From Saccoglossus kowalevskii (Eukaryota > Hemichordata > Enteropneusta > Harrimaniidae): DNA of 61,167 nucleotides. The translations under genes and the position numbers were made by a program. Below, piece by piece: positions 1 through 61,167 of this stretch (position 1 is its first letter; each line of letters opens with the position of its first letter). The notes under the pieces were generated by a model that was not told the origin of the DNA, searched no databases, and saw only the letters and a program-made list of their open reading frames with translations. The stretch is from NCBI RefSeq assembly GCF_000003605.2, contig NW_003109063.1, positions 1 to 61,167 on the forward strand, written 5' to 3'.

Positions 1-15
1 ATACTGTAGAATGTC

Positions 16-87
16 AGCAGCGTTGCGCAGCGGAAGCGTGCTGGGCCCATAACCCAGAGGTCCCTGGATCGAAACCAGGCGCTGCTA
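16..87 (+). tRNA. tRNA-iMet-CAT: initiator tRNA-Met (CAT), unit 0
   Basis: Full length; anticodon 48-50. One change, G9T, just before the D stem. Its unit is cut by the window start. Confidence 0.9.
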
Positions 88-281
88 TGAATTTGAAGTT
101 TTTAACCGTTAATTCTCAAACAACCTGTTGCTGCGAGTTATGTGCCTTAAAAGTTTGCTTTATTAATCCGGAACATTCGTGATTCGCAATCTGCCAAGCG
201 TAACAAATTATGAATGACGAGTAAGTAGGTTGGCAATAACAATAATTATTAACTGGCGCAAAATTTGAGTTGCAAGTAACT

Positions 282-394
282 GTCAGGATGGCCGAGCGGT
301 CTAAGGATTTGACACCTTGCCCTTATTTCAGGGTTATTTATGGGAGATTTCTGGTCCACGAATGTGGGCGTGGGTTCGAATCCCACTTCTGACA
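282..394 (+). pseudogene. tRNA-Leu pseudogene, 14-nt deletion, unit 0
   Basis: The D arm runs directly into the intron (ctaag-gattt). Fourteen nucleotides spanning the 5' anticodon stem and the CAA anticodon itself are gone. T arm, variable arm and B box are intact, so it might still be transcribed but cannot make tRNA-Leu. Unit 23 has the identical deletion. Confidence 0.92.
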
Positions 395-604
395 ATGTTA
401 TTTTACCTTTAGTAACTTAGCAAATTCTCGCCTAGTTTGTGCTCGATATGACATTTAATTATCTTCGTGTTTAGTCGTGATTCAACATTGACAGTAGTTT
501 CGTTTAGTTTCAATTTACAAATACTGAACCGAGATTACGCATTATATTTCATGACATTTACGATAAACTGGACTATTCATACAAGTTGCATATTGAAGAA
601 TGTC

Positions 605-655
605 AGCAGCGTGGCGCAGCGGAATCGTGCTGGGCCCATAACCCAGAGGTCCCTG
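605..655 (+). pseudogene. Truncated initiator tRNA-Met, unit 1
   Basis: Positions 1-51 are present, including the CAT anticodon, then the sequence jumps into the spacer. About 104 bp are lost: T arm, B box, 3' acceptor strand, terminator and part of the spacer. It carries G21T and reads 'ccctga' at the break, like the variant family in units 10, 43 and 69, its likely parent. Same break in units 24 and 77. Confidence 0.93.
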
Positions 656-766
656 AAACATTAGTGATTCGCAATCTGCCAAGCGTAACAAATTATGAAT
701 GACTAGTAAGTAGGTTGGCAATAACAATAATTATTAACTGGCGCAAAATTTGAGTTGCAAGTAACT

Positions 767-893
767 GTCAGGATGGCCGAGCGGTCTAAGGCGCCAGACT
801 CAAGGATTTGATACCTTGCCCTTATTTCAGGGTTATTTGTGGGAGATTTCTGGTCCACGAATGTGGGCGTGGGTTCGAATCCCACTTCTGACA
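767..893 (+). tRNA. tRNA-Leu-CAA: tRNA-Leu (CAA), unit 1
   Basis: Exons match consensus; intron 805-847 with two substitutions (gataccttg and ttgtggg). Confidence 0.93.
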
Positions 894-1110
894 ATGTTAT
901 TTTACCTTTAGTAACTTAGCAAATTCTCGCCTAGTTTGTGCTCGATATGACATTTAATTATCTTCGTGTTTAGTCGTGATTCAACATTGACAGTAGTTTC
1001 GTTTAGTTTCAATTTACAAATACTGAACCGAGATTACGCATTATATTTCATGACATTTACGATAAACTGGACTATTCATACAAGTTGCATATTGCAGAAT
1101 GTCAGCAGCG

Positions 1111-1121
1111 TGGCGCAGCGG
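1111..1121 (+). promoter_or_regulatory. A box of initiator tRNA-Met
   Basis: TGGCGCAGCGG at tRNA positions 8-18 fits the internal Pol III A box (TRGYNNANNNG). It lies at tRNA start +7 to +17 in each copy. Units 9, 58, 71, 73 (C11T, G15T), 20, 34 (G15T), 63 (G18C) and 78 (C11A) carry changes inside it. Confidence 0.9.
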
Positions 1122-1153
1122 AAGCGTGCTGGGCCCATAACCCAGAGGTCCCT

Positions 1154-1164
1154 GGATCGAAACC
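1154..1164 (+). promoter_or_regulatory. B box of initiator tRNA-Met
   Basis: GGATCGAAACC is the initiator form of the TFIIIC-binding B box (GGTTCGANTCC in most tRNAs), at tRNA positions 51-61. The truncated copies (units 1, 24, 77) lack it and should not recruit TFIIIC normally. Confidence 0.9.
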
Positions 1165-1186
1165 AGGCGCTGCTATGAAATTGAAG

Positions 1187-1190
1187 TTTT
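1187..1190 (+). terminator. Short (TTTT) Pol III terminator of tRNA-Met
   Basis: Four T residues 12 bp after the discriminator base. This short form occurs in units 2, 12, 13, 17, 23, 26, 30, 31, 42, 46, 49, 50, 53, 61, 76, 79 and 99. Four Ts is the usual minimum for metazoan Pol III. Confidence 0.8.
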
Positions 1191-1329
1191 AAACCGTTAA
1201 TTTTCGAACAACCTGTTGCTCCGAGTTATGTGCCTTAAAAGTTTGCTTTATTAATCCGGAACATTCGTGATTCGCAATCTGCCAAGCGTAACAAATTATG
1301 AATGACGAGTAAGTAGGTTGGCAATAACA

Positions 1330-1339
1330 ATAATTATTA
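1330..1339 (+). promoter_or_regulatory. A/T-rich TATA-like element upstream of tRNA-Leu
   Basis: ATAATTATTA sits 40 to 31 bp before tRNA-Leu in this and nearly every unit. The position suits an upstream TATA-like aid to TFIIIB placement, but that role is inferred from position and composition only. Confidence 0.4.
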
Positions 1340-1376
1340 ACTGGCGCAAAATTTGAGTTGCAAGTAACTGTCAGGA

Positions 1377-1387
1377 TGGCCGAGCGG
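1377..1387 (+). promoter_or_regulatory. A box of tRNA-Leu
   Basis: TGGCCGAGCGG at the start of the D arm matches the Pol III A box pattern, at tRNA start +7 to +17 in intact copies. Confidence 0.9.
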
Positions 1388-1407
1388 TCTAAGGCGCCAG
1401 ACTCAAG

Positions 1408-1450
1408 GATTTGACACCTTGCCCTTATTTCAGGGTTATTTATGGGAGAT
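1408..1450 (+). other. 43-nt tRNA-Leu intron with anticodon-pairing helix
   Basis: The intron follows G37, the canonical nuclear tRNA intron site. CAAGG (1404-1408, anticodon to first intron base) can pair with CCTTG (1417-1421) across an 8-nt loop. CCCT (1422-1425) can pair with AGGG (1432-1435). C32 (1402) can pair with the third base from the intron 3' end (G1448), matching the A-I pair known to be needed by the tRNA splicing endonuclease. The exact boundary at 1450/1451 rests on exon homology and could slide by a base within the T run. Confidence 0.85.
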
Positions 1451-1474
1451 TTCTGGTCCACGAATGTGGGCGTG

Positions 1475-1485
1475 GGTTCGAATCC
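1475..1485 (+). promoter_or_regulatory. B box of tRNA-Leu
   Basis: GGTTCGAATCC is a perfect B box in the T arm. It is altered in units 15 (GGC), 32 and 92 (ATACC), 63 and 64 (TTGG), 83 and 84 (TTTG), and 94 (GATTC). Confidence 0.92.
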
Positions 1486-1496
1486 CACTTCTGACA

Positions 1497-1706
1497 ATGT
1501 TATTTTACCTTTAGTAACTTAGCAAATTCTCGCCTAGTTTGTGCTCGATATGACATTTAATTATCTTCGTGTTTAGTCGTGATTCAACATTGACAGTAGT
1601 TTCGTTTAGTTTCAATTTACAAATACTGAACCGAGATTACGCATTATATTTCATGACATTTACGATAAACTGGACTATTCATACAAGTTGCATACTGCAG
1701 AATGTC
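1497..1706 (+). other. Leu-to-Met spacer (reference copy)
   Basis: This 210-bp spacer begins with the tRNA-Leu terminator and ends at the next tRNA-Met. It is the most uniform part of the unit. A TATA-like 'tatattt' lies about 62 bp before tRNA-Met, too far for a usual Pol III TATA position, so it is not called a promoter. The sequence just before tRNA-Met has two common forms, 'ttgcatattgcagaatgtc' and 'ttgcatactgcagaatgtc'. No other gene recognised. Confidence 0.85.
1503..1506 (+). terminator. Pol III terminator of tRNA-Leu
   Basis: TTTT within 'ttatttta', beginning 7 bp after the discriminator base. Present after nearly every tRNA-Leu; unit 89 is an exception (three Ts at 53673-53675). 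Confidence 0.85.
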
Positions 1707-1778
1707 AGCAGCGTGGCGCAGCGGAAGCGTGCTGGGCCCATAACCCAGAGGTCCCTGGATCGAAACCAGGCGCTGCTA
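1707..1778 (+). tRNA. tRNA-iMet-CAT: initiator tRNA-Met (CAT), unit 3
   Basis: Exact consensus; anticodon 1739-1741; five-T terminator at 1790-1794. Confidence 0.96.
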
Positions 1779-1789
1779 TGAAATTGAAG

Positions 1790-1794
1790 TTTTT
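1790..1794 (+). terminator. Long (TTTTT) Pol III terminator of tRNA-Met
   Basis: Five T residues starting 12 bp after the tRNA end in unit 3. This is the commoner form in the array. Confidence 0.85.
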
Positions 1795-1973
1795 AACCGT
1801 TAATTCTCAAACAACCTGTTGCTGCGAGTTATGTGCCTTAAAAGTTTGCTTTATTCATCCGGGAACATTCGTGATTCGCAATCTGCCAAGCGTAACAAAT
1901 TATGAATGACGAGTAAGTAGGTTGGCAATAACAATAATTATTAACTGGCGCAAAATTTGAGTTAGAAGTAACT

Positions 1974-2100
1974 GTCAGGATGGCCGAGCGGTCTAAGGCG
2001 CCAGACTCAAGGATTTGACACCTTGCCCTTAGTTCAGGGTTATTTATGGGAGATTTCTGGTCCACGAATGTGGGCGTGGGTTCGAATCCCACTTCTGGCA
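1974..2100 (+). tRNA. tRNA-Leu-CAA: tRNA-Leu (CAA), unit 3
   Basis: Intron 2012-2054 (one change). A71 is G (cttctggca), giving a T2:G71 wobble in the acceptor stem. Confidence 0.92.
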
Positions 2101-2310
2101 ATGTTATTTTACCTTTAGTAACTTAGCAAATTCTCGCCTAGTTTGTGCTCGATATGACATTTAATTATCTTCGTGTTCAGTCGAGATTCAACATTGACAG
2201 TAGTTTCGTTTAGTTTCAATTTACAAATACTGAACCGAGATTACGCATTATATTTCATGACATTTACGATAAACTGGACTATTCATACTAGTTGCATATT
2301 GCAGAATGTC

Positions 2311-2382
2311 AGCAGCGTGGCGCAGCGGAAGCGTGCTGGGCCCATAACCCAGAGGTCCCTGGATCGAAACCAGGCGCTGCTA
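2311..2382 (+). tRNA. tRNA-iMet-CAT: initiator tRNA-Met (CAT), unit 4
   Basis: Exact consensus; anticodon 2343-2345. Flanking changes 'actagttgc' and 'gacgttttt' are shared only with unit 86. Confidence 0.96.
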
Positions 2383-2576
2383 TGAAATTGACGTTTTTAA
2401 CCGTTAATTCTCAAACAATCTGTTGCTGCGAGTTATGTGCCTTAAAAGTTTGCTTTATTCATCCGGAACATTCGTGATTCGCAATCTGCCAAGCGTAACA
2501 AATTATGAATGACGAGTAAGTAGGTTGGCAATAACAATAATTATTAACTGGCGCAAAATTTGAGTTGCAAGTAACT

Positions 2577-2703
2577 GTCAGGATGGCCGAGCGGTCTAAG
2601 GCGCCAGACTCAAGGATTTGACACCTTGCCCTTATTTCAGGGTTATTTATGGGAGATTTCTGGTCCACGAATGTGGGCGTGGGTTCGAATCCCACTTCTG
2701 ACA
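2577..2703 (+). tRNA. tRNA-Leu-CAA: tRNA-Leu (CAA), unit 4
   Basis: Exact consensus; intron 2615-2657. Confidence 0.96.
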
Positions 2704-2912
2704 ATGTTATTTTACCTTTAGTAACTTAGCAAATTCTCGCCTAGTTTGTGCTCGATATGACATTTAATTATCTTCGTGTTTAGTCGTGATTCAACATTGA
2801 CAGTAGTTTCGTTTAGTTTCAATTTACAAATACTGAACCGAGATTACGCATTATATTTCATGACATTTACGATAAACTGGACTATTCATACAGTTGCATA
2901 CTGCAGAATGTC

Positions 2913-2981
2913 AGCAGCGTGGCGCAGCGGAAGCGTGCTGGGCCCATAACCCAGATGTCCTGATCGAAACCAGCGCTGCTA
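2913..2981 (+). tRNA. tRNA-iMet-CAT: initiator tRNA-Met (CAT), 3 nt short, unit 5
   Basis: Anticodon 2945-2947 and acceptor stem are intact, but single bases are missing in CCC, GG and GG runs of the T arm (69 nt total), which breaks the T stem. Nearby spacer also lacks bases in short runs (2890-3020), so uncorrected sequencing errors are as likely as a true pseudogene. Confidence 0.55.
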
Positions 2982-3172
2982 TGAAATTGAATTTTTAACC
3001 GTAATTCTCAAACACTGTTGCTGCGAGTTATGTGCCTTAAAAGTTTGCTTTATTCACTCCGGAACATCCGTGATTCGCAAAATGCCAAGCGTAACAAATT
3101 ATAAATGACGAGTAAGTAGGTTGGCAATAACAATAATTATTAACTGGCGCAAAATTTGAGTTGCAAGTAACT

Positions 3173-3299
3173 GTCAGGATGGCCGAGCGGTCTAAGGCGC
3201 CAGACTCAAGGATTTGACACCTTGCCCTTATTTCAGGGTTATTTATGGGAGATTTCTGGTCCACGAATGTGGGCGTGGGTTCGAATCCCACTTCTGACA
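3173..3299 (+). tRNA. tRNA-Leu-CAA: tRNA-Leu (CAA), unit 5
   Basis: Exact consensus; intron 3211-3253. Confidence 0.96.
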
Positions 3300-3509
3300 A
3301 TGTTATTTTACCTTTAGTAACTTAGCAAATTCTCGCCTAGTTTGTGCTCGATATGACATTTAATTATCTTCGTGTTTAGTCGTGATTCAACATTGACAGT
3401 AGTTTCGTTTAGTTTCAATTTACAAATACTGAACCGAGATTACGCATTATATTTCATGACATTTACGATAAACTGGACTATTCATACAAGTTGCATATTG
3501 CAGAATGTC

Positions 3510-3581
3510 AGCAGCGTGGCGCAGCGGAAGCGTGCTGGGCCCATAACCCAGAGGTCTCTGGATCGAAACCAGGCGCTGCTA
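3510..3581 (+). tRNA. tRNA-iMet-CAT: initiator tRNA-Met (CAT), unit 6
   Basis: Anticodon 3542-3544; C48T turns one T-stem pair into T:G. Confidence 0.92.
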
Positions 3582-3775
3582 TGAAATTGAAGTTTTTAAC
3601 CATTAATCCTCAAACAACCTTTTGCTGCGAGTTATGTGCCTTAAAAGTTTGCTTTATTCATCCGGAACATTAGTGATTCGCAATCTGCCAAGCGTAACAA
3701 ATTATGAATGACGAGTAAGTAGGTTGGCAATAACAATAATTATTAACTGGCGCAAAATTTGAGTTGCAAGTAACT

Positions 3776-3900
3776 GTCAGGATGGCCGAGCGGTCTAAGA
3801 GCAGACTCAAGGATTTGACACCTTGCCCTTATTTCAGGGTTATTTATGGGAGATTTCTGGTCCACGAATGTGGGCGTGGGTTCGAATCCCACTTCTGACA
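3776..3900 (+). tRNA. tRNA-Leu-CAA: tRNA-Leu (CAA), 2 nt short, unit 6
   Basis: Two bases are lost between D arm and anticodon stem (taagagcagactc), removing the D stem 3' side and one anticodon-stem pair. Intron 3812-3854 and exon 2 are normal. Function doubtful. Confidence 0.6.
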
Positions 3901-4110
3901 ATGTTATTTTACCTTTAGTAACTTAGCAAATTCTCGCCTAGTTTGTGCTCGATATGACATTTAATTATCTTCGTGTTTAGTCGTGATTCAACATTGACAG
4001 TAGTTTCGTTTAGTTTCAATTTACAAATACTGAACCGAGATTACGCATTATATTTCATGACATTTACGATAAACTGGACTATTCATACAAGTTGCATACT
4101 GCAGAATGTC

Positions 4111-4182
4111 AGCAGCGTGGCGCAGCGGAAGCGTGCTGGGCCCATAACCCAGAGGTCCCTGGATCGAAACCAGGCGCTGCTA
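4111..4182 (+). tRNA. tRNA-iMet-CAT: initiator tRNA-Met (CAT), unit 7
   Basis: Exact consensus; anticodon 4143-4145. Confidence 0.96.
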
Positions 4183-4376
4183 TGAAATTGAAGTTTTTAA
4201 CCGTTAATTCTCAAACAACCTGTTGCTGCGAGTTATGTGCCTTAAAAGTTTGCTTTATTCATCCGGAACATCCGTGATTCGCAAAATGCCAAGCGTAACA
4301 AATTATAAATGACGAGTAAGTAGGTTGGCAATAACAATAATTATTAACTGGCGCAAAATTTGAGTTGCAAGTAACT

Positions 4377-4503
4377 GTCAGGATGGCCGAGCGGTCTAAG
4401 GCGCCAGACTCAAGGATTTGACACCTTGCCCTTATTTCAGGGTTATTTATGGGAGATTTCTGGTCCACGAATGTGGGCGTGGGTTCGAATTCCACTTCTG
4501 ACA
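4377..4503 (+). tRNA. tRNA-Leu-CAA: tRNA-Leu (CAA), unit 7
   Basis: Intron 4415-4457. C61 is T (gaattccac), a G:T pair closing the T loop and a change in the B box. Confidence 0.9.
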
Positions 4504-4713
4504 ATGTTATTTTACCTTTAGTAACTTAGCAAATTCTCGCCTAGTTTGTGCTCGATATGACATTTAATTATCTTCGTGTTTAGTCGTGATTCAACATTGA
4601 CAGTAGTTTCGTTTAGTTTCAATTTACAAATACTGAACCGAGATTACGCATTATATTTCATGACATTTACGATAAACTGGACTATTCATACAAGTTGCAT
4701 ACTGCAGAATGTC

Positions 4714-4785
4714 AGCAGCGTGGCGCAGCGGAAGCGTGCTGGGCCCATAACCCAGAGGTCCCTGGATCGAAACCAGGCGCTGCTA
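4714..4785 (+). tRNA. tRNA-iMet-CAT: initiator tRNA-Met (CAT), unit 8
   Basis: Exact consensus; anticodon 4746-4748. Confidence 0.96.
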
Positions 4786-4978
4786 TGAAATTGAAGTTTT
4801 TAACCGTTAATTCTCAAACAACCTGTTGCTGCGAGTTATGTGCCTTAAAAGTTTGCTTTATTCATCCGGAACATCCGTGATTCGCAAAATGCCAAGCGTA
4901 CAAATTATAAATGACGAGTAAGTAGGTAGGCAATAACAATAATTATTAACTGGCGCAAAATTTGAGTTGCAAGTAACT

Positions 4979-5105
4979 GTCAGGATGGCCGAGCGGTCTA
5001 AGGCGCCAGACTCAAGGATTTGACACCTTGCCCTTATTTCAGGGTTATTTATGGGAGATTTCTGGTCCACGAATGTGGGCGTGGGTTCGAATCCCACTTC
5101 TGACA
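4979..5105 (+). tRNA. tRNA-Leu-CAA: tRNA-Leu (CAA), unit 8
   Basis: Exact consensus; intron 5017-5059. Confidence 0.96.
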
Positions 5106-5315
5106 ATGTTATTTTACCTTTAGTAACTTAGCAAATTCTCGCCTAGTTTGTGCTCGATATGACATTTAATTATCTTCGTGTTTAGTCGTGATTCAACATT
5201 GACAGTAGTTTCGTTTAGTTTCAATTTACAAATACTGAACCGAGATTACGCATTATATTTCATGACATTTACGATAAACTGGACTATTCATACAAGTTGC
5301 ATATTGCAGAATGTC

Positions 5316-5387
5316 AGCAGCGTGGTGCATCGGAAGCGTGCTGGGCCCATAACCCAGAGGTCCCTGGATCGAAACCAGGCGCTGCTA
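5316..5387 (+). tRNA. tRNA-iMet-CAT: initiator tRNA-Met (CAT), D-arm variant, unit 9
   Basis: Anticodon 5348-5350. C11T and G15T (tggtgcatcgg) alter the D stem and the A box; same pair of changes in units 58, 71 and 73. Confidence 0.8.
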
Positions 5388-5581
5388 TAAAATTGAAGTT
5401 TTTAACCGTTAATTCTCAAACAACCTGTTGCTGCGAGTTATGTGCCTTAAAAGTTTGCTTTATTCATCCGGAACATCCGTGATTCGCAATCTGCCAAGCG
5501 TAACAAATTATAAATGACGAGTAAGTAGGTTGGCAATAACAATAATTATTAACTGGCGCAAAATTTGAGTTGCAAGTAACT

Positions 5582-5707
5582 GTCAGGATGGCCGAGCGGT
5601 CTAAGGCGCCTAATCAAGGATTTGACACCTTGCCCTTATTTCAGGGTTATTTATGGGAGATTTCTGGTCCACGAATGTGGGCGTGGGTTCGAATCCCACT
5701 TATGACA
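5582..5707 (+). tRNA. tRNA-Leu-CAA: tRNA-Leu (CAA), damaged anticodon stem, unit 9
   Basis: The 5' anticodon stem reads cctaatcaag instead of ccagactcaag (one base lost), and the acceptor 3' strand reads ttatgac. Intron 5619-5661. Probably non-functional. Confidence 0.5.
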
Positions 5708-5917
5708 ATGTTATTTTACCTTTAGTAACTTAGCAAATTCTCGCCTAGTTTGTGCTCGATATGACATTTAATTATCTTCGTGTTTAGTCGTGATTCAACA
5801 TTGACAGTAGTTTCGTTTAGTTTCAATTTACAAATACTGAACCGAGATTACGCATTATATTTCATGACATTTACGATAAACTGGACTATTCATACAAGTT
5901 GCATATTGCAGAATGTC

Positions 5918-5989
5918 AGCAGCGTGGCGCAGCGGAATCGTGCTGGGCTCATAACCCAGAGGTCCCTGAATCGAAACCAGACCCTGCTA
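5918..5989 (+). tRNA. tRNA-iMet-CAT: initiator tRNA-Met (CAT), degenerate family, unit 10
   Basis: Anticodon 5950-5952. Changes G21T, C32T, G52A, G64A and G66C leave two mismatches in the T stem and one in the acceptor stem. C32T makes the base before the anticodon T, as in elongators. Units 43 and 69 share the other four changes. Confidence 0.6.
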
Positions 5990-6183
5990 TGAAATTCAAG
6001 TTTTTAACCGTTAATTCTCAAACAACCTGTTGCTGCGAGTTATGTGCCTTAAAAGTTTGCTTTATTAATCCGGAACATTCGTGATTCGCAATCTGCCTAG
6101 CGTAACAAATTATGAATGACGAGTAAGTAGGTTGGCAATAACAATAATTAATAACTGGTGCAAAATTTGAGTTGCAAGTAACT

Positions 6184-6310
6184 GTCAGGATGGCCGAGCG
6201 GTCTAAGGCGCCAGACTCAAGGATTTGACACCTTGCCCTTATTTCAGGGTTATTTATGGGAGATTTCTGGTCGACGAATGTGGGCGTGGGTTCGAATCCC
6301 ACTTCTGACA
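6184..6310 (+). tRNA. tRNA-Leu-CAA: tRNA-Leu (CAA), unit 10
   Basis: Intron 6222-6264. One change in the variable arm (tcgacg). Confidence 0.92.
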
Positions 6311-6520
6311 ATGTTATTTTACCTTTAGTAACTTAGCAAATTCTCGCCTAGTTTGTGCTCGATATGACATTTAATTATCTTAGTGTTTAGTCGTGATTCA
6401 ACATTGACAGTAGTTTCGTTTAGTTTCAATTTACAAATACTGAACCGAGATTACGCATTATATTTCATGACATTTACGATAAACTGGACTATTCATACAA
6501 GTTGCATACTGCAGAATGTC

Positions 6521-6592
6521 AGCAGCGTGGCGCAGCGGAAGCGTGCTGGGCCCATAACCCAGAGGTCCTTGGATCGAAACCAGGCGCTGCTA
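6521..6592 (+). tRNA. tRNA-iMet-CAT: initiator tRNA-Met (CAT), unit 11
   Basis: Anticodon 6553-6555; C49T gives a T:G pair in the T stem. Confidence 0.92.
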
Positions 6593-6786
6593 TGAAATTG
6601 AAGTTTTTAACCGTTAATTCTCAAACAACCGGTTGCTGCGAGTTATGTGCCTTAAAAGTTTGCTTTATTCATCCGGAACATTCGTGATTCGCAATCTGCC
6701 AAGCGTAACAAATTATGAATGACCAGTAAGTAGGTTGGCAATAACAATAATTATTAACTGGCGCAAAATTTGAGTTGCAAGTAACT

Positions 6787-6913
6787 GTCAGGATGGCCGA
6801 GCGGTCTAAGGCGCCAGACTCAAGGATTTGACACCTTGCCCTTATTTCAGGGTTATTTATGGGAGATTTCTGGTCCACGAATGTGGGCGTGGGTTCGAAT
6901 CCCACTTCTGACA
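6787..6913 (+). tRNA. tRNA-Leu-CAA: tRNA-Leu (CAA), unit 11
   Basis: Exact consensus; intron 6825-6867. Confidence 0.96.
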
Positions 6914-7123
6914 ATGTTATTTTACCTTTAGTAACTTAGCAAATTCTCGCCTAGTTTGTGCTCGATATGATATTTAATTATCTTCGCGTTTAGTCGTGAT
7001 TCAACATTGACAGTAGTTTCGTTTAGATTCAATTTACAAATACTGAACCGAGATTACGCATTATATTTCATGACATTTACGATAAACTGGACTATTCATA
7101 CAAGTTGCATATTGCAGAATGTC

Positions 7124-7186
7124 AGCAGCGTGGCGCAGCGGAAGCGTGCTGGGCCCATAACCCTGGATCGAAACCAGGCGCTGCTA
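7124..7186 (+). pseudogene. Initiator tRNA-Met with 9-nt deletion, unit 12
   Basis: Nine bases are missing between the anticodon and the T arm, taking the end of the anticodon stem, the variable loop and one T-stem edge. CAT (7156-7158), acceptor ends and B box remain. It may be transcribed but cannot fold as a tRNA. The next unit has the same deletion. Confidence 0.88.
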
Positions 7187-7380
7187 TGAAATTGACGTTT
7201 TAAACCGTTAATTCTCAAACAACCTGTTGCTGCGAGTTATGTGCCTTAAAAGTTTGCTTTATTAATCCGGAACATTCGTGATTCGCAATCTGCCAAGCGT
7301 AACAAATTAAGAATGACGAGTAAGTAGGTTGGCAATAACAATAATTATTAACTGGCGCAAAATTTGAGTTGCAAGTAACT

Positions 7381-7507
7381 GTCAGGATGGCCGAGCGGTC
7401 TAAGGCGCCAGACTCAAGGATTTGACACCTTGCCCTTATTTCAGGGTTATTTATGGGAGATTTCTGGTCCACGAATGTGGGCGTGGGTTCGAATCCCACT
7501 TCTGACA
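7381..7507 (+). tRNA. tRNA-Leu-CAA: tRNA-Leu (CAA), unit 12
   Basis: Exact consensus; intron 7419-7461. Confidence 0.96.
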
Positions 7508-7717
7508 ATGTTATTTTACCTTTAGTAACTTAGCAAATTCTCGCCTAGTTTGTGCTCGATATGACATTTAATTATCTTCGTGTTTAGTCGTGATTCAACA
7601 TTGACAGTAGTTTCGTTTAGTTTCAATTTACAAATACTGAACCGAGATTACGCATTATATTTCATGACATTTACGATAAACTGGACTATTCATACAAGTT
7701 GCATATTGCAGAATGTC

Positions 7718-7780
7718 AGCAGCGTGGCGCAGCGGAAGCGTGCTGGGCCCATAACCCTGGATCGAAACCAGGCGCTGCTA
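7718..7780 (+). pseudogene. Initiator tRNA-Met with 9-nt deletion, unit 13
   Basis: Carries the deletion of unit 12, plus the same 'gacgttttaaacc' 3' flank and 'attaagaatgac' spacer, so the two units are recent neighbours by duplication. CAT at 7750-7752. Confidence 0.88.
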
Positions 7781-7974
7781 TGAAATTGACGTTTTAAACC
7801 GTTAATTCTCAAACAACCTGTTGCTGCGAGTTATGTGCCTTAAAAGTTTGCTTTATTAATCCGGAACATTCGTGATTCGCAATCTGCCAAGCGTAACAAA
7901 TTAAGAATGACGAGTAAGTAGGTTGGCAATAACAATAATTATTAACTGGCGCAAAATTTGAGTTGCAAGTAACT

Positions 7975-8101
7975 GTCAGGATGGCCGAGCGGTCTAAGGC
8001 GCCAGACTCAAGGATTTGACACCTTGCCCTTATTTCAGGGTTATTTATGGGAGATTTCTGGTCCACGAATGTGGGCGTGGGTTCGAATCCCACTTCTGAC
8101 A
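7975..8101 (+). tRNA. tRNA-Leu-CAA: tRNA-Leu (CAA), unit 13
   Basis: Exact consensus; intron 8013-8055. Confidence 0.96.
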
Positions 8102-8311
8102 ATGTTATTTTACCTTTAGTAACTTAGCAAATTCTCGTCTAGTTTGTGCTCGATATGACATTTAATTTTCTTTGTGTTTAGTCGCGATTCAACATTGACA
8201 GTAGTTTCGTTTAGTTTCAATTTACAAATACTGAACCGAGATTACGCATTATATTTCATGACATTTACGATAAACTGGACTATTCATACAAGTTGCATAT
8301 TGCGGAATGTC

Positions 8312-8383
8312 AGCAGCGTGGCGCAGCGGAAGCGTGATGGGCCCATAACCCCGAGGTCCCTGGATCGAAACCAGGCGCTGCTA
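8312..8383 (+). tRNA. tRNA-iMet-CAT: initiator tRNA-Met (CAT), anticodon-stem variant, unit 14
   Basis: Anticodon 8344-8346. C26A and A41C break the two outer pairs of the anticodon stem; the three G:C pairs survive. Confidence 0.7.
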
Positions 8384-8577
8384 TGAAATTGAAATTTTTA
8401 ACCGTTAATTTTCAATAAACCTGTTGCTGCGAGTTATGTGCCTTAGAAGTTTGCTTTATTAATCCGGAACATTCGTGATTCGCCATCTGCCAAGCGTAAC
8501 AAATTATGAATGACGAGTAAGTAGGTTGGCAATAACAATAATTATTAACTGGCGCAAAATTTGAGTTGCAAGTAACT

Positions 8578-8704
8578 GTCATGATGGCCGAGCGGTCTAA
8601 GGCGCCAGACTCAAGGATTTGACACCTTGCCCTTATTTCAGGGATATTTATGGGAGATTTCTGGTCACCGAATGTGGGCGTGGGTTCGAATCCCACTTCT
8701 GACA
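8578..8704 (+). tRNA. tRNA-Leu-CAA: tRNA-Leu (CAA), GTCATGA variant, unit 14
   Basis: G5 is T, a T:C mismatch in the acceptor stem; intron 8616-8658 reads cagggatat; the variable arm reads tcaccg. Units 25 and 41 share all three. Confidence 0.8.
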
Positions 8705-8914
8705 ATGTTATTTTACCTTTAGTAACTTAGCAAATTCTCGCCTAGTTTGTGCTCGATATGACATTTAATTATCTTCGTGTTTAGTCGTGATTCAACATTG
8801 ACAGTAGTTTCGTTTAGTTTCAATTTACAAATACTGAACCGAGATTACGCATTATATTTCATGACATTTACGATAAACTGGACTATTCATACAAGTTGCA
8901 TACTGCAGAATGTC

Positions 8915-8986
8915 AGCAGCGTGGCGCAGCGGAAGCGTGCTGGGCCCATAACCCAGAGGTCCCTGGATCGAAACCAGGCGCTGCTG
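8915..8986 (+). tRNA. tRNA-iMet-CAT: initiator tRNA-Met (CAT), unit 15
   Basis: Anticodon 8947-8949. The only change is the discriminator base, A72G. Confidence 0.88.
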
Positions 8987-9180
8987 TGAAATTGAAGTTT
9001 TTAACCGTTAATTCTCAAACAACCTGTTGCTGCGAGTTATGTGCCTTAAAAGTTTGCTTTATTCATCCGCAACATCCGTGATTCGCAAAATGCCAAGCGT
9101 AACAAATTATAAATGACGAGTAAGTAGGTTGGCAATAACAATAATTATTAACTGGCGCAAAATTTGAGTTGCAAGTAACT

Positions 9181-9307
9181 GTCAGGATGGCCGAGCGGTC
9201 TAAGGCGCCAGACTCAAGGATTTGACACCTTGCCCTTATTTCAGGGTTATTTATGGGAGATTTCTGGTCCACGAATGTGGGCGTGGCTTCGAATCCCACT
9301 TCTGACA
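9181..9307 (+). tRNA. tRNA-Leu-CAA: tRNA-Leu (CAA), unit 15
   Basis: Intron 9219-9261. G53 is C (gtggcttcg): the last T-stem pair and the B box are damaged. Confidence 0.78.
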
Positions 9308-9517
9308 ATGTTATTTTACCTTTAGTAACTTAGCATATTCTCGCCTAGTTTGTGCTCGATATGACATTTAATTATCTTCGTGTTTAGTCGAGATTCAACA
9401 TTGACAGTAGTTTCGTTTAGTTTCAATTTACAAATACTGAACCGAGATTACGCATTATATTTCATGACATTTACGATAAACTGGACTATTCATACAAGTT
9501 GCATACTGCAGAATGTC

Positions 9518-9589
9518 AGCAGCGTGGCGCAGCGGAAGCGTGCTGGGCCCATAACCCAGAGGTCCCTGGATCGAAACCAGGCGCTGCTA
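9518..9589 (+). tRNA. tRNA-iMet-CAT: initiator tRNA-Met (CAT), unit 16
   Basis: Exact consensus; anticodon 9550-9552. Confidence 0.96.
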
Positions 9590-9783
9590 TGAAATTGAAG
9601 TTTTTAACCGTTAATTCTCAAACAACCTGTTGCTGCGAGTTATGTGCCTTAAAAGTTTGCTTTATTCATCCGAAACATTCGTGATTCGCAATCTGCCAAG
9701 CGCAACAAATTAAGAATGACGAGTAAGTAGGTTGGCAATAACAATAATTATTAACTGGCGCAAAATATGAGTTGTAAGTCGCT

Positions 9784-9910
9784 GTCAGGATGGCCGAGCG
9801 GTCTAAGGCGCCAGATTCAAGGATTTGATACCTTGCCCTTATTTCAGGGTTATTTGTGGGAGATTTCTGGTCCACGAATGTGGGCGTGGGTTCGAATCCC
9901 ACTTCTGACA
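9784..9910 (+). tRNA. tRNA-Leu-CAA: tRNA-Leu (CAA), unit 16
   Basis: C32T; intron 9822-9864 with gatacc and ttgtggg. The 5' flank is the 'gtcgct' subtype. Confidence 0.91.
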
Positions 9911-10120
9911 ATGTTATTTTACCTTTAGTAACTTAGCAAATTCTCGCCTAGTTTGTGCTCGATATGACATTTAATTATCTTCGTGTTTAGTCGTGATTCA
10001 ACATTGACAGTAGTTTCGTTTAGTTTCAATTTACAAATACTGAACCGAGATTACGCATTATATTTCATGACATTTACGATAAACTGGACTATTCATACAA
10101 GTTGCATATTGCAGAATGTC

Positions 10121-10192
10121 AGCAGCGTGGCGCAGCGGAAGCGTGCTGGGCCCATAACCCAGAGGTCCCTGGATCGAAACCAGGCGCTGCTA
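10121..10192 (+). tRNA. tRNA-iMet-CAT: initiator tRNA-Met (CAT), unit 17
   Basis: Exact consensus; anticodon 10153-10155; short terminator. Confidence 0.96.
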
Positions 10193-10386
10193 TGAAATTG
10201 AAGTTTTAAACCGTTAATTTTCGAACAACCTGTTGCTCCGAGTTATGTGCCTTAAAAGTTTGCTTTATTAATCCGGAACATTCGTGATTCGCAATCTGCC
10301 AAGCGCAACAAATTATGAATGACGAGTAAGTAGGTTGGCAATAACAATAATTATTAACTGGCGCAAAATTTGAGTTGCAAGTCGCT

Positions 10387-10513
10387 GTCAGGATGGCCGA
10401 GCGGTCTAAGGCGCCAGATTCAAGGATTTGACACCTTGCCCTTATTTCAGGGTTATTTGTGGGAGATTTCTGGTCTACGAATGTGGGCGTGGGTTCGAAT
10501 CCCACTTCTGACT
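10387..10513 (+). tRNA. tRNA-Leu-CAA: tRNA-Leu (CAA), discriminator variant, unit 17
   Basis: C32T, one variable-arm change (tctacg) and A73T (ctgact). A73 is a leucine identity base, so charging may suffer. Intron 10425-10467. Confidence 0.8.
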
Positions 10514-10723
10514 ATGTTATTTTATCTTTAGTAACTTAGCAAATTCTCGCCTAGTTTGTGCTCGATATGACATTTAATTATCTTAGTGTTTAGTCGTGAT
10601 TCAACATTGACAGTAGTTTCGTTTAGTTTCAATTTACAAATACTGAACCGAGATTACGCATTATATTTCATGACATTTACGATAAACTGGACTATTCATA
10701 CAAGTTGCATACTGCAGAATGTC

Positions 10724-10795
10724 AGCAGCGTGGCGCAGCGGAAGCGTGCTGGGCCCATAACCCAGAGGTTCCTGGATCGAAACCAGGCGCTGCTA
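10724..10795 (+). tRNA. tRNA-iMet-CAT: initiator tRNA-Met (CAT), unit 18
   Basis: Anticodon 10756-10758; C47T lies outside any stem. Confidence 0.94.
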
Positions 10796-10989
10796 TGAAA
10801 TTGAAGTTTTTAACCGTTAATTCTCAAACAACCTGTTGCTGCGAGTTATGTGCCTTAAAAGTTTGCTTTATTCATCCGGAACATTAGTGATTCGCAATCT
10901 GCCAAGCGTAACAAATTATGAATGACGAGTAAGTAGGTTGGCAATAACAATAATTATTAACTGGCGCAAAATTTGAGTTGCAAGTAACT

Positions 10990-11115
10990 GTCAGGATGGC
11001 CGAGCGGTCTAAGGCGCCAGACTCAAGGATTTGACACCTTGCCTTATTTCAGGGTTATTTATGGGAGATTTCTGGTCCACGAATGTGGGCGTGGGTTCGA
11101 ATCCCACTTCTGACA
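10990..11115 (+). tRNA. tRNA-Leu-CAA: tRNA-Leu (CAA), 42-nt intron, unit 18
   Basis: Exons match consensus. Intron 11028-11069 lacks one C of the CCC run, as in unit 65. Confidence 0.92.
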
Positions 11116-11325
11116 ATGTTATTTTACCTTTAGTAACTTAGCAAATTCTCGCCTAGTTTGTGCTCGATATGACGTTTAATTATCTTAGTGTTTAGTCGTG
11201 ATTCAACATTGACAGTAGTTTCGTTTAGTTTCAATTTACAAATACTGAACCGAGATTACGCATTATATTTCATGACATTTACGATAAACTGGACTATTCA
11301 TACAAGTTGCATACTGCAGAATGTC

Positions 11326-11397
11326 AGCAGCGTGGCGCAGCGGAAGCGTGCTGGGCCCATAACCCAGAGGTCCCTGGATTGAAACCAGGCGCTGCTA
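11326..11397 (+). tRNA. tRNA-iMet-CAT: initiator tRNA-Met (CAT), unit 19
   Basis: Anticodon 11358-11360; C55T in the T loop and B box (attgaaa), shared with unit 66. Confidence 0.86.
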
Positions 11398-11591
11398 TGA
11401 AATTGTAGTTTTTAACCGTTAATTCTCAAACAACCTGTTGCTGCGAGTTATGTGCCTTAAAAGTTTGCTTTATTCATCCGGAACATTAGTGATTCGCAAT
11501 CTGCCAAGCGTAACAAATTATGAATGACGAGTAAGTAGGTTGGCAATAACAATAATTATTAACTGGCGCAAAATTTGAGTTGCAAGTAACT

Positions 11592-11718
11592 GTCAGGATG
11601 GCCGAGCGGTCTAAGGCGCCAGACTCAAGGATTTGACACCTTGCCCTTATTTCAGGGTTATTTATGGGATATTTCTGGTCCACGAATGTGGGCGTGGGTT
11701 CGAATCCCACTTCTGACA
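11592..11718 (+). tRNA. tRNA-Leu-CAA: tRNA-Leu (CAA), unit 19
   Basis: Exons consensus; intron 11630-11672 ends gggatat instead of gggagat, which changes the -3 base that should pair with C32 (G to T). Confidence 0.86.
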
Positions 11719-11928
11719 ATGTTATTTTACCTTTAGTAACTTAGCAAATTCTCGCCCAGTTTGTGCTCGATATGACATTTAATTATCTTCGTGTTCAGTC
11801 GAGATTCAACATTGACAGTAGTTTCGTTTAGTTTCAATTTACAAATACTGAACCGAGATTACGCATTATATTTCATGACATTTACGATAAACTGGACTAT
11901 TCATACAAGTTGCATACTGTAGAATGTC

Positions 11929-12000
11929 AGCAGCGTGGCGCATCGGAAGCGTGCTGGGCCCATAACCCACAGGTCCCTGGATCGAAACCAGGCGCTGCTA
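11929..12000 (+). tRNA. tRNA-iMet-CAT: initiator tRNA-Met (CAT), unit 20
   Basis: Anticodon 11961-11963; G15T in the A box and G42C, which opens the outer anticodon-stem pair. Confidence 0.8.
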
Positions 12001-12084
12001 TGAAATTGAAGTTTTTAACCGTTAATTCTCAACAACCTGTTGCTGCGAGTTATGTGCCTTAAAAGTTTGCTTTATTCATCCGGA

Positions 12085-12180
12085 ACATGACTGATTCTCA
12101 ATCTGCCAAGCGTACGGATTATAAATGACGAGTAAATATGTTGGCATAACAATAACTTATTATCTGCCGCAAATTTGAGT
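12085..12180 (+). other. Diverged Met-to-Leu spacer
   Basis: This stretch has many substitutions and indels against the otherwise uniform spacer (for example acggatt, aaatatgttggcat, cttattatctgcc). It is the most diverged spacer in the left half of the window. No gene seen in it. Confidence 0.8.
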
Positions 12181-12191
12181 TGCAAGTAACT

Positions 12192-12320
12192 GTCAGGATG
12201 GCCGAGCGGTCTAATGTGCGCCAGACTCAAGGATTTGATACCTTGCCCTTATTTCAGGGTTATTTATGGGAGATTTCTGGTCCACGAATGTGGGCGTGGG
12301 TTCGAATCCTACTTCTGACC
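12192..12320 (+). tRNA. tRNA-Leu-CAA: tRNA-Leu (CAA), diverged, unit 20
   Basis: A 2-nt insertion in the D arm (ctaatgtgcgcc), a T-stem change (cctac) and A73C. Intron 12232-12274. The preceding spacer is also diverged. Confidence 0.65.
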
Positions 12321-12530
12321 ATGTTATTTTACCTTTAGTAACTTAGCAAATTCTCGCCTAGTTTGTGCTCGATATGACATTTAATTATCTTCGTGTTTAG
12401 TCGTGATTCAACATTGACAGTAGTTTCGTTTAGTTTCAATTTACAAATACTGAACCGAGATTACGCATTATATTTCATGACATTTACGATAAACTGAACT
12501 ATTCATACAAGTTGCATATTGCAGAATGTC

Positions 12531-12602
12531 AGCAGCGTGGCGCAGCGGAAGCGTGCTGGGCCCATAACCCAGAGGTCCCTGGATCGAAACCAGGCGCTGC
12601 TA
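12531..12602 (+). tRNA. tRNA-iMet-CAT: initiator tRNA-Met (CAT), unit 21
   Basis: Exact consensus; anticodon 12563-12565. Confidence 0.96.
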
Positions 12603-12796
12603 TGAAATTGAAGTTTTTAACCGTTAATTCTCAAACAACCTGTTGCTGCGAGTTATGTGCCTTAAAAGTTTGCTTTATTCATCCGGAACATTCGTGATTC
12701 GCAATCTGCCAAGCGTTAGAAATTATAAATGACGAGTAAGTAGGTTGGCAATAACAATAATTATTAACTGGCGCAAAATTTGAGTTGCAAGTAACT

Positions 12797-12923
12797 GTCA
12801 GGATGGCCGAGCGGTCTAAGGCGCCAGACTCAAGGATTTGACACCTTGCCCTTATTTCAGGGTTATTTATGGGAGATTTCTGGTCCACGAATGTGGGCGT
12901 GGGTTCGAATCCCACTTCTGACA
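12797..12923 (+). tRNA. tRNA-Leu-CAA: tRNA-Leu (CAA), unit 21
   Basis: Exact consensus; intron 12835-12877. Confidence 0.96.
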
Positions 12924-13133
12924 ATGTTATTTTACCTTTAGTAACTTAGCAAATTCTCGCCTAGTTTGTGCTCGATGTGACATTTGTTTATCTTAGTGTT
13001 TAGTCGTGATTCAACATTGACAGTAGTTTCGTTTAGTTTCAATTTACAAATACTGAACCGAGATTACGCATTATATTTCATGACATTTACGATAAACTGG
13101 ACTATTCATACAAGTTGCATACTGTAGAATGTC

Positions 13134-13205
13134 AGCAGCGTGGCGCAGCGGAAGCGTGCTGGGCCCATAACCCAGAGGTCCCTGGATCGAAACCAGGCGC
13201 TGCTA
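13134..13205 (+). tRNA. tRNA-iMet-CAT: initiator tRNA-Met (CAT), unit 22
   Basis: Exact consensus; anticodon 13166-13168. Confidence 0.96.
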
Positions 13206-13399
13206 TGAAATTGAAGTTTTTAACCGTTAATTCTCAAACAACCTGTTGCTGCGAGTTATGTGCCTTAAAAGTTTGCTTTATTCATCCGGAACATGAGTGA
13301 TTCGCAATCTGCCAAGCGTAACAAATTATAAATGACGAGTAAGTAGGTTGGCAATAACAATAATTATTAACTGGCGCAAAATTTGAGTTGCAAGTAACT

Positions 13400-13525
13400 G
13401 CCAGGATGGCCGAGCGGTCTAAGGCGCCAGACTCAAGGATTTGACACTTGCCCTTATTTCAGGGTTATTTATGGGAGATTTCTGGTCCACGAATGTGGGC
13501 GTGGGTTCGAATCCCACTTCTGACA
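13400..13525 (+). tRNA. tRNA-Leu-CAA: tRNA-Leu (CAA), unit 22
   Basis: T2C gives a C:A mismatch near the acceptor end; intron 13438-13479 is one base short (gacacttg), which removes a base of the anticodon-pairing CCTTG. Confidence 0.8.
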
Positions 13526-13735
13526 ATGTTATTTTACCTTTAGTAACTTAGCAAATTCTCGCCTAGTTTGTGCTCGATATGACATTTAATTATCTTCGTG
13601 TTTAGTCGTGATTCAACATTGACAGTAGTTTCGTTTAGTTTCAATTTACAAATACTGAACCGAGATTACGCATTATATTTCATGACATTTACGATAAACT
13701 GGACTATTCATACAAGTTGCATACTGTAGAATGTC

Positions 13736-13807
13736 AGCAGCGTGGCGCAGCGGAAGCGTGCTGGGCCCATAACCCAGAGGTCCCTGGATCGAAACCAGGC
13801 GCTGCTA
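13736..13807 (+). tRNA. tRNA-iMet-CAT: initiator tRNA-Met (CAT), unit 23
   Basis: Exact consensus; anticodon 13768-13770; short terminator. Confidence 0.96.
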
Positions 13808-14001
13808 TGAAATTGAAGTTTTAAACCGTTAATTCTCGAACAACCTGTTGCTCCGAGTTATGTGCCTTAAAAGTTTGCTTTATTAATCCGGAACATTCGT
13901 GATTCGCAATCTGCCAAGCGTAACAAATTATGAATGACGAGTAAGTAGGTTGGCAATAACAATAATTATTAACTGGCGCAAAATTTGAGTTGCAAGTAAC
14001 T

Positions 14002-14114
14002 GTCAGGATGGCCGAGCGGTCTAAGGATTTGACACCTTGCCCTTATTTCAGGGTTATTTATGGGAGATTTCTGGTCCACGAATGTGGGCGTGGGTTCGAA
14101 TCCCACTTCTGACA
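14002..14114 (+). pseudogene. tRNA-Leu pseudogene, 14-nt deletion, unit 23
   Basis: Same junction as unit 0; the anticodon is missing. As there, the next unit carries a truncated tRNA-Met. Confidence 0.92.
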
Positions 14115-14324
14115 ATGTTATTTTACCTTTAGTAACTTAGCAAATTCTCGCCTAGTTTGTGCTCGATATGACATTTAATTATCTTCGTGTTTAGTCGTGA
14201 TTCAACATTGACAGTAGTTTCGTTTAGTTTCAATTTACAAATACTGAACCGAGATTACGCATTATATTTCATGACATTTACGATAAACTGGACTATTCAT
14301 ACAAGTTGCATATTGAAGAATGTC

Positions 14325-14375
14325 AGCAGCGTGGCGCAGCGGAATCGTGCTGGGCCCATAACCCAGAGGTCCCTG
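14325..14375 (+). pseudogene. Truncated initiator tRNA-Met, unit 24
   Basis: Same break as unit 1, with G21T; the flank reads attagtaattcg, a change shared with unit 77 but not unit 1. Confidence 0.93.
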
Positions 14376-14486
14376 AAACATTAGTAATTCGCAATCTGCC
14401 AAGCGTAACAAATTATGAATGACTAGTAAGTAGGTTGGCAATAACAATAATTATTAACTGGCGCAAAATTTGAGTTGCAAGTAACT

Positions 14487-14613
14487 GTCAGGATGGCCGA
14501 GCGGTCTAAGGCGCCAGACTCAAGGATTTGACACCTTGCCCTTATTTCAGGGTTATTTATGGGAGATTTCTGGTCCACGAATGTGGGCGGGGGTTCGAAT
14601 CCCACTTCTGACA
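14487..14613 (+). tRNA. tRNA-Leu-CAA: tRNA-Leu (CAA), unit 24
   Basis: Intron 14525-14567. One T-stem change (ggggg for gtggg) gives a G:A mismatch. Confidence 0.85.
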
Positions 14614-14824
14614 ATGTTATTTTACCTTTAGTAACTTAGCAAATTCTCGCCTAGTTTGTGCTCGGATATGACATTTAATTATCTTAGTGTTTAGTCGTGA
14701 TTCAACATTGACAGTAGTTTCGATTAGTTTCAATTTACAAATACTGAACCGAGATTACGCATTATATTTCATGACATTTACGATAAACTGGACTATTCAT
14801 ACAAGTTGCATACTGCAGAATGTC

Positions 14825-14896
14825 AGCAGCGTGGCGCAGCGGAAGCGTGCTGGGCCCATAACCCAGAGGTCCCTGGATCGAAAACAGGCTCTGCTA
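14825..14896 (+). tRNA. tRNA-iMet-CAT: initiator tRNA-Met (CAT), unit 25
   Basis: Anticodon 14857-14859; C60A opens a T-stem pair and G66T an acceptor pair. Six-T terminator. Confidence 0.75.
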
Positions 14897-15091
14897 TGAA
14901 ATTGAAGTTTTTTAACCGTTAATTCTCAATAAACCTGTTGCTGCGAGTTATGTGCCTTAGAAGTTTGCTTTATTAATCCGGAACATTCGTGATTCGCAAT
15001 CTGCCAAGCGTAACAAATTATGAATGACGAGTAAGTAGGTTGGCAATAACAATAATTATTAACTGGCGCAAAATTTGAGTTGCAAGTAACT

Positions 15092-15218
15092 GTCATGATG
15101 GCCGAGCGGTCTAAGGCGCCAGACTCAAGGATTTGACACCTTGCCCTTATTTCAGGGATATTTATGGGAGATTTCTGGTCACCGAATGTGGGCGTGGGTT
15201 CGAATCCCACTTCTGACA
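15092..15218 (+). tRNA. tRNA-Leu-CAA: tRNA-Leu (CAA), GTCATGA variant, unit 25
   Basis: Same acceptor, intron (15130-15172) and variable-arm changes as units 14 and 41. Confidence 0.8.
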
Positions 15219-15428
15219 ATGTTATTTTACCTTTAGTAACTTAGCAAATTCTCGCCTAGTTTGTGCTCGATATGACATTTAATTATCTTCGTGTTTAGTC
15301 GTGATTCAACATTGACAGTAGTTTCGTTTAGTTTCAATTTACAAATACTGAACCGAGATTACGCATTATGTTTCATGACATTTACGATAAACTGGACTAT
15401 TCATACAAGTTGCATATTGCAGAATGTC

Positions 15429-15500
15429 AGCAGCGTGGCGCAGCGGAAGCGTGCTGGGCCCATAACCCAGAGGTCCCTGGATCGAAACCAGGCGCTGCTA
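15429..15500 (+). tRNA. tRNA-iMet-CAT: initiator tRNA-Met (CAT), unit 26
   Basis: Exact consensus; anticodon 15461-15463; short terminator. Confidence 0.96.
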
Positions 15501-15696
15501 TGAAATTGAAGTTTTAAACCGTTAATTCTCGAACAACCTGTTGCTCCGAGTTATGTGCCTTAAAAGTTTGCTTTATTAATCCGAAACATTCGTGATTCGC
15601 AATCTGCCAAGCGCAACAAATTATGAATGACGAGTAAGTAGGTTGGCAATAACAATAATTATTTAACTGGCGCAAAATTTTGAGTTGCAAGTAACT

Positions 15697-15826
15697 GTCA
15701 GATGGCTCGAGCGGTCTTAAGGCGCCAGATTCAAAGATTTGACATCTTTGCTCTTAATTTCAGGTTTATTTATGGGAGATTTCTGGTCCACGAATGAAGG
15801 CGTTGGTTTCGATCCCACTTCTGACA
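15697..15826 (+). pseudogene. Degenerate tRNA-Leu, unit 26
   Basis: About 130 nt with several small indels (gtcagatggctcgag, gtcttaagg), G37A beside the anticodon (attcaaag), an altered intron (catctttgctc), variable arm 'aatgaagg' and a damaged T arm (gttggtttcgatccc). Many of the indels are single bases in runs, so sequencing error may add to real decay. Confidence 0.7.
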
Positions 15827-16036
15827 ATGTTATTTTACCTTTAGTAACTTAGCAAATTCTCGCCTAATTTGTGCTCGATATGACATTTAATTATCTTCGT
15901 GTTTAGTCGTGATTCAACATTGACAGTAGTTTCGTTTAGTTTCAATTTACAAATACTGAACCGAGATTACGCATTATATTTCATGACATTTACGATAAAC
16001 TGGACTATTCATACAAGTTGCATATTGCAGAATGTC

Positions 16037-16108
16037 AGCAGCGTGGCGCAGCGGAAGCGTGCTGGGCCCATAACCCCGAGGTCCCTGGATCGAAACCAGG
16101 CGCTGCTA
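16037..16108 (+). tRNA. tRNA-iMet-CAT: initiator tRNA-Met (CAT), unit 27
   Basis: Anticodon 16069-16071; A41C (accccgagg) opens one anticodon-stem pair; same as unit 64. Confidence 0.82.
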
Positions 16109-16302
16109 TGAAATTGAAGTTTTTAACCGTTAATTCTCAAACAACCTGTTGCTGCGAGTTATGTGCCTTAAAAGTTTGCTTTATTCATCCGGAACATCCG
16201 TGATTCGCATTCTGCCAAGCGTAACAAATTATAAATGACGAGTAAGTAGGTTGGCAATAACAATAATTATTAACTGGCGCAAAATTTGAGTTGCAAGTAA
16301 CT

Positions 16303-16429
16303 GTCAGGATGGCCGAGCGGTCTAAGGCGCCAGACTCAAGGATTTGACACCTTGCCATTATTTCAGGGTTATTTATGGGAGATTTCTGGTCCACGAATGT
16401 GGGCGTGGGTTCGAATCCCACTTCTGACA
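16303..16429 (+). tRNA. tRNA-Leu-CAA: tRNA-Leu (CAA), unit 27
   Basis: Exons consensus; intron 16341-16383 with gccatta, as in units 62, 95 and 96. Confidence 0.94.
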
Positions 16430-16639
16430 ATGTTATTTTACCTTTAGTAACTTAGCAAATTCTCGCCTAGTTTGTGCTCGATATGACATTTAATTATCTT
16501 CGTGTTTAGTCGTGATTCAACATTGACAGTAGTTTCGTTTAGTTTCAATTTACAAATACTGAACCGAGATTACGCATTATATTTCATGACATTTACGATA
16601 AACTGGACTATTCATACAAGTTGCATATTGCAGAATATC

Positions 16640-16711
16640 AGCAGCGTGGCGCAGCGCCAGCGTGCTGAGGCCCATAACCCAGAGGTCCCTGGATCGAAAC
16701 AGGCGCTGCTA
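16640..16711 (+). tRNA. tRNA-iMet-CAT: initiator tRNA-Met (CAT), degenerate, unit 28
   Basis: Anticodon 16673-16675. D loop reads gcgccagcg (G18C, A19C, as in unit 63), one base is inserted in the anticodon stem (ctgagg) and one is lost from the T stem (aaacagg). Probably non-functional. Confidence 0.5.
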
Positions 16712-16904
16712 TGAAATTGAAGTTTTTAACCGTTAATTCTCAAACAACTGTTGCTGCGAGTTATGTGCCTTAAAAGTTTGCTTTATTCATCCGGAACATC
16801 CGTGATTCGCAAAATGCGAAGCGTAACAAATTATAAATGACGAGTAAGTAGGTTGGCAATAACAATAATTATTAAGTGGCGCAAAATTTGAGTTGCAAGT
16901 AACT

Positions 16905-17031
16905 GTCAGGATGGCCGAGCGGTCTAAGGCGCCAGACTCAAGGATTTGACACCTTGCCCTTATTTCAGGGTTATTTATGGGAGATTTCTGGTCCACGAAT
17001 GTGGGCGTGGGTTCGAATCCCACTTCTGACA
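16905..17031 (+). tRNA. tRNA-Leu-CAA: tRNA-Leu (CAA), unit 28
   Basis: Exact consensus; intron 16943-16985. Its terminator region reads 'tgttgttttgcc', still with TTTT. Confidence 0.96.
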
Positions 17032-17241
17032 ATGTTGTTTTGCCTTTAGTAACTTAGCAAATTCTCGCCTAGTTTGTGCTCGATATGACATTTAATTATC
17101 TTCGTGTTTAGTCGTGATTCAACATTGACAGTAGTTTCGTTTAGTTTCAATTTACAAATACTGAACCGAGATTACGCATTATATTTCATGACATTTACGA
17201 TAAACTGGACTATTCATACAAGTTGCATATTGCAGAATGTC

Positions 17242-17313
17242 AGCAGCGTGGCGCAGCGGAAGCGTGCTGGGCCCATAACCCAGAGGTCCCTGGATCGAAA
17301 CCAGGCGCTGCTA
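17242..17313 (+). tRNA. tRNA-iMet-CAT: initiator tRNA-Met (CAT), unit 29
   Basis: Exact consensus; anticodon 17274-17276. Confidence 0.96.
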
Positions 17314-17507
17314 TGAAATTGAAGTTTTTAACCGTTAATTCTCAAACAACCTGTTGCTGCGAGTTATGTGCCTTAAAAGTTTGCTTTATTCATCCGGAAC
17401 ATTCGTGATTCGCAATCTGCCAAGCGTAACAAATTATGAACGACGAGAAAGTAGGTTGGCAATAACAATAATTATTAACTGGCGCAAAATTTGAGTTGCA
17501 AGTAACT

Positions 17508-17634
17508 GTCAGGATGGCCGAGCGGTCTAAGGCGCCAGACTCAAGGATTTGACACCTTGCCCTTATTTCAGAGTTATTTATGGGAGATTTCTGGTCCACG
17601 AATGTGGGCGTGGGTTCGAATCCCACTTCTGACA
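17508..17634 (+). tRNA. tRNA-Leu-CAA: tRNA-Leu (CAA), unit 29
   Basis: Exons consensus; intron 17546-17588 with cagagtt. Confidence 0.94.
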
Positions 17635-17842
17635 ATGTTATTTTACCTTTAGTAACTTAGCAAATTCTCGCCTAGTTTGTTCTCGATATGACATTTAATT
17701 ATCTTCGTGTTTAGTCGTGATTCAACATTGACAGTAGTTTCGTTTAGTTTCAATTTAGAAATACTGAACCGAATACGCATTATATTTCATGACATTTACG
17801 ATAAACTGGACTATTCATACAAGTTGCATATTGCAGAATGTC

Positions 17843-17914
17843 AACAGCGTGGCGCAGTGGAAGCGTGCTGTGCCCATAACCCAGAGGTCCCTGGATCGAA
17901 ACCAGTCGCTGCTA
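17843..17914 (+). tRNA. tRNA-iMet-CAT: initiator tRNA-Met (CAT), degenerate, unit 30
   Basis: Anticodon 17875-17877. G2A (acceptor), C16T, G29T (breaks the G:C triplet of the anticodon stem) and G64T (T stem). Loss of a G:C pair there would weaken initiator identity. Confidence 0.6.
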
Positions 17915-18108
17915 TGAAATTGAAGTTTTAAACCGTTAATTCTCGAACAACCTGTTGCTCGGAGTTATGTGCCTTAAAAGTTTGCTTTATTTATCCGGAA
18001 CATTCGTGATTCGCAATCTGCCAAGCGTAACAAATTATGAATGACAAGTAAGTAGGTTGGCAATAACAATAATTATTAACTGGCGCAAAATTTGAGTTGC
18101 AAGTAACT

Positions 18109-18235
18109 GTCAGGATGGCCGAGCGGTCTAAGGCGCCAGACTCAAGGATTTGACACCTTGCCCTTATTTCAGGGTTATTTATGGGAGATTTCTGGTCCAC
18201 GAATGTGTGCGTGGGTTCGAATCCCACTTCTGCCA
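18109..18235 (+). tRNA. tRNA-Leu-CAA: tRNA-Leu (CAA), unit 30
   Basis: Intron 18147-18189. One variable-arm change (gtgtgc) and A71C (ctgcca), a T:C acceptor mismatch also in unit 78. Confidence 0.82.
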
Positions 18236-18445
18236 ATGTTATTTTACCTTTAGTAACTTAGCAAATTCTCGCCTAGTTTGTGCTCGATATGACATTTAAT
18301 TATCTTCGTGTTTAGTCGTGATTCAACATTGACAGTAGTTTCGTTTAGTTTCAATTTACAAATACTGAACCGAGATTACGCATTATATTTCATGACATTT
18401 ACGATAAACTGGACTATTCATACAAGTTGCATATTGCAGAATGTC

Positions 18446-18517
18446 AGCAGCGTGGCGCAGCGGAAGCGTGCTGGGCCCATAACCCAGAGGTCCCTGGATC
18501 GAAACCAGGCGCTGTTA
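18446..18517 (+). tRNA. tRNA-iMet-CAT: initiator tRNA-Met (CAT), unit 31
   Basis: Anticodon 18478-18480; C70T makes a G:T pair in the acceptor stem. Confidence 0.91.
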
Positions 18518-18711
18518 TGAAATTGACGTTTTAAACCGTTAATTCTCGAACAACCTGTTGCTCCGAGTTATGTGCCTTAAAAGTTTGCTTTATTAATCCG
18601 GAACATTCGTGATTCGCAATCTGCCAAGCGTAACAAATTATGAATGACGAGTAAGTAGGTTGGCAATAACAATAATTATTAACTGGCGCAAAATTTAGGT
18701 TGCAAGTAACT

Positions 18712-18838
18712 GTCAGGATGGCCGAGCGGTCTAAGGCGCCAGACTCAAGGATTTGACACCTTGCCCTTATTTCAGGGTTATTTATGGGAGATTTCTGGTC
18801 CACGAATGTGGGCGTGGGTTCGAATCCCACTTCTGACA
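18712..18838 (+). tRNA. tRNA-Leu-CAA: tRNA-Leu (CAA), unit 31
   Basis: Exact consensus; intron 18750-18792. Confidence 0.96.
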
Positions 18839-19048
18839 ATGTTATTTTACCTTTAGTAACTTAGCAAATTCTCGCCTAGTTTGTGCTCGATATGACATTT
18901 AATTATCTTCGTGTTTAGTCGTGATTCAACATTGACAGTAGTTTCGTTTAGTTTCAATTTACAAATACTGAACCGAAATTACGCATTATATTTCATGACA
19001 TTTACGATAAACTGGACTATTCATACAAGTTGCATACAGCAGAAAGTC

Positions 19049-19120
19049 AGCAGCGTGGCGCAGCGGAAGCGTGCTGGGCCCATAACCCAGAGGTCCCTGG
19101 ATCGAAACCAGGCGCTGCTA
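19049..19120 (+). tRNA. tRNA-iMet-CAT: initiator tRNA-Met (CAT), unit 32
   Basis: Exact consensus; anticodon 19081-19083. Leader reads cagcagaaagtc, as in units 72 and 98. Confidence 0.96.
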
Positions 19121-19314
19121 TGAAATTGAAGTTTTTAACCGTTAATTCTCAAACAACCTGTTGCTGCGAGTTATGTGCCTTAAAAGTTTGCTTTATTCAT
19201 CCGGAACATCCGTGATTCGCAATCTGCCAAACGTAACAAATTATAAATGACGAGTAAGTAGGTTGGCAATAACAATAATTATTAACTGGCGCAAAATTTG
19301 AGTTGCAAGTAACT

Positions 19315-19441
19315 GTCAGGATGGCCGAGCGGTCTAAGGCGCCAGACTCAAGGATTTGACACCTTGCCCTTATTTCAGGGTTATTTATGGGAGATTTCTG
19401 GTCCACGAATGTGGGCGTGGGTTCGAATACCACTTCTGACA
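19315..19441 (+). tRNA. tRNA-Leu-CAA: tRNA-Leu (CAA), unit 32
   Basis: Intron 19353-19395. T stem reads accac (one mismatch, B box altered), identical to unit 92. Confidence 0.83.
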
Positions 19442-19651
19442 ATGTTACTTTACCTTTAGTAACTTAGCAAATTCTCGCCTAGTTTGTGCTCGATATGACA
19501 TTTAATTATCTTCGTGTTTAGTCGTGATTCAACATTGACAGTAGTTTCGTTTAGTTTCAATTTACAAATACTGAACCGAGATTACGCATTATATTTCATG
19601 ACATTTGCGATAAACTGGACTATTCATACAAGATGCATACTGCAGAATGTC

Positions 19652-19723
19652 AGCAGCGTGGCGCAGCGGAAGCGTGCTGGGCCCATAACCCAGAGGTCCC
19701 TGGATCGAAACCAGGCGCTGCTA
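19652..19723 (+). tRNA. tRNA-iMet-CAT: initiator tRNA-Met (CAT), unit 33
   Basis: Exact consensus; anticodon 19684-19686. Flank 'tttgcgataaac' and 'caagatgcat' shared with unit 93. Confidence 0.96.
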
Positions 19724-19917
19724 TGAAATTGAAGTTTTTAACCGTTAATTCTCAAACAACCTGTTGCTGCGAGTTATGTGCCTTAAAAGTTTGCTTTATT
19801 CATCCGGAACATTAGTGATTCGCAATCTGCCAAGCGTAACAAATTATGAATGACGAGTAAGTAGGTTGGCAATAACAATAATTATTAACTGACGCAAAAT
19901 TTGAGTTGCAAGTAACT

Positions 19918-20044
19918 GTCAGGATGGCCGAGTGGTCTAAGGCGCCAGACTCAAGGATTTGACACCTTGCCCTTATTTCAGGGTTATTTATGGGAGATTT
20001 CTGGTCCACGAATGTGGGCGTGGGTTCGAATCCCACTTCTGACA
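19918..20044 (+). tRNA. tRNA-Leu-CAA: tRNA-Leu (CAA), unit 33
   Basis: Intron 19956-19998; one D-loop change (gccgagtgg). Confidence 0.94.
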
Positions 20045-20255
20045 ATGTTATTTTACCTTTAGTAACTTAGCAAATTCTCGCCTAGTTTGTGCTCGATATG
20101 ACATTTAATTATCTTCGTGTTTAGTCGTGATTCAACATTGACAGTAGTTTCGTTTAGTTTCAATTTTCAAAATACTGAACAGAGATTACGCATTATATTT
20201 CATGACATTTACGATAAACTGGACTATTCATACAAGTTGCTTATTGCAGAATGGC

Positions 20256-20327
20256 AGCAGCGTGGCGCATCGGAAGCGTGCTGGGCCCATAACCCAGAGG
20301 TCCCTGGATCGAAACCAGGCGCTGCTA
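20256..20327 (+). tRNA. tRNA-iMet-CAT: initiator tRNA-Met (CAT), unit 34
   Basis: Anticodon 20288-20290; G15T in the A box; leader reads aatggc. Confidence 0.88.
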
Positions 20328-20521
20328 TGAAATTGAAGTTTTTAACCGTTAATTCTCAAACAACCTGTTGCTGCGAGTTATGTGCCTTAAAAGTTTGCTT
20401 TATTCATCCGGAACATTCGTGATTCGCAATCCGCCAAACGTAACAAATTATGAATGACGAGTAAGTAGGTTGGCAATAACAATAATTATTAACTGGCGCA
20501 AAATTTGAGTTGCAAGTAACT

Positions 20522-20648
20522 GTCAGGATGGCCGATTGGTCTAAGTTGCCAGACTCAAGGATTTGACACCTTGCCCTTATTTCAGGGTTATTTATGGGAG
20601 ATTTCTGGTCCACGAATGTGGGCGTGGGTTCGAATCCCACTTCTGACA
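20522..20648 (+). tRNA. tRNA-Leu-CAA: tRNA-Leu (CAA), unit 34
   Basis: Intron 20560-20602. D arm reads gccgattggtctaagttgcc: several changes in A box and D stem. Confidence 0.75.
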
Positions 20649-20858
20649 ATGTTATTTTACCTTTAGTAACTTAGCAAATTCTCGCCTAGTTTGTGCTCGA
20701 TATGACATTTAATTATCTTCGTGTTTAGTCGTGATTCAACATTGACAGTAGTTTCGTTTAGTTTCAATTTACAAATACTGAACCGAGATTACGCATTATA
20801 TTTCATGACATTTACGATAAACTGGACTATTCATACAAGTTGCATATTGCAGAATGTC

Positions 20859-20930
20859 AGCAGCGTGGCGCAGCGGAAGCGTGCTGGGCCCATAACCCAG
20901 AGGTCCCTGGATCGAAACCAGGCGCTGCTA
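20859..20930 (+). tRNA. tRNA-iMet-CAT: initiator tRNA-Met (CAT), unit 35
   Basis: Exact consensus; anticodon 20891-20893. Confidence 0.96.
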
Positions 20931-21124
20931 TGAAATTGAAGTTTTTAACCATTAATTCTCAAACAACCTTTTGCTGCGAGTTATGTGCCTTAAAAGTTTG
21001 CTTTATTCATCCGGAACATTAGTGATTCGCAATCTGCCAAGCGTAACAAATTATGAATGACGAGTAAGTAGGTTGGCAATAACAATAATTATTAACTGGC
21101 GCAAAATTTCAGTTGCAAGTAACT

Positions 21125-21251
21125 GTCAGCATGGCCGAGCGGTCTAAGGCGCCAGACTCAAGGATTTGACACCTTGCCCTTATTTCAGGGTTATTTATGG
21201 GAGATTTCTGGTCCACGAATGTGGGCGTGGGTTCGAATCCCACTTCTGACA
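21125..21251 (+). tRNA. tRNA-Leu-CAA: tRNA-Leu (CAA), unit 35
   Basis: G6C (gtcagca) opens an acceptor pair; intron 21163-21205. Confidence 0.85.
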
Positions 21252-21461
21252 ATGTTATTTTACCTTTAGTAACTTAGCAAATTCTCGCCTAGTTTGTGCT
21301 CGATATGACATTTAATTATCTTCGTGTTTAGTCGTGATTCAACATTGACAGTAGTTTCGTTTAGTTTCAATTTACAAATACTGAACCGAGATTACGCATT
21401 ATATTTCATGACATTTACGATAAACTGGACTATTCATACAAGTTGCATATTGCAGAATGTC

Positions 21462-21533
21462 AGCAGCGTGGCGCAGCGGAAGCGTGCTGGGCCCATAACC
21501 CAGAGGTCCCTGGATCAAAACCAGGCGCTGCTA
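21462..21533 (+). tRNA. tRNA-iMet-CAT: initiator tRNA-Met (CAT), unit 36
   Basis: Anticodon 21494-21496; G56A in the T loop (atcaaaa), also in units 38, 62, 74 and 100. Confidence 0.88.
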
Positions 21534-21727
21534 TGAAATTGAAGTTTTTAACCGTTAATTCTCAAACAACCTGTTGCTGCGAGTTATGTGCCTTAAAAGT
21601 TTGCTTTATTCATCCGGAACATCCGTGATTCGCAAAATGCCAAGCGTAACAAATTATAAATGACGAGTAAGTAGGTTGGCAATAACAATAATTATTAACT
21701 GGCGCAAAATTTGAGTTGCAAGTAACT

Positions 21728-21855
21728 GTCACGATGGCCGAGCGGTCTAACGCGCCAGACTCAAGGATTTGACACCTTGCCCTTATTTCAGGGTTATTTA
21801 TGGGAGATTTCTGGTCCACGAATGTGGGGCGTGGGTTCGAATCCCACTTCTGACA
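21728..21855 (+). tRNA. tRNA-Leu-CAA: tRNA-Leu (CAA), unit 36
   Basis: G5C (acceptor mismatch), a D-stem change (ctaacgcg) and one extra G in the variable arm. Intron 21766-21808. Single-base losses in the flank just after (to 21900) suggest some error here. Confidence 0.7.
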
Positions 21856-22063
21856 TGTTATTTTACCTTTAGTAACTTAGCAAATTCTCGCTAGTTTGTG
21901 CTCGATATGACATTTAATTATCTTCGTGTTTAGTCGTGATTCAACATTGACAGTAGTTTCGTTTAGTTTCAATTTACAAATACTGAACCGACATTACGCA
22001 TTATATTTCATGACATTTACGATAAACTGGACTATTCATACAAGTTGCATACAGCAGAATTTC

Positions 22064-22135
22064 AGCAGCGTGGCGCAGCGGAAGCGTGCTGGGCCCATAA
22101 CCCAGAGGTCCCTGGATCGAAACCAGGCGCTGCTA
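22064..22135 (+). tRNA. tRNA-iMet-CAT: initiator tRNA-Met (CAT), unit 37
   Basis: Exact consensus; anticodon 22096-22098; leader aatttc. Confidence 0.96.
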
Positions 22136-22329
22136 TGAAATTGAAGTTTTTAACTGTTAATTCTCAAACAACCTGTTGCTGCGTGTTATGTGCCTTAAAA
22201 GTTTGCTTTATTAATCCGGAACATTCGTGATTCGCAATCTGCCAAGCGTAACAAATTATGAATGACGAGTAAGTAGGTTGGCAATAACAATAATTATTAA
22301 CTGGCGCAAAATTTGAGTTGCAAGTAACT

Positions 22330-22456
22330 GTCAGGATGGCCGAGCGGTCTAAGGCGCCAGACTCAAGGATTTGACACCTTGCCCTTATTTCAGGGTTATT
22401 TATGGGAGATTTCTGGTCCACGAATGTGGGCGTGGGTTCGAATCCCACTTCTGACA
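22330..22456 (+). tRNA. tRNA-Leu-CAA: tRNA-Leu (CAA), unit 37
   Basis: Exact consensus; intron 22368-22410. Confidence 0.96.
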
Positions 22457-22666
22457 ATGTTATTTTACCTTTAGTAACTTAGCAAATTCTCGCCTAGTTT
22501 GTGCTCGATATGACATTTAATTATCTTCGTGTTTAGTCGTGATTCAACATTGACAGTAGTTTCGTTTAGTTTCAATTTACAAATACTGAACCGAGATTAC
22601 GCATTATATTTCATGACATTTACGATAAACTGGACTATTCATACAAGTTGCATACTGCAGAATGTC

Positions 22667-22738
22667 AGCAGCGTGGCGCAGCGGAAGCGTGCTGGGCCCA
22701 TAACCCAGAGGTCCCTGGATCAAAACCAGGCGCTGCTA
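22667..22738 (+). tRNA. tRNA-iMet-CAT: initiator tRNA-Met (CAT), unit 38
   Basis: Anticodon 22699-22701; G56A in the T loop. Confidence 0.88.
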
Positions 22739-22932
22739 TGAAATTGAAGTTTTTAACCGTTAATTCTCAAACAACCTGTTGCTGCGAGTTATGTGCCTTA
22801 AAAGTTTGCTTTATTCATCCGGAACATCCGTGATTCGCAAAATGCCAAGCGTAACAAATTATAAATGACGAGTAAGTAGGTAGGCAATAACAATAATTAT
22901 TAACTGGCGCAAAATTTGAGTTGCAAGTAACT

Positions 22933-23059
22933 GTCAGGATGGCCGAGCGGTCTAAGGCGCCAGACTCAAGGATTTGACACCTTGCCCTTATTTCAGGGTT
23001 ATTTATGGGAGATTTCTGGTCCACGAATGTGGGCGTGGGTTCGAATCCCACTTCTGACA
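22933..23059 (+). tRNA. tRNA-Leu-CAA: tRNA-Leu (CAA), unit 38
   Basis: Exact consensus; intron 22971-23013. Confidence 0.96.
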
Positions 23060-23269
23060 ATGTTATTTTACCTTTAGTAACTTAGCAAATTCTCGCCTAG
23101 TTTGTGCTCGATATGACATTTAATTATCTTCGTGTTTAGTCGTGATTCAACATTGACAGTAGTTTCGTTTAGTTTCAATTTACAAATACTGAACCGAGAT
23201 TACGCATTATATTTCATGACATTTACGATAAACTGGACTATTCATACAAGTTGCATATTGCAGAATGTC

Positions 23270-23341
23270 AGCAGCGTGGCGCAGCGGAAGCGTGCTGGGC
23301 CCATAACCCAGAGGTCCCTGGATCGAAACCAGGCGCTGCTA
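23270..23341 (+). tRNA. tRNA-iMet-CAT: initiator tRNA-Met (CAT), unit 39
   Basis: Exact consensus; anticodon 23302-23304. Confidence 0.96.
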
Positions 23342-23535
23342 TGAAATTGAAGTTTTTAACCGTTAATTCTCAAACAACCTGTTGCTGCGAGTTATGTGCC
23401 TTAAAAGTTTGCTTTATTCATCCGGAACATCCGTGATTCGCAATCTGCCAAGCGTAACAAATTATAAATGACGAGTAAGTAGGTTGGCAATAACAATAAT
23501 TATTAACTGGCGCAAAATTTGAGTTGCAAGTAACT

Positions 23536-23661
23536 GTCAGGATGGCCGAGCGGTCTAAGGCGCCTACTCAAGGATTTGACACCTTGCCCTTATTTCAGGG
23601 TTATTTATGGGAGATTTCTGGTCCACGAATGTGGGCGTGAGTTCGAATCCTACTTCTGACA
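23536..23661 (+). tRNA. tRNA-Leu-CAA: tRNA-Leu (CAA), damaged anticodon stem, unit 39
   Basis: Anticodon stem reads cctactcaag (one base lost), and the T arm reads gtgagttcgaatcctac, which are compensating changes (A:T pair). Intron 23573-23615. Unit 70 is nearly the same. Confidence 0.55.
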
Positions 23662-23871
23662 ATGTTATTTTACCTTTAGTAACTTACCAAATTCTCGCCT
23701 AGTTTGTGCTCGATATGACATTTAATTATCTTCGTGTTTAGTCGTGATTCAACATTGACAGTAGTTTCGTTTAGTTTCAATTTACAAATAGTGAACCGAG
23801 ATTACGCATTATATTTCATGACATTTACGATAAACTGGACTATTCATACAAGTTGCATATTGCAGAATGTC

Positions 23872-23943
23872 AGCAGCGTGGCGCAGCGGAAGCGTGCTGG
23901 GCCCATAACCCAGAGGTCCCTGGATCGAAACCAGGCGCTGCTA
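23872..23943 (+). tRNA. tRNA-iMet-CAT: initiator tRNA-Met (CAT), unit 40
   Basis: Exact consensus; anticodon 23904-23906. Confidence 0.96.
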
Positions 23944-24137
23944 TGAAATTGAAGTTTTTAACCGTTAATTCTCAAACAACCTGTTGCTGCGAGTTATGCG
24001 CCTTAAAAGTTTGCTTTATTCATCCGGAACATTCGTGATTCGCAATCTGCCAAGCGTAACAAATTATGAATGACGAGTAAGTAGGTTGGCAATAACAATA
24101 ATTATTAACTGGCGCAAAATTTGAGTTGCAAGTAACT

Positions 24138-24264
24138 GTCAGGATGGCCGAGCGGTCTAAGGCGCCAGACTCAAGGTTTTGACACCTTGCCCTTATTTCA
24201 GGGTTATTTATGGGAGATTTCTGGTCCACGAATGTGGGCGTGGGTTCGAATCCCACTTCTGACA
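24138..24264 (+). tRNA. tRNA-Leu-CAA: tRNA-Leu (CAA), unit 40
   Basis: Exons consensus; intron 24176-24218 begins gttttg. Confidence 0.94.
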
Positions 24265-24474
24265 ATGTTATTTTACCTTTAGTAACTTAGCAAATTCTCG
24301 CCTAGTTTGTGCTCGATATGACATTTAATTATCTTAGTGTTTAGTCGTGATTCAACATTGACAGTAGTTTCGTTTAGTTTCAATTTACAAATACTGAACC
24401 GAGATTACGCATTATATTTCATGACATTTACGATAAACTGGACTATTCATACAAGTTGCATATTGCAGAATGTC

Positions 24475-24546
24475 AGCAGCGTGGCGCAGCGGAAGCGTGC
24501 TGAGCCCATAACCCAGAGGTCCCTGGATCGAAACCAGGCGCTGCTA
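24475..24546 (+). tRNA. tRNA-iMet-CAT: initiator tRNA-Met (CAT), unit 41
   Basis: Anticodon 24507-24509; G29A breaks the central pair of the initiator G:C triplet (A:C). Also in unit 101. Confidence 0.8.
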
Positions 24547-24740
24547 TGAAATTGAAGTTTTTAACCGTTAATTCTCAATAAACCTGTTGCTGCGAGTTAT
24601 GTGCCTTAGAAGTTTGCTTTATTAATCCGGAACATTCGTGATTCGCAATCTGCCAAGCGTAACAAATTATGACTGACGAGTAAGTAGGTTGGCAATAACA
24701 ATAATTATTAACTGGCGCAAAATTTGAGTTGCAAGTAACT

Positions 24741-24867
24741 GTCATGATGGCCGAGCGGTCTAAGGCGCCAGACTCAAGGATTTGACACCTTGCCCTTATT
24801 TCAGGGATATTTATGGGAGATTTCTGGTCACCGAATGTGGGCGTGGGTTCGAATCCCACTTCTGACA
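24741..24867 (+). tRNA. tRNA-Leu-CAA: tRNA-Leu (CAA), GTCATGA variant, unit 41
   Basis: Same three linked changes as units 14 and 25; intron 24779-24821. Confidence 0.8.
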
Positions 24868-25077
24868 ATGTTATTTTACCTTTAGTAACTTAGCAAATTC
24901 TCGCCTAGTTTGTGCTCGATATGACATTTAATTATCTTAGTGTTTAGTCGTGATTCAACATTGACAGTAGTTTCGTTTAGTTTCAATTTACAAATACTGA
25001 ACCGAGATTACGCATTATATTTCATGACATTTACGATAAACTGGACTATTCATACAAGTTGCATACTGCAGAATGTC

Positions 25078-25149
25078 AGCAGCGTGGCGCAGCGGAAGCG
25101 TGCTGGGCCCATAACCCAGAGGTCCCTGGATCGAAACCAGGCGCTGCTA
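25078..25149 (+). tRNA. tRNA-iMet-CAT: initiator tRNA-Met (CAT), unit 42
   Basis: Exact consensus; anticodon 25110-25112; short terminator. Confidence 0.96.
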
Positions 25150-25343
25150 TGAAATTGAAGTTTTAAACCGTTAATTCTCGAACAACCTGTTGCTCCGAGT
25201 TATGTGCCTTAAAAGTTTGCTTTATTAATCCGAAACATTCGTGATTCGCAATCTGCCAAGCGCAACAAATTAGGAATGACGAGTAAGTAGGTTGGCAATA
25301 ACAATAATTATTAACTGGCGCAAAATTTGAGTTGTAAGTCGCT

Positions 25344-25470
25344 GTCTGGATGGCCGAGCGGTCTAAGGCGCCAGATTCAAGGATTTGACACCTTGCCCTT
25401 ATTTCAGGGTTATTTATGGGAGATTTCTGGTCCACGAATGTGGGCGTGGGTTCGAATCCCACTTCTGACA
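25344..25470 (+). tRNA. tRNA-Leu-CAA: tRNA-Leu (CAA), unit 42
   Basis: A4T (acceptor mismatch) and C32T; intron 25382-25424; 'gtcgct' 5' flank. Confidence 0.82.
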
Positions 25471-25680
25471 ATGTTATTTTACCTTTAGTAACTTAGCAAA
25501 TTCTCGCCTAGTTTGTGCTCGATATGACATTTAATTATCTTCGTGTTTAGTCGTGATTCAACATTGACAGTAGTTTTGTTTAGTTTCAATTTACAAATAC
25601 TGAACCGAGATTACGCATTATATTTCATGACATTTACGATAAACTGGACTATTCATACAAGTTGCATATTGCAGAATGTC

Positions 25681-25752
25681 AGCAGCGTGGCGCAGCGGAA
25701 TCGTGCTGGGCCCATAACCCAGAGGTCCCTGAATCGAAACCAGACCCTGCTA
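25681..25752 (+). tRNA. tRNA-iMet-CAT: initiator tRNA-Met (CAT), degenerate family, unit 43
   Basis: Anticodon 25713-25715; G21T, G52A, G64A, G66C as in units 10 and 69, with weak T and acceptor stems. Confidence 0.6.
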
Positions 25753-25946
25753 TGAAATTCAAGTTTTTAACCGTTAATTCTCAAACAACCTGTTGCTGCG
25801 AGTTATGTGCCTTAACAGTTTGCTTTATTCATCCGAAACATTCGTGATTCGCAATCTGCCAAGCGCAACAAATTAAGAATGACGAGTAAGTAGGTTGGCA
25901 ATAACAATAATTATTAACTGGCGCAAAATTTGAGTTGTAAGTCGCT

Positions 25947-26073
25947 GTCAGGATGGCCGAGCGGTCTAAGGCGTCAGATTCAAGGATTTGACACCTTGCC
26001 CTTATTTCAGGGTTATTTGTGGGAGATTTCTGGTCCACGAATGTGGGCGTGGGTTCGAATCCCACTTCTGACA
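25947..26073 (+). tRNA. tRNA-Leu-CAA: tRNA-Leu (CAA), unit 43
   Basis: C27T (T:G pair) and C32T; intron 25985-26027 with ttgtggg. Confidence 0.88.
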
Positions 26074-26283
26074 ATGTTATTTTACCTTTAGTAACTTAGC
26101 AAATTCTCGCCTAGTTTGTGCTCGATATGACATTTAATTATCTTCGTGTTTAGTCGTGATTCAACATTGACAGTAGTTTCGTTTAGTTTCAATTTACAAA
26201 TACTGAACCGAGATTACGCATTATATTTCATGACATTTACGATAAACTGGACTATTCATACAAGTTGCATACAGCAGAATGTC

Positions 26284-26355
26284 AGCAGCGTGGCGCAGCG
26301 GAAGCTTGCTGGGCCCATAACCCAGAGGTCCCTGGATCGAAACCAGGCGCTGCTA
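26284..26355 (+). tRNA. tRNA-iMet-CAT: initiator tRNA-Met (CAT), unit 44
   Basis: Anticodon 26316-26318; G23T (gaagcttgc) in the D stem. Confidence 0.85.
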
Positions 26356-26549
26356 TGAAATTGAAGTTTTTAACCGTTAATTCTCAAACAACCTGTTGCT
26401 GCGAGTTATGTGCCTTAAAAGTTTGCTTTATTCATCCGGAACATTAGTGATTCGCAATCTGCCAAGCGTAAGAAATTATGAATGACGAGTAAGTAGGTTG
26501 GCAATAACAATAATTATTAACTGGCGCACAATTTGAGTTGCAAGTAACT

Positions 26550-26676
26550 GTCAGGATGGCCGAGCGGTCTAAGGCGCCAGACTCAAGGATTTGACACCTT
26601 GCCCTTATTTCAGGGTTATTTATGGGAGATTTCTGGTCCACGAATGTGGGCGTGGGTTCGAATCCCACTTCTGACA
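26550..26676 (+). tRNA. tRNA-Leu-CAA: tRNA-Leu (CAA), unit 44
   Basis: Exact consensus; intron 26588-26630. Confidence 0.96.
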
Positions 26677-26883
26677 ATGTTATTTTACCTTTAGTAACTT
26701 AGCAAATTCTCGCCTAGTTTGTGCTCGATATGACATTTAATTATCTTCGTGTTTAGTCGTGATTCAACATTGTCAGTAGTTTCGTTTAGTTTCAATTTAC
26801 AAATACTGAACCGAGATTACGCATTATATTTCATATTTACGATAAACTGGACTATTCATACAAGTTGCATATTGCAGAATGTC

Positions 26884-26956
26884 AGCAGCGTGGCGCACGC
26901 GGAAGCGTGCTGGGCCCATAACCCAGAGGTTCCTAGATCGAAACCAGGCGCTGCTA
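26884..26956 (+). tRNA. tRNA-iMet-CAT: initiator tRNA-Met (CAT), 1-nt insertion, unit 45
   Basis: Anticodon 26917-26919. One base added in the D loop (gcgcacgcgg), C47T, and G51A, an A:C mismatch in the T stem. Confidence 0.65.
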
Positions 26957-27150
26957 TGAAATTGAAGTTTTTAACCGTTAATTCTCAAACAACCTGTTGC
27001 TGCGAGTTATGTGCCTTAAAAGTTTGCTTTATTCATCCGGAACATTCGTGATTCGCAATCTGCCAAGCGTAACAAATTATGAATGACGAGTAAGTAGGTT
27101 GGCAATAACAATAATTATTAACTGGCGCAAAATTTGAGTTGCAAGTAACT

Positions 27151-27277
27151 GTCAGAATGGCCGAGCGGTCTAAGGCACCAGACTCAAGGATTTGACACCT
27201 TGTCCTTATTTCAGGGTTATTTATGGGAGATTTCTGGTCCACGAATGTGGGCGTGGGTTCGAATCCCACTTCTGACA
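27151..27277 (+). tRNA. tRNA-Leu-CAA: tRNA-Leu (CAA), unit 45
   Basis: G6A turns an acceptor G:T into A:T; D-stem change (ggcacc); intron 27189-27231 (ttgtcc). Confidence 0.9.
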
Positions 27278-27487
27278 ATGTTATTTTACCTTTAGTAACT
27301 TAGCAAATTCTCGCCTAGTTTGTGCTCGATATGACATTTAATTATCTTCGTGTTTAGTCGTGATTCAACATTGACAGTAGTTTCGTTTAGTTTCAATTTA
27401 CAAATACTGAACCGAGATTACGCATTATATTTCATGACATTTACGATAAACTGGACTATTCATACAAGTTGCATACTGCTGAATGTC

Positions 27488-27559
27488 AGCAGCGTGGCGC
27501 AGCGGAAGCGTGCTGGGCCCATAACCTAGAGGTCCCTGGATCGAAACCAGGCGCTGCTA
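27488..27559 (+). tRNA. tRNA-iMet-CAT: initiator tRNA-Met (CAT), unit 46
   Basis: Anticodon 27520-27522; C40T makes a G:T pair in the anticodon stem. Short terminator. Confidence 0.9.
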
Positions 27560-27753
27560 TGAAATTGAAGTTTTAAACCGTTAATTCTCGAACAACCTGT
27601 TGCTGCGAGTTATGTGCCTTAAAAGTTTGCTTTATTCATCCGGAACATTAGTGATTCGCAATCTGCCAAGCGCAACAAATTAAGAATGACGAGTAAGTAG
27701 GTTGGCAATAACAATAATTATTAACTGGCGCAAAATTTGAGTTGTAAGTCGCT

Positions 27754-27880
27754 GTCAGGATGGCCGAGCGGTCTAAGGCGCCAGATTCAAGGATTTGACA
27801 CCTTGCCCTTATTTCAGGGTTATTTGTGGGAGATTTCTGGTCCACGAATGTGGGCGTGGGTTCGAATCCCACTTCTGACA
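27754..27880 (+). tRNA. tRNA-Leu-CAA: tRNA-Leu (CAA), unit 46
   Basis: C32T; intron 27792-27834 with ttgtggg; 'gtcgct' 5' flank. Confidence 0.92.
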
Positions 27881-28090
27881 ATGTTATTTTACCTTTAGTA
27901 ACTTAGCAAATTCTCGCCTAGTTTGTGCTCGATATGACATTTAATTATCTTCGTGTTTAGTCGTGATTCAACATTGACAGTAGTTTCGTTTAGTTTCAAT
28001 TTACAAATACTGAACCGAGATTACGCATTATATTTCATGACATTTACGATAAACTGGACTATTCATACAAGTTACATCTTGCAGAATATC

Positions 28091-28162
28091 AGCAGCGTGG
28101 CGCAGCGGAAGCGTGCTGGGCCCGTAACCCAGAGGTCCCTGTATCGAAACCAGGCGCTGCTA
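28091..28162 (+). tRNA. initiator-type tRNA with CGT anticodon, unit 47
   Basis: An initiator body whose anticodon at 28123-28125 is CGT (A34G), which would read ACG. G52T opens the T-stem pair next to the loop. A1:T72, the G:C triplet and A boxes are kept. Units 48 and 83 carry the same anticodon. Methionyl-tRNA synthetase relies on CAU, so charging with Met is doubtful. Confidence 0.8.
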
Positions 28163-28356
28163 TGAAATTGAAGTTTTTAACCGTTAATTCTCAAACAACC
28201 TGTTGCTGCGAGTTATGTGCCTTAAAAGTTTGCTTTATTCATCCGGAACATTCGTGATTCGCAATCTGCCAAGCGTAACAAATTATGAATGACGAGTATG
28301 TAGGTTGGCAATAACAATAATTATTAACTGGCGCAAAATTTGAGTTGCAAGTAACT

Positions 28357-28482
28357 GTCAGGATGGCCGAGTGGTCCAAGGGCCAGAGTCAAGGATTTGA
28401 CACCTTGCCCTTATTTCAGGGTTATTTATGGGAGATTTCTGGTCCACGAATGTGGCCGTGGGTTCGAATCCCACTTCTGACA
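28357..28482 (+). tRNA. tRNA-Leu-CAA: tRNA-Leu (CAA), unit 47
   Basis: One base lost in the D stem (ccaagggcc), C32G (breaks the C32-intron pair), variable-arm change (gtggccg). Intron 28394-28436. Confidence 0.65.
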
Positions 28483-28692
28483 ATGTTATTTTACCTTTAG
28501 TAACTTAGCAAATTCTCGCCTAGTTTGTGCTCGATATGACATTTAAATATCTTCGTGTTTAGTCGTGATTCAACATTGACAGTAGTTTCGTTTAGTTTCA
28601 ATTTACAAATACTGAACCGAGATTACGCATTATATTTCATGACATTTACGATAAACTGAACTATTCATACAAGTTGCATATTGCAGAATGTC

Positions 28693-28764
28693 AGCAGCGT
28701 GGCGCAGCGGAAGCGTGCTGGGCCCGTAACCCAGAGGTCCCTGTATCGAAACCAGGCGCTGCTA
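28693..28764 (+). tRNA. initiator-type tRNA with CGT anticodon, unit 48
   Basis: CGT at 28725-28727, with G52T; adjacent sister of unit 47 (leader differs: aatgtc here, aatatc there). Confidence 0.8.
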
Positions 28765-28958
28765 TGAAATTGAAGTTTTTAACCGTTAATTCTCAAACAA
28801 CCTGTTGCTGCGAGTTAAGTGCCTTAAAAGTTTGCTTTATTCATCCGAAACATTCGTGATTCGCAATCATCCAAGCGCAACAAATTAAGAATGACGAGTA
28901 AGTAGGTTGGCAATAACAATAATTATTAACTGGCGCAAAATTTGAGTTGTAAGTCGCT

Positions 28959-29085
28959 GTCAGGATGGCCGAGCGGTCTAAGGCGCCAGATTCAAGGATT
29001 TGACACCTTGCCCTTATTTCAGGGTTATTTGTGGGAGATTTCTGGTCCACGAATGTGGGCGTGGGTTCGAATCCCACTTCTGATA
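28959..29085 (+). tRNA. tRNA-Leu-CAA: tRNA-Leu (CAA), unit 48
   Basis: C32T and C72T (ctgata), a G1:T72 pair at the acceptor end; intron 28997-29039. Unit 80 matches. Confidence 0.85.
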
Positions 29086-29295
29086 ATGTTATTTTACCTT
29101 TAGTAACTTAGCAAATTCTCGCCTAGTTTGTGCTCGATATGACATTTAATTTTCTTTGTGTTTAGTCGTGATTCAACATTGACAGTAGTTTCGTTTAGTT
29201 TCAATTTACAAATACTGAACCGAGATTACGCATTATATTTCATGACATTTACGATAAACTGGACTATTCATACAAGTCGCGGATTGCATAATGTC

Positions 29296-29367
29296 AGCAG
29301 CGTGGCGCAGCGGAAGCGTGCTGGGCCCATAACCCAGACGTCCCTGGATCGAAACCAGACGCTGCTA
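29296..29367 (+). tRNA. tRNA-iMet-CAT: initiator tRNA-Met (CAT), unit 49
   Basis: Anticodon 29328-29330; G44C in the variable loop and G64A, a T-stem mismatch; both shared with unit 80. Leader 'cgcggattgc'. Confidence 0.8.
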
Positions 29368-29561
29368 TGAAATTGAAGTTTTAAACCGTTAATTCTTGAA
29401 CAACCTGTTGCTGCGAGTTATGTGCCTTAAAAGTTTGCTTTATTCATCCGGAACATTGGTGATTCGCAATCTGCCAAGCGTAACAAATTAAGAATGACGA
29501 GTAAGTAGGTTGGCAATAACAATAATTATTAACTGGCGCAAAATTTGAGTTGCAATCAACT

Positions 29562-29688
29562 GTCAGGATGGCCGAGCGGTCTAAGGCGCCAGACTCAAAG
29601 ATTTGACACCTTGCCCTTATTTCAGGGTTAATAATGGGAGATTTCTGGTCCACGAATGTGGGCGTGGGTTCGAATCCCACTTCTGACA
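29562..29688 (+). tRNA. tRNA-Leu-CAA: tRNA-Leu (CAA), unit 49
   Basis: G37A beside the anticodon; intron 29600-29642 with gttaataat. Confidence 0.85.
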
Positions 29689-29898
29689 ATGTTATTTTAC
29701 CTTTAGTAACTTAGCAAATTCTCGCCTAGTTTGTGCTCGATATGACATTTAAATATCTTCGTGTTTAGTCGTGATTCAACATTGACAGTAGTTTCGTTTA
29801 GTTTCAATTTACAAATACTGAACCGAGATTACGCATTATATTTCATGACATTTACGATAAACTGGACTATTCATACAAGTTGCATATTGCAGAATGTC

Positions 29899-29970
29899 AG
29901 CAGCGTGGCGCAGCGGAAGCGTGCTGGGCCCATAACTCAGAGGTACTTGGATCGCAACCAGGCGCTGCTA
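29899..29970 (+). tRNA. tRNA-iMet-CAT: initiator tRNA-Met (CAT), A58C variant, unit 50
   Basis: Anticodon 29931-29933. C39T, C47A, C49T and A57C. Index 57 is standard position 58, the base methylated in initiator tRNA, so this copy could not carry that mark. Same set in unit 79. Confidence 0.72.
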
Positions 29971-30164
29971 TGAAATTGAAGTTTTAAACCGTTAATTCTC
30001 GAACAACCTGTTGCTCCGTGTTATGTGCCTTAAAAGTTTGCTTTATTAATCCGGAACATTCGTGATTCGCATTCTGCCAAGCGTAACAAATTATGAATGT
30101 CGAGTAAGTAGGTTGGCAATAACAATAATTATTAACTGGCGCAAAATTTGAGTTGCAAGTAACT

Positions 30165-30291
30165 GTCAGGATGGCCGAGCGGTCTAAGGCGCCAGACTCA
30201 AGGATTTGACACCTTGCTCTTATTTCAGGGTTATTTATGGGAGATTTCTGGTCCACGAATGTGGGCGTGGGTTCGAATCCCTCTTCTGACA
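30165..30291 (+). tRNA. tRNA-Leu-CAA: tRNA-Leu (CAA), unit 50
   Basis: T stem reads ccctc (one mismatch); intron 30203-30245 with ttgctc. Confidence 0.84.
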
Positions 30292-30501
30292 ATGTTATTT
30301 TACCTTTAGTAACTTAGCAAATTCTCGCCTAGTTTGTGCTCGATATGGCATTTAATTATCTTCGTGTTTAGTCGTGATTCAACATTGACAGTAGTTTCGT
30401 TTAGTTTCAATTTACAAATACTGAACCGAGATTACGCATTATATTTCATGACATTTACGATAAACTGGACTATTCATACAAGTTGCATATTGCAGAATGT
30501 C

Positions 30502-30573
30502 AGCAGCGTGGCGCAGCGGAAGCGTGCTGGGCCCATAACCCAGAGGTCCCTGGATCGAAACCAGGCGCTGCTA
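30502..30573 (+). tRNA. tRNA-iMet-CAT: initiator tRNA-Met (CAT), unit 51
   Basis: Exact consensus; anticodon 30534-30536. Confidence 0.96.
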
Positions 30574-30768
30574 TGAAATTGAGGTTTTTAACCGTTAATT
30601 CTCAAACAACCTGTTGCTGCGAGTTATGTGCCTTAAAATGTTTGCTTTATTCATCCGGAACATTCGTGATTCGCAATCTGCCAAGCGTAACAAATTATGA
30701 ATGACGAGTAAGTAGGTTGGCAATAACAATAATTATTAACTGGCGCAAAATTTGAGTTGCAAGAAACT

Positions 30769-30895
30769 GTCAGGATGGCCGAGCGGTCTAAGGCGCCAGA
30801 CTCAAGGATTTGACACCTTGCCCTTATTTCAGGGTTATTTATGGGAGATTTCTGGTCCACGAATGTGGGCGTGGGTTCGAATCCCACTTCTGACA
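30769..30895 (+). tRNA. tRNA-Leu-CAA: tRNA-Leu (CAA), unit 51
   Basis: Exact consensus; intron 30807-30849. Confidence 0.96.
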
Positions 30896-31105
30896 ATGTT
30901 ATTTTACCTTTAGTAACTTAGCAAATTCTCGCCTAGTTTGTGCTCGATATGACATTTAATTATCTTCGTGTTTAGTCGTGATTCAACATTGACAGTAGTT
31001 TTGTTTAGTTTCAATTTACAAATACTGAACCGAGATTACGCATTATATTTCATGACATTTACGATAAACTGGACTATTCATACAAGTTGCATATTGCGGA
31101 ATGTC

Positions 31106-31177
31106 AGCAGCGTGGCGCAGCGGAAGCGTGCTGGGCCCATAACCCAGAGGTCCCTGGATCGAAACCAGGCGCTGCTA
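31106..31177 (+). tRNA. tRNA-iMet-CAT: initiator tRNA-Met (CAT), unit 52
   Basis: Exact consensus; anticodon 31138-31140. Confidence 0.96.
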
Positions 31178-31371
31178 TGAAATTGAAGTTTTTAACCGTT
31201 AATTCTCAAACAACCTGTTGCTGCGAGTTATGTGCCTTAAAAGTTTGTTTTATTCATCCGGAAAATTCGTGATTCGCAATCTGCCAAGCGTAACAAATTA
31301 TGAATGACGAGTAAGTAGGTTGGCAATAACAATAATTATTAACTGGCGCAAAATTTGAGTTGCAAATAACT

Positions 31372-31500
31372 GTCAGGATGGCCGAGCGGTCTAAGGCGCC
31401 AGACTCAAGGATTTGACTACAATTGCCCTTATTTCAGGGTTATTTATGGGAGATTTCTGGTCCACGAATGTGGGCGTGGGTTCGAATCCCACTTCTGACA
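31372..31500 (+). tRNA. tRNA-Leu-CAA: tRNA-Leu (CAA), 45-nt intron, unit 52
   Basis: Exons consensus. Intron 31410-31454 is 2 nt longer (gactacaattg), which destroys the CCTTG that pairs with the anticodon. Confidence 0.85.
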
Positions 31501-31710
31501 ATGTTATTTTACCTTTAGTAACTTAGCAAATTCTCGCCTAGTTTGTGCTCGATATGACATTTAATTATCTTCGTGTTTAGTCGTGATTCAACATTGACAG
31601 TAGTTTCGTTTAGTTTCAATTTACAAATACTGAACCGAGATTACGCATTATATTTCATGACATTTACGATAAACTGGACTATTCATACAAGTTGCATATT
31701 GCAGAATGTC

Positions 31711-31782
31711 AGCAGCGTGGCGCAGCGGAAGCGTGCTGGGCCCATAACCCAGAGGTCCCTGGATCGAAACCAGGCGCTGCTA
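31711..31782 (+). tRNA. tRNA-iMet-CAT: initiator tRNA-Met (CAT), unit 53
   Basis: Exact consensus; anticodon 31743-31745; short terminator. Confidence 0.96.
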
Positions 31783-31976
31783 TGAAATTGACGTTTTAAA
31801 CCGTTAATTATCGAACAACCTGTTGCTCCGAGTTATGTGCCTTAAAAGTTTGCTTTATTAATCCGGAACATTCGTGATTCGCAATCTGCCAAGCGTAACA
31901 AATTATGAATGACGAGTAAGTAGGTTGGCAATAACAATAATTATTAACTGGCGCAAAATTTGAGTTGCAAGTAACT

Positions 31977-32103
31977 GTCAGGATGGCCGAGCGGTCTAAG
32001 GCGCCAGACTCAAGGATTTGACACCTTGCCCTTATTTCAGGGTTATTTATGGGAGATTTCTGGTCCACGAATGTGGGCGTGGGTTCGAATCCCACTTCTG
32101 ACA
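31977..32103 (+). tRNA. tRNA-Leu-CAA: tRNA-Leu (CAA), unit 53
   Basis: Exact consensus; intron 32015-32057. Confidence 0.96.
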
Positions 32104-32313
32104 ATGTTATTTTACCTTTAGTAACTTAGCAAATTCTCGCCTAGTTTGTGCTCGATATGACATTTAATTATCTTCGTGTTTAGTCGTGATTCAACATTGA
32201 CAGTAGTTTCGTTTAGTTTCAATTTACAAATACTGAACCGAGATTACGCATGATATTTCATGACATTTACGATAAACTGGACTATTCATACAAGTTGCAT
32301 ATTGCAGAATGTC

Positions 32314-32385
32314 AGCAGCGTGGCGCAGCGGAAGCGTGCTGGGCCCATAACCCAGAGGTCCCTGGATCGAAACCAGGCGCTGCTA
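32314..32385 (+). tRNA. tRNA-iMet-CAT: initiator tRNA-Met (CAT), unit 54
   Basis: Exact consensus; anticodon 32346-32348. Confidence 0.96.
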
Positions 32386-32579
32386 TGAAATTGAAGTTTT
32401 TAACCGTTAATTCTCAAACAACCTGTTGCTGCGAGTTATGTGCCTTAAAAGTTTGCTTTATTCATCCGGAACATTCGTGATTCGCAATCTGCCAAGCGTA
32501 ACAAATTATGAATGATGAGTAAGTAGGTTGGCAATAACAATAATTATTAACTGGCGCAAAATTTGAGTTGCAAGTAACT

Positions 32580-32706
32580 GTCAGGATGGCCGAGCGGTCT
32601 AAGGCGCCAGACTCAAGGATTTGACACCTTGCCCTTATTTCAGGGTTATTTATGGGAGATTTCTGGTCCACGAATGTGGGCGTGGGTTCGAATCCCACTT
32701 CTGACA
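32580..32706 (+). tRNA. tRNA-Leu-CAA: tRNA-Leu (CAA), unit 54
   Basis: Exact consensus; intron 32618-32660. The next unit boundary has one base fewer (tttgtgttagtc), shared with unit 55. Confidence 0.96.
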
Positions 32707-32915
32707 TTGTTATTTTACCTTTAGTAACTTAGCAAATTTTCGCCTAGTTTGTGCTCGATATGACATTTAATTATCTTTGTGTTAGTCGTGATTCAACATT
32801 GACAGTAGTTTCGTTTAGTTTCAATTTACAAATACTGAACCGAGATTACGCATTATATTTCATGACATTTACGATAAACTGGACTATTCATACATGTTGC
32901 ATACTGCAGAATGTC

Positions 32916-32987
32916 AGCAGCGTGGCGCAGCGGAAGCGTGCTGGCCCCATAACCCAGAGGTCCCTGGATCGAAACCAGGCGCTGCTA
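32916..32987 (+). tRNA. tRNA-iMet-CAT: initiator tRNA-Met (CAT), unit 55
   Basis: Anticodon 32948-32950; G30C opens the loop-closing pair of the G:C triplet (C:C). Confidence 0.78.
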
Positions 32988-33181
32988 TGAAATTGAAGTT
33001 TTTAACCGTTAATTCTCAAACAACTTGTTGCTGCGAGTTATGTGCCTTAAAAGTTTGCTTTATTCATCCGGAACATTCGTGATTCGCAATCTGCCAAGCG
33101 TAACAAATTATGAATGACGAGTAAGTAGGTTGGCAATAACAATAATTATTAACTGGCGCAAAATTTGAGTTGCAAGTAACT

Positions 33182-33308
33182 GTCAGGATGGCCGAGCGGT
33201 CTAAGGCGCCAGACTCAAGGATTTGACACCTTGCCCTTATTTCAGGGTTATTTATGGGAGATTTCTGGTCCACGAATGTGGGCGTGGGTTCGAATCCCAC
33301 TTCTGACA
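33182..33308 (+). tRNA. tRNA-Leu-CAA: tRNA-Leu (CAA), unit 55
   Basis: Exact consensus; intron 33220-33262. Confidence 0.96.
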
Positions 33309-33517
33309 TTGTTATTTTACCTTTAGTAACTTAGCAAATTTTCGCCTAGTTTGTGCTCGATATGACATTTAATTATCTTTGTGTTAGTCGTGATTCAACA
33401 TTGACAGTAGTTTCGTTTAGTTTCAATTTACAAATACTGAACCGAGATTACGCATTATATTTCATGACATTTACGATAAACTGGACTATTCATACAAGTT
33501 GCATATTGCAGAATGTC

Positions 33518-33589
33518 AGCAGCGTGGCGCAGCGGAAGCGTGCTGGGCCCATAACCCAGAGGTCCCTGGATCGAAACCAGGCGCTGCTA
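33518..33589 (+). tRNA. tRNA-iMet-CAT: initiator tRNA-Met (CAT), unit 56
   Basis: Exact consensus; anticodon 33550-33552; 3' flank gaaaatag. Confidence 0.96.
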
Positions 33590-33784
33590 TGAAAATAGAA
33601 GTTTTTAACCGTAATTCTCAAACAAACCTGTTGCTGCGAGTTATGTGCCTTAAAAGTTTGCTTTATTCATCCGGAACATTCGTGATTCGCAATCTGCCAA
33701 GCGTAACAAATTATGAATGACGAGTAAGTAGGTTGGCAATAACAATAATTATTAACTGGCGCAAAATTTGAGTTGCAAGTAACT

Positions 33785-33911
33785 GTCAGGATGGCCGAGC
33801 GGTCTAAGGCGCCAGACTCAAGGATTTGACACCTTGCCCTTATTTCAGGGTTATTTATGGGAGATTTCTGGTCCACGAATGTGGGCGTGGGTTCGAATCC
33901 CACTTCTGACA
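33785..33911 (+). tRNA. tRNA-Leu-CAA: tRNA-Leu (CAA), unit 56
   Basis: Exact consensus; intron 33823-33865. Confidence 0.96.
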
Positions 33912-34121
33912 ATGTTATTTTACCTTTAGTAACTTAGCAAATTCTCGCCTAGTTTGTGCTCGATATGACATTTAATTATCTTCGTGTTTAGTCGTGATTC
34001 AACATTGACAGTAGTTTCGTTTAGTTTCAATTTACAAATACTGAACCGAGATTACGCATTATATTTCATGACATTTACGATAAACTGGACTATTCATACA
34101 AGTTGCATACTGCAGAATGTC

Positions 34122-34193
34122 AGCAGCGTGGCGCAGCGGAAGCGTGCTGGGCCCATAACCCAGAGGTCCCTGGATCGAAACCAGGCGCTGCTA
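34122..34193 (+). tRNA. tRNA-iMet-CAT: initiator tRNA-Met (CAT), unit 57
   Basis: Exact consensus; anticodon 34154-34156. Confidence 0.96.
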
Positions 34194-34387
34194 TGAAATT
34201 GAAGTTTTTAACCGTTAATTTTCAAACAACCTGTTGCTGCGAGTTATGTGCCTTAAAAGTTTGCTTTATTCATCCGGAACATTCGTGATTCGCAATCTGC
34301 CAAGCGTAACAAATTATGAATGAAGAGTAAGTAGGTTGGCAATAACAATAATTATTAACTGGCGCAAAATTTGAGTTGCAAGTAACT

Positions 34388-34514
34388 GTCAGGATGGCCG
34401 AGCGGTCTAAGGCGCCAGACTCAAGGATTTGACACCTTGCCCTTATTTCAGGGTTATTTATGGGAGATTTCTGGTCCACGAATGTGGGCGTGGGTTCGAA
34501 TCCCACTTCTGACA
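34388..34514 (+). tRNA. tRNA-Leu-CAA: tRNA-Leu (CAA), unit 57
   Basis: Exact consensus; intron 34426-34468. Confidence 0.96.
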
Positions 34515-34724
34515 ATGTTATTTTACCTTTAGTAACTTAGCAAATTCTCGCCTAGTTTGTGCTCGATATGACATTTAATTATCTTCGTGTTTAGTCGTGA
34601 TTCAACATTGACAGTAGTTTCGTTTAGTTTCAATTTACAAATACTGAACCGAGATTACGCATTATATTTCATGACATTTACGATAAACTGGACTATTCAT
34701 ACAAGTTGCATATTGCAGAATGTC

Positions 34725-34796
34725 AACAGCGTGGTGCATCGGAAGCGTGCTGGGCCCATAACCCAGAGGTCCCTGGATCGAAACCAGGCGCAGCTA
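34725..34796 (+). tRNA. tRNA-iMet-CAT: initiator tRNA-Met (CAT), degenerate, unit 58
   Basis: Anticodon 34757-34759. G2A and T68A break two acceptor pairs; C11T and G15T alter the D arm and A box. Confidence 0.55.
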
Positions 34797-34990
34797 TGAA
34801 ATTGAAGTTTTTAACCGTTAATTCTCAAACAACCTGTTGCTGCGAGTTATGTGCCTTAAAAGTTTGCTTTATTAATCCGGAGCATTCGTGATTCGCAATC
34901 TGCCAAGCGTAACAAATTATGGATGACGAGTAAGTAGGTTGGCAATAACAATAATTATTAACTGGCGCAAAATTTGAGTTGCAAGTAACT

Positions 34991-35112
34991 GTCAGGATGG
35001 CCGAGCGATTAAGGCGCCAGACTCAAGGATTTGACACCTTGCCCTTATTCAGGGTTATTATGGGAGATTCTGGTCCACGAATGTGGGCGTGGGTTCGAAT
35101 CCCACTCTGACA
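34991..35112 (+). tRNA. tRNA-Leu-CAA: tRNA-Leu (CAA), 5 nt short, unit 58
   Basis: Five single-base losses, four of them in T runs (tattcagg, ttattatgg, gattctgg, cactctgac). The clustering in runs points to uncorrected sequence errors; taken at face value the acceptor stem and D arm are broken. Confidence 0.5.
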
Positions 35113-35321
35113 ATGTTATTTTACCTTTAGTAACTTAGCAAATTCTCGCTTGTTTGTGCTCGATATGACATTTAATTATCTTCGTGTTTAGTCGTGATTC
35201 AACATTGACAGTAGTTTCGTTTAGTTTCAATTTACAAATACTGAACCGAGATTACGTATTATATTTCATGACATTTACGATAAACTGGACTATTCATACA
35301 AGTTGCATACTGCAGAATGTC

Positions 35322-35392
35322 AGCAGCGTGGCGCAGCGGAAGCGTGCTGGCCCATAACCCAGAGGTCCCTGTATCGAAACCAGGCGCTGCTA
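35322..35392 (+). tRNA. tRNA-iMet-CAT: initiator tRNA-Met (CAT), 1 nt short, unit 59
   Basis: Anticodon 35353-35355. One G of the GGG triplet is missing and G52T opens a T-stem pair. It follows the error-prone stretch of unit 58. Confidence 0.6.
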
Positions 35393-35586
35393 TGAAATTG
35401 AAGTTTTTAACCGTTAATTCTCAAACAACCTGTTGCTGCGAGTTATGTGCCTTAAAAGTTTGCTTTATTCATCCGGAACATCCGTGATTCGCAAAATGCC
35501 AAGCGTAACAAATTATAAATGACGAGTAAGTAGGTTGGCAATAACAATAATTATTAACTGGCGCAAAATTTGAGTTGCAAGTAACT

Positions 35587-35713
35587 GTCAGGATGGCCGA
35601 GCGGTCTAAGGCGCCAGACTCAAGGATTTGACACCTTGCCCTTATTTCAGGGTTATTTATGGGAGATTTCTGGTCCACGAATGTGGGCGTGGGTTCGAAT
35701 CCCACTTCTGACA
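35587..35713 (+). tRNA. tRNA-Leu-CAA: tRNA-Leu (CAA), unit 59
   Basis: Exact consensus; intron 35625-35667. Confidence 0.96.
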
Positions 35714-35923
35714 ATGTTATTTTACCTTTAGTAACTTAGCAAATTCTCGCCTAGTTTGTGCTCGATATGACATTTAATTATCTTCGTGTTTAGTCGTGAT
35801 TCAACATTGACAGTAGTTTCGTTTAGTTTCAATTTACAAATACTGAACCGAGATTACGCATTATATTTCATGACATTTACGATAAACTGGACTATTCATA
35901 CAAGTTGCATACTGCAGAATGTC

Positions 35924-35995
35924 AGCAGCGTGGCGCAGCGGAAGCGTGCTGGGCACATAACCCAGAGGTCCCTGTATCGAAACCAGGCGCTGCTA
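35924..35995 (+). tRNA. tRNA-iMet-CAT: initiator tRNA-Met (CAT), unit 60
   Basis: Anticodon 35956-35958; C32A puts A at loop position 33, and G52T opens a T-stem pair. Confidence 0.75.
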
Positions 35996-36187
35996 TGAAA
36001 TTGAAGTTTTTAACCGTTAATTCTCAAACAACCTGTTGCTGCGAGTTATGTGCCTTAAAGTTTGCTTTATTCATCCGGAACATCCGTGATTCGCAAATGC
36101 CAAGCGTAACAAATTATGAATGACGAGTAAGTAGTTTGGCAATAACAATAATTATTAACTGGCGCAAAATTTGAGTTGCAAGTAACT

Positions 36188-36314
36188 GTCAGGATGGCCG
36201 AGCGGAATAAGGCGCCAGATTCAAGGATTTGACACCTTGCCCTTATTTCAGGGTTATTTATGGAAGATTTCTGGTCCACGAATGCGGGCGTGGGTTCGAA
36301 TCCCACTTCTGACA
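36188..36314 (+). tRNA. tRNA-Leu-CAA: tRNA-Leu (CAA), unit 60
   Basis: D loop reads gcggaataagg; C32T; variable arm gcggg; intron 36226-36268 ends ggaagat. Confidence 0.78.
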
Positions 36315-36524
36315 ATGTTATTTTACCTTTAGTAACTTAGCAAATTCTCGCCTAGTTTGTGCTCGATATGACATTTAATTATCTTCGCGTTTAGTCGTGA
36401 TTCAACATTGACAGTAGTTTCGTTTAGTTTCAATTTACAAATACTGAACCGAGATTACGCATTATATTTCATGACATTTACGATAAACTGGACTATTCAT
36501 ACAAGTTGCATATTGCAGAATGTC

Positions 36525-36596
36525 AGCAGCGTGGCGCAGCGGAAGAGTGCTGGGCCCATAACCCAGAGGTCCCTTGATCGAAACCAGGCGCTGCTA
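36525..36596 (+). tRNA. tRNA-iMet-CAT: initiator tRNA-Met (CAT), unit 61
   Basis: Anticodon 36557-36559; C22A in the D stem and G51T in the T stem, each a mismatch. Short terminator. Confidence 0.72.
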
Positions 36597-36790
36597 TGAA
36601 ATTGGAGTTTTAAACCGTTAATTTTCGAACAACCTGTTGCTCCGAGTTATGTGCCTTAAAACTTTGCTTTATTAATCCGGAGCATTCGTGATTCGCAATC
36701 TGCCAAGCGTAACAAATTATGAATGACGAGTAAGTAGGTTGGCAATAACAATAATTATTAACTGGCGCAAAATTTGAGTTGCAAGTAACT

Positions 36791-36917
36791 GTTAGGATGG
36801 CCGAGCGGTCTAAGGCGCCAGACTCAAGGATTTGACACCTTGCCCTTATTTCAGGGTTATTTATGGGAGATTTCTGGTCCACGAATGTGGGCGTGGGTTC
36901 GAATCCCACTTCTGACA
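36791..36917 (+). tRNA. tRNA-Leu-CAA: tRNA-Leu (CAA), unit 61
   Basis: C3T makes a T:G pair in the acceptor stem; intron 36829-36871. Confidence 0.9.
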
Positions 36918-37127
36918 ATGTTATTTTACCTTTAGTAACTTAGCAAATTCTCGCCTAGTTTGTGCTCGATATGACATTTAATTATCTTCGTGTTTAGTCG
37001 TGATTCAACATTGACAGTAGTTTCGTTTAGTTTCAATTTACAAATACTGAACCGAGATTACGCATTATATTTCATGACATTTACGATAAACTGGACTATT
37101 CATACAAGTTGCATATTGCAGAATGTC

Positions 37128-37200
37128 AGCAGCGTGGCGCAGCGGAAGCGTGCTTGGGCCCATAACCCAGAGGTCCCTGGATCAAAACCAGGCGCTGCTA
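37128..37200 (+). tRNA. tRNA-iMet-CAT: initiator tRNA-Met (CAT), 1-nt insertion, unit 62
   Basis: Anticodon 37161-37163; an extra T in the anticodon stem (gcttggg) and G56A in the T loop. Confidence 0.68.
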
Positions 37201-37394
37201 TGAAATTGAAGTTTTTAACCGTTAATTCTCAAACAACCTGTTGCTGCGAGTTATGTGCCTTAAAAGTTTGCTTTATTCATCCGGAACATCCGTGATTCGC
37301 AAAATGCCAAGCGTAACAAATTATAAATGACGAGTAAGTAGGTTGGCAATAACAATAATTATTAACTGGCGCAAAATTTGAGTTGCAAGTAACT

Positions 37395-37521
37395 GTCAGG
37401 ATGGCCGAGCGGTCTAAGGCGCCAGACTCAAGGATTTGACACCTTGCCATTATTTCAGGGTTATTTATGGGAGATTTCTGGTCCACGAATGTGGGCGTGG
37501 GTTCGAATCCCACTTCTGACA
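37395..37521 (+). tRNA. tRNA-Leu-CAA: tRNA-Leu (CAA), unit 62
   Basis: Exons consensus; intron 37433-37475 with gccatta. Confidence 0.94.
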
Positions 37522-37731
37522 ATGTTATTTTACCTTTAGTAACTTAGCAAATTCTCGCCTAGTTTGTGCTCGATATGACATTTAATTATCTTCGTGTTTA
37601 GTCGTGATTCAACATTGACAGTAGTTTCGTTTAGTTTCAATTTACAAATACTGAACCGAGATTACGCATTATATTTCATGACATTTACGATAAACTGGAC
37701 TATTCATACAAGTTGCATATTGCAGAATATC

Positions 37732-37803
37732 AGCAGCGTGGCGCAGCGCCAGCGTGCTGGGCCCATAACCCAGAGGTCCCTGGATCGAAACCAGGCGCTG
37801 CTA
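37732..37803 (+). tRNA. tRNA-iMet-CAT: initiator tRNA-Met (CAT), D-loop variant, unit 63
   Basis: Anticodon 37764-37766; G18C and A19C break the D-loop GG that docks with the T loop. Shared with unit 28, including the aatatc leader. Confidence 0.7.
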
Positions 37804-37997
37804 TGAAATTGAAGTTTTTAACCGTTAATTCTCAAACAACCTGTTGCTGCAAGTTATGTGCCTTAAAAGTTTGCTTCATTCATCCGGAACATCCGTGATT
37901 CGCAATCTGCCAAGCGTAACAAATTATAAATGACGAGTAAGTAGGTTGGCAATAACAATAATTATTAACTGGCGCAAAATTTGAGTTGCAAGTAACT

Positions 37998-38124
37998 GTC
38001 AGGATGGCCGAGCGGTCTAAGGCGCCAGACTCAAGGATTTGACACCTTGCCCTTAATTCAGGGTTATTTATGGGAGATTTCTGGTCCACGAATGAAGGCG
38101 TGGGTTGGAATCCCACTTCTGACA
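37998..38124 (+). tRNA. tRNA-Leu-CAA: tRNA-Leu (CAA), T-loop variant, unit 63
   Basis: T loop reads ttggaat: C56 is G, which should break the G19:C56 elbow pair and the B box. Variable arm reads gaatgaagg, losing its helix. Intron 38036-38078. Unit 64 is the same. Confidence 0.62.
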
Positions 38125-38334
38125 ATGTTATTTTACCTTTAGTAACTTAGCAAATTCTCGCCTAATTTGTGCTCGATATGACATTTAATTATCTTCGTGT
38201 TTAGTCGTGATTCAACATTGACAGTAGTTTCGTTTAGTTTCAATTTACAAATACTGAACCGAGATTACGCATTATATTTCATGACATTTACGATAAACTG
38301 GACTATTCATACAAGTTGCATATTGCAGAATGTC

Positions 38335-38406
38335 AGCAGCGTGGCGCAGCGGAAGCGTGCTGGGCCCATAACCCCGAGGTCCCTGGATCGAAACCAGGCG
38401 CTGCTA
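38335..38406 (+). tRNA. tRNA-iMet-CAT: initiator tRNA-Met (CAT), unit 64
   Basis: Anticodon 38367-38369; A41C as in unit 27; both share the cgcattctgcc spacer. Confidence 0.82.
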
Positions 38407-38600
38407 TGAAATTGAAGTTTTTAACCGTTAATTCTCAAACAACCTGTTGCTGCGAGTTATGTGCCTTAAAAGTTTGCTTTATTCATCCGGAACATCCGTG
38501 ATTCGCATTCTGCCAAGCGTAACAAATTATAAATGACGAGTAAGTAGGTTGGCAATAACAATAATTATTAACTGGCGCAAAATTTGAGTTGCAAGTAACT

Positions 38601-38727
38601 GTCAGGATGGCCGAGCGGTCTAAGGCGCCAGACTCAAGGATTTGACACCTTGCCCTTAATTCAGGGTTATTTATGGGAGATTTCTGGTCCACGAATGAAG
38701 GCGTGGGTTGGAATCCCACTTCTGACA
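38601..38727 (+). tRNA. tRNA-Leu-CAA: tRNA-Leu (CAA), T-loop variant, unit 64
   Basis: Same C56G and variable-arm loss as unit 63; intron 38639-38681 with ccttaattc. Confidence 0.62.
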
Positions 38728-38937
38728 ATGTTATTTTACCTTTAGTAACTTAGCAAATTCTCGCCTAATTTGTGCTCGATATGACATTTAATTATCTTCG
38801 TGTTCAGTCGTGATTCAACATTGACAGTAGTTTCGTTTAGTTTCAATTTACAAATACTGAACCGAGATTACGCATTATATTTCATGACATTTACGATAAA
38901 CTGGACTATTCATACAAGTTGCATATTGCAGAATGTC

Positions 38938-39009
38938 AGCAGCGTGGCGCAGCGGAAGCGTGCTGGGCCCATAACCCAGAGGTCCCTGGATCGAAACCAG
39001 GCGCTGCTA
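38938..39009 (+). tRNA. tRNA-iMet-CAT: initiator tRNA-Met (CAT), unit 65
   Basis: Exact consensus; anticodon 38970-38972. Confidence 0.96.
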
Positions 39010-39203
39010 TGAAATTGAAGTTTTTAACCGTTAATTCTCAAACAACCTGTTGCTGCGAGTTATGTGCCTTAAAAGTTTGCTTTATTCATCCGGAACATTA
39101 GTGATTCGCAATCTGCCAAGCGTAACAAATTATGAATGACGAGTAAGTAGGTTGGCAATAACAATAATTATTAACTGGCGCAAAATTTGAGTTGCAAGTA
39201 ACT

Positions 39204-39329
39204 GTCAGGATGGCCGAGCGGTCTAAGGCGCCAGACTCAAGGATTTGACACCTTGCCTTATTTCAGGGTTATTGATGGGAGATTTCTGGTCCACGAATGT
39301 GGACGTGGGTTCGAATCCCACTTCTGACA
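39204..39329 (+). tRNA. tRNA-Leu-CAA: tRNA-Leu (CAA), 42-nt intron, unit 65
   Basis: Intron 39242-39283 lacks one C, as in unit 18, and has ttgatgg; variable arm gtggacg. Confidence 0.88.
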
Positions 39330-39539
39330 ATGTTATTTTACCTTTAGTAACTTAGCAAATTCTCGCCTAGTTTGTGCTCGATATGACGTTTAATTATCTT
39401 AGTGTTTAGTCGTGATTCAACATTGACAGTAGTTTCGTTTAGTTTCAATTTACAAATACTGAACCGAGATTACGCATTATATTTCATGACATTTACGATA
39501 AACTGGACTATTCATACAAGTTGCATACTGCAGAATGTC

Positions 39540-39611
39540 AGCAGCGTGGCGCAGCGGAAGCGTGCTGGGCCCATAACCCAGAGGTCCCTGGATTGAAACC
39601 AGGCGCTGCTA
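39540..39611 (+). tRNA. tRNA-iMet-CAT: initiator tRNA-Met (CAT), unit 66
   Basis: Anticodon 39572-39574; C55T in the T loop, as in unit 19. Confidence 0.86.
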
Positions 39612-39805
39612 TGAAATTGAAGTTTTTAACCGTTAATTCTCAAACAACCTGTTGCTGCGAGTTATGTGCCTTAAAAGTTTGCTTTATTCATCCGGAACAT
39701 TAGTGATTCGCAATCTGCCAAGCGTAACAAATTATGAATGACGAGTAAGTAGGTTGGCAATAACAATAATTATTAACTGGCGCAAAATTTGAGTTGCAAG
39801 TAACT

Positions 39806-39932
39806 GTCAGGATGGCCGAGCGGTCTAAGGCGCCAGACTCAAGGATTTGACACCTTGCCCTTATTTCAGGGTTATTTATGGGAGATTTCTGGTCCACGAA
39901 TGTGGGCGTGGGTTCGAATCCCACTTCTGACA
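39806..39932 (+). tRNA. tRNA-Leu-CAA: tRNA-Leu (CAA), unit 66
   Basis: Exact consensus; intron 39844-39886. Confidence 0.96.
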
Positions 39933-40142
39933 ATGTTATTTTACCTTTAGTAACTTAGCAAATTCTCGCCTAGTTTGTGCTCGATATGACATTTAATTAT
40001 CTTCGTGTTCAGTCGAGATTCAACATTGACAGTAGTTTCGTTTAGTTTCAATTTACAAATACTGAACCGAGATTACGCATTATATTTCATGACATTTACG
40101 ATAAACTGGACTATTCATACAAGTTGCATATTGCAGAATGTC

Positions 40143-40214
40143 AGCAGCGTGGCGCAGCGGAAGCGTGCTGGGCCCATAACTCAGAGGTCCCTGGATCGAA
40201 ACCAGGCGCTGCTA
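40143..40214 (+). tRNA. tRNA-iMet-CAT: initiator tRNA-Met (CAT), unit 67
   Basis: Anticodon 40175-40177; C39T gives a G:T pair within the G:C triplet. Confidence 0.87.
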
Positions 40215-40408
40215 TGAAATTGAAGTTTTTAACCGTTAATTCTCAAACAACCGGTTGCTGCGAGTTATGTGCCTTAAAAGTTTGCTTTATTCATCCGGAA
40301 CATTCGTGATTCGCAATCTGCCAAGCGTAACAAATTATGAATGACCAGTAAGTAGGTTGGCAATAACAATAATTATTAACTGGCGCAAAATTTGAGTTGC
40401 AAGTAACT

Positions 40409-40535
40409 GTCAGGATGGCCGAGCGATCTAAGGCGCCAGACTCAAGGATTTGACACCTTGCCCTTATTTCAGGGTTATTTATGGGAGATTTCTGGTCCAC
40501 GAATGTGGGCGTGGGTTCGAATCCCACTTCTGACA
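40409..40535 (+). tRNA. tRNA-Leu-CAA: tRNA-Leu (CAA), unit 67
   Basis: One D-loop change (gagcgatc); intron 40447-40489. Confidence 0.93.
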
Positions 40536-40745
40536 ATGTTATTTTACCTTTAGTAACTTAGCAAATTCTCGCCTAGTTTGTGCTCGATATGACATTTAAT
40601 TATCTTCGCGTTTAGTCGTGATTCAACATTGACAGTAGTTTCGTTTAGATTCAATTTACAAATACTGAACCGAGATTACGCATTATATTTCATGACATTT
40701 ACGATAAACTGGACTATTCATACAAGTTGCATACAGCAGAATGTC

Positions 40746-40817
40746 AGCAGCGTGGCGCAGCGGAAGCGTGCTGGGCCCATAACCCAGAGGTCCCTGGATC
40801 GAAACCAGGCGCTGCTA
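40746..40817 (+). tRNA. tRNA-iMet-CAT: initiator tRNA-Met (CAT), unit 68
   Basis: Exact consensus; anticodon 40778-40780. Confidence 0.96.
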
Positions 40818-41011
40818 TGAAATTGAAGTTTTTAACCGTTAATTCTCAAACAACCTGTTGCTGCGAGTTATGTGCCTTAAAAGTTTGCTTTATTAATCCG
40901 GAACATTCCTGATTCGCAATCTGCCAAGCGTAACAAATTATGAATGACGAGTAAGTAGGTTGGCAATAACAATAATTATTAACTGGCGCAAAATTTGAGT
41001 TGCAAGTAACT

Positions 41012-41138
41012 GTCAGGATGGCCGAGCGGTCTAAGGCGCCAGACTCAAGGATTTGACACCTTGCCCTTATTTCAGGGTTATTTATGGGAGATTTCTGGTC
41101 CACGAATGTGGGCGTGGGTTCGAATCCCACTTCTGACA
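41012..41138 (+). tRNA. tRNA-Leu-CAA: tRNA-Leu (CAA), unit 68
   Basis: Exact consensus; intron 41050-41092. Confidence 0.96.
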
Positions 41139-41348
41139 ATGTTATTTTACCTTTAGTAACTTAGCAAATTCTCGCCTAGTTTGTGCTCGATATGACATTT
41201 AATTATCTTCGTGTTTAGTCGTGATTCAACATTGACAGTAGTTTCGTTTAGTTTCAATTTACAAATACTGAACCGAGATTACGCATTATATTTCATGACA
41301 TTTACGATAAACTGGACTATTCATACAAGTTGCATATTGCAGAATGTC

Positions 41349-41420
41349 AGCAGCGTGGCGCAGCGGAATCGTGCTGGGCCTACAACCCAGAGGTCCCTGA
41401 ATCGAAACCAGACCCTGCTA
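41349..41420 (+). tRNA. initiator-type tRNA with TAC anticodon, unit 69
   Basis: Member of the degenerate family (G21T, G52A, G64A, G66C) in which C33T and T35C change the anticodon at 41381-41383 to TAC, which would read GTA (Val). With weak T and acceptor stems it is probably inactive. Confidence 0.65.
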
Positions 41421-41614
41421 TGAAATTCAAGTTTTTAACCGTTAATTCTCAAACAACCTGTTGCTGCGAGTTATGTGCCTTAAAAGTTTGCTTTATTCAT
41501 CCGAAACATTCGTGATTCGCAATCTGCCAAGCGCAACAAATTAAGAATGACGAGTAAGTAGGTTGGCAATAACAATAATTATTAACTGGCGCAAAATTTG
41601 AGTTGCAAGTAACT

Positions 41615-41741
41615 GTCAGGATGGCCGAGCGGTCTAAGGCGCCAGACTCAAGGATTTGACACCTTGCCCTTATTTCAGGGTTATTTATGGGAGATTTCTG
41701 GTCCACGAATGTGGGCGTGGGTTCGAATCCCACTTCTGACA
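41615..41741 (+). tRNA. tRNA-Leu-CAA: tRNA-Leu (CAA), unit 69
   Basis: Exact consensus; intron 41653-41695. Terminator region reads aatactatttt. Confidence 0.96.
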
Positions 41742-41951
41742 ATACTATTTTACCTTTAGTAACTTAGCAAATTCTCGCCTAGTTTTTGCTCGATATGACA
41801 TTTAATTATCTTAGTGTTTAGTCGTGATTCAACATTGACAGTAGTTTCGTTTAGTTTCAATTTACAAATACTGAACCGAGATTACGCATTATATTTCATG
41901 ACATTTACGATAAACTGGACTATTCATACAAGTTGCATACTGCAGAATGTC

Positions 41952-42023
41952 AGCAGCGTGGCGCAGCGGAAGCGTGCTGGGCCCATAACCCAGAGGTCCC
42001 TGGATCGAAACCAGGCGCTGCTA
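41952..42023 (+). tRNA. tRNA-iMet-CAT: initiator tRNA-Met (CAT), unit 70
   Basis: Exact consensus; anticodon 41984-41986. Confidence 0.96.
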
Positions 42024-42217
42024 TGAAATTGAAGTTTTTAACCGTTAATTCTCAAACAACCTGTTGCTGCGAGTTATGTGCCTTAAAAGTTTGCTTTATT
42101 CATCCGGAACATCCGTGATTCGCAATCTGCCAAGCGTAACAAATTATAAATGACGAGTAAGTAGGTTGGCAATAACAATAATTATTAACTGGCGCAAAAT
42201 TTGAGTTGCAAGTAACT

Positions 42218-42342
42218 GTCAGGATGGCCGAGCGGTCTAAGGCGCCTACTCAAGGATTTGACACCTTGCCCTTATTTCAGGGTTATTTATGGGTATTTCT
42301 GGTCCACGAATGTGGGCGTGAGTTCGAATCCTACTTCTGACA
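42218..42342 (+). tRNA. tRNA-Leu-CAA: tRNA-Leu (CAA), damaged anticodon stem, unit 70
   Basis: Same cctactcaag stem and gtgag/cctac T arm as unit 39; the intron (about 42255-42296) also lacks one base at its 3' end (gggtat). Confidence 0.52.
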
Positions 42343-42551
42343 ATGTTATTTTACCTTTAGTAACTTACCAAATTCTCGCCTAGTTTGTGCTCGATATGAC
42401 ATTTAATTATCTTCGTGTTTAGTCGTGATTCAACATTGACAGTAGTTTCGTTTAGTTTCAATTTACAAATAGTGAACCGAGATTACGCATTATATTTCAT
42501 GACATTTACGATAAACTGGACTATCATACAAGTTGCATATTGCAGAATGTC

Positions 42552-42624
42552 AACAGCGTGGTGCATCAGAAGCGTGCTTGGCCCATAACCCAGAGGTCCC
42601 TGGATCGAAAACCAGGCGCTGCTA
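42552..42624 (+). tRNA. tRNA-iMet-CAT: initiator tRNA-Met (CAT), degenerate, unit 71
   Basis: Anticodon 42584-42586; G2A, C11T, G15T, G17A, G28T and one extra A in the T loop. Close to unit 73. Confidence 0.52.
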
Positions 42625-42818
42625 TGAAATTGAAGTTTTTAACCGTTAATTCTCAAATAACCTGTTGCTGCGAGTTATGTGCCTTAAAAGTTTGCTTTAT
42701 TAATCCGGAGCATTCGTGATTCGCAATCTGCCAAGCGTAACAAATTATGAATGACGAGTAAGTAGGTTGGCAATAACAATAATTATTAACTGGCGCAAAA
42801 TTTGAGTTGCAAGTAACT

Positions 42819-42945
42819 GTCAGGATGGCCGAGCGGTCTAAGGCGCCAGACTCAAGGATTTGACACCTTGCCCTTATTTCAGGGTTATTTATGGGAGATT
42901 TCTGGTCCACGAATGTGGGCGTGGGTTCGAATCCCACTTCTGACA
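42819..42945 (+). tRNA. tRNA-Leu-CAA: tRNA-Leu (CAA), unit 71
   Basis: Exact consensus; intron 42857-42899. Confidence 0.96.
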
Positions 42946-43155
42946 ATGTTATTTTACCTTTAGTAACTTAGCAAATTCTCGCCTAGTTTGTGCTCGATAT
43001 GACATTTAATTATCTTCGTGTTTAGTCGTGATTCAACATTGACAGTAGTTTCGTTTAGTTTCAATTTACAAATACTGAACCGAGATTACGCATTATATTT
43101 CATGACATTTACGATAAACTGGACTATTCATACAAGTTGCATACAGCAGAAAGTC

Positions 43156-43227
43156 AGCAGCGTGGCGCAGCGGAAGCGTGCACGGCCCATAACCCAGAGG
43201 TCCCTGGATCGAAACCAGGCGCTGCTA
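43156..43227 (+). tRNA. tRNA-iMet-CAT: initiator tRNA-Met (CAT), anticodon-stem variant, unit 72
   Basis: Anticodon 43188-43190; T27A and G28C (gcacggccc) give two anticodon-stem mismatches. Confidence 0.65.
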
Positions 43228-43421
43228 TGAAATTGAAGTTTTTAACCGTTAATTCTCAAACAACCTGTTGCTGCGAGTTATGTGCCTTAAAAGTTTGCTT
43301 TATTCATCCGGAACATCCGTGATTCGCAATCTGCCAAGCGTAACAAATTATAAATGACGAGTAAGTAGGTTGGCAATAACAATAATTATTAACTGGCGCA
43401 AAATTTGAGTTGCAAGTAACT

Positions 43422-43548
43422 GTCAGGATGGCCGAGCGGTCTAAGGCGCCAGACTCAAGGATTTGACACCTTGCCCTTATTTCAGGGTTATTTATGGGAG
43501 ATTTCTGGTCCACGAATGTGGGCGTGGGTTCGAATCCCACTAATGACA
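43422..43548 (+). tRNA. tRNA-Leu-CAA: tRNA-Leu (CAA), unit 72
   Basis: The acceptor 3' strand reads taatgac, two mismatches; intron 43460-43502. Confidence 0.75.
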
Positions 43549-43758
43549 ATGTTATTTTACCTTTAGTAACTTAGCAAATTCTCGCCTAGTTTGTGCTCGA
43601 TATTACATTTAATTATCTTCGTGTTTAGTCGTGATTCAACATTGACAGTAGTTTCGTTTAGTTTCAATTTACAAATACTGAACCGAGATTACGCATTATA
43701 TTTCATGACATTTACGATAAACTGGACTATTCATACAAGTTGCATATTGCAGAATGTC

Positions 43759-43830
43759 AACAGCGTGGTGCATCAGAAGCGTGCTTGGCCCATAACCCAG
43801 AGGTCCCTGGATCGAAACCAGGCGCTGCTA
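43759..43830 (+). tRNA. tRNA-iMet-CAT: initiator tRNA-Met (CAT), degenerate, unit 73
   Basis: Anticodon 43791-43793; G2A, C11T, G15T, G17A and G28T, as in unit 71 without the insertion. Confidence 0.58.
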
Positions 43831-44024
43831 TGAAATTGAAGTTTTTAACCGTTAATTCTCAAACAACCTGTTGCTGCGAGTTATGTGCCTTAAAAGTTTG
43901 CTTTATTAATCCGGAGCATTCGTGATTCGCAATCTGCCAAGCGTAACAAATTATGAATGACGAGTAAGTAGGTTGGCAATAACAATAATTATTAACTGGC
44001 GCAAAATTTGAGTTGCAAGTAACT

Positions 44025-44151
44025 GTCAGGATGGCCGAGCGGTCTAAGGCGCCAGACTCAAGGATTTGACACCTTGCCCTTATTTCAGGGTTATTTATGG
44101 GAGATTTCTGGTCCACGAATGTGGGCGTGGGTTCGAATCCCACTTCTGACA
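44025..44151 (+). tRNA. tRNA-Leu-CAA: tRNA-Leu (CAA), unit 73
   Basis: Exact consensus; intron 44063-44105. Confidence 0.96.
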
Positions 44152-44361
44152 ATGTTATTTTACCTTTAGTAACTTAGCAAATTCTCGCCTAGTTTGTGCT
44201 CGATATGACATTTAATTATCTTCGTGTTTAGTCGTGATTCAACATTGACAGTAGTTTTGTTTAGTTTCAATTTACAAATACTGAACCGAGATTACGCATT
44301 ATATTTCATGACATTTACGATAAACTGGACTATTCATACAAGTTGCATACTGCAGAATGTC

Positions 44362-44433
44362 AGCAGCGTGGCGCAGCGGAAGCGTGCTGCGCCCATAACC
44401 CAGAGGTCCCTGGATCAAAACCAGGCGCTGCTA
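44362..44433 (+). tRNA. tRNA-iMet-CAT: initiator tRNA-Met (CAT), unit 74
   Basis: Anticodon 44394-44396; G29C opens the middle of the G:C triplet; G56A in the T loop. Confidence 0.73.
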
Positions 44434-44627
44434 TGAAATTGAAGTTTTTAACCGTTAATTCTCAAACAACCTGTTGCTGCGAGTTATGTGCCTTAAAAGT
44501 TTGCTTTATTCATCCGGAACATCCGTGATTCGCAAAATGCCAAGCGTAACAAATTATAAATGACGAGTAAGTAGGTAGGCAATAACAATAATTATTAACT
44601 GGCGCAAAATTTGAGTTGCAAGTAACT

Positions 44628-44754
44628 GTCAGGATGGCCGAGCGGTCTAAGGCGCCAGACTCAAGGATTTGACACCTTGCCCTTATTTCAGGGTTATTTA
44701 TGGGAGATTTCTGGTCCACGAATGTGGGCGTGGGTTCGAATCCCACTTCTGACA
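44628..44754 (+). tRNA. tRNA-Leu-CAA: tRNA-Leu (CAA), unit 74
   Basis: Exact consensus; intron 44666-44708. Confidence 0.96.
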
Positions 44755-44964
44755 ATGTTATTTTACCTTTAGTAACTTAACAAATTCTCGCCTAGTTTGT
44801 GCTCGATATGACATTTAATTATCTTCGTGTTTAGTCGTGATTCAACATTGACAGTAGTTTCGTTTAGTTTCAATTTACAAATACTGAACCGAGATTACGC
44901 ATTATATTTCATGACATTTACGATAAACTGGACTATTCATACAAGTTGCATATTGCAGAATGTC

Positions 44965-45036
44965 AGCAGCGTGGCGCAGCGGAAGCGTGCTGGGCCCATA
45001 ACCCAGAGGTCCACGGATCGAAACCAGGCGCTGCTA
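44965..45036 (+). tRNA. tRNA-iMet-CAT: initiator tRNA-Met (CAT), unit 75
   Basis: Anticodon 44997-44999; C49A and T50C, two T-stem mismatches. Confidence 0.72.
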
Positions 45037-45229
45037 TGAAATTGAAGTTTTTAACTGTTAATTCTCAAACAACCTGTTGCTGCGTGTTATGTGCCTTAAA
45101 AGTTTGCTTTATTAATCCGGAACATTCGTGATTCGCAATCTGCAAGCGTAACAAATTATGAATGACGAGTAAGTATGTTGGCAATAACAATAATTATTAA
45201 CTGGCGCAAAATTTGAGTTGCAAGTAACT

Positions 45230-45356
45230 GTCAGGATGGCCGAGCGGTCTAAGGCGCCAGACTCAAGGATTTGACACCTTGCCCTTATTTCAGGGTTATT
45301 TATGGGAGATTTCTGGTCCACGAATGTGGGCGTGGGTTCGAATCCCACTTCTGACA
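45230..45356 (+). tRNA. tRNA-Leu-CAA: tRNA-Leu (CAA), unit 75
   Basis: Exact consensus; intron 45268-45310. Confidence 0.96.
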
Positions 45357-45566
45357 ATGTTATTTTACCTTTAGTAACTTAGCAAATTCTCACCTAGTTT
45401 GTGCTCGATATGACATTTAATTATCTTCGTGTTTAGTCGTGATTCAACATTGACAGTAGTTTCGTTTAGTTTCAATTTACAAATACTGAACCGAGATTAC
45501 GCATTATATTTCATGACATTTACGATAAACTGGACTATTCATACAAGTTGCATATTGCAGAATGTC

Positions 45567-45638
45567 AGCAGCGTGGCGCAGCGGAAGCGTGCTGGGCCCA
45601 TAACCCAGAGGTCCCTGGATCGAAACCAGGCGCTGCTA
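45567..45638 (+). tRNA. tRNA-iMet-CAT: initiator tRNA-Met (CAT), unit 76
   Basis: Exact consensus; anticodon 45599-45601; short terminator. Confidence 0.96.
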
Positions 45639-45832
45639 TGAAATTGAAGTTTTAAACCGTTAATTCTCGAACAACCTGTTGCTCCGAGTTATGTGCCTTA
45701 AAAGTTTGCTTTATTAATCCGGAACATTCGTGATTCGCAATCTGCCAAGCGTAACAAATTATGAATGACGAGTAAGTAGGTTGGCAATAACAATAATTAT
45801 TAACTGGCGCAAAATTTGAGTTGCAAGTAACT

Positions 45833-45959
45833 GTCAGGATGGCCGAGCGGTCTAAGGCGCCAGACTCAAGGATTTGACACCTTGCCCTTATTTCAGGGTT
45901 ATTTATGGGAGATTTCTGGTCCACGAATGTGGGCGTGGGTTCGAATCCCACTTCTGACA
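45833..45959 (+). tRNA. tRNA-Leu-CAA: tRNA-Leu (CAA), unit 76
   Basis: Exact consensus; intron 45871-45913. Unlike at units 0 and 23, the tRNA-Leu before this truncated tRNA-Met is intact. Confidence 0.96.
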
Positions 45960-46169
45960 ATGTTATTTTACCTTTAGTAACTTAGCAAATTCTCGCCTAG
46001 TTTGTGCTCGATATGACATTTAATTATCTTCGTGTTTAGTCGTGATTCAACATTGACAGTAGTTTCGTTTAGTTTCAATTTACAAATACTGAACCGAGAT
46101 TACGCATTATATTTCATGACATTTACGATAAACTGGACTATTCATACAAGTTGCATATTGAAGAATGTC

Positions 46170-46220
46170 AGCAGCGTGGCGCAGCGGAATCGTGCTGGGC
46201 CCATAACCCAGAGGTCCCTG
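46170..46220 (+). pseudogene. Truncated initiator tRNA-Met, unit 77
   Basis: Third copy of the unit 1 break, with attagtaattcg like unit 24. Confidence 0.93.
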
Positions 46221-46331
46221 AAACATTAGTAATTCGCAATCTGCCAAGCGTAACAAATTATGAATGACTAGTAAGTAGGTTGGCAATAACAATAATTATT
46301 AACTGGCGCAAAATTTGAGTTGCAATTAACT

Positions 46332-46458
46332 GTCAGGATGGCCGAGCGGTCTAAGGCGCCAGACTCAAGAATTTGACACCTTGCCCTTATTTCAGGGTTA
46401 TTTATGGGAGATTTCTGGTCCACGAATGTGGGCGTGGGTTCGAATCCCACTTCTGACA
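46332..46458 (+). tRNA. tRNA-Leu-CAA: tRNA-Leu (CAA), unit 77
   Basis: Exons consensus; the first intron base is A (intron 46370-46412), losing one pair of the anticodon-intron helix. Confidence 0.92.
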
Positions 46459-46668
46459 ATGATATTTTACCTTTAGTAACTTAGCAAATTCTCGCCTAGT
46501 TTGTGCTCGATATGACATTTAATTATCTTCGTGTTTAGTCGTGATTCAACATTGACAGTAGTTTCGTTTAGTTTCAATTTACAAATACTGAACCGAGATT
46601 ACGCATTATATTTTATGACATTTACGATAAACTGGACTATTCATCCAAGTTGCGGGTTGCAGAATGTC

Positions 46669-46740
46669 AGCAGCGTGGAGCAGCGGAAGCGTGCTGGGCC
46701 CATAACCCAGAGGTCCCTGGATCGAAACCAGGCGCTGCTA
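46669..46740 (+). tRNA. tRNA-iMet-CAT: initiator tRNA-Met (CAT), unit 78
   Basis: Anticodon 46701-46703; C11A in the D stem and A box. Leader 'gcgggttgc'. Confidence 0.85.
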
Positions 46741-46934
46741 TGAAATTGAAATTTTTAACCGTTAATTCTCAAACAACCTGTTGCTGCGAGTTATGTGCCT
46801 TAAAAGTTTGCTTTATTCATCCGGAACATTCGTGGTTCGCAATCTGCCAAGCGTAACAAATTATGAATGACGAGTAAGTAGGTTGGCAATAACAATAATT
46901 ATTAACTGGCGCAAAATTTGAGTTGCAAGTAACT

Positions 46935-47061
46935 GTCAGGATGGCTGAGCGGTCGAAGGCGCCAGACTCAAGGATTTGACACCTTGCCCTTATTTCAGGG
47001 TTATTTATGGGAGATTTCTGGACCACGAATGTGGGCGTGGGTTCGAATCCCACTTCTGCCA
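46935..47061 (+). tRNA. tRNA-Leu-CAA: tRNA-Leu (CAA), unit 78
   Basis: D-arm changes (ggctgagcggtcgaagg), variable-arm change (ggaccac) and A71C (ctgcca). Intron 46973-47015. Confidence 0.75.
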
Positions 47062-47271
47062 ATGTTACTTTACCTTTAGTAACTTAGCAAAGTCTCGCCT
47101 AGTTTGTGCTCGATATGACATATAATTATCTTCGTGTTTAGTCGTGATTCAACATTGACAGTAGTTTCGTTTAGTTTCAATTTACAAATACTGAACTGAG
47201 ATTACGCATTATATTTCATGACATTTACGATAAACTGGACTATTCATACAAGTTGCATATTGCAGAATGTC

Positions 47272-47343
47272 AGCAGCGTGGCGCAGCGGAAGCGTGCTGG
47301 GCCCATAACTCAGAGGTACTTGGATCGCAACCAGGCGCTGCTA
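47272..47343 (+). tRNA. tRNA-iMet-CAT: initiator tRNA-Met (CAT), A58C variant, unit 79
   Basis: Anticodon 47304-47306; C39T, C47A, C49T and A57C, identical to unit 50. Confidence 0.72.
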
Positions 47344-47537
47344 TGAATTTGAAGTTTTAAACCGTTAATTCTCGAACAACCTGTTGCTCCGTGTTATGTG
47401 CCTTAAAAGTTTGCTTTATTAATCCGGAACATTCGTGATTCGCATTCTGCCAAGCGTAACAAATTATGAATGTCGAGTAAGTAGGTTGGCAATAACAATA
47501 ATTATTAACTGGCGCAAAATTTGAGTTGCAAGTAACT

Positions 47538-47660
47538 GTCAGATGGCCGAGCGGTCTAAGCGCCAGACTCAAGGATTTGACACCTTGCTCTTATTTCAGG
47601 TTATTTATGGGAGATTTCTGGTCCACGAATGTGGGCGTGGGTTCGATCCCTCTTCTGACA
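47538..47660 (+). tRNA. tRNA-Leu-CAA: tRNA-Leu (CAA), 4 nt short, unit 79
   Basis: Single bases are missing from GG, GG, GGG and AA runs (gtcagatgg, aagcgcc, caggtta, cgatccc), plus the ccctc T-stem change of unit 50. The flank to 47700 also lacks bases, suggesting sequence error rather than decay. Confidence 0.5.
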
Positions 47661-47866
47661 TGTATTTTACCTTTAGTACTTAGCAAATTCTCGCCCAGTT
47701 GTGCTCGATATGACATTTAATTATCTTCGTGTTTAGTCGTGATTCAACATTGACAGCAGTTTCGTTTAGTTTCAATTTACAAATACTGAACCGAGATTAC
47801 GCATTATATTTCATGACATTTACGATAAACTGGACTATTCATACAAGTTGCGGATTGCAGAATGTC

Positions 47867-47938
47867 AGCAGCGTGGCGCAGCGGAAGCGTGCTGGGCCAA
47901 TAACCCAGACGTCCCTGGATCGAAACCAGACGCTGCTT
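47867..47938 (+). tRNA. initiator-type tRNA with AAT anticodon, unit 80
   Basis: C33A changes the anticodon at 47899-47901 to AAT (Ile codon ATT). Also G44C, G64A (both as in unit 49) and a T discriminator. Probably not a working initiator. Confidence 0.72.
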
Positions 47939-48132
47939 TGAAATTGAAGTTTTTAACCGTTAATTCTCAATCAACCTGTTGCTGCGAGTTATGTGCCTTA
48001 AAAGTTTGCTTTATTCATCCGAAACATTCGTGATTCGCAATCTGCCAAGCGCAACAAATTAAGAATGACGAGTAAGTAGGTTGGCAATAACAATAATTAT
48101 TAACTGGCGCAAAATTTGAGTTGTAAGTCGCT

Positions 48133-48259
48133 GTCAGGATGGCCGAGCGGTCTAAGGCGCCAGATTCAAGGATTTGACACCTTGCCCTTATTTCAGGGTT
48201 ATTTGTGGGAGATTTCTGGTCCACGAATGTGGGCGTGGGTTCGAATCCCACTTCTGATA
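48133..48259 (+). tRNA. tRNA-Leu-CAA: tRNA-Leu (CAA), unit 80
   Basis: C32T and C72T as in unit 48; intron 48171-48213 with ttgtggg. Confidence 0.85.
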
Positions 48260-48469
48260 ATGTTATTTTACCTTTAGTAACTTAGCAAATTCTCGCCTAG
48301 TTTGTGCTCGATATGACATTTAATTTTCTTCGTGTTTAGTCGTGATTCAACATTGACAGTAGTTTCGTTTAGTTTCAATTTACAAATACTGAACCGAGAT
48401 TACGCATTATATTTCATGACATTTACGATAAACTGGACTATTCATACAAGTCGCGGATTGCAGAATGTC

Positions 48470-48541
48470 AGCAGCGTGGCGCAGCGGAAGCGTGCTGGGC
48501 CCATAACCCAGAGGTCCCTGTATCGAAACCAGGCGCTGCTA
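48470..48541 (+). tRNA. tRNA-iMet-CAT: initiator tRNA-Met (CAT), unit 81
   Basis: Anticodon 48502-48504; G52T opens the T-stem pair beside the loop. Confidence 0.84.
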
Positions 48542-48734
48542 TGAAATTGAAGTTTTTAACCGTTAATTCTCAAACAACCTGTTGCTGCGAGTTATGTGCC
48601 TTAAAGTTTGCTTTATTCATCCGGAACATTCGTGATTCGCAATCTGCCAAGCGTAACAAATTATGAATGACGAGTAAGTAGGTTGGCAATAACAATAATT
48701 ATTAACTGGCGCAAAATTTGTGTTGCAAGTAACT

Positions 48735-48861
48735 GTCAGGATGGCCGAGCGGTCCAAGGCGCCAGAGTCAAGGATTTTACACCTTGCCCTTATTTCAGGG
48801 TTATTTATGGGAGATTTCTGGTCCACGAATGTGGGCGTGGGTTCGAATCCCACTTCTGACA
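48735..48861 (+). tRNA. tRNA-Leu-CAA: tRNA-Leu (CAA), unit 81
   Basis: D-loop change (gtccaagg) and C32G, which removes the C32-intron pair. Intron 48773-48815 (attttac). Confidence 0.8.
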
Positions 48862-49071
48862 ATGTTATTTTACCTTTAGTAACTTAGCAAATTCTCGCCC
48901 AGTTTGTGCTCGATATGACATTTAATTATCTTCGTGTTTAGTCGTGATTCAACATTGACAGCAGTTTCGTTTAGTTTCAATTTACAAATACTGAACCGAG
49001 ATTACGCATTATATTTCATGACATTTACGATAAACTGTACTATTCATACAAGTTGCATATTGCAGAATGTC

Positions 49072-49143
49072 AGCAGCGTGGCGCAGCGGAAGCGTGCTGG
49101 GCCCATAACCCAGAGGTCCCTGGAACGAAACCAGGCGCTGCTA
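49072..49143 (+). tRNA. tRNA-iMet-CAT: initiator tRNA-Met (CAT), unit 82
   Basis: Anticodon 49104-49106; T54A in the T loop and B box (aacgaaa). Its 3' spacer has a 19-bp deletion. Confidence 0.83.
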
Positions 49144-49318
49144 TGAAATTGAAGTTTTTAACCGTTGCTGCGAGTTATGTGCCTTAAAAGTTTGCTTTAT
49201 TCATCCGGAACATTCGTGATTCGCAATCTGCCAAGCGTAACAAATTATGAATGACGAGTAAGTAGGTTGGCAATAACAATAATTATTAACTGGCGCAAAA
49301 TTTGAGTTGCAAGTAACT

Positions 49319-49445
49319 GTCAGGATGGCCGAGCGGTCTAAGGCGCCAGACTCAAGGATTTGACACCTTGCCCTTATTTAAGGGTTATTTATGGGAGATT
49401 TCTGGTCCACGAATGTGGGCGTGGGTTCGAATCCCACTTCTGACA
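49319..49445 (+). tRNA. tRNA-Leu-CAA: tRNA-Leu (CAA), unit 82
   Basis: Exons consensus; intron 49357-49399 with tttaaggg. Confidence 0.94.
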
Positions 49446-49655
49446 ATGTTATTTTACCTTTAGTAACTTAGCAAATTCTCGCCTAGTTTGTGCTCGATAT
49501 GACATTTAAATATCTTCGTGTTTAGTCGTGATTCAACATTGACAGTAGTTTCGTTTAGTTTCAATTTACAAATACTGAACCGAGATTACGCATTATATTT
49601 CATGACATTTACGATAAACTGGACTATTCATACAAGTTACATATTGCAGAATATC

Positions 49656-49727
49656 AGCAGCGTGGCGCAGCGGAAGCGTGCTGGGCCCGTAACCCAGAGG
49701 TCCCTGTATCGAAACCAGGCGCTGCTA
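49656..49727 (+). tRNA. initiator-type tRNA with CGT anticodon, unit 83
   Basis: CGT at 49688-49690 with G52T; leader aatatc and 'gttacat' as in unit 47, 21.6 kb away. Confidence 0.8.
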
Positions 49728-49921
49728 TGAAATTGAAGTTTTTAACCGTTAATTCTCAAACAACCTGTTGCTGCGAGTTATGTGCCTTAAAAGTTTGCTT
49801 TATTCATCCGGAACATTCGTGATTCGCAATCTGCCAAGCGTAACAAATTATGAATGACGAGTAAGTAGGTTGGCAATAACAATAATTATTAACTGGCGCA
49901 AAATTTGAGTTGCAAGTAACT

Positions 49922-50050
49922 GTCAGGATGGGCCGAGCGGCCTAAGGCGCCAGACTCAAAGGATTTGACACCTTGCCCTTATTTCAGGGTTATTTATGGG
50001 AGATTTCTCGTCCACGAATGTGGGCGTGGGTTTGAATCCCACTTCTGACA
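49922..50050 (+). tRNA. tRNA-Leu-CAA: tRNA-Leu, 2-nt insertions, unit 83
   Basis: An extra G before the D arm (gatgggcc) and an extra A at the anticodon (ctcaaagg), plus gcggcctaag, tctcgtcc and tttgaat changes. Probably non-functional. Confidence 0.5.
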
Positions 50051-50260
50051 ATGTTATTTTACCTTTAGTAACTTAGCAAATTCTCGCCTAGTTTGTGCTC
50101 GATATGACATTTAATTATCTTCGTGTTTAGTCGTGATTCAACATTGACAGTAGTTTCGTTTAGTTTCAATTTACAAATACTGAACCGAGATTACGCATTA
50201 TATTTCATGACATTTACGATAAACTGGACTATTCATACAAGTTGCATACTGCAGAATGTC

Positions 50261-50332
50261 AGCAGCGTGGCGCAGCGGAAGCGTGCTGGGCCCATAACCC
50301 AGAGGTCCCTGTATCGAAACCAGGCGCTGCTA
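50261..50332 (+). tRNA. tRNA-iMet-CAT: initiator tRNA-Met (CAT), unit 84
   Basis: Anticodon 50293-50295; G52T. Confidence 0.84.
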
Positions 50333-50526
50333 TGAAATTGAAGTTTTTAACCGTTAATTCTCAAACAACCTGTTGCTGCGAGTTATGTGCCTTAAAAGTT
50401 TGCTTTATTCATTCGAAACATTCGTTATTTGCAATCTGCCAAGCGCAACAAATTAAGAATGACGAGTAAGTAGGTTGGCAATAACAATAATTATTAACTG
50501 GCGCAAAATTTGAGTTGTAAGTCGCT

Positions 50527-50653
50527 GTCAGGATGGCCGAGCGGTCTAAGGCGCCAGATTCAAGGATTTGACACCTTGCCCTTATTTCAGGGTTATTTGT
50601 GGGAGATTTCTGGTCCACGAATGTGGGCGTGGGTTTGAATCCCACTTCTGACA
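50527..50653 (+). tRNA. tRNA-Leu-CAA: tRNA-Leu (CAA), unit 84
   Basis: C32T; T loop tttgaat (C56T, weakening the elbow pair and B box); intron 50565-50607. Confidence 0.78.
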
Positions 50654-50863
50654 ATGTTATTTTACCTTTAGTAACTTAGCAAATTCTCGCCTAGTTTGTG
50701 CTCGATATGACATTTAATTATCTTCGTGTTTAGTCGTGATTCAACATTGACAGTAGTTTCGTTTAGTTTCAATTTACAAATACTGAACCGAGATTACGCA
50801 TTATATTTCATGACATTTACGATAAACTGGACTATTCATACAAGTTGCATACTGCAGAATGTC

Positions 50864-50935
50864 AGCAGCGTGGCGCAGCGGAAGCGTGCTGGGCCCATAA
50901 CCCAGAGGTCTTTGAATCGAAACCAGGCGCTGCTA
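50864..50935 (+). tRNA. tRNA-iMet-CAT: initiator tRNA-Met (CAT), unit 85
   Basis: Anticodon 50896-50898; C48T, C49T and G52A weaken the T stem. Confidence 0.72.
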
Positions 50936-51129
50936 TGAAATTGAAGTTTTTAACCGTTAATTCTCAAACAACCTGTTGCTGCGAGTTATGTGCCTTAAAA
51001 GTTTGCTTTATTCATCCGGAACATCCGTGATTCGCAATCTGCCAAGCGTAACAAATTATAAATGACGAGTAAGTAGGTTGGCAATAACAATAATTATTAA
51101 CTGGCGCAAAATTTGAGTTGCAAGTAACT

Positions 51130-51256
51130 GTCAAGATGGCCGAGCGGTCTAAGGCGCCAGACTCAAGGATTTGACACCTTGCCCTTATTTCAGGGTTATT
51201 TATGGGAGATTTCTGGTCCACGAATGTGGGCGTGGGTTCGAATCCCACTTCTGACA
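51130..51256 (+). tRNA. tRNA-Leu-CAA: tRNA-Leu (CAA), unit 85
   Basis: G5A, an A:C acceptor mismatch; intron 51168-51210. Confidence 0.86.
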
Positions 51257-51466
51257 ATGTTATTTTACCTTTAGTAACTTAGCAAATTCTCGCCTAGTTT
51301 GTGCTCGATATGACATTTAATTATCTTCGTGTTTAGTCGTGATTCAACATTGACAGTAGTTTCGTTTAGTTTCAATTTACAAATACTGAACCGAGATTAC
51401 GCATTATATTTCATGACATTTACGATAAACTGGACTATTCATACTAGTTGCATATTGCAGAATGTC

Positions 51467-51538
51467 AGCAGCGTGGCGCAGCGGAAGCGTGCTGGGCCCA
51501 TAACACAGAGGTCCCTGGATCGAAACCAGGCGCTGCTA
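51467..51538 (+). tRNA. tRNA-iMet-CAT: initiator tRNA-Met (CAT), unit 86
   Basis: Anticodon 51499-51501; C39A opens the middle G:C pair (G:A). Confidence 0.8.
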
Positions 51539-51732
51539 TGAAATTGACGTTTTTAACCGTTAATTCTCAAACAACCTGTTGCTGCGAGTTATGTGCCTTA
51601 AAAGTTTGCTTTATTCATCCGGAACATTCGTGATTCGCAATCTGCCAAGCGTAACAAATTATAAATGACGAGTAAGTAGGTTGGCAATAACAATAATTAT
51701 TAACTGGCTCAAAATTTGAGTTGCAAGTAACT

Positions 51733-51858
51733 GTCAGGATGGCCGAGCGGTCTAAGGCGCCAGATTCAAGGATTTGACACCTTGCCCTTATTTCAGGGTT
51801 ATTTATGGGAGATTTCTGGTCCACGAATGTGGGCGTGGGTTCGAATCCCACTCTGACA
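51733..51858 (+). tRNA. tRNA-Leu-CAA: tRNA-Leu (CAA), 1 nt short, unit 86
   Basis: C32T; one T of the acceptor 3' strand is missing (cactctgac), also lost from a run. Intron 51771-51813. Confidence 0.72.
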
Positions 51859-52067
51859 ATGTTATTTTACCTTTAGTAACTTAGCAAATTCTCGCTAGTT
51901 TGTGCTCGATATGACATTTAATTATCTTCGTGTTTAGTCGTGATTCAACATTGACAGTAGTTTCGTTTAGTTTCAATTTACAAATACTGAACCGAGATTA
52001 CGCATTATATTTCATGACATTTACGATAAACTGGACTACTCATACAAGTTGCATACGGCAGAATGTC

Positions 52068-52139
52068 AGCAGCGTGGCGCAGCGGAAGCGTGCTGGGTCC
52101 ATAACCTAGAGGTCCCTGGATCGAAACCAGGCGCTGCTA
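52068..52139 (+). tRNA. tRNA-iMet-CAT: initiator tRNA-Met (CAT), unit 87
   Basis: Anticodon 52100-52102; C31T at the loop edge and C40T (G:T pair). Confidence 0.85.
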
Positions 52140-52333
52140 TGAAATTGAAGTTTTTAACCGTTAATTCTCAAACAACCTGTTGCTGCGAGTTATGTGCCTT
52201 AAAAGTTTGCTTTATTCATCCGGAACATTCGTGATTCGCAATCTGCCAAGTGTAACAAATTATGAATGACGAGTAAGTAGGTTGGCAATAACAATAATTA
52301 TTAACTGGCGCAAAATTTGAGTTGCAAGTAACT

Positions 52334-52460
52334 GTCAGGATGGCCGAGCGGTCTAAGGCGCCAGACTCAAGGATTTGACACCTTGCCCTTATTTCAGGGT
52401 TATTTATGGGAGATTTCTGGTCCACGAATGTGGGCGTGGGTTCGAATCCCACTTCTGACA
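52334..52460 (+). tRNA. tRNA-Leu-CAA: tRNA-Leu (CAA), unit 87
   Basis: Exact consensus; intron 52372-52414. Confidence 0.96.
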
Positions 52461-52670
52461 ATGTTATTTTACCTTTAGTAACTTAGCAAATTCTCGCCTA
52501 GTTTGTGCTCGATATGACATTTAATTATCTTCGTGTTTAGTCGTGATTCAACATTGACAGTAGTTTCGTTTAGTTTCAATTTACAAATACTGAACCGAGA
52601 TTACGCATTATATTTCATGACATTTACGATAAACTGGACTATTCATACAAGTTGCATACTGCAGAATGTC

Positions 52671-52742
52671 AGCAGCGTGGCGCAGCGGAAGCGTGCTGGG
52701 CCCATAACCCAGAGGTACCTGGATCGAAACCAGGCGCTGCTA
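52671..52742 (+). tRNA. tRNA-iMet-CAT: initiator tRNA-Met (CAT), unit 88
   Basis: Anticodon 52703-52705; C47A outside the stems. Confidence 0.94.
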
Positions 52743-52936
52743 TGAAATGGAAGTTTTTAACCGTTAATTCTCAATAAACCTGTTGCTGCGAGTTATGTGC
52801 CTTAAAAGTTTGCTTTATTAATCCGGAACATTCGAGATTTGCAATCTGCCAAGCGTAACAAATTATGAATGACAAGTAAGTAGGTTGGCAATAACAATAA
52901 TTATTAACTGGCGCAAAATTTGAGTTGCAAGTAACT

Positions 52937-53063
52937 GTCAGGATGGCCGAGCGGTCTAAGGCGCCAGACTCAAGGATTTGACACCTTGCCCTTATTTCAG
53001 GGTTATTTATGGGAGATTTCTGGTCCACGAATGTGGGCGTGGGTTCGAATCCCACTTCTGACA
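52937..53063 (+). tRNA. tRNA-Leu-CAA: tRNA-Leu (CAA), unit 88
   Basis: Exact consensus; intron 52975-53017. Confidence 0.96.
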
Positions 53064-53273
53064 ATGTTATTTTACCTTTAGTAACTTAGCAAATTCTCGC
53101 CTAGTTTGTGCTCGATATGACATTTAATTATCTTCGTGTTTAGTCGTGATTCAACATTGACAGTAGTTTCGTTTAGTTTCAATTTACAAATACTGAACCG
53201 AGATTACGCATTATATTTCATGACATTTACGATAAACTGGACTATTCATACAAGTTGCATACTGCAAAATGTC

Positions 53274-53345
53274 AGCAGCGTGGCGCAGCGGAAGCGTGCT
53301 GGGCCCATAACCCAGAGGTCCATGGATCGAAACCAGGCGCTGCTA
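53274..53345 (+). tRNA. tRNA-iMet-CAT: initiator tRNA-Met (CAT), unit 89
   Basis: Anticodon 53306-53308; C49A, one T-stem mismatch. Confidence 0.84.
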
Positions 53346-53539
53346 TGAAATTGAAGTTTTTAACCGTTAATTCTCAAACAACCTGTTGCTGCGAGTTATG
53401 TGCCTTAAAAGTTTGCTTTATTCATCCGGAACATTAGTGATTCGCAATCTGCCAAGCGTAACAAATTATGAATGACGAGTAAGTAGGTTGGCAATAACAA
53501 TAATTATTAACTGGCGCAAAATTTGAGTTGCAAGTAACT

Positions 53540-53666
53540 GTCAGGATGGCCGAGCGGTCTAAGGCGCCAGACTCAAGGATTTGACACCTTGCCCTTATTT
53601 CAGAGTTATTGATGGGAGATTTCTGGTCCACGAATGTGGGCGTGGGTTCGAATCCCACTTCTGACA
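53540..53666 (+). tRNA. tRNA-Leu-CAA: tRNA-Leu (CAA), terminator lost, unit 89
   Basis: Exons consensus; intron 53578-53620 (cagagtt, ttgatgg). The 3' terminator is reduced to TTT (53673-53675), so transcripts may read into the spacer. Confidence 0.92.
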
Positions 53667-53876
53667 ATGTTATTTAACCTTTAGTAACTTAGCAAATTCT
53701 CGCCTAGTTTGTGCTCGATATGACATTTAATTATCTTCGTGTTTAGTCGTGATTCAACATTGACAGTAGTTTCGTTTAGTTTCAATTTACAAATACTGAA
53801 CTGAGATTACGCATTATATTTCATGACATTTACGATAAACTGGACTATTCATACAAGTTGCATACTGCAGAATGTC

Positions 53877-53948
53877 AGCAGCGTGGCGCAGCGGAAGCGT
53901 GCTGGGCCCATAACCCAGAGGTCCCTGGATCGAAACCAGGCGCTGCTA
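53877..53948 (+). tRNA. tRNA-iMet-CAT: initiator tRNA-Met (CAT), unit 90
   Basis: Exact consensus; anticodon 53909-53911. Confidence 0.96.
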
Positions 53949-54142
53949 TGAAATTGAAGTTTTTAACCGTTAATTCTCAATAAACCTATTGCTGCGAGTT
54001 ATGTGCCTTAGAAGTTTGCTTTATTAATCCGGAACATTCGTGATTCGCAATCTGCCAAGCGTAACAAATTATGAATGACGAGTAAGTAGGTTGGCAATAA
54101 CAATAATTATTAACTGGCGCAAAATTTGAGTTGCAAGTAACT

Positions 54143-54269
54143 GTCAGGATGGCCGAGCGGTCTAAGGCGCCAGACTCAAGGATTTGACACCTTGCCCTTA
54201 TTTCAGGGTTATTTATGGGAGATTTCTGGTCCACGAATGTGGGCGTGGGTTCGAATCCCACTTCTGACA
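54143..54269 (+). tRNA. tRNA-Leu-CAA: tRNA-Leu (CAA), unit 90
   Basis: Exact consensus; intron 54181-54223. Confidence 0.96.
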
Positions 54270-54479
54270 ATGTTATTTTACCTTTAGTAACTTAGCAAAT
54301 TCTCGCCTAGTTTGTGCTCGATATGACATTTAATTATCTTAGTGTTTAGTCGTGATTCAACATTGACAGTAGTTTCGTTTAGTTTCAATTTACAAATACT
54401 GAACCGAGATTACGCATTATATTTCATGACATTTACGATAAACTGGACTATTCATACAAGTTGCATACTGCAGAATGTC

Positions 54480-54541
54480 AGCAGCGTGGCGCAGCTTAAG
54501 CGTGCTGGGCCCATAACCCAGATCGAAACCAGGCGCTGCTA
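54480..54541 (+). pseudogene. Initiator tRNA-Met with 10-nt deletion, unit 91
   Basis: Ten bases between the anticodon stem and T loop are gone (cccag joined to atcgaaacc), removing the variable loop and 5' T stem and half of the B box. D loop also reads agcttaag. CAT at 54512-54514. Confidence 0.9.
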
Positions 54542-54735
54542 TGAAATTGAAGTTTTTAACCGTTAATTCTCAAACAACCTGTTGCTGCGAGTTATGTGCC
54601 TTAAAAGTTTGCTTTATTCATCCGGAACATCCGTGATTCGCAATCTGCCAAGCCTAACAAATTATAAATGACGAGTAAGTAGGTTGGCAATAACAATAAT
54701 TATTAACTGGCGCAAAATTTGAGTTGCAAGTAACT

Positions 54736-54862
54736 GTCAGGATGGCCGAGCGGTCTAAGGCGCCAGACTCAAGGATTTGACACCTTGCCCTTATTTCAGG
54801 GTTATTTATGGGAGATTTCTGGTCCACGAATGTGGGCGTGGGTTCGAATCCCACTTCTGACA
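54736..54862 (+). tRNA. tRNA-Leu-CAA: tRNA-Leu (CAA), unit 91
   Basis: Exact consensus; intron 54774-54816. Confidence 0.96.
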
Positions 54863-55072
54863 ATGTTATTTTACCTTTAGTAACTTAGCAAATTCTCGCC
54901 TAGTTTGTGCTCGATATGACATTTAATTATCTTCGTGTTTAGTCGTGATTCAACATTGACAGTAGTTTCGTTTAGTTTCAATTTTCAAATACTGAACCGA
55001 GATTACGCATTATATTTCATGACATTTACGATAAACTGGACTATTCATACAAGTTGCATACTGCAGAATGTC

Positions 55073-55144
55073 AGCAGCGTGGCGCAGCGGAAGCGTGCTG
55101 GGCCCATAACCCAGAGGTCCCTGGATCGAAACCAGGCGCTGCTA
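55073..55144 (+). tRNA. tRNA-iMet-CAT: initiator tRNA-Met (CAT), unit 92
   Basis: Exact consensus; anticodon 55105-55107. Confidence 0.96.
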
Positions 55145-55338
55145 TGAAATTGAAGTTTTTAACCGTTAATTCTCAAACAACCTGTTGCTGCGAGTTATGT
55201 GCCGTAAAAGTTTGCTTTATTCATCCGGAACATCCGTGATTCGCAATCTGCCAAGCGTAACAAATTATAAATGACGAGTAAGTAGGTTGGCAATAACAAT
55301 AATTATTAACTGGCGCAAAATTTGAGTTGCAAGTAACT

Positions 55339-55465
55339 GTCAGGATGGCCGAGCGGTCTAAGGCGCCAGACTCAAGGATTTGACACCTTGCCCTTATTTC
55401 AGGGTTATTTATGGGAGATTTCTGGTCCACGAATGTGGGCGTGGGTTCGAATACCACTTCTGACA
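55339..55465 (+). tRNA. tRNA-Leu-CAA: tRNA-Leu (CAA), unit 92
   Basis: T stem accac as in unit 32; intron 55377-55419. Confidence 0.83.
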
Positions 55466-55675
55466 ATGTTACTTTACCTTTAGTAACTTAGCAAATTCTC
55501 GCCTAGTTTGTGCTCGATATGACATTTAATTATCTTCGTGTTTAGTCGTGATTCAACATTGACAGTAGTTTCGTTTAGTTTCAATTTACAAATACTGAAC
55601 CGAGATTACGCATTATATTTCATGACATTTGCGATAAACTGGACTATTCATACAAGATGCATACTGCAGAATGTC

Positions 55676-55747
55676 AGCAGCGTGGCGCAGCGGAAGCGTG
55701 CTGGGCCCATAACCCAGAGGTCCCTGGATCGAAACCAGGCGCTGCTA
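55676..55747 (+). tRNA. tRNA-iMet-CAT: initiator tRNA-Met (CAT), unit 93
   Basis: Exact consensus; anticodon 55708-55710; flank matches unit 33. Confidence 0.96.
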
Positions 55748-55941
55748 TGAAATTGAAGTTTTTAACCGTTAATTCTCAAACAACCTGTTGCTGCGAGTTA
55801 TGTGCCTTAAAAGTTTGCTTTATTCATCCGGAACATTCGTGATTCGCAATCTGCCAAGCGTAACAAATTATGAATGACAAGTAAGTAGGTTGGCAATAAC
55901 AATAATTATTAACTGGCGCAAAATTTGAGTTGCAAGTAACT

Positions 55942-56068
55942 GTCAGGATGGCCGAGCGGTCTAAGGCGCCAGACTCAAGGATTTGACGCCTTGCCCTTAT
56001 TTCAGGGTTACTTATGGGAGATTTCCGGTCCACGAATGTGGGCGTGGGTTCGAATCCCACTTCTGACA
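55942..56068 (+). tRNA. tRNA-Leu-CAA: tRNA-Leu (CAA), unit 93
   Basis: Anticodon stem 3' strand tccgg (one A:C mismatch); intron 55980-56022 with gacgcc and gttactt. Confidence 0.84.
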
Positions 56069-56278
56069 ATGTTATTTTACCTTTAGTAACTTAGCAAATT
56101 CTCGCCTAGTTTGTGCTCGATATGACATTTAATTATCTTCGTGTTTAGTCGTGATTCAACATTGACAGCAGTTTCGTTTAGTTTCAATTTACAAATACTG
56201 AACCGAGATTACGCATTATATTTCATGACATTTACGATAAACTGGACTATTCATACAAGTTGCATATTGCAGAATGTC

Positions 56279-56350
56279 AGCAGCGTGGCGCAGCGGAAGC
56301 GTGCTGGGCCCATAACCCAGAGGTCCCTGGATCGAAACCAGGCGCTGCTA
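56279..56350 (+). tRNA. tRNA-iMet-CAT: initiator tRNA-Met (CAT), unit 94
   Basis: Exact consensus; anticodon 56311-56313. The spacer after it has the 19-bp deletion of unit 82. Confidence 0.96.
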
Positions 56351-56525
56351 TGAAATTGAAGTTTTTAACCGTTGCTGCGAGTTATGTGCCTTAAAAGTTT
56401 GCTTTATTCATCTGGAACATTCGTGATTCGCAATCTGCCAAGCGTAACAAATTATGAATGACGAGTAAGTAGGTTGGCAATAACAATAATTATTAACTGG
56501 CGCAAAATTTGAGTTGCAAGTAACT

Positions 56526-56652
56526 GTCAGGATGGCCGAGCGGTCTAAGGTGCCAGACTCAAGGATTTGACACCTTGCCCTTATTTCAGGGTTACTTATG
56601 GGAGATTTCTGGTCCACGAATGTGGGCGTGGGTTCGATTCCCACTTCTGACA
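56526..56652 (+). tRNA. tRNA-Leu-CAA: tRNA-Leu (CAA), unit 94
   Basis: D-stem change (aaggtgcc) and T-loop change (ttcgatt); intron 56564-56606 with gttactt. Confidence 0.88.
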
Positions 56653-56862
56653 ATGTTATTTTACCTTTAGTAACTTAGCAAATTCTCGCCTAATTTGTGC
56701 TCGATATGACATTTAATTATCTTCGTGTTTAGTCGTGATTCAACATTGACAGTAGTTTCGTTTAGTTTCAATTTACAAATACTGAACCGAGATTACGCAT
56801 TATATTTCATGACATTTACGATAAACTGGACTATTCATACAAGTTGCATATTGCAGAATGTC

Positions 56863-56934
56863 AGCAGCGTGGCGCAGCGGAAGCGTGCTGGGCCCATAAC
56901 CCAGAGGTCCCTGGATCGAAACCAGGCGCTGCTA
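56863..56934 (+). tRNA. tRNA-iMet-CAT: initiator tRNA-Met (CAT), unit 95
   Basis: Exact consensus; anticodon 56895-56897. Confidence 0.96.
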
Positions 56935-57128
56935 TGAAATTGAAGTTTTTAACCGTTAATTCTCAAACAACCTGTTGCTGCGAGTTATGTGCCTTAAAAG
57001 TTTGCTTTATTCATCCGGAACATCCGTGATTCGCAATCTGCCAAGCGTAACAAATTATAAATGACGAGTAAGTAGGTTGGCAATAACAATAATTATTAAC
57101 TGGCGCAAAATTTGAGTTGCAAGTAACT

Positions 57129-57255
57129 GTCAGGATGGCCGAGCGGTCTAAGGCGCCAGACTCAAGGATTTGACACCTTGCCATTATTTCAGGGTTATTT
57201 ATGGGAGATTTCTGGTCCACGAATGTGGGCGTGGGTTCGAATCCCACTTCTGACA
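57129..57255 (+). tRNA. tRNA-Leu-CAA: tRNA-Leu (CAA), unit 95
   Basis: Exons consensus; intron 57167-57209 with gccatta. Confidence 0.94.
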
Positions 57256-57465
57256 ATGTTATTTTACCTTTAGTAACTTAGCAAATTCTCGCCTAGTTTG
57301 TGCTCGATATGACATTTAATTATCTTCGTGTTTAGTCGTGATTCAACATTGACAGTAGTTTCGTTTAGTTTCAATTTACAAATACTGAACCGAGATTACG
57401 CATTATATTTCATGACATTTAAGATAAACTGGACTATTCATACAAGTTGCATATTGCAGAATGTC

Positions 57466-57537
57466 AGCAGCGTGGCGCAGCGGAAGCGTGCTGGGCCCAT
57501 AACCCAGAGGTCCCTGGATCGAAACCAGGCGCTGCTA
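57466..57537 (+). tRNA. tRNA-iMet-CAT: initiator tRNA-Met (CAT), unit 96
   Basis: Exact consensus; anticodon 57498-57500. Confidence 0.96.
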
Positions 57538-57731
57538 TGAAATTGAAGTTTTTAACCGTTAATTCTCAAACAACCTGTTGCTGCGAGTTATGTGCCTTAA
57601 AAGTTTGCTTTATTCATCCGGAACATCCGTGATTCGCAATCTGCCAAGCGTAACAAATTATAAATGACGAGTAAGTAGGTTGGCAATAACAATAATTATT
57701 AACTGGCGCAAAATTTGAGTTGCAAGTAACT

Positions 57732-57858
57732 GTCAGGATGGCCGAGCGGTCTAAGGCACCAGACTCAAGGATTTGACACCTTGCCATTATTTCAGGATTA
57801 TTTATGGGAGATTTCTGGTCCACGAATGTGGGCGTGGGTTCGAATCCCACTTCTGACA
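57732..57858 (+). tRNA. tRNA-Leu-CAA: tRNA-Leu (CAA), unit 96
   Basis: D-stem change (ggcacc); intron 57770-57812 with gccatta and aggatta. Confidence 0.91.
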
Positions 57859-58068
57859 ATGTTATTTTACCTTTAGTAACTTAGCAAATTCTCGCCTAGT
57901 TTGTGCTCGATATGACATTTAATTATCTTCGTGTTTAGTCGTGATTCAACATTGACAGTAGTTTCGTTTAGTTTCAATTTACAAATACTGAACCGAGATT
58001 ACGCATTATATTTCATGACATTTACGATAAACTGGACTATTCATACAAGTTGCATACTGCAGAATGTC

Positions 58069-58140
58069 AGCAGCGTGGCGCAGCGGAAGCGTGCTGGGCC
58101 CATAACCCAGAGGTCCCTGGATCGAAACCAGGCGCTGCTA
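58069..58140 (+). tRNA. tRNA-iMet-CAT: initiator tRNA-Met (CAT), unit 97
   Basis: Exact consensus; anticodon 58101-58103. Confidence 0.96.
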
Positions 58141-58334
58141 TGAAATTGAAGTTTTTAACCGTTAATTTTCAAACAACCTGTTGCTGCGAGTTATGTGCCT
58201 TAAAAGTTTGCTTTATTCATCCGGAACATTCGTGATTCGCAATCTGCCAAGCGTAACAAATTATGAATGACGAGTAAGTAGGTTGGCAATAACAATAATT
58301 ATTAACTGGCGCAAAATTTGAGTTGCAAGTAACT

Positions 58335-58461
58335 GTCAGGATGGCCGAGCGGTCTAAGGCGCCAGACTCAAGGATTTGACACCTTGCCCTTATTTCAGGG
58401 TTATTTATGGGAGATTTCTGGTCCACGAATGTGGGCGTGGGTTCGAATCCCACTTCTGACA
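58335..58461 (+). tRNA. tRNA-Leu-CAA: tRNA-Leu (CAA), unit 97
   Basis: Exact consensus; intron 58373-58415. Confidence 0.96.
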
Positions 58462-58671
58462 ATGTTATTTTACCTTTAGTAACTTAGCAAATTCTCGCCT
58501 AGTTTGTGCTCGATATGACATTTAATTATCTTCGTGTTTAGTCGTGATTCAACATTGACAGTAGTTTCGTTTAGTTTCAATTTACAAATACTGAACCGAG
58601 ATTACGCATTATATTTCATGACATTTACGATAAACTGGACTATTCATACAAGTTGCATACAGCAGAAAGTC

Positions 58672-58743
58672 AGCAGCGTGGCGCAGCGGAAGCGTGCTGG
58701 GCCCATAACCCAGAGGTCCCTGGATCGAAACCAGGCGCTGCTA
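58672..58743 (+). tRNA. tRNA-iMet-CAT: initiator tRNA-Met (CAT), unit 98
   Basis: Exact consensus; anticodon 58704-58706; leader agaaagtc. Confidence 0.96.
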
Positions 58744-58936
58744 TGAAATAGAAGTTTTTAACCGTAATTCTCAAACAACCTGTTGCTGCGAGTTATGTGC
58801 CTTAAAAGTTTGCTTTATTCATCCGGAACATTCGTGATTCGCAATCTGCCAAGCGTAACAAATTATGAATGACGAGTAAGTAGGTTGGCAATAACAATAA
58901 TTATTAACTGGCGCAAAATTTGAGTTGCAAGTAACT

Positions 58937-59063
58937 GTCAGGATGGCCGAGCGGTCTAAGGCGCCAGAATCAAGGATTTGATACCTTGCCCTTATTTCAG
59001 GGTTATTTATGGGAGATTTCTGGTCCACGAATGTGGGCGTGGGTTCGAATCCTACTTCTGACA
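58937..59063 (+). tRNA. tRNA-Leu-CAA: tRNA-Leu (CAA), unit 98
   Basis: C32A removes the C32-intron pair; T stem cctac; intron 58975-59017 with gatacc. Confidence 0.82.
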
Positions 59064-59272
59064 ATGTTATTTTACCTTTAGTAACTTAGCAAATTCTCGC
59101 CTAGTTTGTGCTCGATATGACATTTAATTATCTTCGTGTTTAGTCGTGATTCAACATTGACAGTAGTTTCGTTTAGTTTCAATTTACAAATACTGAACCG
59201 AGATTACGCATTATATTTCATGACATTTACGATAAACTGGACTATTCATACAAGTTGCATATGCAGAATGTC

Positions 59273-59344
59273 AGCAGCGTGGCGCAGCGGAAGCGTGCTG
59301 GGCCCAAAACCCAGAGGTCCCTGGGTCGAAACCAGGCGCTGCTA
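59273..59344 (+). tRNA. initiator-type tRNA with CAA anticodon, unit 99
   Basis: T35A changes the anticodon at 59305-59307 to CAA, the same as the neighbouring tRNA-Leu, in an otherwise well-paired initiator body. A53G alters the T loop's first base. It would read UUG if charged. Short terminator. Confidence 0.8.
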
Positions 59345-59538
59345 TGAAATTGAAGTTTTAAACCGTTAATTCTCGAACAACCTGTTGCTCCGAGTTATGT
59401 GCCTTAAAAGTTTGCTTTATTAATCCGGAGCATTCGTGATTCGCAATCTGCCAAGCGTAACAAATTATGAATGACGAGTAAGTAGGTTGGCAATAACAAT
59501 AATTATTAACTGGCGCAAAATTTGAGTTGGAAGTAACT

Positions 59539-59665
59539 GTCAGGATGGCCGAGCGGTCTAAGGCGCCAGACTCAAGGATTTGATACCTTGCCCTTATTTC
59601 AGGGTTATTTATGGGAGATTTTTGGTCCACGAATGTGGGCGTGGGTTCGAATCCCACTTCTGACA
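59539..59665 (+). tRNA. tRNA-Leu-CAA: tRNA-Leu (CAA), unit 99
   Basis: C40T (G:T pair in the anticodon stem); intron 59577-59619 with gatacc. Confidence 0.91.
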
Positions 59666-59875
59666 ATGTTATTTTACCTTTAGTAACTTAGCAAATTCTC
59701 GCCTAGTTTGTGCTCGATATGACATTTAATTATCTTCGTGTTTAGTCGTGATTCAACATTGACAGTAGTTTCGTTTAGTTTCAATTTACAAATACTGAAC
59801 CGAGATTACGCATTATATTTCATGACATTTACGATAAACTGGACTATTCATACAAGTTGCATATTGCAGAATGTC

Positions 59876-59947
59876 AGCAGCGTGGCGCAGCGGAAGCGTG
59901 CTGGGCCCATAACCCAGAGGTCCCTGGATCAAAACCAGGCGCTGCTA
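59876..59947 (+). tRNA. tRNA-iMet-CAT: initiator tRNA-Met (CAT), unit 100
   Basis: Anticodon 59908-59910; G56A in the T loop. Confidence 0.88.
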
Positions 59948-60141
59948 TGAAATTGAAGTTTTTAACCGTTAATTCTCAAACAACCTGTTGCTGCGAGTTA
60001 TGTGCCTTAAAAGTTTGCTTTATTCATCCGGAACATCCGTGATTCGCAAAATGCCAAGCGTAACAAATTATAAATGACGAGTAAGTAGGTTGGCAATAAC
60101 AATAATTATTAACTGGCGCAAAATTTGAGTTGCAAGTAACT

Positions 60142-60268
60142 GTCAGGATGGCCGAGCGGTCTAAGGCGCCAGACTCAATGATTTGACACCTTGCCCTTAT
60201 TTCAGGTTTATTTATGGGAGATTTCTGGTCCACGAATGTGGGCGTGGGTTCGAATCCTCCTTCTGACA
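60142..60268 (+). tRNA. tRNA-Leu-CAA: tRNA-Leu (CAA), unit 100
   Basis: G37T beside the anticodon, T stem cctcc (a mismatch and a G:T); intron 60180-60222 (aggttta). Confidence 0.72.
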
Positions 60269-60478
60269 AGGTTATTTTACCTTTAGTGACTTAGCAAATT
60301 CTCGCCTAGTTTGTGCTCGATATGACATTTAGTTTTCTTCGTGTTTAGTCGTGATTCGACATTGACAGTAGATTCGTTTAGTTTCAATTTACAAATTCTG
60401 AACCGAGATTACGCATTATATTTCGTGACATTTACGATAAACTGGACTATTCATACAAGTTGCATATTGCAGAATGTC

Positions 60479-60550
60479 AGCGGCGTGGCGCAACGGAAGC
60501 GTGCTGAGCCCATAACCCAGAGGTCCCTGGATTGAAACCAGGCGCTGCTA
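60479..60550 (+). tRNA. tRNA-iMet-CAT: initiator tRNA-Met (CAT), unit 101
   Basis: Anticodon 60511-60513; A4G (G:T), G15A, G29A (breaks the G:C triplet) and C55T: four changes. Confidence 0.72.
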
Positions 60551-60744
60551 TGAAATTCAAGTTTTTAACCGTTAATTCTCAAACAACCTGTTGCTGCGAG
60601 TTATGTGCCTTAAAAGTTTGCTTTATTCATCCGGAACATTCGTGATTCGCAATCTGCCAAGCGTAACAAATTAAGAATGACGAGTAAGTAGTTTGGCAAT
60701 AACAATAATTATTAACTGGCGCAAAATTTGAGTTGTAAGTAACT

Positions 60745-60871
60745 GTCAGGATGGCCGAGCGGTCTAAGGTGCCAGACTCAAGGATTTGACACCTTGCCCT
60801 TATTTCAGGGTTATTTATGGGAGATTTCTGGACCACGAATGTTGGCGTGGGTTCGAATCCCACTTCTGACA
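60745..60871 (+). tRNA. tRNA-Leu-CAA: tRNA-Leu (CAA), unit 101
   Basis: D-stem (aaggtgcc) and variable-arm changes (ggaccac, gttggc); intron 60783-60825. Confidence 0.84.
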
Positions 60872-61081
60872 ATGTTATTTTACCTTTAGTTACTTAGCAA
60901 ATTCTCGCCTAGTTTGTGCTCGATATGACATTTAATTATCTTCGTGTTTAGTTGTGATTCAACATTGACAGTAGTTTCGTTCAGTTTCAATTTACAAATA
61001 CTGAACCAAGATTACGCATTATATTTCATGACATTTATGATTAACTGGACTATTCATACAAGTTGCATATTGGAGAATGGC

Positions 61082-61152
61082 AGCAGCGTGGCGCAGCGGA
61101 AGCGTGCTGTCTCATAACCCAGAGGTCTCTGGATCGAAACCAGGCGCAGCTA
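61082..61152 (+). tRNA. tRNA-iMet-CAT: initiator tRNA-Met (CAT), 1 nt short, unit 102
   Basis: Anticodon 61113-61115. The anticodon stem reads ctgtctcat (one base lost, G:C triplet broken), C48T, and T68A opens an acceptor pair. The terminator run begins at the window end (tttt, 61164-61167). Confidence 0.6.
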
Positions 61153-61167
61153 TGAAATTCAAGTTTT

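Follow-up and report, generated by a model that had tools for sequence, protein, structure and literature searches.

Organization of the array

The stretch of acorn worm (Saccoglossus kowalevskii) DNA analysed here, hereafter the window, is 61,167 b in length (1..61167) and makes up the whole of contig C341. The mitochondrial contig of the assembly points to a hemichordate; with both rRNAs and 15 Rfam tRNA matches on it, compared to two tRNAs in Hydractinia mtDNA, Hydractinia was rejected as the source. The results showed that it is a single head-to-tail array of an initiator tRNA-Met gene and an intron-bearing tRNA-Leu(CAA) gene in units of about 603 b, with all units on the + strand. There are 103 Met copies, 100 of them at at least 95% of full length and three truncated, and 102 Leu copies. 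Of the 99 intervals between full Met copies, 51 measure exactly 603 b, as do 58 of the 101 between Leu copies; the modal array period is 603 b. The first-pass annotation, which had described an uninterrupted paired array of more than 61 kb with about 103 and 102 copies and a 603-bp period, was thus borne out by the counts, and it had identified both genes correctly. Rfam gave 184 matches above the gathering score in the window, and all of the 150 matches listed were tRNA; ARAGORN called 84 genes, every one at a Met position, and did not call the intron-bearing Leu genes. As both ends of the window lie inside the array, 61 kb is a lower bound on the array length.

A representative unit of 603 b (1104..1706, + strand) begins with the 72-b initiator tRNA-Met gene (1104..1175; Rfam, 56.9 bits, and ARAGORN), followed by a T4 run (1187..1190) that is likely a Pol III terminator and lies in the 194-b spacer 1 between Met and Leu (1176..1369). 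The 5′ exon (1370..1407) and 3′ exon (1451..1496) of tRNA-Leu(CAA), both matched by Rfam, flank a 43-nt intron (1408..1450) that interrupts the gene just behind the first nucleotide 3′ of the anticodon, the exon/intron limits having been placed by eye using anticodon-stem pairing. A second T4 run and likely Pol III terminator (1503..1506) lies in the 210-b spacer 2, which leads from Leu to the next Met (1497..1706) and varies less than any other part of the unit, at 0.0098 substitutions per site. Short tandem repeats were not found in the spacers, Tandem Repeats Finder returning only three rows, with period 499–500. In a short unit of 499 b (605..1103, + strand), a 104-b segment reaching from within the Met gene into spacer 1 is missing; there are comparable short units at 14325 and 46170, and in all three places 51 of the 72 nt of the Met gene are left.

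Mean pairwise identity of the units is 97.4%. No higher-order repeats were found in the window when a run was defined as at least three consecutive unit pairs, at any lag, each with at most four differences.

Occurrence of the unit elsewhere in the assembly

A 40-mer from the spacer detected 222 units across the assembly, 96 of them in the window and 0 in reverse; a search of the genome gave 242 matches, and its reversed-pattern control 0. The same Met/Leu unit is carried by contig C3681 (80,859 b), as seen in the 26,000 b at its start and the 2.3 kb at its end, and the perfect Met matches among those listed for this contig extend from 71 to about 37 kb. Contig C183 represents a degraded edge of the array, with pieces at 81–99% identity. 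An attempt to join the right end of the window to this edge failed, the last two units sharing 6 of 36 non-consensus bases compared to 173 of 1217 for the other 143 units. No shared unit runs indicating that the window overlaps C3681 were found in the first 26,000 of that contig's 80,859 b.

If the copy number had been inflated by the assembler, both window ends might be expected to fall within the array, as they do. Six units (starting at 2913, 11929, 15429, 34725, 41952 and 47272) each contain three to seven short deletions or inserted bases, resembling poorly polished long reads, and the C3681 unit at 665 shows zero substitution differences from the window unit at 13736, which would also fit such inflation. 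However, no run of three or more near-identical unit pairs was present within the window, nor in a comparison of the window with the first 26 kb of C3681, and the same assembly contains several other arrays. A mean identity of 97.4% without runs of duplicated units makes duplication by the assembler very improbable.

Isolated copies and other Pol III arrays

The 72-b initiator gene occurs with 100% identity on contigs C3574 and C848 and in two of the three copies read on C2143, in surroundings that do not match the spacers of the window array. On C2143 it is part of a repeat of about 1.9 kb that also holds Asn(GTT), while C3574 and C285 each carry a single initiator gene, that on C285 differing from the array type at 4 of 72 positions. 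Tandem Leu(CAA) genes are found on C690 with a period of about 673 b, and the 3,001 b covered there hold no Met; the C690 unit shows 76% identity to the window unit over 302 columns covering the Leu gene and its downstream flank. A single Leu(CAA) gene on C3162 differs from the array type by one exon base, and a single Arg gene on C3484 differs from the arrayed Arg type by two bases (5 and 68). Thus the isolated Met on C285, Leu on C3162 and Arg on C3484 differ from their arrayed counterparts, whereas the Met on C3574 is identical; 1.5 to 10 kb was read at each of these four loci, those on C3484 and C3574 being partly N.

Further tRNA arrays on the sampled contigs comprise Arg(TCG), Cys(GCA), Thr(TGT) and Trp(CCA), so that several isotypes (Arg, Cys, Thr, Trp, Leu without Met, and Asn with Met) form separate arrays in one genome. 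Among 63 RF00005 matches scored out of 25,204 candidates, 62 lie on contigs whose sampled parts proved to be arrayed. The 5S rRNA genes are also arrayed, on C3485 (about 1.14 kb) and on C2212 and C3801 (about 1.58 kb), with 47 matches scored out of 18,217 candidates.

The first-pass annotation had offered dosage as one possible reason for the two genes being locked at 1:1. A cellular need for matched amounts of the initiator and the UUG-reading tRNA would agree with the ratio of 103 to 102 in the array, but amplification of one compound unit gives 1:1 automatically, and both genes are also found apart, in other arrays and singly. In addition, the C690 unit aligns through Leu and its flank, with no Met in the 3,001 b covered, so the Met–Leu pair looks like a historical junction; given that several Pol III genes are arrayed in this genome, the pair needs no special reason. 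The dosage explanation of the pairing is therefore not supported, and we consider it extremely improbable.

Sequence variation and the state of the genes

Internal promoter elements are a feature of any tRNA gene, and each 603-b unit would comprise two independent transcription units, one for initiator tRNA-Met and one for intron-bearing tRNA-Leu(CAA), each with such elements and a T-run terminator of its own. Downstream of Met, a run of at least four T within 30 b was present in all 99 copies tested (excluding the three truncated copies and the last copy, which is cut by the window end), and in 82 of these it was T5 or more. Downstream of Leu, such a run was present in 98 of 102 copies, and T5 in none.

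Many copies are damaged. Of the 103 Met genes, 37 match the reference copy exactly, as do 33 of the 102 Leu genes; both Leu exons are perfect in 45 of 102, and both genes in 18 of 102 units. ARAGORN reported a changed anticodon in five Met copies (three CGT, one AAT and one CAA). The anticodon alignment shows TAC in the Met of unit 41349, but this copy was left out of the count because the change may stem from the alignment or from an indel. In the Leu genes of units 16 and 13736, a 14-b deletion has removed one base of the anticodon column.

Singleton changes numbered 94 in 20,151 cells of the genes (Leu intron included) compared to 132 in 40,890 cells of the spacers (odds ratio 1.45, p=0.007; 1.30 after base correction). 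A density in genes no lower than in spacers suggests that single copies are unconstrained. Variants shared by at least five copies stood to singletons as 10:93 in the mature tRNA and 35:139 in the spacers (odds ratio 0.43, p=0.028). Common variants are thus scarce within the mature tRNA, pointing to working genes, although this is only suggestive because linked variants were taken as independent and three thresholds were used (p 0.028, 0.044 and 0.018). No footprint of CpG methylation was found in the array units, transitions at CpG occurring at 0.0083 per cell compared to 0.0097 at other C/G and the unit having a CpG observed/expected ratio of 1.09; this is a weak point, since five non-array or edge loci gave ratios of 0.88 to 1.19.

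The array could instead be a satellite that is silent for the most part and contains Pol III genes by chance, with the initiator and Leu(CAA) tRNAs of the cell supplied by the dispersed genes on C285, C3574, C848 and C3162. The singleton density and the damaged copies fit this, as do the longer T-runs of the dispersed Met genes (T7 on C3574, T11 on C285). A tandem Ser/Tyr tRNA cluster in Arabidopsis is reported to be silent in most tissues (PMC12308677), and in zebrafish 60% of the predicted tRNA genes are reported from chromosome 4, which is largely heterochromatic (PMC11574265). Nearly all T-runs of the array are intact, however, and the scarcity of common variants in the mature tRNA and, weakly, the missing methylation footprint also speak against silence, which we regard as unlikely. 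The first-pass annotation had posed a dosage need and a satellite carrying Pol III genes as alternatives. The two are not exclusive: the mutation load is satellite-like, while terminators and frequency spectrum suggest working genes.

We consider it probable, at roughly three in four, that the window is part of a large working Pol III gene array whose copies are kept alike by concerted evolution. The array genes would be transcribed, unequal exchange and gene conversion would hold the copies alike, and single copies could decay freely while an ensemble of intact copies supplies the tRNA. Homogenization probably keeps the units similar, but neighbouring units differ at 15.1 positions compared to 15.8 for any two, which is hardly more alike, so the units bear no direct mark of recent exchange between neighbours. 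The array would thus be a Pol III gene family in which single copies appear free to decay and common within-gene variants are scarce.

Comparison with known systems

By analogy with Xenopus and zebrafish, the array may be used at times of high translation, for example in oocytes and early embryos. A two-part Pol III set, in which the soma would rely on dispersed isodecoders whereas oocytes and early embryos would draw on the arrayed tRNA and 5S genes, is a speculative extension that we think doubtful; if true, the maternal/somatic Pol III split seen in zebrafish and Xenopus would predate vertebrates. The four-base difference between the array initiator and the C285 copy would allow tRNA sequencing to reveal which of the two sets is in use in embryos or adults. 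In the open-licence literature, as judged by titles and the starts of abstracts, no earlier report of tandem tRNA arrays in hemichordates was found.

The Xenopus tRNA unit is about 3.2 kb long and holds about eight tRNA genes, and the acorn worm unit differs from it. Xenopus, the precedent named in the first-pass annotation, holds good as a deuterostome with tandemly arrayed, oocyte-specific Pol III tRNA genes, and an initiator Met gene served as the test plasmid in the study concerned; modified cytosine is reported for the Xenopus arrays (PMC11500080), whereas the acorn worm array shows no methylation footprint. Tandem tRNA repeats are also known beyond Xenopus, in Hydractinia, Nematostella, zebrafish and human 1q23.3. 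In zebrafish, maternal tRNA and 5S clusters lie largely on chromosome 4, and Leu-CAA is among those that switch isodecoder during development (PMC11417395, PMC11574265). Highly repetitive tRNA clusters alongside isolated copies of other isodecoders are common to both animals, but one isolated acorn worm initiator, on C3574, does not differ from the array type at any base, and stage-specific use is what is reported for zebrafish.

The human 1q23.3 tRNA VNTR is likewise a tandem tRNA repeat, with units about 98% alike, but its 7.3-kb unit, present in 9–43 copies, contains CTCF sites as well as five tRNA genes that are distributed over both strands (PMC4041453). In Entamoeba, as in the acorn worm, there are many distinct array units, each containing at most a few tRNA genes and some including 5S; in contrast, its spacers contain short tandem repeats, which the acorn worm spacers lack, and almost all its tRNA genes are arrayed, whereas the acorn worm has the single genes on C285, C3574, C3162 and C3484 (PMC2652664). 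There is a close likeness to Hydractinia and Nematostella, in which tandem ncRNA arrays include many tRNA isotypes, 5S and also U1, U2, U5, U6 and U3 (Schnitzler et al., 2024; PMC11067881): the arrays share even spacing, head-to-tail order and tens to hundreds of near-identical units with near-identical spacers, and in the acorn worm assembly, too, several isotypes are separately arrayed and 5S rRNA is arrayed. Those hosts are cnidarians, whereas the window comes from a hemichordate. The acorn worm array is therefore an additional case of a kind already known in a few other animals, and it adds the hemichordates to the animals with large tandem tRNA arrays.

Anatomy of the repeated unit

Searching the window with a one-unit query showed 103 tRNA-Met and 102 tRNA-Leu(CAA) copies, every one on the forward strand. 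Exactly 603 bases was the commonest gap both from Met to Met (51 of the 99 gaps between the 100 full-length copies) and from Leu to Leu (58 of 101), bearing out the first-pass annotation of about 103 initiator and 102 Leu(CAA) loci with a 603-bp period. Each unit comprises a 72-base tRNA-Met gene, a 194-base spacer (spacer 1), a 127-base tRNA-Leu(CAA) gene including a 43-nt intron, and a 210-base spacer (spacer 2; unit positions 394–603). The intron, with limits set by eye, starts past the base 3′ of the anticodon. From its likeness to vertebrate initiators, we take the Met gene to be of the initiator type.

Rfam gave 184 matches above the gathering score, tRNA being the only family among the matches listed (150 of 184), and ARAGORN in default mode called 84 genes, at Met positions only. 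ARAGORN also reported altered anticodons at five Met positions, namely three CGT, one AAT and one CAA (window 28091, 28693, 49656, 47867 and 59273); these copies could mis-decode, if transcribed. Four or more consecutive T lay within 30 bases downstream in all 99 Met copies tested (at least five T in 82), with the three truncated copies and a fourth that runs off the end of the window left out, and in 98 of the 102 Leu copies (at least five T in none), a pattern that fits two separate Pol III genes.

The three cut Met copies retain 51 of 72 bases, and the unit around each is short, at about 499 bases. A 104-base deletion starting inside Met characterizes three window units (605–1103, 14325–14824 and 46170–46668), and units of 499–500 bases were also present on C3681, a second contig with the same array. 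This recurrence suggests that a broken unit was duplicated or relocated within the array.

Extent of the array and the possibility of assembly duplication

The window takes up contig C341 in full. The assembly searched comprised 4,830 contigs and 572,110,611 bases, and places outside the array are known from the first 100 or so matches listed per genome search. A spacer 40-mer (at most three mismatches) occurred 222 times in the genome, 96 of these in the window, and its reverse was not found. For a Met 38-mer the genome-wide count was 242, including 93 in the window, and for a Leu 38-mer 238, including 89 in the window, each with zero matches to its reversed-pattern control. On C3681 (80,859 bases), the array unit ran throughout the stretches read, the first 26,000 bases (43 units) and the last 2.3 kb, and perfect Met copies extended to at least about 37 kb among the matches listed. 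A third contig, C183, begins with 1,156 N and carries one whole degraded unit flanked by two partial ones (pieces 81–99% identical); there the array stops abruptly at non-array DNA, marking one array edge. Shared variants gave no link between the right end of the window and C183.

The array is probably not a copy made by the assembler. Window units differed on average by 15.8 bases (97.4% identity). Stretches of at least three successive unit pairs with four or fewer differences were absent at every lag, both inside the window and when the window was compared with the first 26,000 bases of C3681. Isolated pairs separated by 0 to 3 differences exist. Six units bear 3 to 7 short indels each and look like unpolished long reads.

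Variation among units suggests weak selection on the ensemble

Among 102 aligned units, the Met gene was perfect in 37, both Leu exons in 45 and both genes in 18. Singletons were at least as frequent per cell in genes, Leu intron included (94/20,151), as in spacers (132/40,890; odds ratio 1.45, p = 0.007; 1.30 after base correction), and individual copies look free to mutate. The variant spectrum was tested on 145 units (102 from the window and 43 from C3681). The result showed that the ratio of variants in at least five copies to singletons was 10:93 in mature tRNA and 35:139 in spacers (odds ratio 0.43, p = 0.028), with p = 0.044 and 0.018 when the cut-off was raised to 8 and to 10 copies, all these p-values being optimistic owing to linkage of spacer variants. 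Since common variants are scarce in mature tRNA and singletons are not, we interpret the spectrum as a sign of weak selection acting on the copies as a group, with broken ones appearing but not taking over. Substitutions in spacer 2, which precedes Met, were about half those in spacer 1, which precedes Leu (0.0098 vs 0.0196 per site).

A germline methylation footprint was also sought in the array, and no trace was found, because CpG transitions were not in excess (0.0083 per cell against 0.0097 at other C/G sites), although five other sampled loci likewise gave CpG ratios of 0.88 to 1.19, which makes this a weak point. The window holds a large, genuine Pol III gene array, which is probably functional.

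The two genes also occur apart

The first-pass annotation had taken the 1:1 locking of initiator to Leu(CAA) to suggest either a dosage need or a satellite that happens to carry Pol III genes. A dosage reason is not supported, as both genes also occur separately and the ratio follows from amplification of one compound unit. Two single initiator Met genes are present: the C285 gene departs from the array type at 4 of 72 bases, and the C3574 gene matches it exactly. An identical and a truncated Met copy lie on C848, and a single Leu(CAA) with one different exon base on C3162. A Leu(CAA) array with a period of about 673 bases occupies C690, Met being absent from the 3,001 bases of it read. On C2143 (L039, C2143:1500-7500), Asn(GTT) and initiator Met share a repeat about 1,907 bases long. 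The C2143 repeat also has fragments resembling tRNA, assigned to Ser(ACT) and Pro(TGG), their stretches about 74% alike, which may be tRNA-derived repeats.

Sampled contig stretches further revealed arrays of Arg(TCG) (C237, C1937, C3006), Cys(GCA) (C926, C682, C4368; L013, L014, L019), Thr(TGT) (C4103) and Trp(CCA) (C4826). The Cys arrays share a basic period of about 237 bases, some gaps being longer. 5S rRNA arrays were present on C3485 (about 1.14 kb) and on C2212 and C3801 (about 1.58 kb). Between one copy of each 5S kind, two of 119 positions (111 and 119) differed; the position-111 change is missing from the first C2212 copy and, by bit score, may be missing from the first C3801 copy. 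In a genome holding other arrays and unpaired copies, the Met/Leu(CAA) pairing is nothing special.

The C690 and window units aligned at 76% over 302 columns covering the Leu gene and its downstream flank, and the C690 unit contains a second, partial Leu copy. These features suggest that the compound unit probably arose when a Leu unit was joined to a Met gene, the direction of the event being inferred.

The mitochondrial contig

Contig C4830 (17,037 bases) is mitochondrial, with nad5 adjoining cob, both rRNAs and 15 Rfam tRNA matches. It has a TGA within cox1, cox1 on the opposite strand and nad2 ahead of nad1, gene names being by eye except for cox1, recognized with Pfam PF00115, and nad1, recognized by its match to complex I chains of solved structure. 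In the nad1 reading every Lys codon was AAA, and several of these align with Lys. Published accounts describe nd5-cob adjacency in two hemichordates (PMC2697986) and, for Saccoglossus kowalevskii, AAA read as Lys and, relative to Balanoglossus mtDNA, an inverted COX1 and a transposed ND1 or ND2 (PMC3121625). These features therefore mark the genome as that of a hemichordate, in all likelihood S. kowalevskii.

Comparison with known tRNA arrays

Zebrafish reportedly draw their bona fide maternal tRNAs from highly repetitive regions and their later tRNAs from isolated genes, Leu-CAA belonging to the switching sets (PMC11417395). By analogy, an arrayed maternal set and a dispersed somatic set might already be present in a hemichordate; we consider this unlikely, and the identity of the isolated C3574 initiator to the array type counts against a clean split. 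Tandem tRNA genes in Xenopus are described as oocyte-specific (PMC11500080), and an Arabidopsis Ser/Tyr array as active in root tips and silent in most tissues (PMC12308677). No prior report of hemichordate tRNA arrays was found among the open-licence papers listed. Tandem arrays of tRNA and other ncRNA are reported in Hydractinia and Nematostella (PMC11067881), and a 74-genome survey reports high tRNA clustering in Nematostella and some fishes (PMC2888827). The array in the window is of the same kind as these known animal tandem tRNA arrays, here in a hemichordate.
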